In this document: positions 1 through 64,000 of the stretch, in pieces
Layout: the number at the start of each line of letters is the position of its first letter
Position numbering within the stretch: the stretch's first letter is position 1
Source: Pelobates cultripes
Lineage: Eukaryota; Chordata; Amphibia; Anura; Pelobatidae
NCBI GenBank assembly: GCA_933207985.1
Contig: OW240916.1
Span: forward strand, 321,430,737 to 321,494,736
Direction: 5' to 3'
DNA length: 64,000 nucleotides
Made by a program: the position numbers and the translations under genes
The notes under the pieces: model-generated
Seen by the model: only the letters and a program-made list of their open reading frames with translations
Databases searched by the model: none
What the model was told of the DNA's origin: nothing

Positions 1-2
1 AC

Positions 3-224
3 CGGGTCTCAGGAGACAATGGTAGACTGCTGCGGTGGAGCTTAGCATTACAACCTTACAACTTCACCATCAGCTACCGACCCAGTAAGCAGAACGGGAA
101 TGCGGATGGATTGTCCCGGCAAACCGACGTCCCTATTACCTCCTCGTCCGGTCATCCCCAAGTTGACCCGCCACAGGGTCAAGCCGGGTTTGCCGGAGTA
201 TCCCACAAGGGGGGAGCCGTGTGA
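3..224 (+). pseudogene. Ty3-type pol 3' end (RNase H C-terminus), partial
   Basis: This is the last 73 codons of a retroelement polyprotein, cut by the window edge. The frame contains RWSLALQPYNFTISYRP followed by NGNADGLSR, the usual C-terminal end of a Ty3-type RNase H domain (R/H-P-x-x-x-N-x-x-A-D-x-L-S-R). A short tail rich in Gly, Gln and Pro follows, then a TGA stop at 222-224. The stop lies two bases inside the 3' LTR, so no integrase follows RNase H. In canonical Ty3 elements integrase does follow. Gmr1-like elements of fish and amphibians place integrase before RT, which would fit. The visible frame is open, but only the end can be seen, so whether the element is intact is unknown. 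Confidence 0.8.
207..216 (+). promoter_or_regulatory. polypurine tract of the Ty3-type element
   Basis: The purine run AAGGGGGGAG lies three bases before the TG of the 3' LTR. This is where the plus-strand primer of an LTR retroelement is expected. Confidence 0.6.
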
Positions 225-1225
225 CAGATCCATCTGTATAGACCGGGATTGCTGGTTCGTCTGCTTTGCCTTTTTCGTGGAATTACCTGTTCGTATGCCC
301 CTGTTCGTTTATTTGACTTTTCTGCCGAACAAAACTACCGAACGGACGGCCACCCAGAAGAGAAGTGTGCTGCTGGTTAACCTCTAGATCCCAATTAGAT
401 CGTTGTGGTTAACTGCAGACACCTCTCAATTAAAACCGAATGCAGGGTGGTCGTCGTTCGTATGTCGACCACGAGACGGCGGCCATTTTAAACAGGCGAA
501 AGACCAGCGGTGTTTGGCCCAGATTCTATGGAACTGAAAACGGACACTTTTTCCGCCGAACACCGCTAAAGCCACCGACCTCCCTTCTCAATCAACAAAA
601 GTGCACGAACACTGGCCGTTCGGGAGTTTGTAATGCACGAATGGACTTAACACAGATAGCCTTCCCATGGAGTCAATGCATACCGAAAGACTGGAATAGA
701 CTTTGACTCCATGGCGATTGAACTATGCATATGGGATCTGAGCGCTATTCGCTAATAATATGCACTCAGATCCAGGCTATCTGGGGATGTGTTACACGAA
801 TGAGAAATGTTCGACAAATGTCTGTCTGCCATTACAGTCTCCCATTTGGTCCCCTAGGGGAGTGTCCACCAAGTGGGAGACCTGCATAAATACGGGCAGG
901 TAGCCCACAGTAAACCCAGTTCATGTTTTACCCTCAATGCGGAGCTTGGTCTCGTTATTGGAGGGGAATTTACTACACGAATAGCGACTGCCGGATGCAA
1001 TTATTGGCCGCTTGGGAGATATATGGTTTCGGCTGTTAGTGGCGATTCGTTAGTTACTGACTGGGAAGTGAAGTAACCGTACAGGTCCCGTTCGGGAGAT
1101 TGGAGTATTCCCCTGCTTGCGGTTCGTATGATTGGAGTTAGTACGAATGCAGCTTGCGTTATGGTGAGAGGGGAGGATTAACTAAACGGCGGTTTTGACT
1201 ATTTAATGCCGAGGGTGCCGTTACA
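220..1225 (+). mobile_element. 3' LTR of the Ty3-type element
   Basis: The LTR starts TGTGACAG directly at the end of pol and ends ...GCCGTTACA, so it is bounded by TG and CA. Its interior has a TATA-like CATAAATA near 885 and an inverted motif around 736-777 (GGATCTGAGCGC ... GCACTCAGATCC). The same inverted motif and the same ...CCGTTACA end recur in the LTRs near 17.1-18.1 kb and 60.8-62.7 kb, so these belong to one superfamily. The 5' LTR is outside the window, so the target duplication cannot be checked. Confidence 0.75.
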
Positions 1226-1860
1226 GACCCGTTCACCTTTTTACCCATTCACCTTTTTATTAGTTTAAAAACTCTCGAACTAGACCGACAGCTACCTCTG
1301 AAACTATGGAACTATTTTGGGCAAGCCTCTCGAGAGCGGTTGGTCAAATCCTCACCCCAGTGCCGATTCGACAATGTTCGTGGGATCTGAGCGCTTTTCG
1401 GTTATGTTGGGTGCTCAGATCCCAGCTATCTGGGGATGCATGGACTATAGGGGTTTGGATATGCGAAATATGACTTTATGTATTTTAAAGTATTTTTGGA
1501 GTTTTGTGAAAAAGTTAATGTTTTCTGTACCTGGAGATAATTCAGTTTACTACAGTACATAACCCAATTATCTCCCAGGTGCAGAGGAGGGATTACTCTA
1601 TTTTATGTGGGAGTGTCCTGGACCAGAGCCAATCCCATTGTGTGATTGTTTGTACTGTAGTCTACTCTCAGGTCCAGGCGGGAGTTCCCCTTGCATGGGA
1701 ACCTGCATAAAAGGCCAGCTTTACCCCTTCATGAAGTCTTGGCTCATGTTTGGGGGATTGGGAGTTATAATCACTACAACTTCTTCTATGCTTGGATTTC
1801 AGGAGATTCTTCATGGATATACTCAGTCGGAGTATAGGGGATTCTTATAAACTGCTTCCA
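1226..1860 (+). mobile_element. second LTR remnant, same superfamily
   Basis: This stretch repeats the LTR landmarks: GGATCTGAGCGC near 1384 facing GTGCTCAGATCC near 1410, then a promoter-like GGAACCTGCATAAAAGG near 1700. It lacks clear TG and CA ends. It is read as a degraded LTR placed next to the complete one. The limits are approximate. Confidence 0.45.
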
Positions 1861-2983
1861 CATTTACACCAAGCGAGTCTCAATAAGTAAGATGTGCTTT
1901 AAATGGTGTATTTTTCCCACATATAGCGCACGTCCCGACATATTTACTTTACAACCAGAAGTATTTCACCTTCAAATAATTCCCACTACTCTTCACATCC
2001 ACACAAAGATAAAATATATCTCCAGAAATGAAAATGGAATCGCACACCATCCAACAGATTCTAAAAAACACTAAAAAGCACAACCTAAAAAATACAAGGG
2101 GAGACCAATAGTGCAGACTAAAAAATAAAAAACATACCATAAAAAATTAAAATGCACTCACAAACAAAGATGTTAGTAGGCAGGATATAAACAGTCTTCT
2201 TAAAATGCTTCGTCTCTTCTTAGTGTAGAGATAAATGCTTAAAACAAAGCACAAAGACAGACCATAGTGTATAACTGTATAGTATTAAAAATGTAACTTT
2301 ATTGGATACACTTACAAAATAACAGTAGTAATCAGGCTCTTCAAATCAAAATTCAATGTCTTCCACCAAAAGTATAACCCTCAGGATATAAAGAAGAATG
2401 GAGACAGGGGAGATGAAGAGATCCTCAATGAAATATTTATACAAACAAAGCTTGCCACCCTACGCGTTTCGTCTTATTGACTTCATCAGGGGCTTGTAGC
2501 AACACAAAATCAAATACAAACATATACACACTTAAATATCCTGCCTTTAAAAGTCTTTAACCAATCCTGAAGGTGCCTTCAATCGGACACATCTGTAGTT
2601 GATCTCCTCCGTCGGGTTTCATTGTCCTTTCGCGCTTTTAGAGGCGCGTGCGCTCCAAGCCTCGTTTTCACAAAAACGGAAGTCCTGGTTCATCTGTATC
2701 TGGAACGCAAATGCGTTCCACTTCTATCCGGAAACCGTAAGGAAGGCTTGAATTGGAGCGCACATACATGTCGGTCCCTCCGAAACCGGAAATGAAGTCC
2801 GAAGTGGAAATCAAAATAGGTTCCACTTCTTATAAATATGGAACACTCATACATTCCGAAGAAAAAAGTTATATCAAAAACAATAAAAAGATGTAAAAAC
2901 GAAAAATAACATTAAAATGGATAAAACAAATATATTGTATCATCTACCATAAAAATACTAATAATAATAAATACAAAAGCCAA

Positions 2984-3661
2984 TTACAAAAAACATGCCA
3001 TATTAAAATCTACATTCATACCTTCTGGTTGCATTGTTTTTAAAGTATGAATCCAAAAACCTTCTCTTTGCCTTAATTTAAGTACCAGATCTCCACCTCT
3101 CGCATCTAAAGACACCTTTTCAATCCCAATACACAAAAAAGTACTTGGATTAAAATTCTGACATCTATTGCAGTGAACGGGAACTGAATGGGTTAATAAT
3201 TTATTTTTAATATTATTAAAATGTTCTAAAAATCTTTTTTTCACTGGTCTGATAGTCCGTCCGACATATTGAGTTCCACAACCACATGTAAGGAGATAAA
3301 CTACATGTGTGGAATTACATGTAATATGTTCTTTGATTTTAAAATTCTTTTTAGTTCTTAAGCTAAAAAAATTATAAAACTTTTGGTTCTTATAATGACA
3401 ACTTTTACATGAACCACAGGTATAAAACCCCACAAGTTTTTGTGCTTCTTCTTTACTACCGTTTCTAAAGGTGCTTGGTGCCAAAACATTTTTAAAATGT
3501 TTCCCTTTTCTAAAAATAATTTGTGGGACAGGAGGGAGTTCAGTTTTTAAAAAATCATCTTCTAATAAAAGAGGCCAATGTTTCTTTAATATTTTCTTAA
3601 TATCTTTAGCATGAGTATTGTACTGAGTATTAAAAGAGAAGGCAAATTTATTATTAACCAA
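2984..3661 (-). pseudogene. Penelope-like GIY-YIG endonuclease domain
   Basis: This is a 225-codon open frame. A Cys-rich segment, CGSCKSCHYKNQ at about residues 82-93, leads into a GIY-YIG nuclease core. The core has VVYLLTC for the GIY strand, then QYVGRT for the YIG strand with its conserved Arg, and KRFLEHFNN for the next helix. In Penelope-like elements this domain sits after RT and makes the target nick for reverse transcription. The first Met follows a stop, so the start is not biological; the upstream RT is in a broken frame. It is read as an element protein, not a host nuclease. Confidence 0.8.
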
Positions 3662-4200
3662 TGGGACTCGTTTTTCCTTATTTCATAGTAAATCTCCTCT
3701 CTCTTTGTTATAGGAATGCATAATCTCCTTATTTATAAAATTATTAGCATATCCCTTTTCTATAAACTTATTTTTAAGGAAAGAGGCCTGGTCTAAAAAG
3801 GTTTTTCCATCTGTACAATTCCTCCTAATTCTTGTGAATTGACTTCGTGGAACACCACGAAGCCAATTGGGATGATGGTTGCTCTCTGTGTTGATATAAC
3901 TGTTTAAAAAATGTTTTTGTCTTTATCTTTTCATCGTCAATAAAAATAGTCAAATCTAAAAAATTAATCTCATTATGACTAAAAATTGGAGAAAAAGTTA
4001 AATTAACTTGGTTAGAGTTAATATAATCAATAAAATCTAATAAACTACTTTCGGAGCCATCCCATATAAAAAGAATATCATCTATATACCTTCTCCAGAA
4101 TACCAAGTTCGCGCCGAATGGGTTGTTCGTCCATATAAAATTATTTTCCCAAAAATCTAAAAAAAATTAGCATAACTCGGCGCGAACTTGGTACCCATGG
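3662..4200 (-). pseudogene. Penelope-like reverse transcriptase, 5' truncated and broken
   Basis: The frame at 3825-4106 (93 codons) carries FWRRYIDDILFIW, the catalytic RT motif with two Asp, and then NEINFLDLTI, another conserved RT block. Further 5' on the minus strand, in broken frame, is [11 protein letters not shown], the block that precedes the catalytic motif in Penelope-type RTs. A stop interrupts it just after this block. Between 3662 and 3825 the link to the nuclease domain is also out of frame. RT motifs upstream of these are missing. Confidence 0.75.
4101..4193. repeat. perfect 17-bp inverted repeat inside RT
   Basis: TACCAAGTTCGCGCCGA at 4101-4117 is the exact reverse complement of the bases at 4177-4193, with a 59-base loop. 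Both arms lie in RT coding sequence (…MGTKFAPS… and …FGANLVF…). Confidence 0.9.
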
Positions 4201-4929
4201 CTGTTCCTTGTAATTGTAAATAAAAATCTTCATTAAAAGAGAAAAAATTATGAGTTAGAATAAAATGAATAAAAGAATAAAATGAATACTATCTAATAAA
4301 AGTTACATTTTTAATACTATACAGTTATACACTATAGTCTGTCTTTGTGCTTTGTTTTAAGCATTTATCTCTACACTAAGAAGAGATTTTAAGAAGACTG
4401 TTTATATCCTGCCTACTAACATCTTTGTTTGTGAGTGCATTTGAATTTTTTTATGGTATGTTTTTTATTTTTTAGTCTGCACTATTGGTCTCCCTTTGTA
4501 TTTTTTAGGTTGTGCTTTTTAGTGTTTTATATTTATGATATTGAAGACATTGAGGAGTCTTTGCACCTCCTAATTTGGAGTATTTATATTTTATATAATT
4601 TTTTCCCCCGTTTGATAGCCACAAGGGTTGTTTTGCATTGTTTGCAAATCACCATATTTTGTCTGTAGATTCTAAAAAACACCCGGGATCATTGCATATC
4701 TTAAAATTTCCAAATTAGATATTTTTCCTCAGCTTTTCCCTTCATATTTAATTTGCAAGTATTCAGAGTTTGGTAAATAACTCTGTTGTTATAATTTCCT
4801 CATCTTCTAAAGCGACCTATAAGATCTGCTGCAAAACATACTTACATCCACCATGTTCCTATTTAGGAGGAACAGTTCCTATGTTGTATCCAAGTCCCTC
4901 TGTCCCTCTCTTCTAGGAGCTCTGTATCG

Positions 4930-6480
4930 GTGGGTCTGAGTGTATAACAGAGCTCCACAGCAATAATACTCCCAGTAATGTGTCTGAGTGTATAACAGAG
5001 CTCCACAACAATAATACTCCCAGTAATGTGTCTGACTGTATAACAGAGCTCCACGGCAATAATACTCCCAGTAATGTGTCTGAGTGTGTAACAGAGCTTC
5101 ACAGCAATAATACTCCCAGTAATGTGTCTGAGTGTATAACAGAGCTCCACAGCAATAATACTCCCAGTAATGTGCTAAGTGTATAACAGAGCTTCACAGC
5201 AATAATACTCCCAGTAATGTGTCTGATTGTATAACAGAGCTCCACAGCAATAATACTCCCAGTAATGTGTCTGAGTGTATAACAGAGCTCCACAGCAATA
5301 ATACTCCCAGTAATGTGTCTGAGTGTATAACAGAGCACCACAGCAATAATACTCCCAGTAACGTGCCTGAGTGTATAACAGAGCTCCACAGCAATAATAC
5401 TCCCAGTTATGTGTCCTACTGTATAACAGAGCTCCACAGCAATAATACTCCCAGTAATGTGTCTGAGTGTATAACAGAGCTCCACAGCAATAATACTCCC
5501 AGTTATGTGTCTGAGTGTATAACAGAGCTCCACAGCAATAATACTCCCAGTAATGTGTCTGAGTGTATAACAGAGCTCCACAGCAATAATACTCCCAGTA
5601 ATGTGTCTGAGTGTATAACAGAGCACCACAGCAATAATACTCCCAGTAACGTGCCTGAGTGTATAACAGAGCTCCACAGCAATAATACTCCCAGTAATGT
5701 GTCTGAGTGTATAACAGAGCTCTGCAGCAATAATACTCCCAGTAACGTGTCTGAGTGTATAACAGAGCTCCATAGCAATAATACTCCCAGTAATGTGTCT
5801 GATTGTGTATAACAGAGCTCCACAGCAATAATACTCCCAGTAATGTGTCTGAGTGTGTATAACAGAGCTCCACATTAATAATACTCCCAGTAATGTGTCT
5901 GGGTGTATAACAGAGCCCCACAGCAATAATACTCTCATTAATGTGTCTGAGTCTATAACAGAGCTCCACAGCAATAATACTCACAGTAATGTGTCTGAGT
6001 GCATAACAGAGCTCCACATCAATAATACTCCCAGTAATGTGTCTGAGTGTATAACAGAGCTCCACAGCAATAATACTCCCTGTAATGTGTCTGACTGTGT
6101 ATAACAGAGCCCCACAGCAATAATACTCCCAGTAATGTGTCTGAGTGTATAACAGAGCTCCACAGCAATAATACTCCCAGTAATGTGTCTGAGTGTATAA
6201 CAGAGCACCACAGCAATAATACTCCCAGTAAAGTGCCTGAGTGTATAACAGAGCTCCATAGCAATAATACTCCCAGTAATGTGTCTGACTGTGTATAACA
6301 GAGCTCCACAGCAATAATACTCCCAGTAATGTGTCTGAATGTGTATAACAGAGCTCCACATTAATAATACTTCCAGTAATATGTTTCGGTGTATAACAGA
6401 GCCCCACAGCAATAATACTCCCAGTAATGTGTCTGAATGCATAACAGAGCTCCACATCAATAATACTCCCAGTAATGTGT
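4930..6480. repeat. 48-bp minisatellite, about 32 units
   Basis: A unit of about 48 bp (GTGTCTGAGTGTATAACAGA, then GCTCCACAGC, AATAATACTC, CCAGTAAT) repeats without interruption. Because 48 is a multiple of 3 and the unit has few stops, long frames open on both strands; these are not genes. A few units carry an extra GT (50 bp), near 5805, 5855, 6095, 6290 and 6340, and shift the frame. Variant units recur at fixed distances, showing higher-order structure. Confidence 0.95.
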
Positions 6481-8142
6481 CTTTAAACTACAATAACTGT
6501 TTTAGATATCAGTCTGTGTAAATAAGATACATTGTTCTTCTCCTAAATGACATTTTCACGTGTCATTTAAGTGGTGTATCTCAAGGAAAACATGGTGGAT
6601 TTGGCAGTTCTAAGCAGGAGAGCTCCTACCACAGTATGTTATGACATTTGCATTGAAATGTCCTTTTAAGACGGCAATGACTTGTCCCCAGGCATAGCTA
6701 TGCACTAATGGGGAATACGTTGTACATACTTTAGATGTAACTAGGATACATTAGAATTGCCTTTGGCTATGTATTCATACAGTTACCATTTACTTATAGC
6801 ATGAGCGTAGAAACAAAAATGCAGGAAGGCAGCATTTTATTCAGAAAATATGTTGCTCCCTCTTACCAAGGAAGCATGTATCAACCAATATCAGTTCACT
6901 AAACACATCATTCTAGTGAATAGAAAACTGAAGTGTAAGTAAGGCAAAATTTGCTGGTTTACAATAATTCTCCAAAATTGTTGTTAGAGAATTAAACTCT
7001 GTATATGTGTAAAGGCTCATATCATCCTGGCACACGTGCCCCAGAGAACCCCAGCTGCGCAGGGGTGAAGCCCGGCCAGCTGAAGTGCTATCTCTCTTAT
7101 GGAAGAAATATCAGATTAGTGTCGCTGGGGGCCATGTTTAATGCCGAGCTTCTCCAGATCTTTATGGGAAACTTTTCGTTGCTGTCAAGAGAAGTCTGAT
7201 CTGAAGAAAGGAGCAGAATATTTTCCATTTACTAATATTACGGCTCAGCAGGAACAAATGTGAGCACCTCCTCCTACAGGCTCAATCATAGATTTATAAG
7301 TGAGACTTTCTTCCAATCACAAATGTGAAGGAAGCTATCAGTAAGGAGATGGGAGTAGACATCATCTGGCCTTCATTATCCTGCACAGCAGCTTCACGTT
7401 TCTACATAAATGAAATTACTGCAGAGTGCGGAACTATATAACCCATAAGTTCTAGCTTGACATGTTCAGTAATGTCTCATATAAAAACATGAGAGAACCT
7501 GGACTAGCTCAGGAAGTTCAACTATTTTCTGGTGTAAGAAGATAAGAAGCTGCAACTTGTGAACATTTGCAACAAAGTGAAGTTTCAGCCTTTGGTTTAG
7601 AGAAGCACAAAAAATATGGTGGACAGCCACACCTTAATAAGGAAAAAAAAAATCTCAATATAAAACATGCATGAATAAATAAATATACAAAGCATCTTCT
7701 GTAGATGTGCAGGCTAAAAACTCAATATATATATATACAGATAAGTATAGAAAAGATCGTATGGTCATTTGCATATCATATAGAGGAAGGTTTAAATAAA
7801 TCCAATCTCTGTCCTCGTATTTGGTAGTGGGCGTCTTTCTTTACAGACTCACGTAGTATAGTGCCAGTTAGTATCCAATATATATAGGACAAGAAAAGAA
7901 ACACCAATACGTGTAGTATAGAAGAATATATAAAATATATAAAAAGTTTCCCACTCACAAACTCCAGAGCACCGACTTGAAGAGTCCCCACTTTAAAGGA
8001 TATGTGGTTGGACTCCATTTATACTGTATTTATTATTGCTATTTTTACAGTTTATTTACTTAGCACAGCCCTTTTTTATTTTATCCTTTGTAGAGCATGG
8101 AGTAGACCTGGCACAGAGAGCAGGAAGTGATGTCACTTCCCA
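6481..8142. other. unassigned DNA
   Basis: No gene, RNA or transposon end was recognised here. There is an AT-rich stretch with a short TA run near 7725-7740. Open frames are short and lack family motifs. Confidence 0.5.
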
Positions 8143-8305
8143 TTCACAAGACATAGAAACATAGAATGTGACGGCAGATAAGAACCATTCGGCCCATCTA
8201 GTCTGCCCAATTTTCTAAATACTTTCATTAGTCCCTGGCCTTATCTTATAGTTAGGATAGCCTTATGCCTATCCCATGCATGCTTAAACTCCTTTACTGT
8301 GTTAT
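8143..8305 (-). mobile_element. 3' tail of an L2-type LINE
   Basis: The segment ACATAGAAACATAGAATG followed by CGGCCCATCTAGTCTGCCCA and the next 100 bases matches, base for base with few changes, the tail of the LINE at 63214-64000. The TCTATGTTTCTATGTT end on the minus strand is typical of L2-group 3' ends. Homology stops sharply near 8305. Confidence 0.75.
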
Positions 8306-8512
8306 AATGTGAATTTCAATACAACTTTGTCATAGTGTCACTTAGTTTAAATTTTCAGCCTGTGATTAAGTAATCTTTTCCCATTTTAGTTTGTTGGACG
8401 GAAAACTTTCAGTTAATAGACCTGTGAAGAACTCTTCGATTTTGTATAAAGTATGAATAATTGAGGCGCTGTTGAATTAATTACAATAGACAAATCTTTT
8501 CCAACTTACTTA

Positions 8513-8571
8513 GGCACAGATGGGGATTGAACCCCTGATCTTTGGTTTACGAGTGCCAGGTCTCACTGAGA
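8513..8571 (-). pseudogene. tRNA-Thr(CGT)-like 3' half
   Basis: On the minus strand the sequence reads CTCGTAAACC (anticodon loop with CGT), then a variable region, then GGGGTTCAATCCCC (T arm), then an acceptor end TCTGTGCC. This is the layout of the 3' half of a tRNA-Thr(CGT). The 5' half, with its D arm and matching acceptor strand, is not convincing. It could be a tRNA pseudogene or the head of a tRNA-derived SINE. Confidence 0.45.
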
Positions 8572-9149
8572 AGAAGGGAGTCTCTTACAGTTCTATAGGT
8601 TGCAGGGCCCCAATCTATGGATGGATTATATGATTGGAATTTTATCTTCCTAGTTACTCGGCCAAAGCATGGCTGTTCAGCCGGAGCCCTGACTGCCCCT
8701 GGCCCTAGATCGATGACTGATCTACCCGAGAGGTCAAGAAAAAAGAAAAAGAGGCAGCACTTCAAAATGCAAGTGGTAACACCATCTATTAAAGGGTAAG
8801 CATACTTGCCAACAGTCCTGTTTTTGCAGGAAACAGTCCCGGCAAGTGCACTTTTCAGCCAGGGCCTTTACATCCATAAAGTCATACATGCTCAGCCTTA
8901 GGGCACACTGTCTCTGTGGGTTCAATATTACAGTGAACGGCAGGAGGTAAGCACACAGAGTTCTCTCCTACCAGTACCTCAGTGTAGCATTGCCGAGCCG
9001 GGCAGACCTCAGTACAGGAGCTTCTGTTTCCTGTACCCGGCCAAACTGACAGGAAGACAGGAAGAGAGCACTTCCTCTCAGACAGGCCATGTACAGAAAA
9101 CAGAAGCTCCTGTACTGAGGTCTGCTCCGCTCGGCCACGCTACACAGGG
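8572..9149. other. unassigned DNA
   Basis: Nothing was recognised except a near inverted repeat around the phrase CAGGAGCTTCTGTTTTC (about 9015-9040 against 9095-9125). No gene model is supported. Confidence 0.4.
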
Positions 9150-10170
9150 AGGTAGGATGCACACCAGGGAGGGGAAAAGAACACTAAGGAGGGGGGTACC
9201 AACAAGAAGGGGAGGGAAGGAGTAGCACCAAGGAGGGGAGGGGGGTGTGAGGACTATTATGGAGAGGTGTTGGGGGAGACGACCACTAAGGGACAAGGGG
9301 AGGGAGAGGAGAGAGCACTAAGAGACAGGGAGGGAAGAGAGGAGAAACCATTAAGGGATGGGGGGAACCACCAAGGGATGGGTGAGAGGAGAGACAACTA
9401 AGGGTTGGGGGAGGCAAGATGGGAGAGCACTAAGGGGCATGGGGGAAGAGGAGAGAGCACTAAGGGGCAGGGGGGAAGAGGGGAGACCAGTAAGGGTCAA
9501 GGGATAGGGAGAGCTTTAAGGGACAGGAGGGGAAGGAAGAGCTCTGAGGGACAGAAGGCACTAAAGGACCTGAGATGAGAGCACCAAAGGACGGGGCAGG
9601 GGAGAGCACTAAGGGACAGTAGGGCAGGGAGATCACTAAGTAACAGTGGGGCAGAGGAGAGCACTAATGGGCAGGGGAGATCACTAAGGGGCAGGGGAGA
9701 GCAATAAGGGACAGGAGGGGAAAACTCAAAGGGATAGGAGGGGAGGGGAGAGTACTACGCAACAAGAGGGGAGAACTCTAAGGGAGAGGAGGGACAGGTG
9801 AGAAGAGGAGACCACTAAGGGACAGGGGGATGAGAGGAGACCACTAAGGGACTGGGGGGGAATGAAAGAGATAATTAGGGGACAGGGGGAGTGGAAGAGA
9901 CACACAGAGAGACTGAGGAAGGGGTGAAAGAGAAGCGCAAAGGGGTTGGTAGGGGAGAAAGAGACACACAGAGGGAGACACACAAAGGGGCCTAGGAAGG
10001 AAAATACACACAGAGGGGCTTGAGGGTGAAAGAGACACACACAACAGAGCTGGGAAGAGTAAAAGACACAACGGGGCTGGGGGGAGTAAGACATGCAAAG
10101 TGGTTGGGAGGGTGTAGGAGACATACAAAGAGGGGGGATAAGAGACACTCAAGGGGCCTTTAAGAGATAC
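9150..10170. repeat. purine-rich degenerate minisatellite
   Basis: A strand-biased purine tract built from variants of GAGAGCACTAAGGGACAGGG, about 20-35 bp per unit. Its complement opens long Ser/Pro/Leu-rich frames, which are not genes. A similar purine tract followed by a CA-rich tract is found inside the hAT insertion at 31.0-31.8 kb. Confidence 0.8.
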
Positions 10171-10289
10171 ACTAGAGGGGATGTAAAACACAAAAATTAA
10201 AAAAAAAATTAAATTATATTAACAAAATAATTAGAATAATAAAAATAAAGAGATGCTCCCCTCTCAGCCCCGGCAAGACTGCCCCATAA

Positions 10290-10630
10290 ACTCTCTCTTT
10301 TACATAACAAACACACATACACAATGCATCCCTACACATACACAAAAACACACACACACACAGAAACACCCAATACATCCCTACAAATACACACAGAAAC
10401 ACACAATGCATCCCTACACACACTGACAGAAACAGACAATGCATCCCTACACACACATACACACACATAAACACACCATGCTTCCCTTGCACATAGAAAC
10501 AAACAATGCATCTGTTACACACACAAACACACACAAACACAATGCATCTCTTACACACACTCAATGCACCCCTTACAGACACACCCTGCATCCCTCACAT
10601 ACACAGAAATACACCTTGCATCCCTTAAAC
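10290..10630. repeat. CA-rich repeat with ATGCATCC motif
   Basis: Runs of ACACAC are interspersed with AATGCATCCCT at roughly 30-60 bp spacing. The tract at 31485-31770 has the same composition and motif, so both may derive from the same non-autonomous element family. Confidence 0.75.
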
Positions 10631-12041
10631 ATCTATTTTCAGCTGTTTTTTTTTTTTTGTATAGCCTGTTCTTCTGTTCCTGTTTGGATTTGTGGTGTCC
10701 GTTTATGCACAGAGCACCTCCAGAGATAGTGACCGGATCGCGAGGTGGAAGCACAGTGCGGGGTGTCTGGTTTCCTGCTACACGAGAGATCAGTCCCCTG
10801 AGCAGAGGACAAAACTGTTGAGGGGAAAAATTATGTGTATTGGTGCAAACAGAAAATGCAACAAACATTGGCTTGAAAACAGCTGCAACACTTTTTATAG
10901 ATAACTCCCATTGTACCCCAATACATGCTTCCCACATCTGCAAAAATACATCTCCCTCAGCCGCACCCTCCTCCAAGTTCATCGCCTCCCAAAGTCTGAA
11001 GGGAGTGAGACATGGTTGTGACATTGTAGCTCTGTCTCTTCCCTGGGAGCTGGTCCGTAGAGCCAGAGTAAATACAGAGACTGGTCTCACCATACCAACA
11101 ATATAAAGAGCTGCCTGGGATCAAAGGAACTGTGTATAAACTCATAAACCCACAATGTGTTCACGCATTCCACCAAATATATATTAACCCTTCCTTCTAA
11201 TGATTTGTTTAACAATCTGCCACTCAGAGAGTTAAGATTCTCCGCTAAAGACTTAGTCCTTTCCAATACAGCACTGAAAGATTTATATAATAACAAGAGA
11301 ATTCTATTGAATCAAAAAAATAATTGAAATAAAAAAATAATTTGAAAAATAAAGACATCTCTACAACTCGTCCTAGTGACGTCCAGGCAATCTAAGCCTC
11401 AATTTTGCAATTAAATATTTAATTCCCTCAGTTTGCTGTTAAGTGGATATGGTTTTAGCTGTGTTCAATCTGATTACAGTATTATTAGCTGAGGCAGCGT
11501 TACCTGCGATTAGGACTTGTCTGTGCGCATTGTTCATCTATATTCCCCAATTTGAACTGCCCTAGGGAAATAAATGCTCTCAATTTCACAGCAAGCTCAC
11601 TGATGGATCGTATTAACTAAATCGGGAATCATCGTGAATTGATGTATTGCATAAAATGCAGACTTCAATGAACAAATTAAGGATTTTCAAACTAAATTTT
11701 TTGTTTTAAAGTATTATTTTTCTCTAAAATGGGAATTATGGAAAAGTGAGAATTAAATTGCAAGTTTTGGGTCGAAGTCTGTGCGGTGGAAAAAGTAGCT
11801 GCAGTTGAGAATTATTCCAGTATGGTGAATTTTACACTAAGATTTGTAATTTCGTGAATCTGGGAATCCACCCGGACATTAAGATACAGATATTACACCA
11901 AAAGTGTAAATGGATAAACAGCTTGTTAATGGATAAACAGCTTGTTAATGAATACTAATTACAGTGACATACCACAGACATGATATACTGCACCTAACAA
12001 AACAAACGTTACATTGAATCGTGTCTGTATGCAGTGTCTGG
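10631..12041. other. unassigned DNA
   Basis: No supported gene. The longest frames have no family motifs and overlap on both strands. An 18-bp direct repeat, ATGGATAAACAGCTTGTTA, occurs twice near 11910-11948. Confidence 0.4.
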
Positions 12042-12130
12042 TATTAAAGGAACACTCTGGGCACCATAACAACTTCATTTTGGTTATGTGAGCTATCCCT
12101 TTTTAGAGCAGATATCAATGGGTTAAAAGC
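12042..12130. mobile_element. left end of a piggyBac-type MITE
   Basis: TTAAAGGAACACTCTGGGCA matches the 5' ends of the complete TTAA-flanked MITEs elsewhere in the window. No right end was found. Confidence 0.5.
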
Positions 12131-12265
12131 AGGTGCAGTATGAACTCCACTAACATTAAAGGGGGGTGTATATATATAAACCATTTTTTTTGGCAGGAGA
12201 ACTGTGTATGGTCTTCAGGGCAGGGTTAGGGACTCGGACACACCCAACAAGCTGCCTTTGGGGCT

Positions 12266-12275
12266 GATATAAACC
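12266..12275 (+). promoter_or_regulatory. possible TATA box
   Basis: GATATAAACC lies about 25-30 bases before a short segment that ends in a strong splice donor. This is sequence-only evidence. Confidence 0.3.
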
Positions 12276-12296
12276 AAGCCTCAGATCAGAGCTGGA

Positions 12297-12345
12297 ATTG
12301 TCAGGTCAAAAGTAATATCAGGAAAGAAGCTGTGCTGCTGTACAG
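12297..12345 (+). other. possible noncoding first exon
   Basis: This 50-base segment ends TACAG and is followed by GTAAGT, a near-consensus donor. It sits downstream of a TATA-like box. It could be the 5' UTR exon of the gene whose start-codon exon begins at 22168 with a good acceptor. The intron would be about 9.8 kb and would contain the hAT element. Nothing in the sequence proves the link; an RNA read spanning 12345/22168 would. Confidence 0.3.
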
Positions 12346-15300
12346 GTAAGTGATCCTGCGCTTAGGATGAAAAGGGGCAATGGGAATAAATACAATGATT
12401 AGAGACGGCTGGGTGAGAGATTGAAATGTGAATGGATTGGTATTTTGGTGTCACTGCTGTCAATTCGCAACCTATATATACATTTATTTCTTTCTTTATG
12501 TTTATAGTTAGCATTTTTGTTTCCATTCTGTAAAATGCAACTTGCAACTTAATTAGTGCAATGTATAACTTCCTGTGTCTTTGAATGGGATATATCATGC
12601 TGTCACACTTATTATATTAATTCTGTTGCTCTGGTAATGATACCGTTCAGTCTATTCGTGTCCTCTGCACATCTCACGTGACTACAAAGCAGAATTTGTT
12701 AGCCCCCAAAATATAATATTGTTATAGAGTGTGTGTGTATATTATAACTTTAATATCACTCCAACTTTTGTGGACTTTGTTTGTTCTTAATTTATAATTT
12801 TGATTCAGTGTTAATTGTTTGGTTTTCAAACTAAACAAATATTTTTATTTAATTGTTTTTTTGGAAATAAAATTACTGTTTGTTTTTCCTTGAGGACTGG
12901 GTGAGGACAAATCTTCTGTAGTATTCAAATGTATCTCACTCTGGAGATCTTAAATAACACATGATTTATGTCTCAAATCCTCCCACTCACCTGAACCTGT
13001 CCTCATTTAGGCTTTGTGTAAAAACGAAAGATCTTGGGGGTAGTGTTGTGTTTTTTTTGGTTCGCGATTGAATAGAACATTCTATACATACAAAATCTAG
13101 CTAGCTCTACAGATGTGACAGAAGGCTGGATGCAGAAACGTTGGGGTGTTTATGAGTCTCCAGGTCTGGGTTAGTTATGCCCTAGGGTTTCTTCATATTT
13201 TGGATTTGCAGTGAGCATTTCAGTGCCTGGGTTTGTGTGCATGGTTCATTTTCTACATGTATGCACTTTGCACTCTTCTATGTAATATTATGTGTGCTTG
13301 CAGTTTATTACTTTTCTTCACATGACTTATAGAACAAGAACATTGCCTGGCTGCTAGGTCATGGCATGATCATCAACAATGAACTGTCACTCATTGTGGT
13401 CAAAGTTATCTTGCTAGATATGGTCCAAGTGGTGATTATGGCTGTAGTTTTATCTAATTGATCCTATTTAGGAGGAATGGTGCATACTTTTTGGCCCAAA
13501 TCCATCAGTTTCTCTCTTCTATCCTAATGTTTCTTTAAACAACGATAAATGTGTTTAGAAATCAGGCTGTGTCAGACGTGGGCACACCTCGTTGCCCGCA
13601 CAGTGTGTCTCCATGGGCTGGTGAGGGAAATCAAAGACCGCCCTCACCAGCCCACAGGGAGGGAGGAGACGACCTGGGGAGTTCTTGCCAGCAGTTCCAG
13701 GGGTTTCCTTTATTGCGAGGCCGGAGAATTGCCAAGGGTTCACTCACACTAGGACCGTTAGGGATGGCAGCAATGATTCTCCCCACCCTCCCCTCAGGCA
13801 AAAGGTAAGACAGGAGGGGGGCTATTTCCTAATCTGTCTCCCTACCCCCACACTCCATTCCTCCAAACCGATTAGCACCTTCACACACAGTACACCAACA
13901 GCACACACAGTGTGTATGTGTGTAGCTGCACACCCCTATAGGCTGTCTAAATTAGATACATTGTTCTTCTTCCACATTATATTTTAGTTATAAATTGTTA
14001 ATATTAAGTACTTGTTATTAGAACAGCCCCATCTCTGCCACACCCAAACATGTCCCTCTTTGTCCATTTGACATGTTGAGCAATATGGCTTTTCGTACTT
14101 AGACCATGAGGCAGCCTCACCTGAGGGAACAGGAAGGGAAAAAGGTGGAAAAACATCTGAATGTAATAGTGTTTCTCTAGAGGTCCAGATTCCATGCTAT
14201 ATCCTGTGATGAAATGGCTCTTCTCTTGCATAGAACTGTAAATAAACTGTTAGCTCAATATTTTGTTTGTTTTGATGCCAACAAATGCAAGAAAACCATG
14301 CATGCCCTGCATTTTCATTGGTACTAAACCATCGTCATCCTTCATACTTGTCATCAGGAGTTTTATTTGGCAAAATAGGAACCGTCAATATATTTGCTAA
14401 TTTTGGGCAAAAATAGACAAATCTAGAATAGATAAACTGGCCAATCTGCTCATACCTGGACCATTTTCCAAGTTTGCTGCCTAAAACTTTCCATTTTCAC
14501 TTTACTGAATACGACCACAGGTCTCCGCTGTTAGCAGTTCGTATAACGTAAAACCTGCAAAAAAAAGCCTTTTCTATAAAACGCTGACATTATAGTATCC
14601 TGCCTAGTCTATAATAATCTATGTGCTGATTACATGAAGATGACTACAGGACCATCCAACTAAATGTCTTGGGAAAATTGTATTTTTTATTAAGAGTATT
14701 CAAGTATGCTGAATTGTGACGGATTCTAGTAACTTGCTCTGACTTTTGAGTGTGCATAAGTATATAAAGGCTGTGTTTTAATGAGACCATAACCTTGACA
14801 CCTTCCAGCGATTACACTGATTAAACATGTTAAGAGTTAATGACTCTCTGCTATAAGTTTCAACTTGTTCTACTGGCCTCTGACTTAACTTGTTAAGCAT
14901 TTGATGCTCTCTCTAGGAATGTCATCAATCACCTGACAAATGACAGATCCGAATCACAGGAATGGCTGCTGATGCCCTGTCTTCCAGAGTTCATATTTCT
15001 ATTTTATTGATATGTAGAAGATGTAATGTTTATGTACAGAGATGACCACTTTTGCAAATGTAAACAACGGAGTGTTGAAAATCTCCAATGCAGTGTGTTC
15101 TGTTCACAAAACTGTCAGACAACATGCACTTTTTTTTTTGTTTTTTTTGTTCTACTTTGGTTTTTTTCCCTCCTTGGGAGACTGGACAGGCAAGTAAAAG
15201 ATCAGATTAAATTCCCACAAACAACTTGTATATGAAATGACTTTGAGGTAGGGGTAACTGTAAATGAAAAGGACTTCAAAACAATTAAGATAACAAATTG

Positions 15301-15761
15301 GGCAACTAACAGTATAAAACTACCCTTTGCTATAGCAAAGTAGGGGATTTCATGTATTAAGATATGTTGATTAATGTTATCCAAATATAACTTGCTTCTT
15401 ATACATGTGTTGTAAAGGATATTGCAAAATAAAGCGTATGGAATCCCCTTAAGACTGGAAACCTAGTTTGTGTTCTAACCTGTCCATTAGCTGGAATAGA
15501 CACCAGACAAGAGCTCACCCATTGAGACTGGAAGAAAGGCGTTTTCACCTACTGCAGAGGAAAGGATTCTTTACAGTAAAAACAAAAAAGATGTATAATT
15601 CTGTCTAAAGGAGTTGTCTTATATTTTTTTAAAGATATTTTAAAAAACAGAATATTTACATATAATATATGAGCAGGTTGTTGATCAAAAGAGAATATAT
15701 AACATGGACGTTAGTTAGTTATTTTTTTTTTTTTAAATGGAAGTTTGATATTTTAACAAAG
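12346..15761. other. unassigned DNA, possible intron 1
   Basis: No coding exon, RNA gene or transposon terminus was recognised. The content is AT-rich and unique-looking. The frame near 13549-13808 has no family motif and competes with frames on both strands. Confidence 0.4.
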
Positions 15762-16783
15762 ATAGTGATTAGAGATGAGCGGACACCTGGATGTTCGAGT
15801 TTGGCCGAACTTCTGCAAAAAGTTCGAGTTCAGACTCAAACTTGACCCCGAACCCCACTGAAGTCAATAGGGACTTGAACTTTTGGGCACTAAAATGACT
15901 CTAAAAAAAGTCCTGGAAAGGGCTAGAGGGCTGCAAAAGGAAGTAAAATGGGGTAAGAGTAGGACAAGTGCCCTGCAAACAAATGTGGATAGGGAAATCA
16001 CTTAAAATAACATAAAAATTTTAATTGGGGTAGCCACCAAAATATTGGGACATATAAAAAAAGAAAACAAAGAATAAGTGCTCTTGAGTATAACAATGGC
16101 TGGGTGAGGCTGGTATAAATTTCTATTCTGCACAAGGTACAGACAAGTCTGGTGGGATCCATGCCTGGTTCATTTTAAAAAAAACGTGAGCTTGTCCACG
16201 TTGGCTGTGGACAAGCGGCTGCGCTTGTCTGTGATAACGCCCCCTGCCGTGCTAAACACTCCTTCAGACAATACACTGGCTACAGGGCAAGCCAGCACCT
16301 CCAAGGCATAAAGGGCAAGCTCAGGGCATGTGCCCAATTTGGAGACCCAGAAGTTGAATGGGACAGACCCATCAGTCAGTACGCGTAGGCGTATGCACAC
16401 GTACTGTTCCAGCATGTTGCTGAAATGCTGCCTCCTGCTAAGACGTTCCATATCAGATGGTGGTGCTGGTTGTTGTGGCGTGCTAACAAAACTTTTCCAC
16501 ATTTAGGCCATGCTAACCCTGCCTTCTGAGGTGCTGGAGGTGCCCCAGCTGTGTTGGCGACCTCTTCCTTCTCCTTGTGTTTCCACTGAGCCTCCGCTGT
16601 CAGTTGGGAATGCCCTCAGCAGCGCGTCTACCAGCATGCGCTTGTAGTCGCGCATCTTCCGATCACGCTCCAGTGAGGGAATTAAGGACGGCACGTTGTC
16701 CTTGTAATGGGGATCCAGCAGGGTGGCCACCCAGTAATCAGCACATGTTGGAATGTGGGCAACTCGACAGTCGTTGCGCAGGC

Positions 16784-17062
16784 ACTTTGGTGACTCTAGA
16801 TAACCTTGGGCCGATCGCACGTCCCCGTGACGGCAACAAAGCATTTGAATGTCTACCCTATCAACTTTCGATGGTACTTTCTGCGCCTACCATGGTGACC
16901 ATGGGGAATCGGGGTTCAATTCCAGAGAGGGAGCCTGAGAAACGGCTACCACATCCAAGGAAGGCAGCAGGCGCGCAAATTACCCACTCCCGACGCGGGG
17001 AGGTAGTGACGAAAAATAACAATACAGGACTCTTTCAAGACCCTGTAATTGGAATGAGTACA
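16784..17062 (+). pseudogene. 18S rRNA gene fragment, left part
   Basis: The stretch contains phrases of eukaryotic 18S rRNA in order: TTTGGTGACTCTAGATAACC, then CCTATCAACTTTCGATGGTA, GAGCCTGAGAAACGGCTACC, GCAGCAGGCGCGCAAATTAC, and TGTAATTGGAATGAGTACA. This is an internal piece from the 5' third of the 18S gene, with no promoter and no 18S 5' end. It has base changes and a small deletion near 16895, so it is a decayed copy. It lies in the middle of the hAT transposase and continues at 18052 after a solo LTR. Confidence 0.93.
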
Positions 17063-18051
17063 TGTGGCAAACCTAGCCACTTGTAATACTCTGGACTATA
17101 TGCATAAAAAGGCTGTCTTCACTAATCCCTGTAACTTCATGTATAACCTAGATCTACACTGTGTGTTACTGTGTGTTTGCATAGAATTCGTATGCTAGCA
17201 GCCGAAAGCCGCTAGCATTCATGTTTCGTTTCACGAACAGCAACCTTACTGGCTGTTCATGAACCGAATGAGCTACCCCCTAATAGCCCACACATAGAGG
17301 GTCGTGTGGCGCTCATTAACCAATTGCAACAATGTTGCAATCGGTAATTAGAGACTTTCCTAGGTGGCCGTCGTTCGGCTACTGACCACGTGGCGGTCGG
17401 CCATCTTGGATCCTTTGTCTCACCAGCGGTGTTTGGTTGTTGAGCGCGTGGAACTGAAAACGGCTACTCGACGGCGCGAACAGCGCTGGACTTCCAGGCC
17501 GTTCGGGAGCTCCGGTCTCTCGTTATTGTGGTTCCCCATTGGTGTTCGGTACTTTTAGGCGAACGCGATGGCAAAGTGTATTTCGTGCGGTGTTCGGTTG
17601 TTTTAGCTGGGATCTGAGCGGTATTCCCACGAATTGTGCGCTCAGACCCCAGCTATCTACCGAACGTCCATTCATTTAAATAAACCGAATAGTATAAAAG
17701 TTATGTATTTAAATGTAAAATGCCGGTTCTGCTGCACGGAGGGATAATCCACTTAACGGTGTATTCCAGTTGGAGTTTCCCTCTCGTGCAGCAGTGCCTG
17801 ATGGGAGAAATGCCCAGAATGTTAAGTCCGCCATGTAGTCCCCTGCTATGTCAGTAGGGAAACCCCTTGCACGGGGACTTGCATAAATACTGGAGCTGTG
17901 AATAAAAACCTTAGTTGACTCCCAGAACTGTGTTTCATCTGGTTACTGGGGGATTTGGGATATTGCCTTACTTTTCAGCGCTTGACTGTGGATTACCTTC
18001 CTTTACCAGCGGAGATCGTGGAATTTAATATTGCCGCTCCGCTACCGTACA
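17063..18051 (+). mobile_element. solo LTR inserted in the 18S fragment
   Basis: This 989-bp segment begins TGTGGCAAACC and ends CCGTACA. It interrupts the 18S sequence exactly between GAGTACA and CTTTAAATCC. It has the LTR landmarks of the family at 220-1225: a paired motif GGATCTGAGCG ... GCGCTCAGACCC near 17610-17648, a promoter-like GCATAAATACTGG near 17882, and AATAAAAACC near 17901. GTACA is present on both sides (17058-17062 and 18047-18051). Either it is a 5-bp target duplication and the LTR ends at 18046, or it belongs to the LTR end. Confidence 0.8.
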
Positions 18052-18096
18052 CTTTAAATCCTTTAACTCTGATCAATTGGAGGGCGAGTCTGGTGC
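18052..18096 (+). pseudogene. 18S rRNA gene fragment, right part
   Basis: CTTTAAATCCTTTAAC and then GATCAATTGGAGGG continue the 18S sequence directly from 17062. A four-base change (CTCT for CGAG) shows decay. The match ends near GTCTGGTGC, before the universal CAGCAGCCGCGG block. hAT sequence resumes after about 18100. Confidence 0.85.
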
Positions 18097-20157
18097 AGAA
18101 CAACTGCCCCATGCGTGCTGCAGCTGAAACTCTACTAATGCCTGCTGCTGCTCAGTCTCTCCAGCATGTGCAAGGTGGAGTTCCACCTTGTGTGCATGTC
18201 GCATATGAGGCGGTGAGCGGGAAGGCCGAAGTTACGCTGCAGCACGGACAGGCGAGCAGCAGCAGGGTGAGAATGCCGAAAGCACGCACAGACAGCCCGC
18301 ACTTTCTGCAGCAGCTCTGATATATCTGGGTAGTTTTTCAGGAATTTCTGCACCGCCAAATTCAGCATATGCGCCGGGCAAGGGATGTGCGTCAAACCAG
18401 CAGGCACATAGCTGCTACGAGATTTTGCCCTTTATTGCACACCACCAGGCCGGGCTTGAGGCTCAGTGGCAACAACCACTCATCGGTCTGTTGTTCCATG
18501 CCTGTCCAGCTCCTGTGTGGTGTGGGGTTTCCCCCCCAAACATATGAGTTTTAAAACCGCCTGCTGTAGTTTCCCCCTGGCTGTGCTGAAGTTGGTGAAG
18601 GTGTTATGCTGACCTGATGAGGAGGTGGCAGAGGAAGAGGCAAAGAAATGCCCTGCAATCCTCGGCGGAAGGACATGTGCCAAACTGCTATCCGCCTCAG
18701 GCCCAGCTGCCAGTACATTTGCCCAGCGTGCAGCTAGGGAGATATAGTGTCCCTGCACGTGCTTACTGGTCCACGTATCAGTGGTTATGTGTACCTTGCC
18801 ACAGATGGCATTGGGCAGTGCACACCTAATTTTGTCCGCCAATTGGTTGTGCTGGCTCGCCTGGAAAAGTGGTGGCGGCTGGGAACCATGTACTGTGGGG
18901 CAGCCACCGCCATCAGGTTTTTAAAACTGTCTGTCTCCACCAGACTGAATGACAGCATTTGAAAGGCCAGGAATTTTGGAATGCTGGCATTCAGGGCCAG
19001 TGATCGCGGTTGGGTAGGGAGTTACTTCCTCTTTCTCTCCAGTGTTTGGGAGATGGACAGATGACTGCTTCCATGGGACAGTGTGGAGATGCTTGGGGGC
19101 GTTGCTGCCACATCCTGTTTGCTGGGTGGCAGGTGCCACTGTCACTCGAGAGGTGGAGGAAGAGGCTGAGACAGCAGCAGAAGAGGAAGCAGGAGGAGCC
19201 TAAAACCTTTCTTGTTTTTTGAGGTGCTTACTCCACTGCAACTCGTGCTTGGCATGTAGATGCCTGGTCATGCAGGTTGTGCTCAGGTTTAGCACGTTTA
19301 TGCTTTGCTTTAGGCTCTGATTGCACAGCGTGCAAGCCACTAGTGTCTTGTCGTCCGCACATTGTCTGACCTGCCAAGCCAGGGAACTCCTTGGAGCTGG
19401 CTCTGGTGTGTTCGGTCCCTGGGTGCGGTGGGCAGTAGCAGGCGTACTGTCTAGGGGACGGCCGCTCCACTTTTGCACCCTGCTCCCTCTCCTGCTGTGC
19501 TAGTGTCTCTCTGCGACCACCACCTCTTCCTCCAAACTGGACACGTAACTCGCATGACCTTGATTCCATGTGGGTTCTAAGACCTAATCATCCTCCACAT
19601 CATCTTCCACCCTCTCCTCAACCCTACCCTCCTTGCTGGTCTGCACCGGAGAAAGCCATAGCAGTTGGCACCTGTGTTTCGTCATCAGATGTGCTGCAGT
19701 GGTCCTCACATGTCCACATCCTGACACATAAGTAGTTGTGCATCAGTGCACTCAATCTCTTCCACTTCTGGGGCAGGGCTAGGTGGACGGCCCATGGAAC
19801 CCCCTGCCAGCAGAGTCATCAAAAGGCATAAGAATGCTGCATGACTTGTGGCTCAAACTGCTTGGCTGATTTGCAAGGGGGTGAGGTGAAAGACAGATGG
19901 TCTGCAGGTGCCAACTTTGAGCTTTCAGCAAGGTACCGAGTGGAAGACAATATAAAGGAATTGGAGGCACTGTCAGCCATCCAATCTACGATTGCCTGTA
20001 CTTGTTCTGGCCTCACCATTTGTAGAGCGGCATTTGGGACTACCAAATAACGCTGAAGGTTCTGTTGCCTACTCGCACCTGAGGAAGGTGTTTTACGTGT
20101 GTGTAGCTGGCACAGATCGACCACGTCCTCTCCTTGCAACAGGAGCTCCAGCAGCAC

Positions 20158-21433
20158 CACGACCAGGGCCACCAGAGCCAAGGCATTTGATACAGTTCCA
20201 CACAATAGATTGGTGTTCAAACTCAAGGAAATCAGTCTAGATGAGAATGCTTGTTCTTTGAGTACAAAGAGTTGTCATTAATGGTAAACTTTCAAGCTGG
20301 ACAGAGGCGGCAAGTGGTGTCCCTCAGGGGTCTGTTCTGGGACCCCTTCTATTTAACATGTTTATAAATGATCTTGAAGATGGCATTGAAAGTCATGTTT
20401 CAGTGTTTGCAGATGACACACAACTCTGTAAAATAATAAAATGTGAGCAAGCTATTACTTTGCCGCAGAGGGATTTAGATAGACTGGGGGACTGGGCACT
20501 CAAATGGCAGATGAAATTTAATGTTGAAAAATGCAAAGTTATGCACTTAGACATAAAGAATACACATGCAACGTATACCCTTAATGGAAGCGAATTAGGG
20601 ATAACAACACACGAAAAGGACTTGAATTGTTATAGACAAACCATGCAACAATGTGCAATGTCAATCCGCAGTGGCCAAGGCCAGTAAGGTATTGTCATGC
20701 ATGAAAAAGGGCATTCATTCTCAGGATGTGAATATAATTTTTGCCTCTTTATATAAATCACTGGTAAGACCACATATTGACTATGCTGTGCAATTTTGGG
20801 CACCTGTTCTAAAGAAGGATATTATGGCACTAGAAAAAAATGCAGAGGTGGGCTACAAAATTAATAAAAGGAATGGAACATATCCGCTATGAAGAAAGGT
20901 TTGAATTTGTTAACTTATTTAGTTTAGAAAAACGTCGCCTGAGAGGGGATATGATAACATTATACAAATATATTCGGGGCCAATACAAACCATTGTGTGG
21001 AAATCTATTCACAAACCGGACTTTACATAGGACACGAGGCCATGCGTTTAGACTAGAAGAAAGATTTTGTCTAAGGCAAAGGAAAGGGTTTTTTTTTTTT
21101 TTTTTACTGTAAGAACAATACGGATGTGGAATTCTCTGCCTGAAGAAGTGGTTTTATCAGAGTCCGTACAGATGTTCAAACAGCTACTAGATGCATACTT
21201 GCAAAAACAGAATATTCAAGGATATAATCTTTCAATGTAGGGTAATAACTGCTTGATCCAAGGATAAATCAGACTGCCATTCTGGGGTCAAGAAGGAATT
21301 TATTTTTTCCTAGCTTGTTGCAAAATTGTGCTTCAAACAGTTTTTTTTTTTTTTGCCTTCTTTTGGATCAACAGCAAAAAACAAATGTGAGGAAGGCTGA
21401 ACTTGATGGACGCAAGTCTCTTTCCAGCTATGT
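20158..21433 (+). mobile_element. L2-type LINE inserted in the hAT element
   Basis: This is the 3' part of a non-LTR retrotransposon in CR1/L2 style. The reverse transcriptase part reads AFDTVPHNRL, SGVPQGSVLGPLLFN, then FADDTQL with the catalytic Asp pair (about 20405), and SLYKSLVRPHIDYAV, spread over several frames with frameshifts. After the coding end come the typical tail phrases (GGTCAAGAAGGAATTT near 21286 and GGCTGAACTTGATGGACGCA near 21395). It is 5' truncated and dead. It lies on the plus strand, opposite to the hAT transposase. Confidence 0.88.
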
Positions 21434-21667
21434 AACACCAGAATTCTTTCCTAATCTTTCCCTCACAGCTGCAGCATCCTCTCTCTACACTAATAAGAGC
21501 TCATGTGACTCCATCTTATATAGAGGCTGGGTCACATGCTGCACTGGCCAATCACTGCCCTGCAGCTTTTCAAAATGCGCCATTAAATCACCGATCCCGA
21601 ACTGTTACTGAAATGTCTGGGGTCAAAAAAATCATAATGTTGGGGTTCGCTCATCTCTAATCGTGAT

Positions 21668-22167
21668 TGATTAGATTTCGATTTTATAGGAGTTTATAAA
21701 CTTGTTGTAGACTCTTTGGAGTCTATGTAGGTATTTCATTTCTAATTAACAGTACTATCTAGACTCTGGAAAACACACTCCAGTAATTCCTTATTAATTT
21801 AGACTGTGTGGAACCTGAACTCCTTATGTTAAGTTACCTCTCTTACAATCTATTAAAGCCCAGGAGGCGGCTGCTGAGCCTCTAAAAAAAAAAAACAAAA
21901 AAAAAAAACTTGCATGTCCCACCTTCCAATGTATTAAGGGAGAAACGAGAGTCTACTTGCAGACAAAGTTGTTAAATGGACAGTCAGTCCTATCTCATTA
22001 TTTATTAGTATGTGTCATTTTGTTATTTGGGTAAGTTTTTCACATGATTAAATATTTTGAGTTTTTTTTTTCAATATTTTTAAAATGTATGAAGCGTTTT
22101 AAATTATGAAAGGCCAAAGTCCTAAATCTGCCCGCACACACTCCCTGATTTTATCTTGTATTCACAG
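21668..22167. other. unassigned DNA before the start-codon exon
   Basis: AT-rich sequence with an A-rich run at 21882-21909. It ends in TTTTATCTTGTATTCACAG, a good splice acceptor. Confidence 0.4.
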
Positions 22168-22211
22168 GTTGACTACAAACATGGATCCTGCCACATCAGA
22201 AAACGCCCCAG
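22168..22211 (+). CDS. exon with probable start codon
   Basis: The acceptor TTCACAG is followed by 13 bases and then ATGGATCCTGCC, giving MDPATSENAP and one base of the next codon. The donor is GTGAGT. A at -3 and G at +4 make a strong start context. The 13 bases before ATG are open in frame, so an internal exon is not excluded. Confidence 0.6.
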
Positions 22212-25200
22212 GTGAGTACATTTTTAAGTTATTTCTTCCACTCTTGAAAGTCCAGTTGTAGCAGCGTGGATGGAGATGCCCTCCATCTGTACAGAGAGAA
22301 TACAAGTAATGTTAATTACAGATCTACATCTCCGAATTAGGAGCTGTCAGTTTAGGATTAGAACATGTGTTGCACTTCTTACCTTCCCTGAATGAACCTG
22401 TTACTTTTTAGTTCCATCTACTTTTGTTTGGTGGTAGATCAGGGCCCTTCCCGTGGATCCTCCTGCATACTAGTTGTAGATGAACCAACTTTAAAGTCCT
22501 GTGACTCTTCATCTAAAGTCACATCAGGAAGCATTAGTTAATAGAACATAATGCCATTTTCACCCCCTTTCCTTGGCAGACAAACTCTGTACTGATTGCT
22601 GTATTAAACTGGAGGGTGACGTCAAATATAAAAAATGACTTTTTTTTTGTAGTGTCACTGTATCTTTCAGTGTGTGTATATGTGAAGTGCGTTTTGTGTG
22701 TTAATGTGTGTGTGTGCATACATCCTAGCAATCAAACCCCAACATAACATGAAAACACACCCCTGCAAACACAAACATTACATACAGGGCTGCCATCAGA
22801 AATGTTGGGGCCCCTGACACAGCTCAAGGTCTGGGCCCCCCTGTGCCTGCACCTGAGTCCGCCCAAAGTGCTGCCCCCCCCCCGAGGGATGCAGTGTCTG
22901 CAGGGCCGGTTCATTCCTTCCCCCCCTACCATTTCATTCATTCCTCCCCCCCTCCCATTTCATTCATTCCTCCCCCCCTCCCCCTATTTCATTCATTCCT
23001 CCTATTTCATTCTCCTCCTATTTCTCTCTATTTAATTCCCCCTCCCATTTCATTTCACATCTATTCCCCTCCCATTTCAATTCCTCCCTATTTCTCATTC
23101 ATTCCCTCCCATTTCTATCTATTCCTCCCATTTCTCTATTCCTCCCTCCATTTCATTCATTCCTCCCTCCTATTTATCTATTCCTCCTCCTATTTTATCT
23201 TTCCTCCCCTCCTATCATCTATTCCTCCTCCCATTTCTATCTATTCCTCCTCCCATTTCATCTATTCCTCCTCTCCTCCCATTTCATTCATTCCTCCCTC
23301 CCATTTCATTCATTCATTCCTCCTCCCATTTCATTCATCCTCCCATTTCTCCCCCTCCCATTTCATTCATCCCCCTCCCATTTCATTCATTCCTCCCTCC
23401 CATTTATCTATCCCATTTCTCCATTCCTCCTCCTATTTATCTAGCTCCGTAGCTAGCTGTGCTTCTTCAGTCTGCCGAGCTGAAGATGACGCTCGCATCA
23501 GTACAGTGCGAGGGAGCTGAAGAGGAAGCACACAGCGAGTGCTCCCTCGCCGCCGCCCGCCCGGTGACTGCAGGGCCAGCCTCTGGGGGGCCCTGAGGTG
23601 ACCGGCTGCTGGGCCCCCCAGGAGAAGAGGCTGGCCCTGTGGGTACATACCGGGTCGCAGGGCCCCCTGCGACCCGGTATGTACCCACTGAATGTGGGGC
23701 CCGGACGACCTGAGCAGTCCGGGCCCCCCAGGACCGCCGGGCCCATGACAACCGTTACGGTTGTCATGCCCTGATGGCGGCCCTGATTACATACAAAAAT
23801 GCCCCTGAATTCAAACTCCATAACTATATACAAACACACCCCTGCAAACACAAACACCAATATTACACACATGCATTTAAAAACAAACACTACAAATGCA
23901 AACATTACATACAAAAGCACACCTGCTCCTAAGTATTACAATCTGTTTACTATCTGTGTGTGTGTGTGTGTATGCCAAAAAACTCAATTTGCACAAAAAG
24001 GAACCTAATACTCTGCTAATTAAAAGGTTTGTGTTTACGGTGCAAATTTTCTTGTGGGTGCGGGGGTTTCCATGATGTTGGTACACCATGTCAAAGGGTT
24101 GCACAGGAAAAATTAATTGGGAACCCCTGTATTAGACATAAACCCTAGAGATTATAACGTCTATAGAGATGTCAGGCTTATTTGATATTAAAACTTTTGT
24201 CATATGTTTAAACGAAAGTCTCGCTTTATACCAGCATTGTGCTATGGTTCTTAAACATAAAGGAACACTACAGTATCTAGTTAAAGGGATTCTCCAGTGC
24301 CAGGAAAACCTTTGTTTCCCTGGCACTGCAGGACCCTCTAGTGCCCCTCCCATCCCAAGTTACCGAAGGGGTTAAAACCCCTTCAGTGGCTTACCAGAGT
24401 CCAGCGCCGATGTCCCTCGACACTGGGTCAGGCTCCACCTTCTCTCCTCCCCAGCCGACCTCCCCTTGGGAAAGCATTGAATAACACTTTCATTGCTTTC
24501 CTATGGGATTTCCTCATTGCTGGAGGTCCTCACATAGCGTGAGGACGTCCAGCGTCATTTTAAAACACTTCATGTTCTATGAACACGGAAGTCCCTCTAG
24601 TGTCTGTCTAGTAGTTGGTCACTAGAAGACTTAACCCCGCAATGTAAATATTGCAGTTTATGAAAACTGCAATAATTGCAATTGCAGGGTTAAGGGTAGT
24701 GGGAGTTGGCACCCAGACCACTCCAACGGGCAGAAGTGGTCTGGGTGCCTGGAGTGTCCCTTTAACCAAAGTTAAGTTGTTATGGCGCCAATAGAATATA
24801 CAAATAGGTGTAACTAATACATTCTAATATCAATAATAGGCTGCAACACACAAAGAAGGGCCTGTGACCTGAAATAGAAAAAATCAAAAGTGTGTTCACT
24901 CAAAGTGTAAATGTATCACCACTTAAAACCCCCAAATTTCAATGTAACCAAAAGTAGGATATATAGTCTCCCACTGAGGGAGTCTAGAGACAGGGGCTTT
25001 ACTAGCCTAAAAGAGGGGAAATGAAACCCAACCTTTAATCAATCTATGGATATGCATAAAAGAGAAGGGGGGGAGGGGGGGAGGAGGGGGATTGGGATTG
25101 GTGTCTGAGATCTGAAGCACTTCTCTTATATGAATGGGAAAACTTATCATCAAACAGTCCTGCATAGTGATCAAGGGAGCCAAATTATGGATAGATAGAA

Positions 25201-28200
25201 ACACTGAGTGCAAACAGATCTGCACCAGAGTGTGTAATAACCTGTGGAAATAAAAATATGGGGTATCACCACTAACACACAGAACCAACTCAGAATAAAC
25301 TCCACTTAGTGGACCCATGTACTAAATTTAACATCCAGTTGTGTCACTGATTTTATCAAGTTGTATAAATCCTCCTATCCATACGTACTGTATGGATAGT
25401 AGTATTTATCGAGATAAAATCTATTTTTGAAAGATTGACATCATCTTAATCTGGGTGACTTTACAGACTTTGTCACACTTCTGAATACTAACAATCTGAG
25501 ATTTGCAAGTGAAGTGGGGGGGTAGGAACCTTAATTTCTTGGATCTAACGGTCTGTATCGGAAAATCACCTCTAATGGTGTCCTGGACTGGACCAGCCAC
25601 CATTCACCAAGATTAAAGGCCAGTATCCCTGTTGGCCTATACCGAAGATTGCGCAGGAATTTCTCTTAACTTAAGGATTTTAAAACTAAAGCTTGCGATG
25701 TTAGAAAACCCTTTAGAGAAAAGGGATATCCTAATAGAGTACTCAAGAGAGCCTACTGCAGAGCAATCCGAGCCGACAGGGATGCTGTAAAACAGAATAT
25801 ATGGGATACCGGGCGCTTACAGCAAAAAAGAATACACAAGTGCAGCCTAAAACACTCAAAGTGTATTGTCACAAAGTACACTTAACCAGGCACAAAAATA
25901 CCACAGAGAAGTGTCAAAGCGCACACTGTGGTACTTAATTACCTTTAATTCAAAATAAGATGTAGTAGGTTTTTTCCCTTGGTAGGAACCCTAAACAATG
26001 TAAATACAAAGCAGAGGGACCATATTGTAACCTGTTTACATAAATATAACAGTGATACAATAAAAATGGAACACTCACACTTTCCAGAGCCCTTAGAGTG
26101 AACTGTAAGGGCATGTCCTCCACAAAAGGGATGGTTGTATAAATGTATCGTTGGAACCTTGAGGCTTCCAGATGAAAAGCAGGAACCAGGTAAAAGTATA
26201 ACTATATATTTATTCCAACTTGTAATTAAAACAATGATTTGTCATGTTCTGGAATTCTCTCAGTCCAAAACTCCACTGTCCTTAAATTCTGAATCATTAT
26301 ATACCCCATCCTAGAGTATATTCGGATGCTTCCGTGACTAATGGCTTTCACAGTACGTATGGATAGTATTATTATTCCAAGTTGATAACATCAGTGGCTC
26401 AGTCAGGACGTTAATAATTTCATTTAGTACATAGGTCCACTAAGTGGAGTTTATTCTGAGTTGACTATGTGTGTTAGTGGTGATATGTGCCACAGGTTAT
26501 TACACACACTCTGGTGCAGATCTGTTTGCACTCAGTGTTTCTATCTATCCATAATTTGGCTCCCTTGATCACTATGCAGGACTGTTTGATGCTAAGTTTT
26601 CACATTCATATAAGAGAAGTGCTTCAGATCTCACCAGACACACCAATCCCCGTCCTGTATGAACTCAATGATAGGAAGGATATACCCTTCCATACACCAA
26701 CAAGCCTTCTCCCAGCCATATCCTTTTTTTATGGGGTTTTGCCTTACCCTTACGGATTGTGAGTTTCTTACCATCTTGAAACATTTGTTTACATTTTAGG
26801 TGGCTCCCCCCCTCACCTTGCCACTCCTAGAGTTTTAACCAGTCAGGTTACTTAGGGGGGTGGGTTGATGACCTCCCACAGAGAACAGCTGATGGTACTT
26901 GTTAGTTAATGATAAGGACATAAAACTGACAGACAGGCTGCCCACAGTAGTATGCTCCTGACGACAGCTTGCTGACACGCGAAACGCGTGTCAATCTTTC
27001 TGTTTCTTTCCTTTCACACCTCACTAGGTAGCACAATTTTCATACCATTGTGTTTATCTTCTTTTTAGGGAGGTTTATTTCACGTTTTTCTTTTTCTTTG
27101 GCAAGCTGTAATAGGGAGAGATGGTTCAGGTAGACCTTAGTGGCTTGTCCACCGTGTCGAGGTAATCTAAGGGAAGGCCTTCTAAGTTTTTGTTAGGTTT
27201 GATTAGATTCTCCAATCTCCTACTTATCTTTCCCTCTTACCTGACATATCTGCCTATCCATTTAGTCGGTTGCTAGAGGGAACGGGGTACTTTAGCACCA
27301 TAATCATGGTAGTAACAGTAGTTACATTTTTGTTACACTATATTCAAGAGCTAAATTGTCTTCCTCTGGTTCCCCCATTTCCTGTGAGTTAGAGCACTGT
27401 AGCTCACATATCCCCGTTGCACCGTTTAGCTAATCTGCCTTTTTTCCTTTTGGCTTGCCTTTTATGCATATTCCTAGATTGATTAAAAGTTGGGTTTCCT
27501 TCCCTTTTCCCTCTTTTTATATTTTTATGCCAGTGAAGCCCCTGCCCCTAGTCTCTCTCAGTGGGACACTATATTTCCCACTTTTACGCTATTAGAGGGT
27601 TATGCCCTCATCCTATGAGCTCCACTATAGGTGGTCACAGGGCTGCAACCCACTAGCCCTTAATTTGCATCCAGGCTCCTGGACTGCACTGCTGTTTTCC
27701 TTTATCCTTTGTTATATTCAATATAAGCAAAAGTAGCTGTCAATAAGCTACAGTTTCTACTGGAACAAAGGTCTAGTTCTCACCCAAAAAAAGGCTATTT
27801 GAGACCAAAGGGGCCTCACTCCTTGGCAAGGACCCAAATCTATATCTATATCTTAATGGTAACCAGCTTGACAGTCTATGGGGAGAAATATCCAAAAATA
27901 CAGAATACATAAAAACCGGGCTGGGGAAAAAACAAGAAGATGTGTGAAAAAAAAAACCCCAAACTCTATCCATTTCAGTTCATTGACGTGGTCTGCGTGC
28001 AGTGCCCCTGTCAGTTTAACCTTGCCATAGTAATTGTTGCAGTTATCGAGAAACTGCAATAATAACCTTGCAGGGTTATCTCTACCTCTAGTGGCTGTCT
28101 AAAAGTCACTAGAGATGTTTTCAGATGATGAGGAAACTTTTGGTTGCCTAACTGACACTGGACTTCCTCACTCTATGCATGACAACATCAGCGTCCTATA

Positions 28201-31200
28201 GGATTGCCCTAATGCGATCACTAGTTAGTGCCGAGGCAGAGCCTGACCCTCGGCACTGGGTTTAGGTAAGTGACAAAGAGGTTATAACAAACTGGAGCCT
28301 GTTTTCCTTAGGACGTTTGGTTCTGACCTACACTGTCTGGCAATTCTTTTCCAATATGGAACTAACAAACGCGATACCACTGCTCCAGATCAGTACTTAG
28401 TTGTTCCATTCAGCTATATGAATATGTGAAATCTCTAACAAAGTCAGTCCTAAAACACTTTTTTTTTTTTTCTTCTCTGTCCCTATTCCACCTCCCTCTA
28501 TTTGTAGAAACTGCAAACAGTCAAGAACTTCCACCTGTGGGAAAAGAATCAGAACCACCTACTTACCCAGAACCTGGTAGGTCTATTGCTTTAGTTACAG
28601 GGTCCCTCCCAAATAATGTAAATATAAATATTTTGATAGATGCTGGATACGCCATCTTGTATCTGGCTCATTGTGGAAGTTGGCCACAACAAAAGCCAGT
28701 TCCAAACACTCCTGTAGGTTGAATATGCTATACTTACTGTTTTTACAAAGTACTGATACAATAACGGCAGTAAAAATATGCCTCTTGTCTCTCAAACCTC
28801 CCATCATTTAGCCCCTATGAACAGGTTTTATAGTACAGACCGCACTCATTACCTTTTTATTAGGGACAGGTCCAGTTCCTTACAGTGTGGTCTAGTGAAC
28901 ATGTAGCACCTCCACCAACTTGGTGTTTTAGAAGACACATTGGAATTTTGTATACATATCCAATCTTTCCTATTTACCCAATCTATTTTCAGAGATTGCA
29001 GAATGTCAAGCTATCCCTCCTCCGGTTCCTGATGCAGAAGAGTCAGAACAGCCTAAAACCGACCCAGAACCTGGTATGTCCATGTCTAGTCAGAGATCCT
29101 TGTTCACACATTGCAGTCCTAGAACGTTTAGCTGCTATCGCTGACCAAAGCATCATAAAGAATTTTCAAAACCTGTAGGTGTTTAAAGTAGCACGATTAC
29201 TTTATCATTTTAAAACCATGTTACTTCATTTCAAACAGAGCTGTAGTAATTGAGATTTACTTCTTTAATGTTTAAGTGTTTATATTGATAATGGGCAACA
29301 AGTGGTCATCTAACTGGTGGCCATCATGTAGAATGCCCACTGGCAGAGTAGCTAAATTTAGTCATCCAAATATAATGTGTAGAATGGCTGCAGTTACTCC
29401 CAGTCCAGAAATGTTTTTATTAAATTGTTATACCGCCTTGGTGTTTGAATTTGGTGTATCCTCATGGAAGCTCAGGTTTGGTTAAATTATTGCAGAAAGC
29501 TTCTGATTTATAGAGGTTATAAGGGAACACGTCAACTCGGTAAGAAGACCATTTGAGACACCGATCTTACGTCACCTAAACACATCATGCTAACTCTGCG
29601 AACAAAATCAGATACCTGGGCATTGAGTGCCCAATCCCAATGTAAAGGGAATTGGGACCGCAGATTGCGACAAAGAAAATCATATTAAATGTATAGACTT
29701 AACACACTTTCACCACACGGCCTGAATGAGGGTTTTTCCTTTTCTGCCTTTCTGTACAACTCTCTCTACAACATGGATTCAACAATGCTGAGTGATTTTT
29801 CTCAAGATCCCTACCTTTCTTTTCTATATCTATAGATATGTAAATATTTTAATTGTGAGCAGTCTCTTGTCATGGTTAGTAGTAATGTCGTTGTTGTGAC
29901 TGTGCTGTAGATGGACTACAGACACAATATATGTGTACTAACCAGCCACAATGAAAAAACATACCTAATAATGCACTTTCTGACTCTCCTAACTCTTTAT
30001 TCAGTCACCAAAATCAAACTGGCAGCTATAACCTAGTGAATACAAAGGTACATGAAGCATTTTGCACACCAACAGCCGTTGAGTTAATATATTGTGTATG
30101 AGATCCCCAAACGTGCTAGAATAACTTCATACTGGGGCAACTCCTGCAACTTTAATTTACCTTCAATTTGACTTATAATTACGATTATCACTAAATGCAA
30201 ACATAATTAACATTTATTTATTTTTACTTTATTTGTGGCTTTGTGCATCCTTGTTGAACTCCTTATATTAAAAATATTAAGAATCCCGTTTTTGGTTAGG
30301 GGACAAAATGAGAAATTCGTATAGACGTCCAGTATGACCGTCTCTGAGAACCGTACTAATTCCTCTCATTTAATGTAAATCCTCCCCTCTGTTTCAGTAC
30401 CAGAATTTGAGATTTGTTACGTGCCTGCACCTTAGCCATCTCCACCTGCACCAGTCTTGCTGACCGATGACGTATCTAACACCACTAACACAGAGCCTGG
30501 TAAAAGTGGGACCGGTGCTATTTATGTGACTGGTCTCCTTTTCAACCATCGAATTAACTGTTTTATATCCTAATCTTTAATGCTAGCTGTTACTGCTGGG
30601 CTGGGGTCATAACCATGTTTACTGATAATGAGTTTGTGCAGGGCCGCCATCAGAGCATGACAACCGCAACGGTTGTCATGGGCCCGGCGGTCCTTGGGGG
30701 CCCGGACTGCTCAGGTCGTCCGGGCCCCACATTCAGTGGGTACATACCGGGTCGCAGGGGGCCCTGCGACCCGGTATGTACCCACAGGGCCAGCCTCTTC
30801 TCCTGGGGGGCCCAGCAGCCGGTCACCTCAGGGCCCCCCAGAGGCTGGCCCTGCTGACACCCGGCGGGCCGGCGCGCGAGGGAGCACTCTCTGTGTGCTT
30901 AATCTTCAGCTCCCTCGCGCACCGTACTGATGCCGGAGCCGGAAGATGACGTCATCTTCCGGCTCTGGCATTAGTACGCGGCGCGCGAGGGAGCTGAAGA
31001 GGAAGCACACAGAGAGTGCTCCCTCGCGCGCCGGACGTCTGCAGGGAGAAAATGAGTGAGTGAGTGAGGGGGGAGAAAATTTGTGGGAGTGGGGGGGAGA
31101 GGGAGGGAAGAAAATTGAGTGGGCAGGGAGAGGGAGGGAGGAAATTTGAGTGGGGGAGAGGAAGGGAGGAAATTTGAGGGAGAGGAAGGAAATTTGAGGG

Positions 31201-34200
31201 AGGGAGAGGAAGGAAATTTGAGGGGGGAGGGAGAGGAAGGAAATTTGAGGGGGGGAGGGAAAGGAAGGAAATTTGAGGGGAGGGAGGAGAGAAGAAATTT
31301 GAGGAGGGGGGGAGAGGAAGGAAATTTGAGGGAGGGAGGGAGGAAGGAAATTTGAGGGGGGAGGGAGGAAGGAAATTTGATGGGTGGAGAAGAAGGAAAT
31401 GAGAGGGAGGGGGAGAAGAAGGAAATGAGAGGGAGGGGGAGAAGAAGGAAATAGACGGGGGTAGGGGGAGAGATTGACATCCATCACACACACACACAAT
31501 GCACCCCTTGCACACAGAAAAACACACAATACATTACACACAGACACATACACAAGCAATGCATCCCTTACACACAGCAACACACAATGCACCCCTTACA
31601 CACACTCAGTGCATCCCTTACAGACGCACACACTGCATCCCATACATACACAAACTCACCTTGGAGCCCTTACACATGCAAACACAGATTCACACAATGC
31701 ATTCCTTACACACATCAGGACATCCCCCCCCACACACACACCCCTGTGAACAAACTCATTGGTGAAACATAAAGGTGGACCCTGGGACCCAGACCTTGAG
31801 CTGTGTAAAGGGCCCTCAAAAAAAATGGTGCTGCTCCCCGTTCTCCCAGAACATTGATTTTTGTGACCACAGTCAGGGCCGCCATCAGGGGGTGACAACC
31901 ATAACGGTTGTCACGGGCCCGGCGGCCCTGGGGGGCCCGGCCACCCGGGCCCCACATGTGGGTCCCATCGGATGGCCACACACTTAGGGCCACCCGATGG
32001 GCCCTAAATCTTCAGTAGCCCGGTCAGCCAAAAAAAAGTCGCAAGTGCTGCTGGGAGGAAGTGGTCACTTCCTCCCAGCCCACTCCACGCGGGAGGAGCG
32101 CGCGGCCGGTTAAGTGGGAGAACCAGGCAGTGAAGAGGGAGCCGCGCCGACTCCCATCATCCCCAGCCACCCTCCTGCAAAGAAAAGGTAAGAGACAGGA
32201 GGGTGGCTGGAAAATGAGCTGTGTGTGTGTGTCTGTATGCATGTCTGTCTGTATGTGTATGCCTGTCTGTATGCATGTCTGTCTGTGTATGTATGTCTGT
32301 GTGTGTCTGTATGTATGTGTATGCCTGTCTGTATGCATGTCTGTCTGTCTGTCTGTATGCATGTATGTCTGTCTATGTATGTATGTATGTGTATGTCTGT
32401 CTGTCTGTAGGCATGCATGTATATCTATGTTATGTATGTCTGTCTGTGTATGTATATCTGTCGGTCTGTATGCATGTATGTGTATGTATGTCTGTCTGTA
32501 TGCATGTCTGTGTGTGTCTGTATGTATGTCTGTGTGTATGTCTATGTTTGTCTGACTGTATGCATGCATGTGTGTATGCATGTGTGTATGTATGTCTGTC
32601 TGTATGTATGTGTATGTCTGTATGTATGTCTATGTATGTATGCATCTATGTCTGTCTGTATGTCATTATATATGTATGTCAGTATGAATGTATGCCTGCA
32701 TATCATTATGAACGTATGTGTGTATGTGTGTATGGATGTCTGTATGCATGTATGTCTGTCAATATGTCTGTATATATGCATGTATGTCAGTCTGAATGTA
32801 TGTATGTATGTCTGTATGCCCTTATGAATGTATGTCTGTTTATGTCTGTATGCCATTATGAATGTATGTGTGTATGGATGACAGTGTCTGTATGTCTGTC
32901 AGTATGTCTGTGTGTGTGTATGTATGTATGCATATCGGTGTCTGTATGTATGTATGTGTCTTTATGTCCTCATGCATGTGTGTCTGTATGTATGTTAGTA
33001 TGTGTCTGTCTGTCACTATGTATGCCTGTGTGTATGTCTCAGTATGTATGCCTGTATGCGTGTATGTCTGTTTCAGTATGTGTGTCTGTTAGTATGTATC
33101 TCTGTCTTTTTGTATCAGTGTGTGTGTTTATGTCTGTGTGTGTTTTCCTGTGGGCGGTATTTGGAGGCGGACCCAGTGGGCGGTATTTGGAGGCGGGCCC
33201 CAGGGGCCCCAGACCCTGAGCTGAGTTAGGGGCCCCAAAATTTCTGGTGGCGGCCCTGACCACAGTTACAAATCGCCTCCAGAGAGCCTGTTCTACACCA
33301 GACCAATGGAGCCAGACGGCAGCTAGAGCCCATCATCAACCTCATCTGGTTGTAAGTAGGCAATCTAGTATATTATTCGTGGCACTAAGCTCTAATTTAC
33401 CTCACATTAAAGGGACACTATAGTCCCCAGAACCACTGCAGCTTAATGTAGTGGTTCTGGTGTCTATAGCCTGTCCCTGCAGGCCTTTAATTGTAAACAC
33501 GGCAGCACTGTGTTAGTTAACATGGCAGATCATATGGGTGGGGCATTGTGATGTCACATGGGAGGCGGCAAACTTTACTTTTGTCTAGGGCGGCAAAAAT
33601 CCTTGCACCGGCCCTGCAGACACTGCATCCCTGTGGGTGGACTCAGGGGGGGAGACTCGGGTGCAGGCACCGGGGGGCCCAGACCTTGAGCTGTGTCAGG
33701 GGCCCCAAAATTTCTGATGGCAGCCCTGAGTTTGTGCTCCGTGTTGGAGTATTATCTGTCTGTAATGGTAATCCTGGTGTATCCCTGTTTTCTAAATAAT
33801 TAACATTCATTTCTCCCAGAGGCCTCATCTCTCCAGACTACACCCTGTGATACCCCATGTTAAAGGGACACTATAGTCACCAAAACAACTTTAGCTTAAT
33901 GAAGCAGTTTTGGTGTATAGATCATGCCTCTGTGTCACTGCCCAATTATCTGTCATATCAGAGTTAAATCACTTTTGTTTGTTTATGCAGCCCTAGCCAC
34001 TCAAATCACCTGGCTGTGACACACACAACCTGTAGAAGGCAAAATGGCTTGATTTTCTATCAGTTATAACTAACTTTAAAAGTTGTGTTTTTTTTTTTTT
34101 AAATCTCCTGCTCTGTAAATTGAACTTTAATTACACACATGAGGCTATTAAAGCAGGAAATAATAAATTATATTATTCCATACGTACTGTAGGAATGTTT

Positions 34201-37200
34201 GATGCTAAGTTTTCACATTCATATAAGAGAAGTGCTTCAGATCTCACCAGACACACCAATCCCCGTCCTGTATGAACTCAATGATAGGAAGGATATACCC
34301 TTCCATACACCAACAAGCCTTCTCCCAGCCATATCCTTTTTTTATGGGGTTTTGCCTTACCCTTACGGATTGTGAGTTTCTTACCATCTTGAAACATTTG
34401 TTTACATTTTAGGTGGCTCCCCCCCCCCCACCTTGCCACTCCTAGAGTGTTAACCAGTCAGGTTACTTAGGGGGTGGGTTGATGACCCTGTATGCCCTTC
34501 TCTGTGACCTCCCACAGAGAACAGCTGATGGTACTTGTTAGTTAATGATAAGGACATAAAGCTGACAGACAAGCTGCCCACAGTAGTATGCTCCTGACGA
34601 CAGCGTGCTGACACGCGAAACGCGTGTCAATCTTTCTGTTTCTTTCCTTTCACACCTCACTAGGTAGCACAATTTTCATACCATTGTGTTTATCTTCTTT
34701 TTAGGGAGGTTTATTTCACGTTTTTCTTTTTCTTTGGCAAGCTGTAATAGGGAGAGATGGTTTAGGTAGACATTAGTGGCTTGTCCACCGTGTCGAGGTA
34801 ATCTAAGGGAAGGCCTTCTAAGTTTTTGTTAGGTTTGATTAGATTCTCCAATCTCCTACTTATCTTTCCCTCTTACCTGACATATCTGCCTATCCATTTA
34901 GTCAGTTGCTAGAGGGAACGGGGTACTTTAGCACCATAATCATGGTAGTAACAGTAGTTACATTTTTGTTACACTATATTCAAGAGCTAAATTGTCTTCC
35001 TCTGGTTCCCCCCATTTCCTGTGAGTTAGAGCACTGTAGCTCACATATCCCCGTTGCACCGTTTAGCTAATCTGCCTTTTTTCCTTTTGGCTTGCCTTTT
35101 ATGCATATTCCTAGATTGATTAAAAGTTGGGTTTCCTTCCCTTTTCCCTCTTTTTATATTTTTATGCCAGTGAAGCCCCTGCCACTAGTCTCCCTCAGTG
35201 GGACACTATATTTCCCACTTTTACGCTATTAGAGGGTTATGCCCTCATCCTATGAGCTCCACTATAGGTGGTCACAGGGCTGCAACCCACTAGCCCTTAA
35301 TTTGCATCCAGGCTCCTGGACTGCACTGCTGTTTTCCTTTATCCTTTGTTATATACAATATAAGCAAAGGTAGCTGTCAATAAGCTACAGTTTCTACTGG
35401 AACAAAGGTCTAGTTCTCACCCCAAAAAAGGCTATTTGAGACCAAAGGGGCCTCACTCCTTGGCAAGGACCCAAATCTATATCTATATCTTAATGTTAAC
35501 CAGCTTGACAGTCTATGGGGAGAAATATCCAAAAATACAGAATACATAAAAACCGGGCTGGGGAAAAAACAAGATGATGTGGGAAAAAAAAAAAAACAAA
35601 CTCTATCCATTTCAGTTCATTGACGTGGTCTGCGTGCAGTGCCCCTGTCAGTTTAACCTTGCCATAGTAATTGTTGCAGTTATCGAGAAACTGCAATAAT
35701 AACCTTGCAGGGTTATCTCCACCTCTAGTGGCTGTCTAAAAGTCACTAGAGATGTCTCCAGATGATGAGGAAACTTTTGGTTGCCTAACTGACACTGGAC
35801 TTCCTCACTCTATGCATGACGACATCAGCGTCCTATAGGATTGCCCTAATGCGATCACTAGTTAGTGCCGAGGCAGAGCCTGACCCTCGGCATTGGGTTT
35901 AGGTAAGTGACAAACCTAAGAGGTTATAACAAACTGGAGCCTGTTTTCCTTAGGACGTTTGGTTCTGACCTACACTGTCTGGCAATTCTTTTCCAATATG
36001 GAACTAACAAACGCGATACCACTGCTCCATATCAGTACTTAGTTGTTCCATTCAGCTATATGAATATGTGAAATCTCTAACAAAGTCAGTCCTAAAACAC
36101 TTTTTTTTCTTCTTCTCTGTCCCTATTCCACCTCCCTCTATTTGTAGAAACTGCAAACAGTCAAGAACTTCCACCTGTGGGAAAAGAATCAGAACCACCT
36201 ACTTGCCCAGAACCTGGTAGGTCTATTGCTTTAGTTACAGGGTCCCTCCCAAATAATGTAAATATAAATATTTTGATAGATGCTGGATACACCATCTTGT
36301 ATCTGGCTCATTGTGGAAGTTGGCCACAACAAAAGCCAGTTCCAAACACTCCTGTAGGTTGAATATGCTATACTTACTGTTTTTACAAAGTACTGATACA
36401 ATAACGGCAGTAAAAATATGCCTCTTGTCTCTCAAACCTCCCATCATTTAGCCCCTATGAACAGGTTTTATAGTACAGACCGCACTCATTACCTTTTTAT
36501 TAGGGACAGGGCCAGTTCCTTACAGTGTGGTCTAGTGAACATGTAGCACCTCCACCAACTTGGTGTTCTAGAAGACACATTGGAATTTTGTATACATATC
36601 CAATCTTTCCTATTTACCCAATCTATTTTCAGAGATTGCAGAATGTCAAGCTATCCCTCCTCCGGTTCCTGATGCAGAAGAGTCAGAACAGCCTAAAACC
36701 GACCCAGAACCTGGTATGTCCATGTCTAGTCAGATTTCCTTTTCTGCCTTTCTGTACAACTCTCTCTACAACATGGATTCAACAATGCTGAGTGATTTTT
36801 CTCAAGATCCCTACCTTTCTTTTCTATATCTATAGATATGTAAATATTTTAATTGTGAGCAGTCTCTTGTCATGGTTAGTAGTAATGTCGTTGTTGTGAC
36901 TGTGCTGTAGATGGACTCCAGACACAATATATGTGTACTAACCAGCCACAATGAAAAAACATACCTAATAATGCACTTTCTGACTCTCCTAACTCTTTAT
37001 TCAGTACTGGGGCAACTCCTGCAACTTTAATTTACCTTCAATTTGACTTATAATTACGATTATCACTAAATGCAAACATAATTAACATTTATTTATTTTT
37101 ACTTTATTTGTGGCTTTGTGCATCCTTGTTGAACTCCTTATATTAAAAATATTAAGAATCCCGTTTTTGGTTAGGGGACAAAATGAGAAATTCGTATAGA

Positions 37201-40200
37201 CGTCTAGTATGACCGTCTCTGAGAACCGTACTAATTCCTCTCATTTAATGTAAATCCTCCCCTCTGTTTCAGTACCAGAATTTGAGATTTGTTACGTGCC
37301 TGCACCTGAGCCATCTCCACCTGCACCAGTCTTGCTGACCGATGACGTATCTAACACCACTAACACAGAGCCTGGTAAAAGTGGGACCGGTGCTATTTAT
37401 GTGACTGGTCTCCTTTTCAACCATCAAATTAACTGTTTTATATCCTAACCTTTAATGCTAGCTGTTACTGCTGGGCTGGGGTCATAACCATGTTTACTGA
37501 TAATGAGTTTGTGCTCCGTGTTGGAGTATTATCTGTCTGTAATGGTAATCCTGGTGTAATCCTGTTTTCTAAATAATTAACATTCATTGCTCCCAGAGGC
37601 CTCATCTCTCCAGACTACACCCTGTGATACCCCATGTTAAAGGGACACTATAGTCACCAAAACAACTTTAGCTTAATGAAGCAGTTTTGGTGTATAGATC
37701 ATGCCTCTGTGTCACTGCCCAATTATCTGTCATATCAGAGTTAAATCACTTTTGTTTGTTTATGCAGCCCTAGCCACTCAAATCACCTGGCTGTGACACA
37801 CACAACCTGTAGAAGGCAAAATGGCTTGATTTTCTATCAGTTCTAACTAACTTTAAAAGTTGTTTTTTTTTTTTTTTTAATCTCCTGCTCTGTAAATTGA
37901 ACTTTAATTACACACATGAGGCTATTAAAGCAGGAAATAATAAATTATAAATTAAACAGAATTTGCAATAAAGGAAGTATAAACATGACATGACTCTTTA
38001 CAGGAAGTTTTTAGGAGGGCTATGTAAGTCACATGCAGAAAGGTGTGACTAGGGCTGCATGAACAAAGAGATTTAACGATCTATACACCAAGACTGCTTG
38101 GTTAAGCTAAAGTTGTTTTGGTGACTATATTGTCCCTTTAAATAGTTATATCATTGTATTTGTGGCTTATGCTCTCCCTACAGTTTTTTTAAAATGAGTA
38201 TTCAATACAGTATTGGAACTCAGTATACAGTATCTCACAAACGTGAGTACACCCCTCATATATTTGTAAATATTTAATTATATCTTATGTGACAACACTG
38301 AAGAAATGACACTATGCTACAATGTAAAATAGTAAGTGTACAGCCTGTATAACAGTGTAAATTTGCTGTCCGCTCAAAATAACTCACATCCATTAATGTC
38401 TAAACTGTTGGCAACAAAAGTGAGTACACCCCTAAGTGGAAATGTCCAAATTGGGCCCAATTAGCCAATTTTTCTCCCCAGTGTCATGCGACTCGTTAGT
38501 GTTACAAGAAGCAGGTGTGTTACATTTGGTGTTGCTCTCATACTGGTCACTGGAAGTTAAACATGGCACCTCATAGCAAAGAACTCTCTGAGGATCTGAA
38601 AACCAAATTGTTGATCTACATAAAGATGGCTTAAGACCCTGAAAATGAGCTGCAGCATGGTGGGCAAGACCATACAGTGGTTTCACACAGGTTCCACTCA
38701 GAACAGGCCTCGCCATGGTTGACCAAAAGTTGAGTGCACATGCTCAGCGTCATATCCACAGGCTGTCTTTGGGGAAATAGACGTATGAGTGCTGCCAGCC
38801 TTGCTACAGAGGTTGGGGGGGAGGAGGTCAGCCTGTCAGTGCTCAGTCCTTAATCACACACTGCATCAAATTTGGTCTGCTTGGCTGTCGTCCCAGAAGG
38901 AAGCCTCTTCTAAAGATGATGGACAAGAGAGCCCACAAACAGTTTGCTGAAGACAAGAAGACTAAGGACATGGATTACTGGAATGTCCTGTGGTCTGATG
39001 AGACCAAGATAACCATATTTGGTTCAGATGGTGTCAAGCATGGTGGTGGGAGTGTCATGGTCTGGGCCTGCATGAGTGCTGCTGACACTGGAGAGCTACA
39101 GTCCATTGAGGGAAACATGAATGCTAACATGTGCTGTGACCTATTGAAGCAGAGCATGATCCCTTCCCTTCAGAGACTGGGCCACAAGGCAGTATTCCAA
39201 CATGATAACCCCAAACACACCTCCAAGACGACCACTGCCTTGCTAAAGGTGATGGACTGGCCAAGCGTGTCTCCAGACCTAAACCCTATTGGGTAGCTGT
39301 TGGAGAGCGTAAGGTCTCCAACATCCACCAGCTCCGTGATGTCCTCATGGAAGAGGACTCCAGTGCCACCCTGTGAAGCTCTGGTGAACTCCATGCCCAT
39401 GAGGGTTAAGGTAGTGCTGGAAAATAATGGTGTCCACACAAAATATTGACACTTGGGCCCAATTTGGACATTTCCACTTAGGGGTGTACTCACTTTTGTT
39501 GCTAACGATTTAGACATTAATGGCTGTGTGAGTTATTTTGAGGGGATAGCAAATCTACATTGTTATACAGGCTGTACAGTTACTACTTTACAGTGTAGCA
39601 GTGTTTTCACATGCAATATTTACAAAAATGTGAGGGGTGTACTCACTTTTGTGAGATATTGTATGTCACCAATGGGAGATGTATAACTAACATAATTTTT
39701 TTTTTCTTCTTAATTTCATTATCAACATGTCATGGAAGATTTGGCCAAGTGCATGTGTGCAATCCTTTAGGGCATTTAACGATCCTTTAGGACAATTTAG
39801 CGAGCCATATATTATCCCTATGACGCTCTAAATACCTTGTTCCAATTGCCTCTAATGTAGATCTCATTCAATACACATTCTCTTACAACTCTAGGCCTTT
39901 TAACAATATTGCTCCAATTCTTTCACATCCCTCATTCATGACCCAAGAATTTGCTACTTGTTTAAATGGCAAGGATCGGGAACTTGCTTGTCTCTATAGC
40001 TTCCGGTTTACTATGTGTGCAGCCACATGGCCCTGTGATCCTTTCCTATCCACTTAATATTTTCACTTGTATTTAATATCTTACTTTATTTACCTTCAAG
40101 CACACACTTTATTCTATCAAACTATTATCCACTCTCGTTTCCCTGTTAATCAACATCGTTATTTCAAGGAGTTTAGATTATTTCACTCTTCTCTGACTGT

Positions 40201-43200
40201 CTTGCATTTGTGTCTGTAAAGCGGAAAAAACCCCACCAAAACAACCATACAAAAGCTGTTTTAATGACATGATCTTGGCAAAATGTAAATGAACTTCCCT
40301 ACGAAGTCGAGACTGTTAAACTTCTCTACCTACTTTACTCCATAGACATTTGATATATTTCTGGTTATCTCCAATTGTTCCTTCTCTTCCTATTGCACCT
40401 TCCTCTTAATGAAAATGTTTACTCTAATCCTTTATCACTACACATCTTCTCTTGGCCATCATATACTTTTTATGAGTTATAATCAAACTTGCCTGTCCTA
40501 TAATTATTTGTAGAAGATGAACAATGTAGTAACCAGGACATCTTATTCGTTCTGTCTGGGTTTCGTGTGCAGTTTTTAATCTTTATTTTACTCTTTATTC
40601 AATGTATCCAGTGTTGCTATAGAATATATTGTTGCTATATGGGTAAAGATAATCCTTAGCATGAACCAATACATTATTATATTATACTAGATAACGCTGT
40701 AAGTAGGGGTTGGCTCCTCCACAAAGTGAATTCAGCTGCTGAATATATCTGAGTTGGTCTCTACATTCCTCTTCTGATTCTAGAAATAGCTGTCTGTCCG
40801 ATTTATGGACCAGCAACTACACAAGAAAACAATGATGAATCCAAACCTTCTGAAGATTCAAACCCTGGTTAGTTTGGAAGATTCTGACTGTAGTAGGGGA
40901 GGAGGGAGGGGAATGAAATGAGGGGCTGTAAACTAATTTTATGGAACTACAAATCACAAAACAAGCAAAACCGTTTATTCATTATGTTTTCATTTATTTT
41001 GTGATATGTTAATATGGCTTTTCAAAGCTACAGACACCGAATGCACAAATCTACTTGGCTTATACCCTCACCAGATCTTCATTAAAAAAAAAAATCTACA
41101 CCTTACAAAAACCCCTACAGTTTTTCTGTCTTCTTGTATTTGTCCCCTCTTCTTGTGAACTTAGACTTTATACTTCACTTATTGGCACTGATCTTAAACC
41201 CAACTGTCTGGTTTCAGTGTGTGGTTGTTCTGCTCTTTACTCTGTATGTTGTACTGCTGTACAATTTATTGATGTAATGAAGATAATCCTGAGAACATAT
41301 TGTATTAATACTGTAAGTAGGACTAGGCTCCTCAGTGATGTGAGCTGCAAAATATATAGTATTTGACTTGGTCTCAATGTATTCTTGATTCTAGATGTAG
41401 CTGGACCAGAAACTACACAAGAAAACAATGATGAATCCAAACCATCTGAAGAGCCAAAACCTAGTATGTTTAGAAGTTTTCAATTTTAGTAACCCTTCTC
41501 CTCTTAACAAACATAGCATAGACCTTCATAGAATCTTCACACCATCAAGGATACCTTCTATACAAAACCCTCCACAACCTGGCTTTTATTTATTTTTTGT
41601 CCCCTCCCCCCCCCGACCCTTCCCAATCTCTTCTGACAGGTTTACACTCTCCACATCGCTCCTCAATTACTGTTTAAGGCTCTGCACACGCTGTCTTGAA
41701 CTCTTAAGATGACACGACCCATTGTAAATGTTTTACTAAATCATTCTAAAGGCCTCTAACAAGGCCCCCTCTATTACTATTAGCCCATTAAATCCACCAT
41801 CTGGCACATAGAAATCCATAGTGTAACTGTGTTTCTTTACTCACGCGTGGAATCCAAAAACTGGAGGAACACCTTTTTTGCTCCCCTCAAACGCAATTGT
41901 TTAATGACATCGTGGACACTGGAAAGGATCTAATTAGTATCTTATTTTTTCACATTTTATTTTTATTATAGTGTTGTAGAATTTATTTGTGCTATATAGG
42001 TGATGAGGAAGATAACACAGAGATCTTACCAATAATTGAGTGTGTTATACTAGATAATACTGTGAGTAGGGTTATCCTCCTCCTTCCAGAGTGAATTCAG
42101 CTGCAAAAAATCTGAGTTTGTCTCCATGTATTCCTCTCCTGAATCTAGAAATAGCTGTCTGTCCAATTTTTGGACCAGCAACTACACAAGAAAACAATGA
42201 TGAATCCAAGCCATCGGATTCAGAACCTGGTAAGTTTAGGAGCTTTCAGCTTTTCAAACACTTCTCCTGTTAACTGCTGTCTTACTTCTAATGTTTATTG
42301 CTATGAATGTTGTAGTTGTACTACTTCAAAGAACGTCAGCAAAATTTTTCTAAATGTGTCTTTTCATATGTATTAACTAGTCTAACCAATGTGGCCATAT
42401 GTAAATGTCCTAATGACCTGTGCCGTCTCCTGGTTCTGATATGATATACTAGTTTAAGTACCCGCCTCCTGGTCTGTGTTTATGCTTGAAATGGGGCGAG
42501 TTTAACTAATACTAGTGTAACTTCTGCATGTTGGCCGTCTTAAGGAACACTTTATCATTGAATACATCTTTGTATTCATAACACTAACGTGCTCTGCAGT
42601 CCCCTCCCTGGGTCCCTGCTAGCTGTAAAGGGTTATAATAAACCTTTATTCACTTACCTGATGCCGCGCTCCTCTTCCTCAAACGTCTTCCAAAAGAGGA
42701 GATAATGCACATTAGGCCTTCACCATAGGAAAGCATTGCCTCACTGCTTTCCTATGGGGCTCTATCTGACATTGGACGTCCTCATGCAGAGCGTTGGGAC
42801 ATTCAGAGTCACTCTGTGACACTCCAGGTAGCGCTTATAATAGCTGTCTGTAGACTGCCACTAGAGGCAGTCTTAATACTCTAAAACTGCAATGTTTCAC
42901 ATTGCAGGACTATGGGTGATGGGGACACTGCACCCAGACCACTTCAATGGTATGAAGTGCCTATAGTGTGCTTTAAGCATATAGAACTTTGGTATAACTA
43001 TTTAGGGGACTGAGTGGACCACTGTATAAAATTGACAATGATTCTTCATAAGTGATGGTGAAGATAGGGCAGTCAGTGGGTGTGAAGAAAATCCTAGGTT
43101 TAAATCAAACAATTTCTGAACAAAGGCATGCTAGGCAGCATAGCATCATGTTTTTGTTGATTAGAATGACTGACATATGTTGTACTTAGCTGCTCTCCCT

Positions 43201-46200
43201 AAAACTAGATCTTGTGTATCTAATGATTATCTGGTCTCTACCTCCAGTTGCTATAGCCTGCCCATTGGAACCACCACTAGAAAATCCAGGTCAATCAGAA
43301 CCTTCTAAAGAACCAGAACCTGGTTAGTATGTTTGTGCAATTTGTTTCCATGTTCAATTCTGTATTTAATGTTTTTTGTTGCCAAGTTCTGTCTGCCAGT
43401 CTCTCTAGTCTGAGTGGTCAGTTCGAACTGACACGCCATCTGACTGTTTGGGGCTCATTGCTTTTAGTAAGATCTGGTGTGGGTTTGTTATCTCTTTGTA
43501 GATAGTGGTAGGCTGTTTGTTTTTTCGGAAACTTCAGCAGTCTAGGCCAGCACATTCTCTAATTTCCTGCCTACGGGCACTGTTTTTATTTAATTGGTAG
43601 ATCTGTGTATGTTCAGTTGGTCTCTGTATTGGCAGAATACATTGGTTCAGTTTGTTATAAGGAAACCTCATGGTAAGTTTCAGGTGTAACTAATAACTAT
43701 ATCTCCATACTTGTACTAGTATCTACTTACTTGTATTACAGGTACACTATCTGCAATCACAAAACTATCTTGACAGCCAGGATAAATCCAGATAATTTGT
43801 TGCAGAGCTGTAACAGTGGAAAGTGGGGAATTTGAAAACTTAAAGGAGCACTATAGGAGTATTAGCTCCACCCCTCCTGCTGGGCTTAAGGGGTTAAAAC
43901 CCCTTCAGCCACTTACCTTAATTTAGCACCGGGATCCCTCGTTGCTCGTGACCTCAGCTCCAAATGCACATGCACAGCAAGAGCAGTGCGCGCATCCAAA
44001 CCACCCATAGGAAAAGCATTACTTAATGCTTTCCTATAAACGTCAGCGTCATCTCCGTATGATTTTTCAGAATCGCGGTAGACAGCCACTAGAGGCTGGA
44101 TTAACCCTCAATGTAAACATAGCAGTTTCTCTGAAACCTATTTTCAGCTGCAGGGTTAAAAACAGGGGGACCTGGCAGCCAGACCACTTTATTGAGCTGA
44201 AGTGGTCTGGGTGCCTATAGTGGTCATTTAATGTGAGCCTTCCTTGTGCACCCCATATTCCTTTGTCCTCTCTTTGGTGAGAGTTGAAGTCAGACACTCT
44301 GTACATCCATGGAGTTGCCTTTAACAGGGCTGGATCAACTGGAAGAGGGACTGTGCTCTCCTTGCAAACCTTGAAAAAGGAGAACTGCCCACCGTCAGAG
44401 GACCCAGAAAATACTGGAGCATATGTAGTACTTAGAACGTTAATATCCTGACCTAAACAGCCAAGTGGGTGAAGTTATTGGTATGCTCCCATATTTTGTC
44501 CAGGAAAACCTATTTTTTTTTTTTTTTCCCAAAACTGCTTAAAGCATACACTTTTTTTTTTTTTAACCCCTTAAGGACCGAACTTCTGGAATAAAAGGGA
44601 ATCCTGACATGTCACACGTCATGTGTCCTTAAGGGGTTAAACATACAACAGAAAATCCCTGTACAAATTTGTATTCTTGTGAGCGTGTATTTATACAGCA
44701 GGGATAGAAGTTGGGTACCATGAGAGCTCAATTTCTAGTCAAGCAGTTTACCCAAAAACTGGAGGATCACTACACTATGTTATAGTGCTCATTAGACTTT
44801 ATTTTCTATTTTTTGTTTTGAGCTAATCTAAATCACTTTTTTTTTTTAATTTTTATTTATCCCCACTGGAATAAATAAATCTGGCCGTGATTTACTTGGC
44901 GTCTTATTCAATGGATTACAAGAAATTGATTCGGACAAAAGCCTAAAATCGTTTCCAAAATGCAATATCTAGGATAGGGTTGTTTAATTGGCTGTCAGGT
45001 CAATAAAAAAGGGAATTGGGGGCATATACTGTTTCCGGAGGAATAACCGGAAAAAACTGCAGAAGCCACACATAGAGATATGGACCCAAGTCTTCAGGAA
45101 GTAACAGGTCTTGGACACTGATCGGGTCTCAGATGAACTCCTGTTTCAAAAATATTTGAGAGGCAGAAAGCATGGTGCAGAGGCCCTTTGTTAGCAGCAT
45201 ATCCCCTCCCATAAAGTATAACCCCTCCTATATTCTTCAGACCAATCAGCACACAGGAAATTCAGGATCACCTTATATGGGCAGAGCACATGGCTTGTTA
45301 AAGACAAAGGAATGTACTATCCACTTCCACACATGCTCAGTATACTGATGACTCATCCAGCTGTTTGTAATCAGATACTAATTAGCATGCGCAACGTGGA
45401 GATTTCGGCCTTCTAAATTTTGACAATGCAGGAATCCCATCACAATACAAAATACAGATTAAGGAACAGCGCACATGACTTTAAAAGCTGCCAAATCAAT
45501 GGCACCTTAAAAGGTCCTTGCAGTTTGTACTCATTCCCTTTCAGATCTGATACATCCAGTGACTCAGAAAAATATAATATGTGCAGGCATACATGCAGTA
45601 GGATAGTGAGTGATGCACACATTTATCCTCCAAACCATGTATCCCTTTAAGCTAAAAACTGCATTGTTGGTGAGTCTATACACACACTTCATGACCCATA
45701 GTTTGAGTCAAAATACAGAGCCTTAATAAAATCTAACTTACTCCTTTCTAATGTGATCTGGCTGTCCAGTCATGCAGTAAAAACCCTCCCTATTTCACAT
45801 GTATTTTTAAACTTTAGTAAATTTAATATTTCTTTTTCTCCGTTCTAGAAAGCAAAGATCCTGAGGAGACGCCTCTTTCTCGGCTGCTTTCTCTACAAAA
45901 TTCCGACGGGTTCTGGGCTCCCAATGAGAAACTGGCCTCTGCCTTGGGAGTATCGGAGGGCTTCAATGAAAACCGTCCAGAGGTAACGATCACTGCTGTG
46001 GTAAACTAAATGATTGTATGGTTCAGATTATCCAACTATCTCTAATTTTAAATCCATGATAAACATGTTCTGTATAGCATCTTTCCTTACATTTATTTAC
46101 TAGACCACATTTATTGAAATGCCTTTCATGGATCGCTTGTGCCAGAAAAAGGTAGTAAACAAAATAAAAATAAAAAATAGATTTTATTTCCTGACACCAC

Positions 46201-47262
46201 TTCCTGTATTACCAGCAGCTGCATGATACACACGGTTTTCTTTTAACTACTGGGACTGTATAATTCCTTATTCTCTATCAGAAGTTCCATTGTCCACGTA
46301 GGTCCAAGGACTAGGTGTGCTATACAAAGATCTATTCAAAATAAATGGACTGATTAGAAAATGTAACTTTTATAGTTAAAACATTCCATTCCTTGTTACT
46401 CAGGCAATTTGTCAGCTGAACAATACAAAAGGATTAATCCTACTACAAAGCAATAATTGGTATTGTGATAAGACTATTGAGGAGAAGTTGGAACAGGGCA
46501 GTTACTAACCCTCATTCATTATTAATTTATATATATATTTTTCAACCCGTAGCTTCTTTACTGGCCTAAAGGTTAATTATAGAGTTAATTTGTCACCAGG
46601 AGTCTTCATTCTACATGTACTCATGGAAGTGAGCCCTAGTTTGTTGCCATACTTATAAACCATACCCAGAGGATGGTGTGCCTGCTCCCTTTGCCAGGCT
46701 GGGGTAAATATATCTTCTAATCTCTTCCAGGAAGCCGATGTTCCATTTTGGGCTACTGTCCTAGCGGTGCTTTCACTTCATGGATCTTTCACCGAGCAGA
46801 AGGAAGAGTGGGGTTCTCAGGGAGAGAAGGCGGTGTCATGGCTCCAGTCCAAAAATGGTAATGTGTCAATGGTTGTTACTGTGTAATGACGACTAGATTG
46901 GAATTAACCACTGGTAGCTGCACACAGCAAGCCAGTAACAAGCTGTCTGACATTGGTGGAAGTTGATTGGATTTGTATGTGTACTTTTAGCACGCATAAC
47001 TAGTTTTATTCAACAGCTTCTTAAAAGCATTTACAACGTCACATGGACCATCTAAAATGCTAAAGACCTCCCACTTTTCCTCTCTATATTGTTCCCATGG
47101 TGAAAGGATAGACATTTAGAGGTACCTTGTAAGTCACAACTTTCTCACTTTTGTCCAAGCTTAGATCTGTTTTTACTTACAGAACCTGCCTTGAATGATT
47201 TGGTCAAAGCTGGGAATGAATTGCTGAAAACGTCTGTGGAAGTTGCTGTATTTGGCTTGTGA
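22181..47262 (+). CDS. multi-exon host gene: VWA5A-like C-terminal domain behind a Pro/Glu exon-repeat linker
   Basis: I assembled this gene by eye from splice signals. Exons: 22168-22211 (ATG at 22181 in AAACATGG), 28508-28576, 28993-29073, 30398-30499 (stop), 36148-36216, 36633-36713, 37273-37374, 40784-40867, 41395-41463, 42149-42229, 43248-43322, 45849-45982, 46731-46857, 47183-47262. Every linker exon is a multiple of 3 with phase-1 junctions, so any one can be skipped. Without 30398-30499 the product is about 360 residues. The last three exons code for LLSLQNSDGFW, WATVLAVLSLHGSF and EKAVSWLQ, ending VAVFGL-stop. This pattern resembles the C-terminal region of VWA5A and PARP4. No VIT or VWA domain exons were seen. 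The ATG exon could also be internal, because it is open upstream of the ATG. Confidence 0.7.
22785..23785. mobile_element. non-autonomous hAT element (CAGGGC-ended)
   Basis: The ends are inverted: CAGGGCTGCCATCAG at 22785 and CTGATGGCGGCCCTG ending at 23785. They are flanked by a perfect 8-bp duplication, ATTACATA, at 22777-22784 and 23786-23793. No transposase is present. The interior is a pyrimidine-rich CATTCATTCCTCCC repeat (22915-23440) and GC-rich sequence with a strong hairpin. The long Ser/Pro/Phe/Ile frame over the repeat is not a gene. Confidence 0.92.
23639..23688. repeat. 23-bp perfect hairpin
   Basis: The arms at 23639-23661 and 23666-23688 are exact reverse complements with a 4-base loop. 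They include CATACCGGGTCGCAGG. A near-identical hairpin with 24-bp arms lies at 30736-30785 in the related element. Confidence 0.95.
24281..24765. mobile_element. piggyBac-type MITE
   Basis: TTAAAGGGATTCTCCAGTGC opens the element and GGAGTGTCCCTTTAA closes it, with TTAA at both ends as target site. It has no coding capacity. It appears to lie inside an older element of the same type: a MITE-like start (AAAGGAACACTACAGT, 24259) precedes it. Confidence 0.8.
25085..26660 (+). mobile_element. second Penelope-like element with inverted arms
   Basis: Arms of about 310 bp at 25085-25395 and 26352-26660 are inverted copies of each other with few changes. They share GAGATCTGAAGCACTTCTCT on the reverse strand and the block around GGAGCCAAATTATGGATAGA. 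Between them on the plus strand is a short RT remnant. This matches the arm-core-arm plan of the element at 2056-4682, but the arm sequences differ, so it is another family. Confidence 0.7.
25425..25790 (+). pseudogene. Penelope-like RT remnant
   Basis: Across shifting frames the plus strand reads NLRFASEVGG, LNFLDLTVCIGK, IPVGLYRRLRRN and REKGYPNRVLKRAYCRAIRA. These are blocks found after the catalytic motif in Penelope-type RTs. Stops and frameshifts break the protein; the catalytic core and GIY-YIG domain are absent. Confidence 0.65.
26661..28507. other. intron sequence of block A
   Basis: No exon was recognised. The stretch holds an 8-bp-stem hairpin, GACACGCG-AAA-CGCGTGTC, near 26971-26990. 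Around 28010-28110 there is sequence like the interior of piggyBac-type MITEs. Confidence 0.4.
28508..28576 (+). CDS. linker exon A1
   Basis: 69 bases, phase 1 on both sides. Acceptor TTTGTAG, donor GTAGGT. It codes for the segment TANSQELPPVGKESEPPTYP then EPG, rich in Glu and Pro. Its copy B1 differs by Tyr to Cys. Confidence 0.7.
28993..29073 (+). CDS. linker exon A2
   Basis: 81 bases, phase 1 on both sides. Acceptor CTATTTTCAG, donor GTATGT. It codes for EIAECQAIPPPVPDAEESEQ then PKTDPEPG. It is identical in sequence to copy B2 as far as I can see. Confidence 0.7.
30398..30499 (+). pseudogene. linker exon A3 with in-frame stop
   Basis: 102 bases, phase 1 on both sides, acceptor CTGTTTCAG, donor GTAAAA. 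It starts VPEFEICYVPAP and then has TAG at 30433-30435. The copy B3 has GAG there. Because the exon is phase-symmetric it could be skipped without a frameshift; if included, the protein would end here. Confidence 0.7.
31874..33258. mobile_element. hAT element nested in the previous one
   Basis: CAGGGCCGCCATCAG starts at 31874 and GGTGGCGGCCCTG ends at 33258. The 8-bp duplication is ACCACAGT at 31866-31873 and 33259-33266. Most of the interior (32220-33150) is a TATG/TCTG microsatellite, which opens Cys/Val/Tyr/Met-rich frames that are not genes. Confidence 0.92.
32220..33150. repeat. TATG/TCTG microsatellite
   Basis: About 930 bases of TGTATG and TGTCTG variants in mixed order. The repeat opens a 332-codon frame on the plus strand with no real protein content. 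Confidence 0.95.
33408..33492. mobile_element. piggyBac-type MITE fragment
   Basis: TTAAAGGGACACTATAGTCC followed by CCAGAACCACTGCAGCTTAA matches the end of the MITE at 37637. No right end was found. Confidence 0.55.
33575..33616. mobile_element. terminus of another hAT-type repeat
   Basis: GGGCGGCAAAAATCCTTGCA then CCGGCCCTG has the form of a hAT-type end (CAGGGCCGG on the other strand). Only one end was seen. Confidence 0.4.
33820..33863 (+). other. possible exon A4, cut by a MITE
   Basis: An acceptor, TTCTCCCAG, opens a phase-1-compatible frame, EASSLQTTPCDTPC, which then meets TAA inside the TTAA target of a MITE. A weak donor (GTGATA) 27 bases in would keep the frame. It could be a decayed exon or a chance acceptor. 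The same sequence is in block B at 37597. Confidence 0.25.
33860..34172. mobile_element. piggyBac-type MITE, truncated by the duplication junction
   Basis: This is the left 313 bp of the MITE that is complete in block B at 37637-38141. It is cut where block A ends. Confidence 0.85.
34173..34190. other. 18-base filler at the duplication junction
   Basis: TTATTCCATACGTACTGT belongs to neither duplicated end. TCCATACGTACTGTA also occurs at 25378-25392 in the left arm of the Penelope-like element, and its reverse complement near 26350 in the right arm. Confidence 0.7.
36148..36216 (+). CDS. linker exon B1
   Basis: Copy of A1: 69 bases, phase 1 on both sides, acceptor TTTGTAG, donor GTAGGT. One coding change against A1, TAC to TGC (Tyr to Cys). 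Confidence 0.7.
36633..36713 (+). CDS. linker exon B2
   Basis: Copy of A2: 81 bases, phase 1 on both sides, same acceptor and donor. Confidence 0.7.
37273..37374 (+). CDS. linker exon B3, open
   Basis: Copy of A3: 102 bases, phase 1 on both sides. The codon at 37308-37310 is GAG, so the frame stays open: VPEFEICYVPAPEPSPPAPV and so on to NTEPG. Donor GTAAAA. Confidence 0.7.
37637..38141. mobile_element. piggyBac-type MITE, complete
   Basis: It opens TTAAAGGGACACTATAGTCA and closes with an inverted copy (GGTGACTATATTGTCCCTTTAA is the last 22 bases). The terminal inverted repeats run for about 40 bp with few mismatches. TTAA is the target at both ends. Confidence 0.9.
38228..39661 (+). mobile_element. 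Tc1-type transposon
   Basis: Long inverted ends of about 230 bp start with CAGTATCTCACAAACGTGAG at 38228 and finish GTGAGATATTG at 39661. Both are flanked by TA (38226-38227 and 39662-39663). The inner part of each arm has GAGTACACCCCTAAGTGGAA or its complement. The 1.43-kb size, TA target and transposase identify the Tc1 group. Confidence 0.93.
38563..39449 (+). pseudogene. Tc1-type transposase, inactive
   Basis: It starts MAPHSKELSEDLKTKL and ends VHTKY-stop, close to the usual 340-residue length, but stops and frameshifts break it. The longest open part (38916-39296) has WSDETKI with the first catalytic Asp, GGGSVMVWACMS, and FQHDNPKHTS with the second Asp, though the next Asp of the usual DNDPKHTS is missing. 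The last motif reads SPDLNPIG and then a stop where the catalytic Glu is expected. Confidence 0.9.
39664..40607. other. intron, unassigned
   Basis: No exon or transposon end recognised. Confidence 0.4.
40784..40867 (+). CDS. linker exon 5
   Basis: 84 bases, phase 1 on both sides. Acceptor GATTCTAG, donor GTTAGT. It codes for EIAVCPIYGPATTQENNDES then KPSEDSNPG. Confidence 0.7.
41395..41463 (+). CDS. linker exon 6
   Basis: 69 bases, phase 1 on both sides. Acceptor GATTCTAG, donor GTATGT. It codes for DVAGPETTQENNDESKPSEE then PKP. It lacks the CPIYG segment of its sisters. Confidence 0.65.
42149..42229 (+). CDS. linker exon 7
   Basis: 81 bases, phase 1 on both sides. Acceptor GAATCTAG, donor GTAAGT. 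It codes for EIAVCPIFGPATTQENNDES then KPSDSEPG. Confidence 0.7.
42540..42976. mobile_element. piggyBac-type MITE
   Basis: TTAAGGAACACTTTATCATT opens and CTATAGTGTGCTTTAA closes it, TTAA at both ends. The interior shares the CACCCAGACCACTTCA phrase with the other MITEs. Confidence 0.75.
43248..43322 (+). CDS. linker exon 8
   Basis: 75 bases, phase 1 on both sides. Acceptor CCTCCAG, donor GTTAGT. It codes for VAIACPLEPPLENPGQSEPS then KEPEPG. It is related to the other linker exons by its ACP start and PEPG end only. Confidence 0.68.
43840..44231. mobile_element. piggyBac-type MITE
   Basis: TTAAAGGAGCACTATAGGAG opens it and CCTATAGTGGTCATTTAA closes it, with TTAA at both ends. Confidence 0.8.
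44563..44640. mobile_element. 78-bp palindromic MITE
   Basis: TTAACCCCTTAAGGAC at 44563-44578 is the exact reverse complement of the last 16 bases at 44625-44640. Only 46 bases lie between. The TTAA ends suggest a piggyBac-type target. Confidence 0.7.
44641..45848. other. intron, unassigned
   Basis: No exon recognised. It ends in a pyrimidine-rich tract and the acceptor TTCTCCGTTCTAG. Confidence 0.4.
45849..45982 (+). CDS. exon 9: start of VWA5A-like C-terminal domain
   Basis: 134 bases, phase 1 in and phase 0 out, donor GTAACG. It codes for ESKDPEETPLSRLLSLQNSD, then GFWAPNEKLASALGVSEG. The L-x-x-L-Q-x-x-D-G-x-W pattern and the following LA..LG are shared with the C-terminal regions of VWA5A and PARP4. 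Codon positions look conserved and no defect is visible. Confidence 0.78.
45983..46730. other. intron, unassigned
   Basis: No features recognised apart from the donor GTAACG and the acceptor CTCTTCCAG. Confidence 0.4.
46731..46857 (+). CDS. exon 10: middle of VWA5A-like domain
   Basis: 127 bases, phase 0 in and phase 1 out, acceptor CTCTTCCAG, donor GTAATG. It codes for EADVPFWATVLAVLSLHGSF, then EKAVSWLQSK after an Glu/Lys-rich stretch. WAT-x-LAV-x-x-L and KA-x-x-W are typical of the family's C-terminal helices. Confidence 0.8.
47183..47262 (+). CDS. exon 11: end of the gene
   Basis: 80 bases with acceptor TTTTTACTTACAG, coding to VEVAVFGL and a TGA stop at 47260-47262. The final helix and hydrophobic F-x-L end fit VWA5A-type C-termini. 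Confidence 0.8.
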
Positions 47263-47365
47263 AAGGAGACCATACTGACCATGGGATGGATGGGATACGA
47301 AGTCCTCTCTGATACTGAAATATTCCTGCCATACATGTTCTCTCGCTGGCATTCAGAATGTAACC

Positions 47366-47371
47366 ATTAAA
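47366..47371 (+). terminator. possible polyadenylation signal
   Basis: ATTAAA lies about 100 bases after the stop codon. A T/GT-rich stretch (GCCTGTCTTTATTACT) follows about 25 bases later. Confidence 0.4.
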
Positions 47372-47399
47372 TTCCTTTAACCTGTAGACAAGGCTGCCT

Positions 47400-48480
47400 G
47401 TCTTTATTACTCCTGCCTGGCCTTAATGGATTTCCCCCCTTTCTGTTTGGTTTGGGTTTAGTTTCCCAGTCACGGAGTATATGGGTAAGAAAAATGCCTC
47501 CAAAGATAATGGAACATAGTCCATAGTCAAAAGATAATGGGAAGTATGTGATCCTAAAAATACTGACTTGGCAATGTTTAACACGGATGAAGAAAAAACT
47601 CCCCCAGTTGTCAGAGCAAGAGGGATTATAAAACTTTTTTAAAATTTCTTTGTTTTTTCTTGGAGGAGAAAATGGTCTGTATTACTAAACGTCATACTTT
47701 ACATAAAATTGCTTTGTATAAGCCTAATTCTTCTTTGCTATGGTAGCTAGAGATTATCTTTATCATCCACAACACTGATGCTGATCCTCTCATGTTAAAT
47801 ATGCTATGGATAGGGAAGCAACCATAGCTCACTGCAGATGTTGTGTACTACACCTCCCATAATGCCTCCCCAGTTACAATGCTGGGAAGGTTACATAATG
47901 CTGTTGAAGGCAAGAAAATTAGGGGAAAATTGACAGGACTAAGCTAACATTTAAAAATATGCATTAAAGAAATGTGTTCAGAGTAAAGGTTTGATTCCAG
48001 ATTCACAGCAGAATTAATGCACACTGACTTATTGGGTCTCATAGAACCACAAGCTAGAGAAGGCTTCAAATGCATTCACTGATGACTACTCTGGAGCAGT
48101 ATCTGTAGAATTCCTGTAAAAAGTGACATCGTGTTACCTGTTAACGTATCAGACCAATATGGAAACAAAGTGTATAAAATCCGCTAATTCAATTGAGTCC
48201 ATGGTTAAGACTTTTCAGTCCATGAGATATATATTTTTCTCAGAAGCTAGATGCAAAATTTGAGATCTTTGATATGACAAGAACAGTCCTCCATATTAAA
48301 GTGCCAAATTCTGCAGCGCATTTCAAGAGTTGGACTAACAGACACGTATTTGCAACAAGACCAGTTGGAAGCACAGAAACAGAGGGTGCTGAGGGCTCTG
48401 TTTAAACGAGCTTGCATTATCTAGTACAACTCCCCAAACTTTTATGGGCTGAGACCTACTTTTCAAAACTTTTTTTTTTT
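47400..48480. other. unassigned DNA downstream of the gene
   Basis: No gene or repeat end recognised. Confidence 0.4.
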
Positions 48481-48499
48481 TTTGAGACCCACTTGGTTT

Positions 48500-48687
48500 T
48501 AATGCATATTTTAAAAAGTGAACACCATGGCAATCAGCGTTAGAGGCATAAAATTGGCACACCATAGCAATCCACTTTAGATGCATACAATTGGCATAAC
48601 ATGGCAGTTTTAGAGACATGATTCTGGGATATCATGGAAGTTTTAGAGGCAGAAACTTTGCACATCATGACAATCAGTTTTAGAGAC
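48500..48687. repeat. short degenerate tandem repeat
   Basis: About four copies of a unit of about 40 bases containing CATGGCAATCAGCGTTAGAG or similar. The retrovirus inserted at its right edge. Confidence 0.65.
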
Positions 48688-49922
48688 TGATGTGGAATCA
48701 ATAAATTGATTATCTTGAGTATCTGCCCCCGGCCAAATTAAGAAGTAATGCGTGCACGCTCCTAAAGTAATTCACACCAGACACAGGTTTCGGGTTAATG
48801 AAAAACTTGAATGTTTATTCTGGGGGGACGGCATGTCCCTTATAAAGCAAAATTACATCATATGAATTGTCAGAGATAACATGGAATAATACATCAAGAA
48901 TTGCAAAAAACTACTGAACTGAAGGAAGCTTAGAAACGCTGAGAGTGACCTAACTACTAAAATATAACTTTTAATAGAAAATATTAAAATAGAAAATGTG
49001 TGAGGATAATTATCCAAGTTAATAATCTAAGATTATTGAATGTGGTTAGAGTTAATATATTAATCAAAACCACATACAATATCTCTAAACTCCAAAGAAA
49101 AAAATAATTGAAAATAAAGTAGATAAATAATCAAAATATCAAATAATTGATGGGGAGGTTCTGTTCTAAATCTTTCACAAAACCATTCCCACAAGAAATT
49201 TGCAAAACTGAGTTTTGCAATCTACACAGATCAGAATGTATATCTATAGCTGTGTAAAAAGAAACTTATCATTGATAGGAAATAATGTAATGATATTTAG
49301 ACAGCTAGCTGTAACAATAAATATCGGCTTGCCTCAAATGTATCTAGAGTACTGAAATTAGACTTGTCAATTACAGAACGTTAGTATAGAGGAAGCTCGA
49401 TAGTTTCTGCCTCTGTGAAGAAAAGTCAACCGTAATAGCAGTGGGAGTGATAAAGGAGCTATTAGTGATATGTGTTAAGCGTAGATAAAGAGAAAAATGC
49501 TCAGGATATTAGTATAGCCCAAATCGCTGTAGAGTGCATAAACGGAATAAATGCTCAGGGACCGAGATTGAAGGTATTGCTTCTTGATAAATGTTATAAT
49601 ATTATGAGTGTCTTAAAATCTCTAAGTCCCCAAGTGCCCCTGACGCGCGCGTTTCGCCCACAACTCATCAATAATTGGTTAGGTGTTAAGTGGTTCATTT
49701 AGTGCTCTTCTTACCGGGTGTGTTGCCACTGGTATCCTGGAGGTCTCCTCCATATTCCAGCACCATCTTGTTAATGCGGGTGTTAGTCAATGTTAAAGGG
49801 GAAACTCCCTAGAGGCCATTTTAGGTAAATCACATAGAAAGTTGAATAATGCTGATTATAGTTATGTTGAGTAAATAGGTATTTTACTAACATGGATTGG
49901 GTTCATATTTTTGTCCACAACA
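48688..49922 (-). repeat. 3' LTR, split by a 768-bp insert
   Basis: The LTR begins on the minus strand with TGTTGTGGACAAAAAT (ending at 49922) and ends ...GATTCCACATCA at 48688. Without the insert at 48898-49665 and the repeated CATCAA, it is about 461 bp, the same as the 5' LTR. Confidence 0.92.
48898..49665. mobile_element. 768-bp insertion inside the 3' LTR
   Basis: The 5' LTR has the uninterrupted site (ATACATCAATAATTGG). Here CATCAA occurs on both sides (48892-48897 and 49666-49671), a 6-bp duplication. The insert is AT-rich with no gene. Its right end reads GACGCGCGCGTTTCGCCC, related to the CGAAACGCG motif near the Penelope-like elements. The family was not recognised. Confidence 0.85.
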
Positions 49923-49935
49923 GTCCCCCCCTTAA
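49923..49935 (-). promoter_or_regulatory. polypurine tract of the provirus
   Basis: On the minus strand AAGGGGGGGAC stands directly before the TG of the 3' LTR. Confidence 0.8.
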
Positions 49936-50129
49936 AATGACTATTTAAGAAAAAGAAAGAAAGAGACAACTACTAACTGGCCCTAATGATGTCCCTAATT
50001 GGCTGCAGCTCATCTGTCTGAACAGGCCTCGAACGCTTCACAGCGCAGGTATCCCGCAGCGGCTAACCCACTACATCTCCTGCGTCAGACTCCTACCCAT
50101 AGAGACAGACGCTGTCCCTAATGCTATCC

Positions 50130-52012
50130 CTATATGGAAGTAGTTGTCTGTTTGAGGTGGTGAGACTGAAGAGGTGTGTTTGGGGTGTTACTGTCCATAT
50201 CATCGATATCCTGATGTAGGAATGTAGGTGTAGTGCGATCAATAGTCTGACCTATGGTCTTCTGTAAATATTTCTGCACACAGGGCATCACACAGCAAAC
50301 TAGAAAGAGAATTACCACAGTAAGAACTGCCATATCTACTTGAAGGAGAGTTTTCTGCCATCCACTCATCCATCCAAACCATTTGTCCCATAAATTGGGG
50401 ACTCCAGAATTCCTCTTTAATTCGTCAGAAAGACTTTCCAGTTTCTCTATAGCCATGGTTACCTTACTGTTAGTGCCTGTATTGTCTGGGAAGAAGGTAC
50501 AGCATGTCATAGTATCAGGGAGTATTTTGCACACGCCCCCCTTTTCTGCTAGGATCATGTCTAAGGCCATGCGATTCTGGAATGTCATTTGGGAGGTAGT
50601 CTGTAATTGTTCTGCCAAGCCCTGGAGGGCATCTCTAGTGTAATTGACAAATCGTTGCTGGTTATAGTAGATATAATTGATCCAATTAACATTCTTGATA
50701 GCGGTGATGAGTGGGATCAAGGATTCAAATCCTGCCGCCACCTCATCTCTGGCCTTGAACTCATTTGGTACCCCCCTTGGTACTCCAATGGCATCGATAT
50801 ATATGTGGGGGTCGAAAATACCTTGAATGCGGGTTCCTCTTTTTTACTCTAAGATACGTGTGTGGTGAATCGTGTGGGCCTTGGTGGTTATCAGAAATTA
50901 TATGTATGGGCATGATAACTTTGGTTAGAGCACATTCTCCCCACCACAGGCCAGTCATTTTTGATCTAAGTTGCATGTCACCACATAGCCAATAAATGTC
51001 TCCCACGGACGTAACTTGATTCAATAATAGGGCAGTGGGAGGTTCTCGATAAGTGGTACAGTAGCCAGAAGGGAATTTACCTACAAAGTTACCTGTGGCT
51101 CCATGGATTGTATAGCAAGTGTAGTTACCTGGATACACGGTGATTCCATCAGGTGGCTTGGTATTCCCTTGGGTTATTGTGTAAACCTTTTTCCATGACT
51201 CACACACTGATGAGTTTACTGCTGTTTGCGCATAGAGGCTTAAGAAACACGTCTCAACATCGGGGGGTAGATTTAAAGGCACTGTACCCAGATGGGGCCT
51301 GGCCCCACCACAAACATAACAGTTAGTTTTGTTGTGTGAATTAGCATTACACCTCATACATTCAAGCCATAGATTAGTATCTGAAAACCAGGTCTCAACA
51401 GCCGTAGTGTCTTCAAATGTGGGATTGGCAATGGCTACCATGTCTTTAAGAGTTTTAATGTGTGGTTTTAGAGGGTTAATGGTCATGTGTGTGGAGTCTA
51501 CCCAGTCAGGCATGTCTTGTAAATAGAAGGTCCCCAACTTGTTGCATGAGCCACCTCCTTTCCATTATGTATTCCCTAGCGTCTCCTGGGCTGGGATGTT
51601 CTATGTTTAAGATCAGCTTCATTGGTGTAGACCCCGTTGGCTTGCACAAGGTCATTCTGTATAACAAGGGTTTCCCATATTTGTCAACTCTATCTAAGGC
51701 ACTTTGTGGTCTGTAGCCCCATGGTCGGCCCGTGTTCCAACCTGCCGCTTTCCAGGTACTACAGTGATGTCCCCAACGGTCACCTGTTACACAAATATAT
51801 GGGTCCTTTTTATTTGGTATGTCTTTGTATATTACTGAGTGTTGTGATTGTGGGAAAGTACAAGAGACAATATCACAGTAATCAAAGGTAAAAGTAGCTA
51901 CATGTGTGTTTAAAGAATTATACCAAAATGTGTAAACATGATTGTCTTTGGTAATAGCAACTTGTTGGGCCTTTAAAAGGCCTAGCAGCAGAAACAGGTA
52001 CAGGAAGCTCAT
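50130..52012 (-). pseudogene. env: env, broken by two frameshifts
   Basis: The envelope gene begins at 52012 with a hydrophobic signal peptide ([15 protein letters not shown]). Its ATG overlaps the pol stop. The surface subunit runs over 51506-52012 and 50761-51537 in two frames. It has NCYVCGGARP, a C-x-x-C motif seen in gamma-type envelopes, and ends near a basic RVKKR motif, the likely cleavage site. A further frame change leads to the transmembrane subunit (50130-50741). That subunit has an AEKGGVC segment, a CC pair eight residues later (the usual spacing is six), and one membrane span (about residues 150-170). The breaks mean no full-length product. Confidence 0.88.
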
Positions 52013-55000
52013 GATTTGGTAGAATCTGTTTCCTCTGGATCAGGAACTTTCTTGCCGTGCGAGGCGTGTATCCAGGTATTCTTCCCGGCCAACTTTACAG
52101 AGGTAGATGTAGTCAATAGGACATGAAATGGACCATCAAACCTTGGCTCAAGAGTGTGTTTTTTCTTAGAAACTTCTTGACCATGACCCAGTCACCAGGA
52201 AGTAACTTATGCGTGCCTGTATTTGACTCTGGATCTGGAATAGAGGAAAACACCCGTGCATGGATTATGGTCAAGGAATGAGAGAGTGCAGTTATATAAT
52301 CTACCGTTGCATCTGACTGAAGTTGAAGTTGCTGAGGAAAAAACAGCCTAACCTGGGTGCTGTCCCAAATAAGATTTCGTAGGGGGATAAGTTAAACTTC
52401 TCTCTTGGGGTGTACCTTACACTAAACAGTGCTATGGAAAAACACACCGGCCAGGGTAGGTTAGTTTCTTGGGACATTTTAAGCATTCTGGCTTTCAGAG
52501 TGCCATTCATGCGTTCTACCTTACCACTACTCTGTGGGTGATAGGGTGTGTGGAATGCAAGGGTCACCCCCAATGCTGCCCAGATCTCCGTGGTTAGCAA
52601 CGCGGTGAAGGATGTACCCTGTTCACTTTCAATTACTTCGGGAACTCCGTATCTGCAGATGATTTCGGTAAGTAGGCATTTTTCTGTGGTCTTTGCAGTG
52701 AGATTAGCGACCAGAAAAGCTTCTCGCCATCCTGAAAACATATCCACTATGACCAGTGCGTATTCATACTGACCACTCTTTGGCATTTGGATATGATCAA
52801 TTTGGATCCTTTGGAAAGGGTACTGTGGCTTGGCCAAATGGTTTGGTGCAGCCTTGATTATTTTCCCTGGATTTCATTTGGCGCAGGTGGTGCAGAATCT
52901 GCAGTAATTTCGTGTCAAGGTGGTGATTCCGGGTGCATCAAAATATTTATCAATCAAAGAATTCATGAGGTGTTTTGATAAATGAGCTGGTCCATGGGCC
53001 CACTGAACGACAGCTGGATACATATTCTTGGGTAGGCAGAATTTAAGATTGTATATATGTCATTCTGGAGGGTTGCTCCTTGTCTTTCCAGCTTTGCTTT
53101 TCTTGTAGAGTGGCGGTGGCCTGTTGTTCTCTTCGGAGCTTGAGATCAGTGGGTAGGGTTTGCATAGTATAAATAGGAGTCTTTTCGACTGACACTATTC
53201 TGTCCACTTCCCGACACTGGCCTCATCCTTAGCGGCCTGGTCGGCTAAATGCTTGCCGTGTGCTTCTTCTGAATTTAGTCTCCCATGGGCCTTTACCTTC
53301 AGTATGGCCACCTCTTCAGGAAGTAGTAAGGCATCCATCAATTCGTTGATCGCTGCGCCATGTTTCACGGGAGTACCTGTTGCTGTAAGGAACCCCCTGG
53401 TTTTCCAGATTAAGCCAAAGTCATGTGCCACGCCCTGGGCATATCTTGAGTCTGTGTAAATATTAACACGTTTCCCTTCAGACATCTGGCATGCCACCGT
53501 GAGGGCTATTAGTTCGGCTTCTTGTGCTGACTTAGATGATGGAAGTGCAGATGCTTGGAGTATTTGGTCCTCTGTGGTGACTGCATATCCGGTATGATAT
53601 TGTCCCTGCGCATCTGTGAATCTAGAACCATCCACAGACAGAGTGTAGTCAGGGTCAGGTAGAGCAGCTTCGTGCACTGTTGGAAGATGGGTTGTTTCCA
53701 TTTTCATCTGTTCAAAGCAATCATGAGAGGCGTCTGGGTCTTGTTCTGTGGGAGGAATATCTTCACATATCTCTGTGTGATATCGAGGGTAACCGACAGT
53801 TTTGCAATTTATGGTCCTTTTAGTGACCCCAGTCACTGTGAGTTGTTCTTGAGTTGCAGTACTCCATGTCTTGGCCATCGGGCCAAGTTCTTTCCATGAG
53901 AGATCTTGAATCTTTGTGAAAGAGATATGAGGAACAGCCACCTCCCAATGGTGATATAAATGTGATACCTCCATAGGCAGGTAGACTAAGATAACAATGT
54001 TTCCTTTGGAGTTACAGAACAGGTCTGTCAGTGTGATTTGTATTTCCACCAGGCTGAATAATTCTTCTTCATAGTATGGGTCGGGACCTGGGGTGTCCCT
54101 AAACCACAGGGTGCAATGTAATTGGGTCTCGGGCTGTTCATCATGTGGAACTGTGGGTTTTTCTACTTAAAGTTACATGTGAACATCGGGATTTATGTCC
54201 AGGCTGTACCAGTATTGCGGCACTCCCCCCTTGGGAAGTGACAGAAGAGTGGCCGGATTCAAGGAGTAACATCTTTGTAAGGAAACGTTATCAGGTAAGA
54301 GGAGGGAGGTTTGAAGGCGGAGATGTCTTTGACATGAAAGATGCTTTGGCTGGACTTGATTCAGGATTGCAGCAATATCATGGGGAGCAAGAACCGTCAG
54401 TTTTATGTCCAAGAACAAAGTAATTAGTTTTGCCAGTAGGGCACTTGCAGCAAAAACAGCATGCAAACAGGAAGGACCACCCCTGGCCACGGGGTCTAGC
54501 ATGCAGGAGAAGTACCCAATAGGGCACTGACGGGAACTGTGGGATTGAGTAAGGACCCCTGAAGCATGGCCCATCTTCTCTGAGACGAAGAGTTTGAATG
54601 GTAATTGGTAGTTAGGTAGGCCCAAAGCAGGGGCGGATGAGATTGCTCTTTGAAGGGCATGGTATCAGGTGCAGGCTGTAGAGGACAATGAAAAAGGTTT
54701 AGTATTTAAAGCATCATAGAGAGGTTGCATGAGTTGAGAAGCCTCAGGGATCCAAGATCTGCAGTATGTGATGAGGCCCAAGAAGGCATGAAGGGCCTGA
54801 TGGTTAGATGGAAGGGAGAGATTTGTAATGGCAAGTACTTTGTTTCTCATTAGATGGCGGGTGCCATGGGAAAGGCAATGTCCCAAGAAGACCACAGAGG
54901 GCCGGCACCACTGTAGTTTTGTTTTGGAAGCTTTACAACCTTCATCAGCGAGGAAACAAAGGAGATCCACGGAATTCTGTTCAGCTGTCGGAAAGTCATC

Positions 55001-56080
55001 TGCACAGAGAAGTAAATCATCAACATACTGGAGCAGGACCATGTCTGGGTGGGACTTCTGCCAGGGTTCTAGTACAGTTGACATAGCTTTGGCGAATTGG
55101 GTTGGGGAACTTTGTGCACCTTGAGACATGACAGTACATGTATACTGTTGATGGTTGTGTGTGAAAGCAAACAGATATTGGCAAGAGGGATCCAAGGGCA
55201 CGCTGAAAAAGGCATTTGCAAGATCAACTACCATGAAGAATTTAGCTGTTGGAGGAACCTGTGACAACAGTGTATGTGGATTAGGGACAACTGCAGTATC
55301 ACGGTTTGTTACATCATTAACAGCGCACAGGTCCTGGACCATACGGTATTGGTCTGGTTGACCTTTTTCAGTTTTCTTCTTTACTGGAAACAGAGGGGTG
55401 TTACACTGAGATACACACTTGACTAGTGCACCTTTTGCCAACAGGCTATCAACTTGTTTGGAGATGGCGAGAGCTTGTGCAGGTTTCAATGGGTACTGTG
55501 GTCTTCCTGGTGGATGAGCTCCTTTGATCAGTGTAACCACCACAGGTGGAACTCGTAGACGTCCAATGTCATCTGGGCACGTAGACCAAAGTTTAGTAGG
55601 AACCCTATCCAGGGTACTGGGGGCATCTGGGACCCTCACTTCCTCGTTGGGGGATGTCATATGTAGTAGTAGGGGCAAAGAGCAAAGGACAGAAGTATCT
55701 TTGCGAGAAAGTGGGGTTAGTAATTGAACCTGGCCATCAGCATTAAAGGAGATAGAAGCTTGAAGACGAGACAGAACATCAGCTCCTAAGAGGTTAATGG
55801 GACAGGTGGATGAGACAACAAACCGAGAGAGAATGTCAGAACCAACCCGCAAGAGCTTGGTTAATGGGTTGTTTCTGGGGGTACCATCAACACCTACACA
55901 AGAAACATCTGTGTCGGATAGGTAAGAAGGATCAGGCAGGTCTTGTTCTCTGAGAACACTGCGGGCTGCACCTGTGTCAACTAAGAAGGTAGTAGGATGA
56001 TCCTCAACTGGTAGTACAACTGTAGCTAGGGGTCCCCCCTTGTCCCCTGTAGACACTGCCATGACAGGGGTGTCAGACAC
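52009..56080 (-). pseudogene. pol: pro-pol, interrupted by stops
   Basis: Protease comes first, with LVDTGAARSVL. RT follows, with LLQYVDDLLLC as the catalytic motif, and its conserved YRMVQDLCAVN block. RNase H is at about 53195-53660 with TLSVDGSRF, AEL and YTDSRYAQ. Integrase follows with an HHCC finger and a catalytic domain (QIDHIQMP, then VIESEQGTSF, then GKVERMN). The second catalytic Asp of integrase, normally in SD-x-GT, reads SEQGT, so Glu replaces Asp. One frame runs through most of the gene, but there is TGA at 54662, two TAA near 54164-54172, and TGA near 52875, and a shift near the integrase end. Confidence 0.92.
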
Positions 56081-58687
56081 AGGTTTGCCGGTTACCTATT
56101 GTACAAGGTCTAGATTGATCAGGGCGTGCTGGTGTGGTGGAGTGGCTTGCCTGATAGGTTTGACATATAGGGCGATAATGACTCGGTGCTGGGTGATCCT
56201 CTTCTTGGAAATCATCTGTATCGTTACCATCAGGGGAAGGGTGAGCATAGTTGCGGGGTGGGAGGTGGATATTGGATTGAGAGGGTTGGTAGACAGCTTG
56301 GGTGTATTCCTGAGGAGGGTAATACGATGTATGTGCCTGAGGATATACCTGTGGAGGGTAACCTGGTTGGAGACCACCATACGTGGCCGCAGGGGCATTG
56401 GGGTACATAGGGGGTCTAGTGGTTGGCGGTCTAGGCACCCTGGGTTGTGGATAATCTCTCCGGAAATGGCCTGGTTCGTTACAATTAAAACATGCCCTGG
56501 TCTGAGGTCCAGGTGTCATGTGCTGCGCCTGTGCGGCTGGCAGGGTGGATAGTATGGGATAACCTGGGGTCACCTGGGCGGGTCTGGTGGCAGGGTTATA
56601 AACGGAAAGCATGAGAGGGTTACTTCTCCTTTGGGGTGGCTGTAGAGCAGATTCTAGGCCTTTTGCAACTAGTAAGAGAGTATCCAAAGGAATAATTCTG
56701 TATTCGGGATGATAAAGCACTAAACCTTTCCTGATGGGTTCCTTAAGGCCAGCCACAAAGGCAGCGGATAACATCTGGGTATGTGCTTTGTTATATACAC
56801 TGAATCTGAGATCGGAGAAAGTTTGAGTCAACCTTGAATGGTACTTTTCCACAGATTCAAGTTTATCTTCTATAATGTCATTTATACAAGTGGCTTGGTC
56901 AGCTAGTTTATCTTGGGCCCAGGCCCAGGCCCAAAGCTGTTCACAGAATGTAATACCTGACTGGTAATCCATATCAGTAGTGAGTAGAGCGTCATTAAAA
57001 CTCCTTTCCATATTGGGCCAGTAGGCATCCCCAGCCTTGATCTCACACAGACTATACAGATCACGCCAGGCTGCTGAGTATGTCTTACGAATCTGGGCAA
57101 CCTTCCGGAAGAAGGGCATGGGCTGCTTCTCAGGGTCGGGGAGAGAGGTTACTAGGGTTGCAGCTTGGGATGGGTTGAACATGACATACATCGGGGGAGC
57201 CCCTTCCACTAGTGATAAAGCAGGAACGTGGTTGGCTGGAGTGACCTGTCTCTGGGAAACCCTATGATTCGAAGGACGGAATAGGCTAAGCCTCTGCACA
57301 TTGTCGTCCTCGGGAATGGGATACCATGAAAGCTGGCAGCATCTGGTGAATTAGGGGTTTGGGCGGCTGGAGCATCGGAGCCGGGAGAACCGACAGCGAT
57401 GGCCTGTGGAGTAACTAACTGGGAGGTACCGGGATGGAAACCTGATGGGGCAGGAGAAGTGCCTACAGGCTGAGGCTGTCCCGACATGGTAGATTCATTT
57501 GACCCAACGATCATGATTGGGTAACTGGGAGAGGTGGGGACAGGAGCCTGACTGGGTGAGGGTGCGGTCTGAGTCGGCTGAGAGAGATGAGTGGAGAGGG
57601 CGGAGATGAGTGACAAAGAATCGAGGGAGGGAGTAACAGGATTAGAGGCGGGAAGAGGAGAGGAATCTGGAACGGGGACAGAAGGGGTGGTGGGGAGAGG
57701 AGAGGTAGGAGCAGGAGTAGAGGGAAATAGCAACGGAAGCAGAGAGGGTGGAAATGAGTGACAAAAGATCGAAGGAGGGAGGGGTAACAGGATTAGAGAC
57801 GGGAAGAAGAGAGGAATCTTGAATGGGGACAGAAGGGGTGGAAGGGAGAGGAGAGGAAGGAGCAGGAGTAGGGGGAATAGCGAAGGAAGGGGGGGATATG
57901 GATGCGACAGGGGGAACCATGGGGGAAGGCGAGAGGGGAACAGGAGCAGAAGAAATGACAGGGAGAGGAACTAGAGGGGCATCAGGGGAGGCAGTACATA
58001 AAGGAGGAAGGGGAGCAGGGATAGGAGGAATGACAGAGGAAGATGAGGGGTGGTGTCGGAAGAAGTGGTGGAGAGAGGTAGCAGAGGGACGGCATAAGTA
58101 GCAACATGGAAAGGTGGAAGAGGGGCGGGATCAGAGGGAAGTGGGAGGGGGACAGGGATAATGAAAGGTGTGGAGGTAGGCGGGAGAGGGACGGGGTAAT
58201 AATAGGATCCATCCGCCCCGAGAACGGGGGAACAGAGGGTTGGGGACAGAAGGACCTTTAACAATTGGAGGTGGTGACTGGGCAGTGATTGTGGAGGAGG
58301 GGCGAGATTCATTCACTATATTCTGGGTGCCATCATAGGGCGGTGGCCGGGGAGATGAATCATCATTACAAACTGTGATCTACATAATATTACTGTGATA
58401 TACATAAATCAATTTCTTCCTCCGACCAACCCTCCCGCTTGTGTCCTCTTGCTACCCGATACCAAGCCTCTACGGCTTTCGTTAACCCATTGTCCAATAG
58501 TAAGCCCTCTTTATCAATAAGCAATTTCCTCCAAAACTCTGGCTGTAATCTACCACATGGGTGACATTTTAAAACCACAAATCTTTGCTATATTCTTTAT
58601 TTTTAACATAGCCTCCTCTCCTGCTCTCTCATTAACGATATCGCAAGCTAAATAACCTTTTGAAGGTCTGGCATGTTCTTGTCCCAT
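56073..58687 (-). pseudogene. gag: gag, with frameshifts
   Basis: It starts MGQEHARPSKGY at 58687, where Gly2 is a myristoylation site. A matrix-like helical region follows (GRLQPEFWRKLL, after a frameshift near 58575), then a long Pro/Ser-rich region with a tandem copy of about 150 bp (57600-57735 against 57745-57900). The capsid is at about 57150-56650. A zinc knuckle is present as CFNCNEPGHFRRDY, with the last Cys replaced by Tyr. The frame at 56073-57299 is the longest open part (408 codons). It ends TGA 8 bases into the overlap with pol, and pol lies in a +1 (or -2) frame. Confidence 0.88.
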
Positions 58688-59099
58688 TTTTATCAAACAA
58701 GGCTTTCCCTGTAAGAGGGACAGAGAGAGAGAGAGGAAAAAGAAGGAATGTCTACAGTGCTCGACTGCCACGAGGAATTGATCCGAGTGCGTCTTCCCTA
58801 AACGTAGACGAGTCACAGGATCCGCCCACCTGAGATGGTGGCCACGGATCTGAGCGAGCGAGGGTTTCTAACACACGCATCTAGGCAACAAGTACAGAAG
58901 AGGCAGAGAATAAGGGAAAAGGTGAACGTGGAGACACTAATCAGAAGACATTTACAGGAGTCACAGATGTAGAGATGTGCACATAATCCGGAATCAAGGA
59001 CGAGCCACACAGCACACACACACACAACTAGGGTACCCACACAATGACTACAACTGAATAGAAAACATAAACATAGTAGTAACTAAACAGTAAAAGCAC

Positions 59100-59320
59100 C
59101 TTGTTCTACTCTGAACAGTACAGCAAAATTCCCAGCCTTTCTCTAGGCGGATGCGTTCCCTGCCCGCTAGGCAGTCAAGCTACAATAAATCCCCAGCCTT
59201 TCTCTAGGCGGTTCCCAGCCCTTTACCAGGCTGACAAAATTCCCAGCCTTTCTCTAGGCGGCTCCCAGCCCTTTAACGGGCGGATGCGTTCCATGCCCGC
59301 TAGGCAGTCAAGCTATAATA
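59100..59320. repeat. tandem repeats in the retroviral leader
   Basis: CCCAGCCTTTCTCTAGGCGG occurs three times, near 59130, 59192 and 59237. GGATGCGTTCC and GCCCGCTAGGCAGTCAAGCT occur twice. It lies between gag and the PBS. A role in RNA structure or packaging is possible but not shown. Confidence 0.85.
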
Positions 59321-59600
59321 ATAATAAAACATAAACCACACGCCAGCTGTCTCACACGCACACATACACTCAGGAGGCAGATAGACAATCGACAGGTTCA
59401 TTTTAAAAAGTCACCTGATAGGAGATTATCTGTCTTGTAGCCTTCTGGAAGCCATAAGTGGACACGGAGACAGACCGACACAAAACAGGAGAATACAGGC
59501 AAACCGCTTTATTTAGGAGGTGATCAGGCGCCGGTTGTCCCACTTTCCAGAGGTCCGCTCCGGTCCCGTTTTCCAGCCGTCCGAACCGGCGAGATCCGGT

Positions 59601-59618
59601 GCCCCACGTTGGGTGCCA
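59601..59618 (-). promoter_or_regulatory. primer binding site, tRNA-Lys type
   Basis: On the minus strand TGGCACCCAACGTGGGGC begins two bases after the 5' LTR. It differs from the TGGCGCCCAACGTGGGGC complementary to tRNA-Lys(1,2) by one base. Confidence 0.85.
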
Positions 59619-59620
59619 AA

Positions 59621-60077
59621 TGATGTGGAATCAATCAATAAATTGATTATCTTGTGTATCTGCCCCCGGCCAAATTAAAGAAATAATGCGTGCACGCTTC
59701 TTAAGTAATTCACACCAGACACAGGTTTCGGGTTAATGAAAAACTTGAGGAATGTTTATTCTGGAGGGACAGCATGTCAAAATTACATCATATGCATTGT
59801 CAGAGATAACATAGAATAATACATCAATAATTGGTTAGGTGTTAAGTGGTTCATTTAGTGCTCTTCCTACCGGGTGTGATGTCACTGGTATCTTGGAGGT
59901 CTCCCCCAGATTCCAGCGCCATCTTGTTAATGAGGGGTTAGTCGATGTTAAAGGGGAAACTCCTTAATGGCCATTTTAGGTAAATCACATAGAAAGTTGA
60001 ATAATGCTGATTATAGTTATGTTGAGTAAATAGGCATTTTACTAACATGGATTGGGTTAATATTTTTGTCCACAACA
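59621..60077 (-). repeat. 5' LTR of the provirus
   Basis: 457 bp. On the minus strand it begins TGTTGTGGACAAAAAT (60077) and ends GATTCCACATCA (59621). It has no insertion and serves as the empty-site reference for the 768-bp insert. Confidence 0.95.
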
Positions 60078-60082
60078 GAGAC

Positions 60083-60778
60083 ATACAACTGCTTACTTAC
60101 AGACTCAGAAGTGCTGTTGTCCTGCTCTTTCATCCAGGCACCTCACGTTGATTGTATCAGTGGTGGAACTAATGTAGAGAGGGCCCTGGTGCAAGTATGT
60201 TTTCTGGGCCCCCCTCTAGGGAAAGTGTGGCCAAAAGGTAGATCTCCATCTGTCGGAGAACTTCAACAATGCTATGCCAGCTGGGGATCTACCATTTGCG
60301 CATCATTGCAGGGTTATATTTGTGAGCAGTGTTTGAGCGTTTGAATGTAAGCATGTTTTTGTATTAAGTACATGTGTGCATGTATGGGTGTATTTGTATG
60401 TACGGTTGCCATTGGAATGTAGTGGTGTACTTGTTTATAATGTTTGCGTCTGAATGCATGGGTGTTTGTAAGTAGTGTAGGACTTTAAATGCAGGTGTGC
60501 TTTTTGTGTGTAGTGTTTGTGTTTGATTGAAGGGGTGTTTGTAGATAATTTTAGTGTTTTTAATGCAAGGGGGTGTCTTTGTACGTAATGTTTGCGTTTG
60601 ATTGCAGTGCGTGCGTAGTGGATGCAGTGTGCGTATATTGTGTTTATAAAATATACATATACACAATGTGTGTTTGAATGTATTTATATTTTTGTATGGA
60701 GTTTGTGTGCAGTGTATACACATACAGAGACACACACAAATACACACACTGACCCCTAGTTTCCTACACACAGATACA
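60083..60778. other. unassigned DNA with a TG-rich repeat
   Basis: 60360-60640 is a degenerate repeat with GTTTG, TAGTGT and TGCATGGGTG phrases at about 50-60 bp spacing. The block at 60155-60240 (GGGCCCTGGTGCAAGTATG) resembles a hAT-type terminus. Confidence 0.5.
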
Positions 60779-60783
60779 GACAC

Positions 60784-61935
60784 TGTGGCGGAACCAACCT
60801 CGCCACTGGACATTGGAGAAGCCTGTTTGGTCTCCTCCTGCTGCTGGCTATGGCCCCATGTTCAAAACTGGTATTCTCCCCTGCAGAAAGGCTTACTCGT
60901 GCCTTTCTGCCTGGGTGTTCGGTAGATTGAATCTACCGAACAAACAGACGAATGACCGACCACCTGGGAATGGAGTGTGCTGTCAATTGACTGCTCAGAA
61001 GTTAACCGCAACTTAATTGACGAACGCTGGGTGGCCTTTGTTCGTTTGCCAAACACGTGGCAGTGGCCATTTTTAACTCCTGAATGGCCAGCGGTGTTCA
61101 GCTCCAAATCTATGGAACTCAAAACACCGCTAAGCTAATGTATCCGACCTTCCTTCTCCTTCAATTCATGCAAACACCGTCCGTTCTGTACTTTGACTTA
61201 GTGAACCATGCTTCCCCAAATAGCTATGCCATGGAGCCCATTCGTATAACGAAAGACAAAGTGAAAGACTTTGGCTCCATGGCGATCGGACTGTATGTAT
61301 GTGATCTGAGCGCCATTCGGTAATAATGTGCGTTCAGATCTAAGCAATCTGGGGATGTGTTGAATGTACCAGTTTATGCAATAGCTGCACAGTTATATAT
61401 TTTTGTGTAATTTTATGTCTTTTTTGTCACCATGTGGGTAATGGAGTTTTTCCTCTGTCCTTGGAGATAATTTGATTCCTTTCTAATTATTTCCAGGATA
61501 GACAAGAGGACTGTGATGTAATTGTAGGAGTGTTTAAAGGTGTATGTCCGTGCTTGGTCAGTGTATATTTTGTGTCCCAGTCTTCCATCTGGTCCCCGAG
61601 GGAAGTTTCCACCAGGTGGGAGACCTGCATAAAAGCCGGGCAGGTAGCCCCAGTAAACGAGATTCTGCTTGACCCTCACGGCCAAGTGTCTTCTCGTTCT
61701 TGGGGGGATTTGATTGCATGCTGTTACAGTTCGACTGCCAGGAGTGTAAACTGTTCATATGGTTTTTCCTGTTCGGCTGTTTACAGCATTCGTGTGGTTC
61801 CAGTTGGGGAGTTTGGAGAATTCGTGTGATTTGAAGTTCGGGAGATTGGTGCTTGCAGTAGCTGCTCTTGTAGCTGGAGGGGAATATCTCCTAAACTGCG
61901 GTTTAACCCCTTGTGTGCTGGGGGGATCCGTTACA
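60784..61935 (+). mobile_element. solo LTR with 5-bp target duplication
   Basis: It begins TGTGGCGGAACC and ends GGATCCGTTACA. GACAC is on both sides (60779-60783 and 61936-61940). It carries the family's paired motif (GATCTGAGCGCC ... GCGTTCAGATC near 61301-61340) and GACCTGCATAAAAGCCGGGC as the promoter region near 61622. No internal coding part remains. Confidence 0.93.
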
Positions 61936-61978
61936 GACACTCATGTAAACAGATACACACTGACACACAAATACGCAA

Positions 61979-62712
61979 ACACCGCTGAAAACCCCCGACC
62001 TCCATTCCTTGTCATCCGGCATATGAACACCGGTCCGTTCGGGACTTTTTATTTCGCGAATGGACTTAACCCAGATAGCCATCCCATGGAGCCCTTCGTA
62101 TACTGAAAGAACAGTGTGAAAGACTTTGGCTCCATGGCGATTGAGCTGTGTGTATTGGATCTGAGTGCCATTCGGTAATAATGTGCGCTCAGATCTAGGC
62201 TATCTGGGGATACGTTATATGTGTGGAATGCATTCGGTAGTTTTGAAGTTATGGAATTTTTTTTTTTTTTACTGTATTATTTAAAATGGTGTTTTGCCTC
62301 TATCCATGGAGATAATTTTATTTCTTCCAAATTATCTCCAGGATAGAGAAGAGGGGTTGCTTGTACAAAGGGGAGGGGTTATGTCTGAGCCACTGTGATT
62401 GGCTAATGTATCATACTTGTCACAGTCTTCCATCTGGTCCCCTAGGGGAGTGTCCACCATGTGAGAGACCTGCATAAATACCGGGCAGGTAGCCCTGATT
62501 AAAGCAGATTCCTGTTTTACCCTCAAGATGGAGCTTGGTCTCGTGTTTGGGTGGGATTGCTACTTTGGAGTATTCTTTCGCCTGTTCCAGGAGAGGAGGA
62601 GTTCGTATGATTCTCTGTTCGGGAGTTTGGCGGTCTACAGCAACGGTGCCTGTGTCTCTAGAGGAGGAAGATCTACTAAACGGCGGTTTCACTCATTTAT
62701 GCCGAGAGTGTC
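61979..62712 (+). mobile_element. truncated LTR, same family
   Basis: It matches the previous LTR from an AACACCGCT phrase to its end region and holds the paired GGATCTGAGTGCC ... GCGCTCAGATCT motif near 62158-62197. It is 5' truncated and is cut on the right by the MITE at 62713. Confidence 0.85.
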
Positions 62713-63213
62713 TTAAAGGACCACTATAGTGCCAGGAAAACATACTCGTTTTCCTGACACTATAGTGCCCTGAGGGTGCCCCCACCCTCAGGGTCCCCCT
62801 CCCGCCTGGCTCTGGAAGGGGGAAAGGGTTAAAAACTTACCTTTTTCCAGCGCTGGGCGGGGAGCTCTCCTCCTTCTCTCCTCCTCCGTTCCTCCTTCTG
62901 GGCTGAATGCGCACGCGCGGCAAGAGCTGCGCGCGCATTCAGCCCGTCGCATAGGAAAGCATTTACAATGCTTTCCTATGGACGCTTGCGTGCTCTCACT
63001 GTAAAAATCACAGTGAGAAGCACGCAAGCGCCTCTAGTGGCTGTCAATGAGACAGCCACTAGAGGATTAGGGGGAAGGCTTAACCCATTCATAAACATAG
63101 CAGTTTCTCTGAAACTGCTATGTTTATAAAAAAATGGGTTAACCCTAGCTGGACCTGGCACCCAGACCACTTCATTAAGCTGAAGGGTCTGGGTGCCTAG
63201 AGTTGTCCTTTAA
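62713..63213. mobile_element. piggyBac-type MITE
   Basis: TTAAAGGACCACTATAGTGC opens it, TAGAGTTGTCCTTTAA closes it, TTAA at both ends. It has inner inverted segments around GCTTTCCTATG (62955-62980). Confidence 0.88.
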
Positions 63214-64000
63214 CACTCCATCTAGTCTGCCCAATTTTTAAAAATACTTTCATTAGTCCCTGGCCTTATCTTATATCTAGGATAGCCTTATGCATATCCC
63301 ACGCATGCTTAAACTCCTTTACTGTGTTAACCTCTACCACTTCAGCTGCAAGGCTATTCCATGCATCCACTACCCTCTCAGTAAAATAATACTTCCGGAT
63401 ATTATTTTTAAACCTATGCCCCTCTAATTTAAGACTATGTCCTCTTGTTGTGGTAGTTTTTCTTCTTTTACATATTGTCTCCTCCTTTACTGTGCTGATT
63501 CCCTTTATGTATTTAAATATTTCTATCATATGCTCCCTGTCTTGTCTTTCCTCCAAGCCATACATGTTAAGTTCCTTTAACCTTTCCTGGTAAGTTTTAT
63601 CCTGCAATCGATGAACCAGTTTAGTAGCCATTCTTTGAACCCTCTCTAAAGTATCAATATCCTTCTGAAGATACGGTCTCCAGTACTGAGTACAATACTC
63701 CAAGTGAGGTCTCACCAGTGTTCTGTACAATGGCATGAGCACTTCTCTACCTAAATCATTTGCCATTTGGCTTATCCCTCCTGGAACATCAACCCTGTTA
63801 CATATCTTAGTATCATCAGCAAAAATACATACCTTACCATCAAGACCTTCTGCAATATCACTAAAAAAAACATTAAAGAGAATAAGCCCAAGTACAGATC
63901 CCTGAGGTACCCCACTGGTGACAAGCCCATGCTTCAAATATACTCCATTAACCCTCTGTTGCCTGTCACTCAACCACTGCCTTACCCATTCAACAATATT
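63214..64000 (-). mobile_element. L2-type LINE, 3' end, runs off the window
   Basis: The minus strand holds the RT C-terminal half: SGVPQGSVLGLILFN, FADDTKI (catalytic Asp pair), LYRTLVRPHLEYCTQYW, and GHSLKLEGHRFK. The frame 63266-63973 is open for 235 codons. However the text jumps from MANDLGREV to LMPLYRTL, losing about 70 residues of the usual protein in frame, so it is an internal deletion copy. Its tail is the same as the fragment at 8143-8305. Confidence 0.88.

Follow-up and report, generated by a model that had tools for sequence, protein, structure and literature searches.

Can the C-terminal domain (CTD) of VWA5A be encoded as a protein of its own? The locus described here raises this question. 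It lies in a stretch of 64,000 nucleotides, referred to below as the window (C5:321430737-321494736), in the 3.09-Gb genome of the western spadefoot toad, Pelobates cultripes (for the published assembly, see PMC9164646). A first-pass annotation, made from the letters of this stretch, had joined an ATG exon, about ten linker exons and three domain exons into one short gene. It saw no VIT or VWA exons there, likened the domain to the C terminus of VWA5A and PARP4, and suggested that the product could bind vaults or compete for such binding.

A single open frame

An ATG exon (22168-22211), a series of Pro/Glu/Ser-rich phase-1 linker exons and three domain exons join into a single open frame. It runs from the ATG at 22181 to the TGA at 47260-47262 and encodes 360 residues plus the stop when the linker exon copy at 30398-30499 is left out. 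AG precedes every exon but the first, and each donor of the chain that starts at the ATG exon is GT. All ten linker exons have lengths divisible by three and are flanked by phase-1 introns on both sides. Thus, the frame survives the skipping or duplication of any one of them. The features are listed below; "P0002 match" marks exons matched in tblastn by the Pelobates fuscus protein P0002.

15026..15189, + strand: 5′ exon of the P. cultripes database model P0001, to which P0001 peptides map; ATG at 15026; donor GC (AG/GCAAGT)
22168..22211, + strand: start exon; ATG at 22181-22183 with A at −3 and G at +4; MDPATSENAP; ends in phase 1
26575..34187, + strand: first unit of a tandem duplication, carrying copy 1 of E2-E4
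28508..28576, + strand: linker exon E2, copy 1; P0002 match
28993..29073, + strand: linker exon E3, copy 1; P0002 match
30398..30499, + strand: linker exon E4, copy 1; in-frame TAG; absent from P0001; P0002 match
34188..37949, + strand: second duplication unit; about 3.8 kb of the first unit is missing from it
36148..36216, + strand: linker exon E2, copy 2; P0002 match
36633..36713, + strand: linker exon E3, copy 2; P0002 match
37273..37374, + strand: linker exon E4, copy 2; frame open; P0002 match, with 32 of 34 residues the same as in P. fuscus
40784..40867, + strand: linker exon E5 (EIAVCPIYGP...); P0002 match
41395..41463, + strand: linker exon E6 (DVAGPETT...); P0002 match
42149..42229, + strand: linker exon E7 (IAVCPIFGP...); P0002 match
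43248..43322, + strand: linker exon E8; P0002 match
45849..45982, + strand: VWA5A-type CTD exon d1; 3′ intron in phase 0, as in the full-length paralog C5:323; P0002 match
46731..46857, + strand: CTD exon d2; 3′ intron in phase 1; P0002 match
47183..47262, + strand: CTD exon d3, with the stop TGA; ATTAAA polyadenylation-like signal downstream at 47366-47371; P0002 match

Other elements share the window. An open reading frame (38781-39296, + strand) in the intron that separates E4 copy 2 from E5 looks, by eye, like a Tc1/mariner-type transposase. Downstream of the gene, long open reading frames on the minus strand (50130-57350) appear env-, pol- and gag-like by eye and probably belong to an endogenous retrovirus. 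At 16718-17010 (+ strand) there is an Rfam match to small-subunit rRNA (microsporidia SSU model, 82.4 bits, model positions 38-330); this stretch is richer in GC and CpG and is probably an inserted rRNA gene fragment.

Database models from two Pelobates species

The P. fuscus model P0002 (341 residues, named "protein TsetseEP-like") begins at the same ATG (MDPAT) and contains no VIT or VWA domain. In tblastn it matched every linker and domain exon at E ≤1.5e-4, with the exception of the ATG exon. The ten residues of that exon are identical to the first ten of P0002 (10/10), but the match is too short for significance (E 0.18). A matching protein model from a second species is evidence that the exon chain represents a gene rather than splice-like signals lined up by chance. 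Splice signals and P0002 together bear out the earlier proposal that a single frame links the ATG exon, the phase-1 linker exons and the three domain exons.

The P. cultripes model, P0001 (335 residues), is 100% identical to the window gene across the CTD. Its linker contains one E2 (copy 1, judged by a Tyr), one E3 and no E4; the two copies of E3 are identical as protein. P0001 also carries 59 residues ahead of MDPAT, nearly all of which come from the exon ending at 15189 with its AG/GC donor. GC donors are rarely guessed by gene finders, so this exon may reflect cDNA. The exon (15026-15189) is absent from the P. fuscus model and is possibly a 5′ UTR exon.

Judged from sequence, the gene is probably real, already present in the databases, and misnamed. 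The name "protein TsetseEP-like" is a misfit for P0002, whose relatives are VWA5A proteins, and probably derives from the Glu/Pro-rich linker. What our analysis adds is that the gene is probably a truncation variant of VWA5A, through which this database entry gains real relatives.

The linker itself is variable. The exon copies in 28508-30499 and 36148-37374 are products of the tandem duplication: four blastn blocks of the first unit (26575-29101, 29735-30005, 30126-30639 and 33727-34172) match the second unit at 97.4, 99.0, 98.7 and 99.6%, respectively. The E4 copy at 30398-30499 has an in-frame TAG, whereas that at 37273-37374 is open. P. fuscus has the E2-E4 set once, as opposed to the two copies in the P. 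cultripes window, and the duplication (26575-37949) could be genuine, or it could be a haplotype artefact. An indel separates the E2 exons of the two species (67.9% identity), and one extra P. fuscus linker exon was not found in the window, where its best match, at 41%, was to E3. The first-pass count of about ten linker exons includes the products of a tandem duplication, one of them with a stop.

The search for VIT and VWA exons

Five full-length VWA5A queries were compared by tblastn with a 204-kb text that covers the window together with 100 kb of upstream and 40 kb of downstream sequence. The upstream part includes N runs of 2,442 and 100 (2,542 in total), and 23,000 N follow directly after the window. 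No convincing VIT or VWA exon was found in the 100 kb upstream, in the window or in the 17 readable kb downstream. The queries reached E <0.1 at the CTD exons alone; E7 was matched at 0.8 and E5 at 2.0. At the C5:323 locus, which served as a positive control, each of the five queries matched 12 to 15 places at E ≤1e-3. A match to residues 554-591 of P0009, the full-length VWA5A of Spea bombifrons, lies ∼96 kb before the window start (44.7%, E 0.17), with a poorer repeat nearby; this match to the VWA5A body is taken as chance. Precomputed Pfam annotation lists no domain in P0001 or P0002.

A genome-wide search for VIT gave 14 matches. We compared 12 of the 14 matching loci, together with three VWA loci, with P0009. 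Among these, exons 53-93% identical to P0009 occur at C5:323.65 and C5:292.2 alone; a VWA locus on C10 shows 45-53%, and the remaining loci 30-44% or no match. Both of the closest loci have CTD exons of their own, the exon types examined being VIT, VWA and CTD at C5:323 and VIT and CTD at C5:292. Genome-wide, CTD exons were matched seven times: three times in the stand-alone gene and four times in the VWA5A loci C5:323.67 and C5:292.18. The absence of VIT and VWA from this protein, as the first-pass annotation had it, thus holds across the upstream, window and downstream searches and in the models of two Pelobates species.

The domain and its conservation

The last 113 residues are 49% identical to the VWA5A CTD of Spea, 50% to that of Pelodytes and 54% to that of the P. 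cultripes C5:323 paralog. Identity is 41-54% for 10 of 11 relatives; the eleventh, a shark, is at 38%. The introns within the CTD have phases 0 and 1 in the stand-alone gene and the C5:323 paralog alike. Sequence identity, the domain tree and these identical intron phases establish that the domain is of the VWA5A C-terminal type. In the AlphaFold2 model of P0001 (46 sequences), each ten-residue block of residues 231-330 has a pLDDT of 92-97; the linker scores mostly below 60.

The domain has nevertheless changed at positions that its relatives keep. We called a CTD position near-invariant if at least 90% of 124 relatives share it, counting isoforms and with P0123 and P0127 dropped. P. cultripes keeps 29 of these 40 positions (11 changed) and P. 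fuscus 27 (13 changed), against a median of 39 (one change) among the 124 relatives. The sole relative as low is Anolis P0128, which keeps 28 of 40 (12 changed). Among the altered positions are the IWLH tryptophan and the whole of ELLE. Their loss could reflect a changed interface, or lost function and a lost ancestral binding surface.

Between the two Pelobates species, the CTD protein is identical at 111 of 113 positions (98%). For the C5:323 paralog, the same two species agree at 108 of 111 positions in the CTD and at 543 of 557 in the assembled VIT-VWA exons. By this measure, the stand-alone CTD is about as constrained as full-length VWA5A. The start exon and six linker exons agree at 163 of 173 positions, with E2 and its indel left out.

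The probable full-length counterpart

Of 127 proteins, 6 have in their linker the motif E[IV][AVE][AVE][CS] with a P or G no more than a few residues later, a count that leaves out P0123, whose domain anchor was not located. Its carriers are P0001, P0002, Spea P0009 (EIAVCSIFGPESDS), Pelodytes P0049 (EVAVCTIYAPTTES) and Xenopus P0093 and P0095. The pattern is strict, and X. tropicalis P0081, with EIAVCYW, falls outside it.

P0009 and P0049 come out as a pair in both CTD trees, that of 52 domains (94/88) and that of 26 (92/89), and with less support in the VIT-VWA tree (92/65). In the 52-domain tree, both Pelobates stand-alone proteins fall within the pelobatoid VWA5A set (98/89), on a long stem that measures 1.08 changes per site (0.92 with 26 domains). 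Their sister group is not resolved in the 26-domain tree, where four groupings are not rejected: with P0009/P0049 (p-AU 0.377), with the C5:323 gene (0.21), with Xenopus (0.113) and with the C5:292 gene (0.107). The C5:323 gene of P. cultripes groups with Leptobrachium (98/93, VIT-VWA tree). The C5:292 gene groups with Pelodytes_a and Spea_c in the 52-domain tree (92/76) and is unresolved in the 26-domain and VIT-VWA trees.

Since the shared linker motif points to the P0009/P0049 lineage, the stand-alone gene is most likely the counterpart of these two full-length proteins. Searched against the P. cultripes genome, E5-E7 match just themselves at any useful E-value (three self matches; the fourth match is at E 5.5), and this search found no other Pelobates member of the P0009/P0049 lineage. 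In P0049 (Pelodytes ibericus, 982 residues) the linker is swollen into many copies of EAKTESEETSDQT, an expansion that may belong to the same gene lineage.

Alternative readings

Three other readings of the locus deserve comparison. The gene might be an ordinary full-length VWA5A whose VIT and VWA exons are hidden in an assembly gap or lie further upstream. Two breaks in the assembly no more than 42 kb upstream of the window, one a join of 100 N and the other a gap of 2,442 N, leave room for this, and the P. cultripes model does have an exon upstream of 22168. However, the P. fuscus protein begins at MDPAT, the two loci with exons close to P0009 among those compared (C5:323.65 and C5:292.2) have their own CTD exons, and the upstream 100 kb yielded no convincing match, so that hidden exons are very improbable. 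Only slightly more credit is due to the vault-binding or competing role put forward in the first-pass annotation, by which the protein would engage the major vault protein (MVP) through a PARP4-like domain. Indeed, PARP4 (residues 1571-1607) ranks first of the two PDB profile hits, and the available text of PMC13174449 places the PARP4 MVP-interacting domain on the vault wall. Yet the profile match is weak (E 0.29, 37 of 115 positions), and the available text of PMC10450202 gives VWA5A no equivalent of PARP4 Arg1689 and an rmsd of about 6.5 Å. The stand-alone protein, with 11 of 40 near-invariant positions changed, has diverged further than canonical VWA5A. Vault binding by the stand-alone CTD is thus unlikely on sequence grounds, and this part of the earlier proposal is not sustained. 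In a structure comparison that aligned 383 chains, PARP4 was not among the 50 matches listed, a result that speaks neither for nor against a shared fold.

The strongest competitor is that the gene is a relic in decay, a shortened VWA5A copy without selected function, whose exons can still be joined because its decay is recent. The long stem branch (more than 0.9 changes per site in either tree), the 11 changed near-invariant positions, the stop in one E4 copy and the different linker exon content of the two species all speak for it. Against it stand the near-identity of the CTD between the species, which is at the level of the C5:323 paralog, the preservation of frame and start in the models of both, and the high confidence with which AlphaFold2 folds the domain. 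We regard a relic as unlikely, though well within consideration.

A possible role in trans

The reading that we prefer is that of a truncated VWA5A paralog, the counterpart of P0009 and P0049, whose free CTD acts in trans. As a whole, we hold it tentatively, at somewhat less than an even chance; orthology, translation and function are all things that we infer. A full-length VWA5A paralog would have lost its VIT and VWA exons, the source of most of the protein, in the Pelobates lineage and would have retained the disordered exon-repeat linker and the helical CTD. The free CTD might then act on the products of the VWA5A genes that share its chromosome, taking the site of VWA5A's own CTD, or that CTD's partner. 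Such occupancy would either release or block VWA5A autoinhibition, with the linker serving as a flexible spacer.

This proposal draws on Vwa1 of Dictyostelium. According to the available text of PMC10539598, overexpression of the Vwa1 C-terminal fragment (C-T) blocks development, but not in a strain with disrupted vwa1; the vWFA fragment has an effect like that of C-T; and isolated Vwa1 domains are proposed to work by releasing autoinhibition. The same text states that C-T also bound heat-shock proteins, which its authors read as partial misfolding and which is a caveat on the C-T effect. Having only a CTD, and with two other VWA5A genes on its chromosome, the stand-alone protein could be placed to act like Vwa1 C-T. 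The more specific suggestion, drawn by this analogy, that a re-shaped CTD was fixed in Pelobates after the loss of VIT and VWA as an inhibitor or activator of full-length VWA5A, seems to us rather doubtful.

The tumour-suppressor role of VWA5A is termed poorly understood in the available text of PMC10539598, and we found no settled job for the VWA5A CTD in the portions available of published VWA5A work. A gene lineage that retains this domain alone, conserved across two species, offers a natural way to study the CTD by itself.

Comparison with known systems

It is useful to contrast the stand-alone protein with its relatives. With full-length VWA5A (BCSC-1/LOH11CR2A; P0009 and P0049) it shares the CTD, at 49 and 50% identity, and the linker motif E[IV]AVC-I-[FY]. 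It differs in lacking VIT and VWA, in its length of 335-360 residues versus 801 and 982, and in the loss of the conserved Trp and ELLE of the CTD. The second vwa5a gene of Xenopus (P0093, P0095) likewise has a linker of repeated E[IV]AVC-like units, but its product is full length with VIT and VWA, and its CTD lies on another branch of the tree. The PARP4 MVP-interacting domain (MVPID/MINT) has in common a weak profile match over 37 positions (LLSLQxxDGFWxLxxEL). It is longer (1570-1724 in human), sits behind catalytic and VIT/VWA parts, and contains the Arg1689 for which the available text of PMC10450202 finds no VWA5A counterpart.

Two systems come closer in overall layout. An uncharacterised protein of the manta ray Mobula birostris, P0127 (310 residues), also has a repeat-rich N-terminal part, with several ∼20-residue repeats, followed by a VWA5A-type domain. 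However, its repeat LLRHPLDKWEYLAAVTRIAR resembles a translated minisatellite, and it is known from a protein model alone; it is possibly a second stand-alone case or possibly a translated minisatellite. Dictyostelium Vwa1 C-T, as described in the available text of PMC10539598, is likewise an isolated VWA5A-type C-terminal region without VIT or VWA, but it is an engineered laboratory construct derived from a very distant protein. If the Pelobates protein does act in trans, it would be a natural dominant-negative fragment. To our knowledge, such a fragment is otherwise known solely as a laboratory construct.
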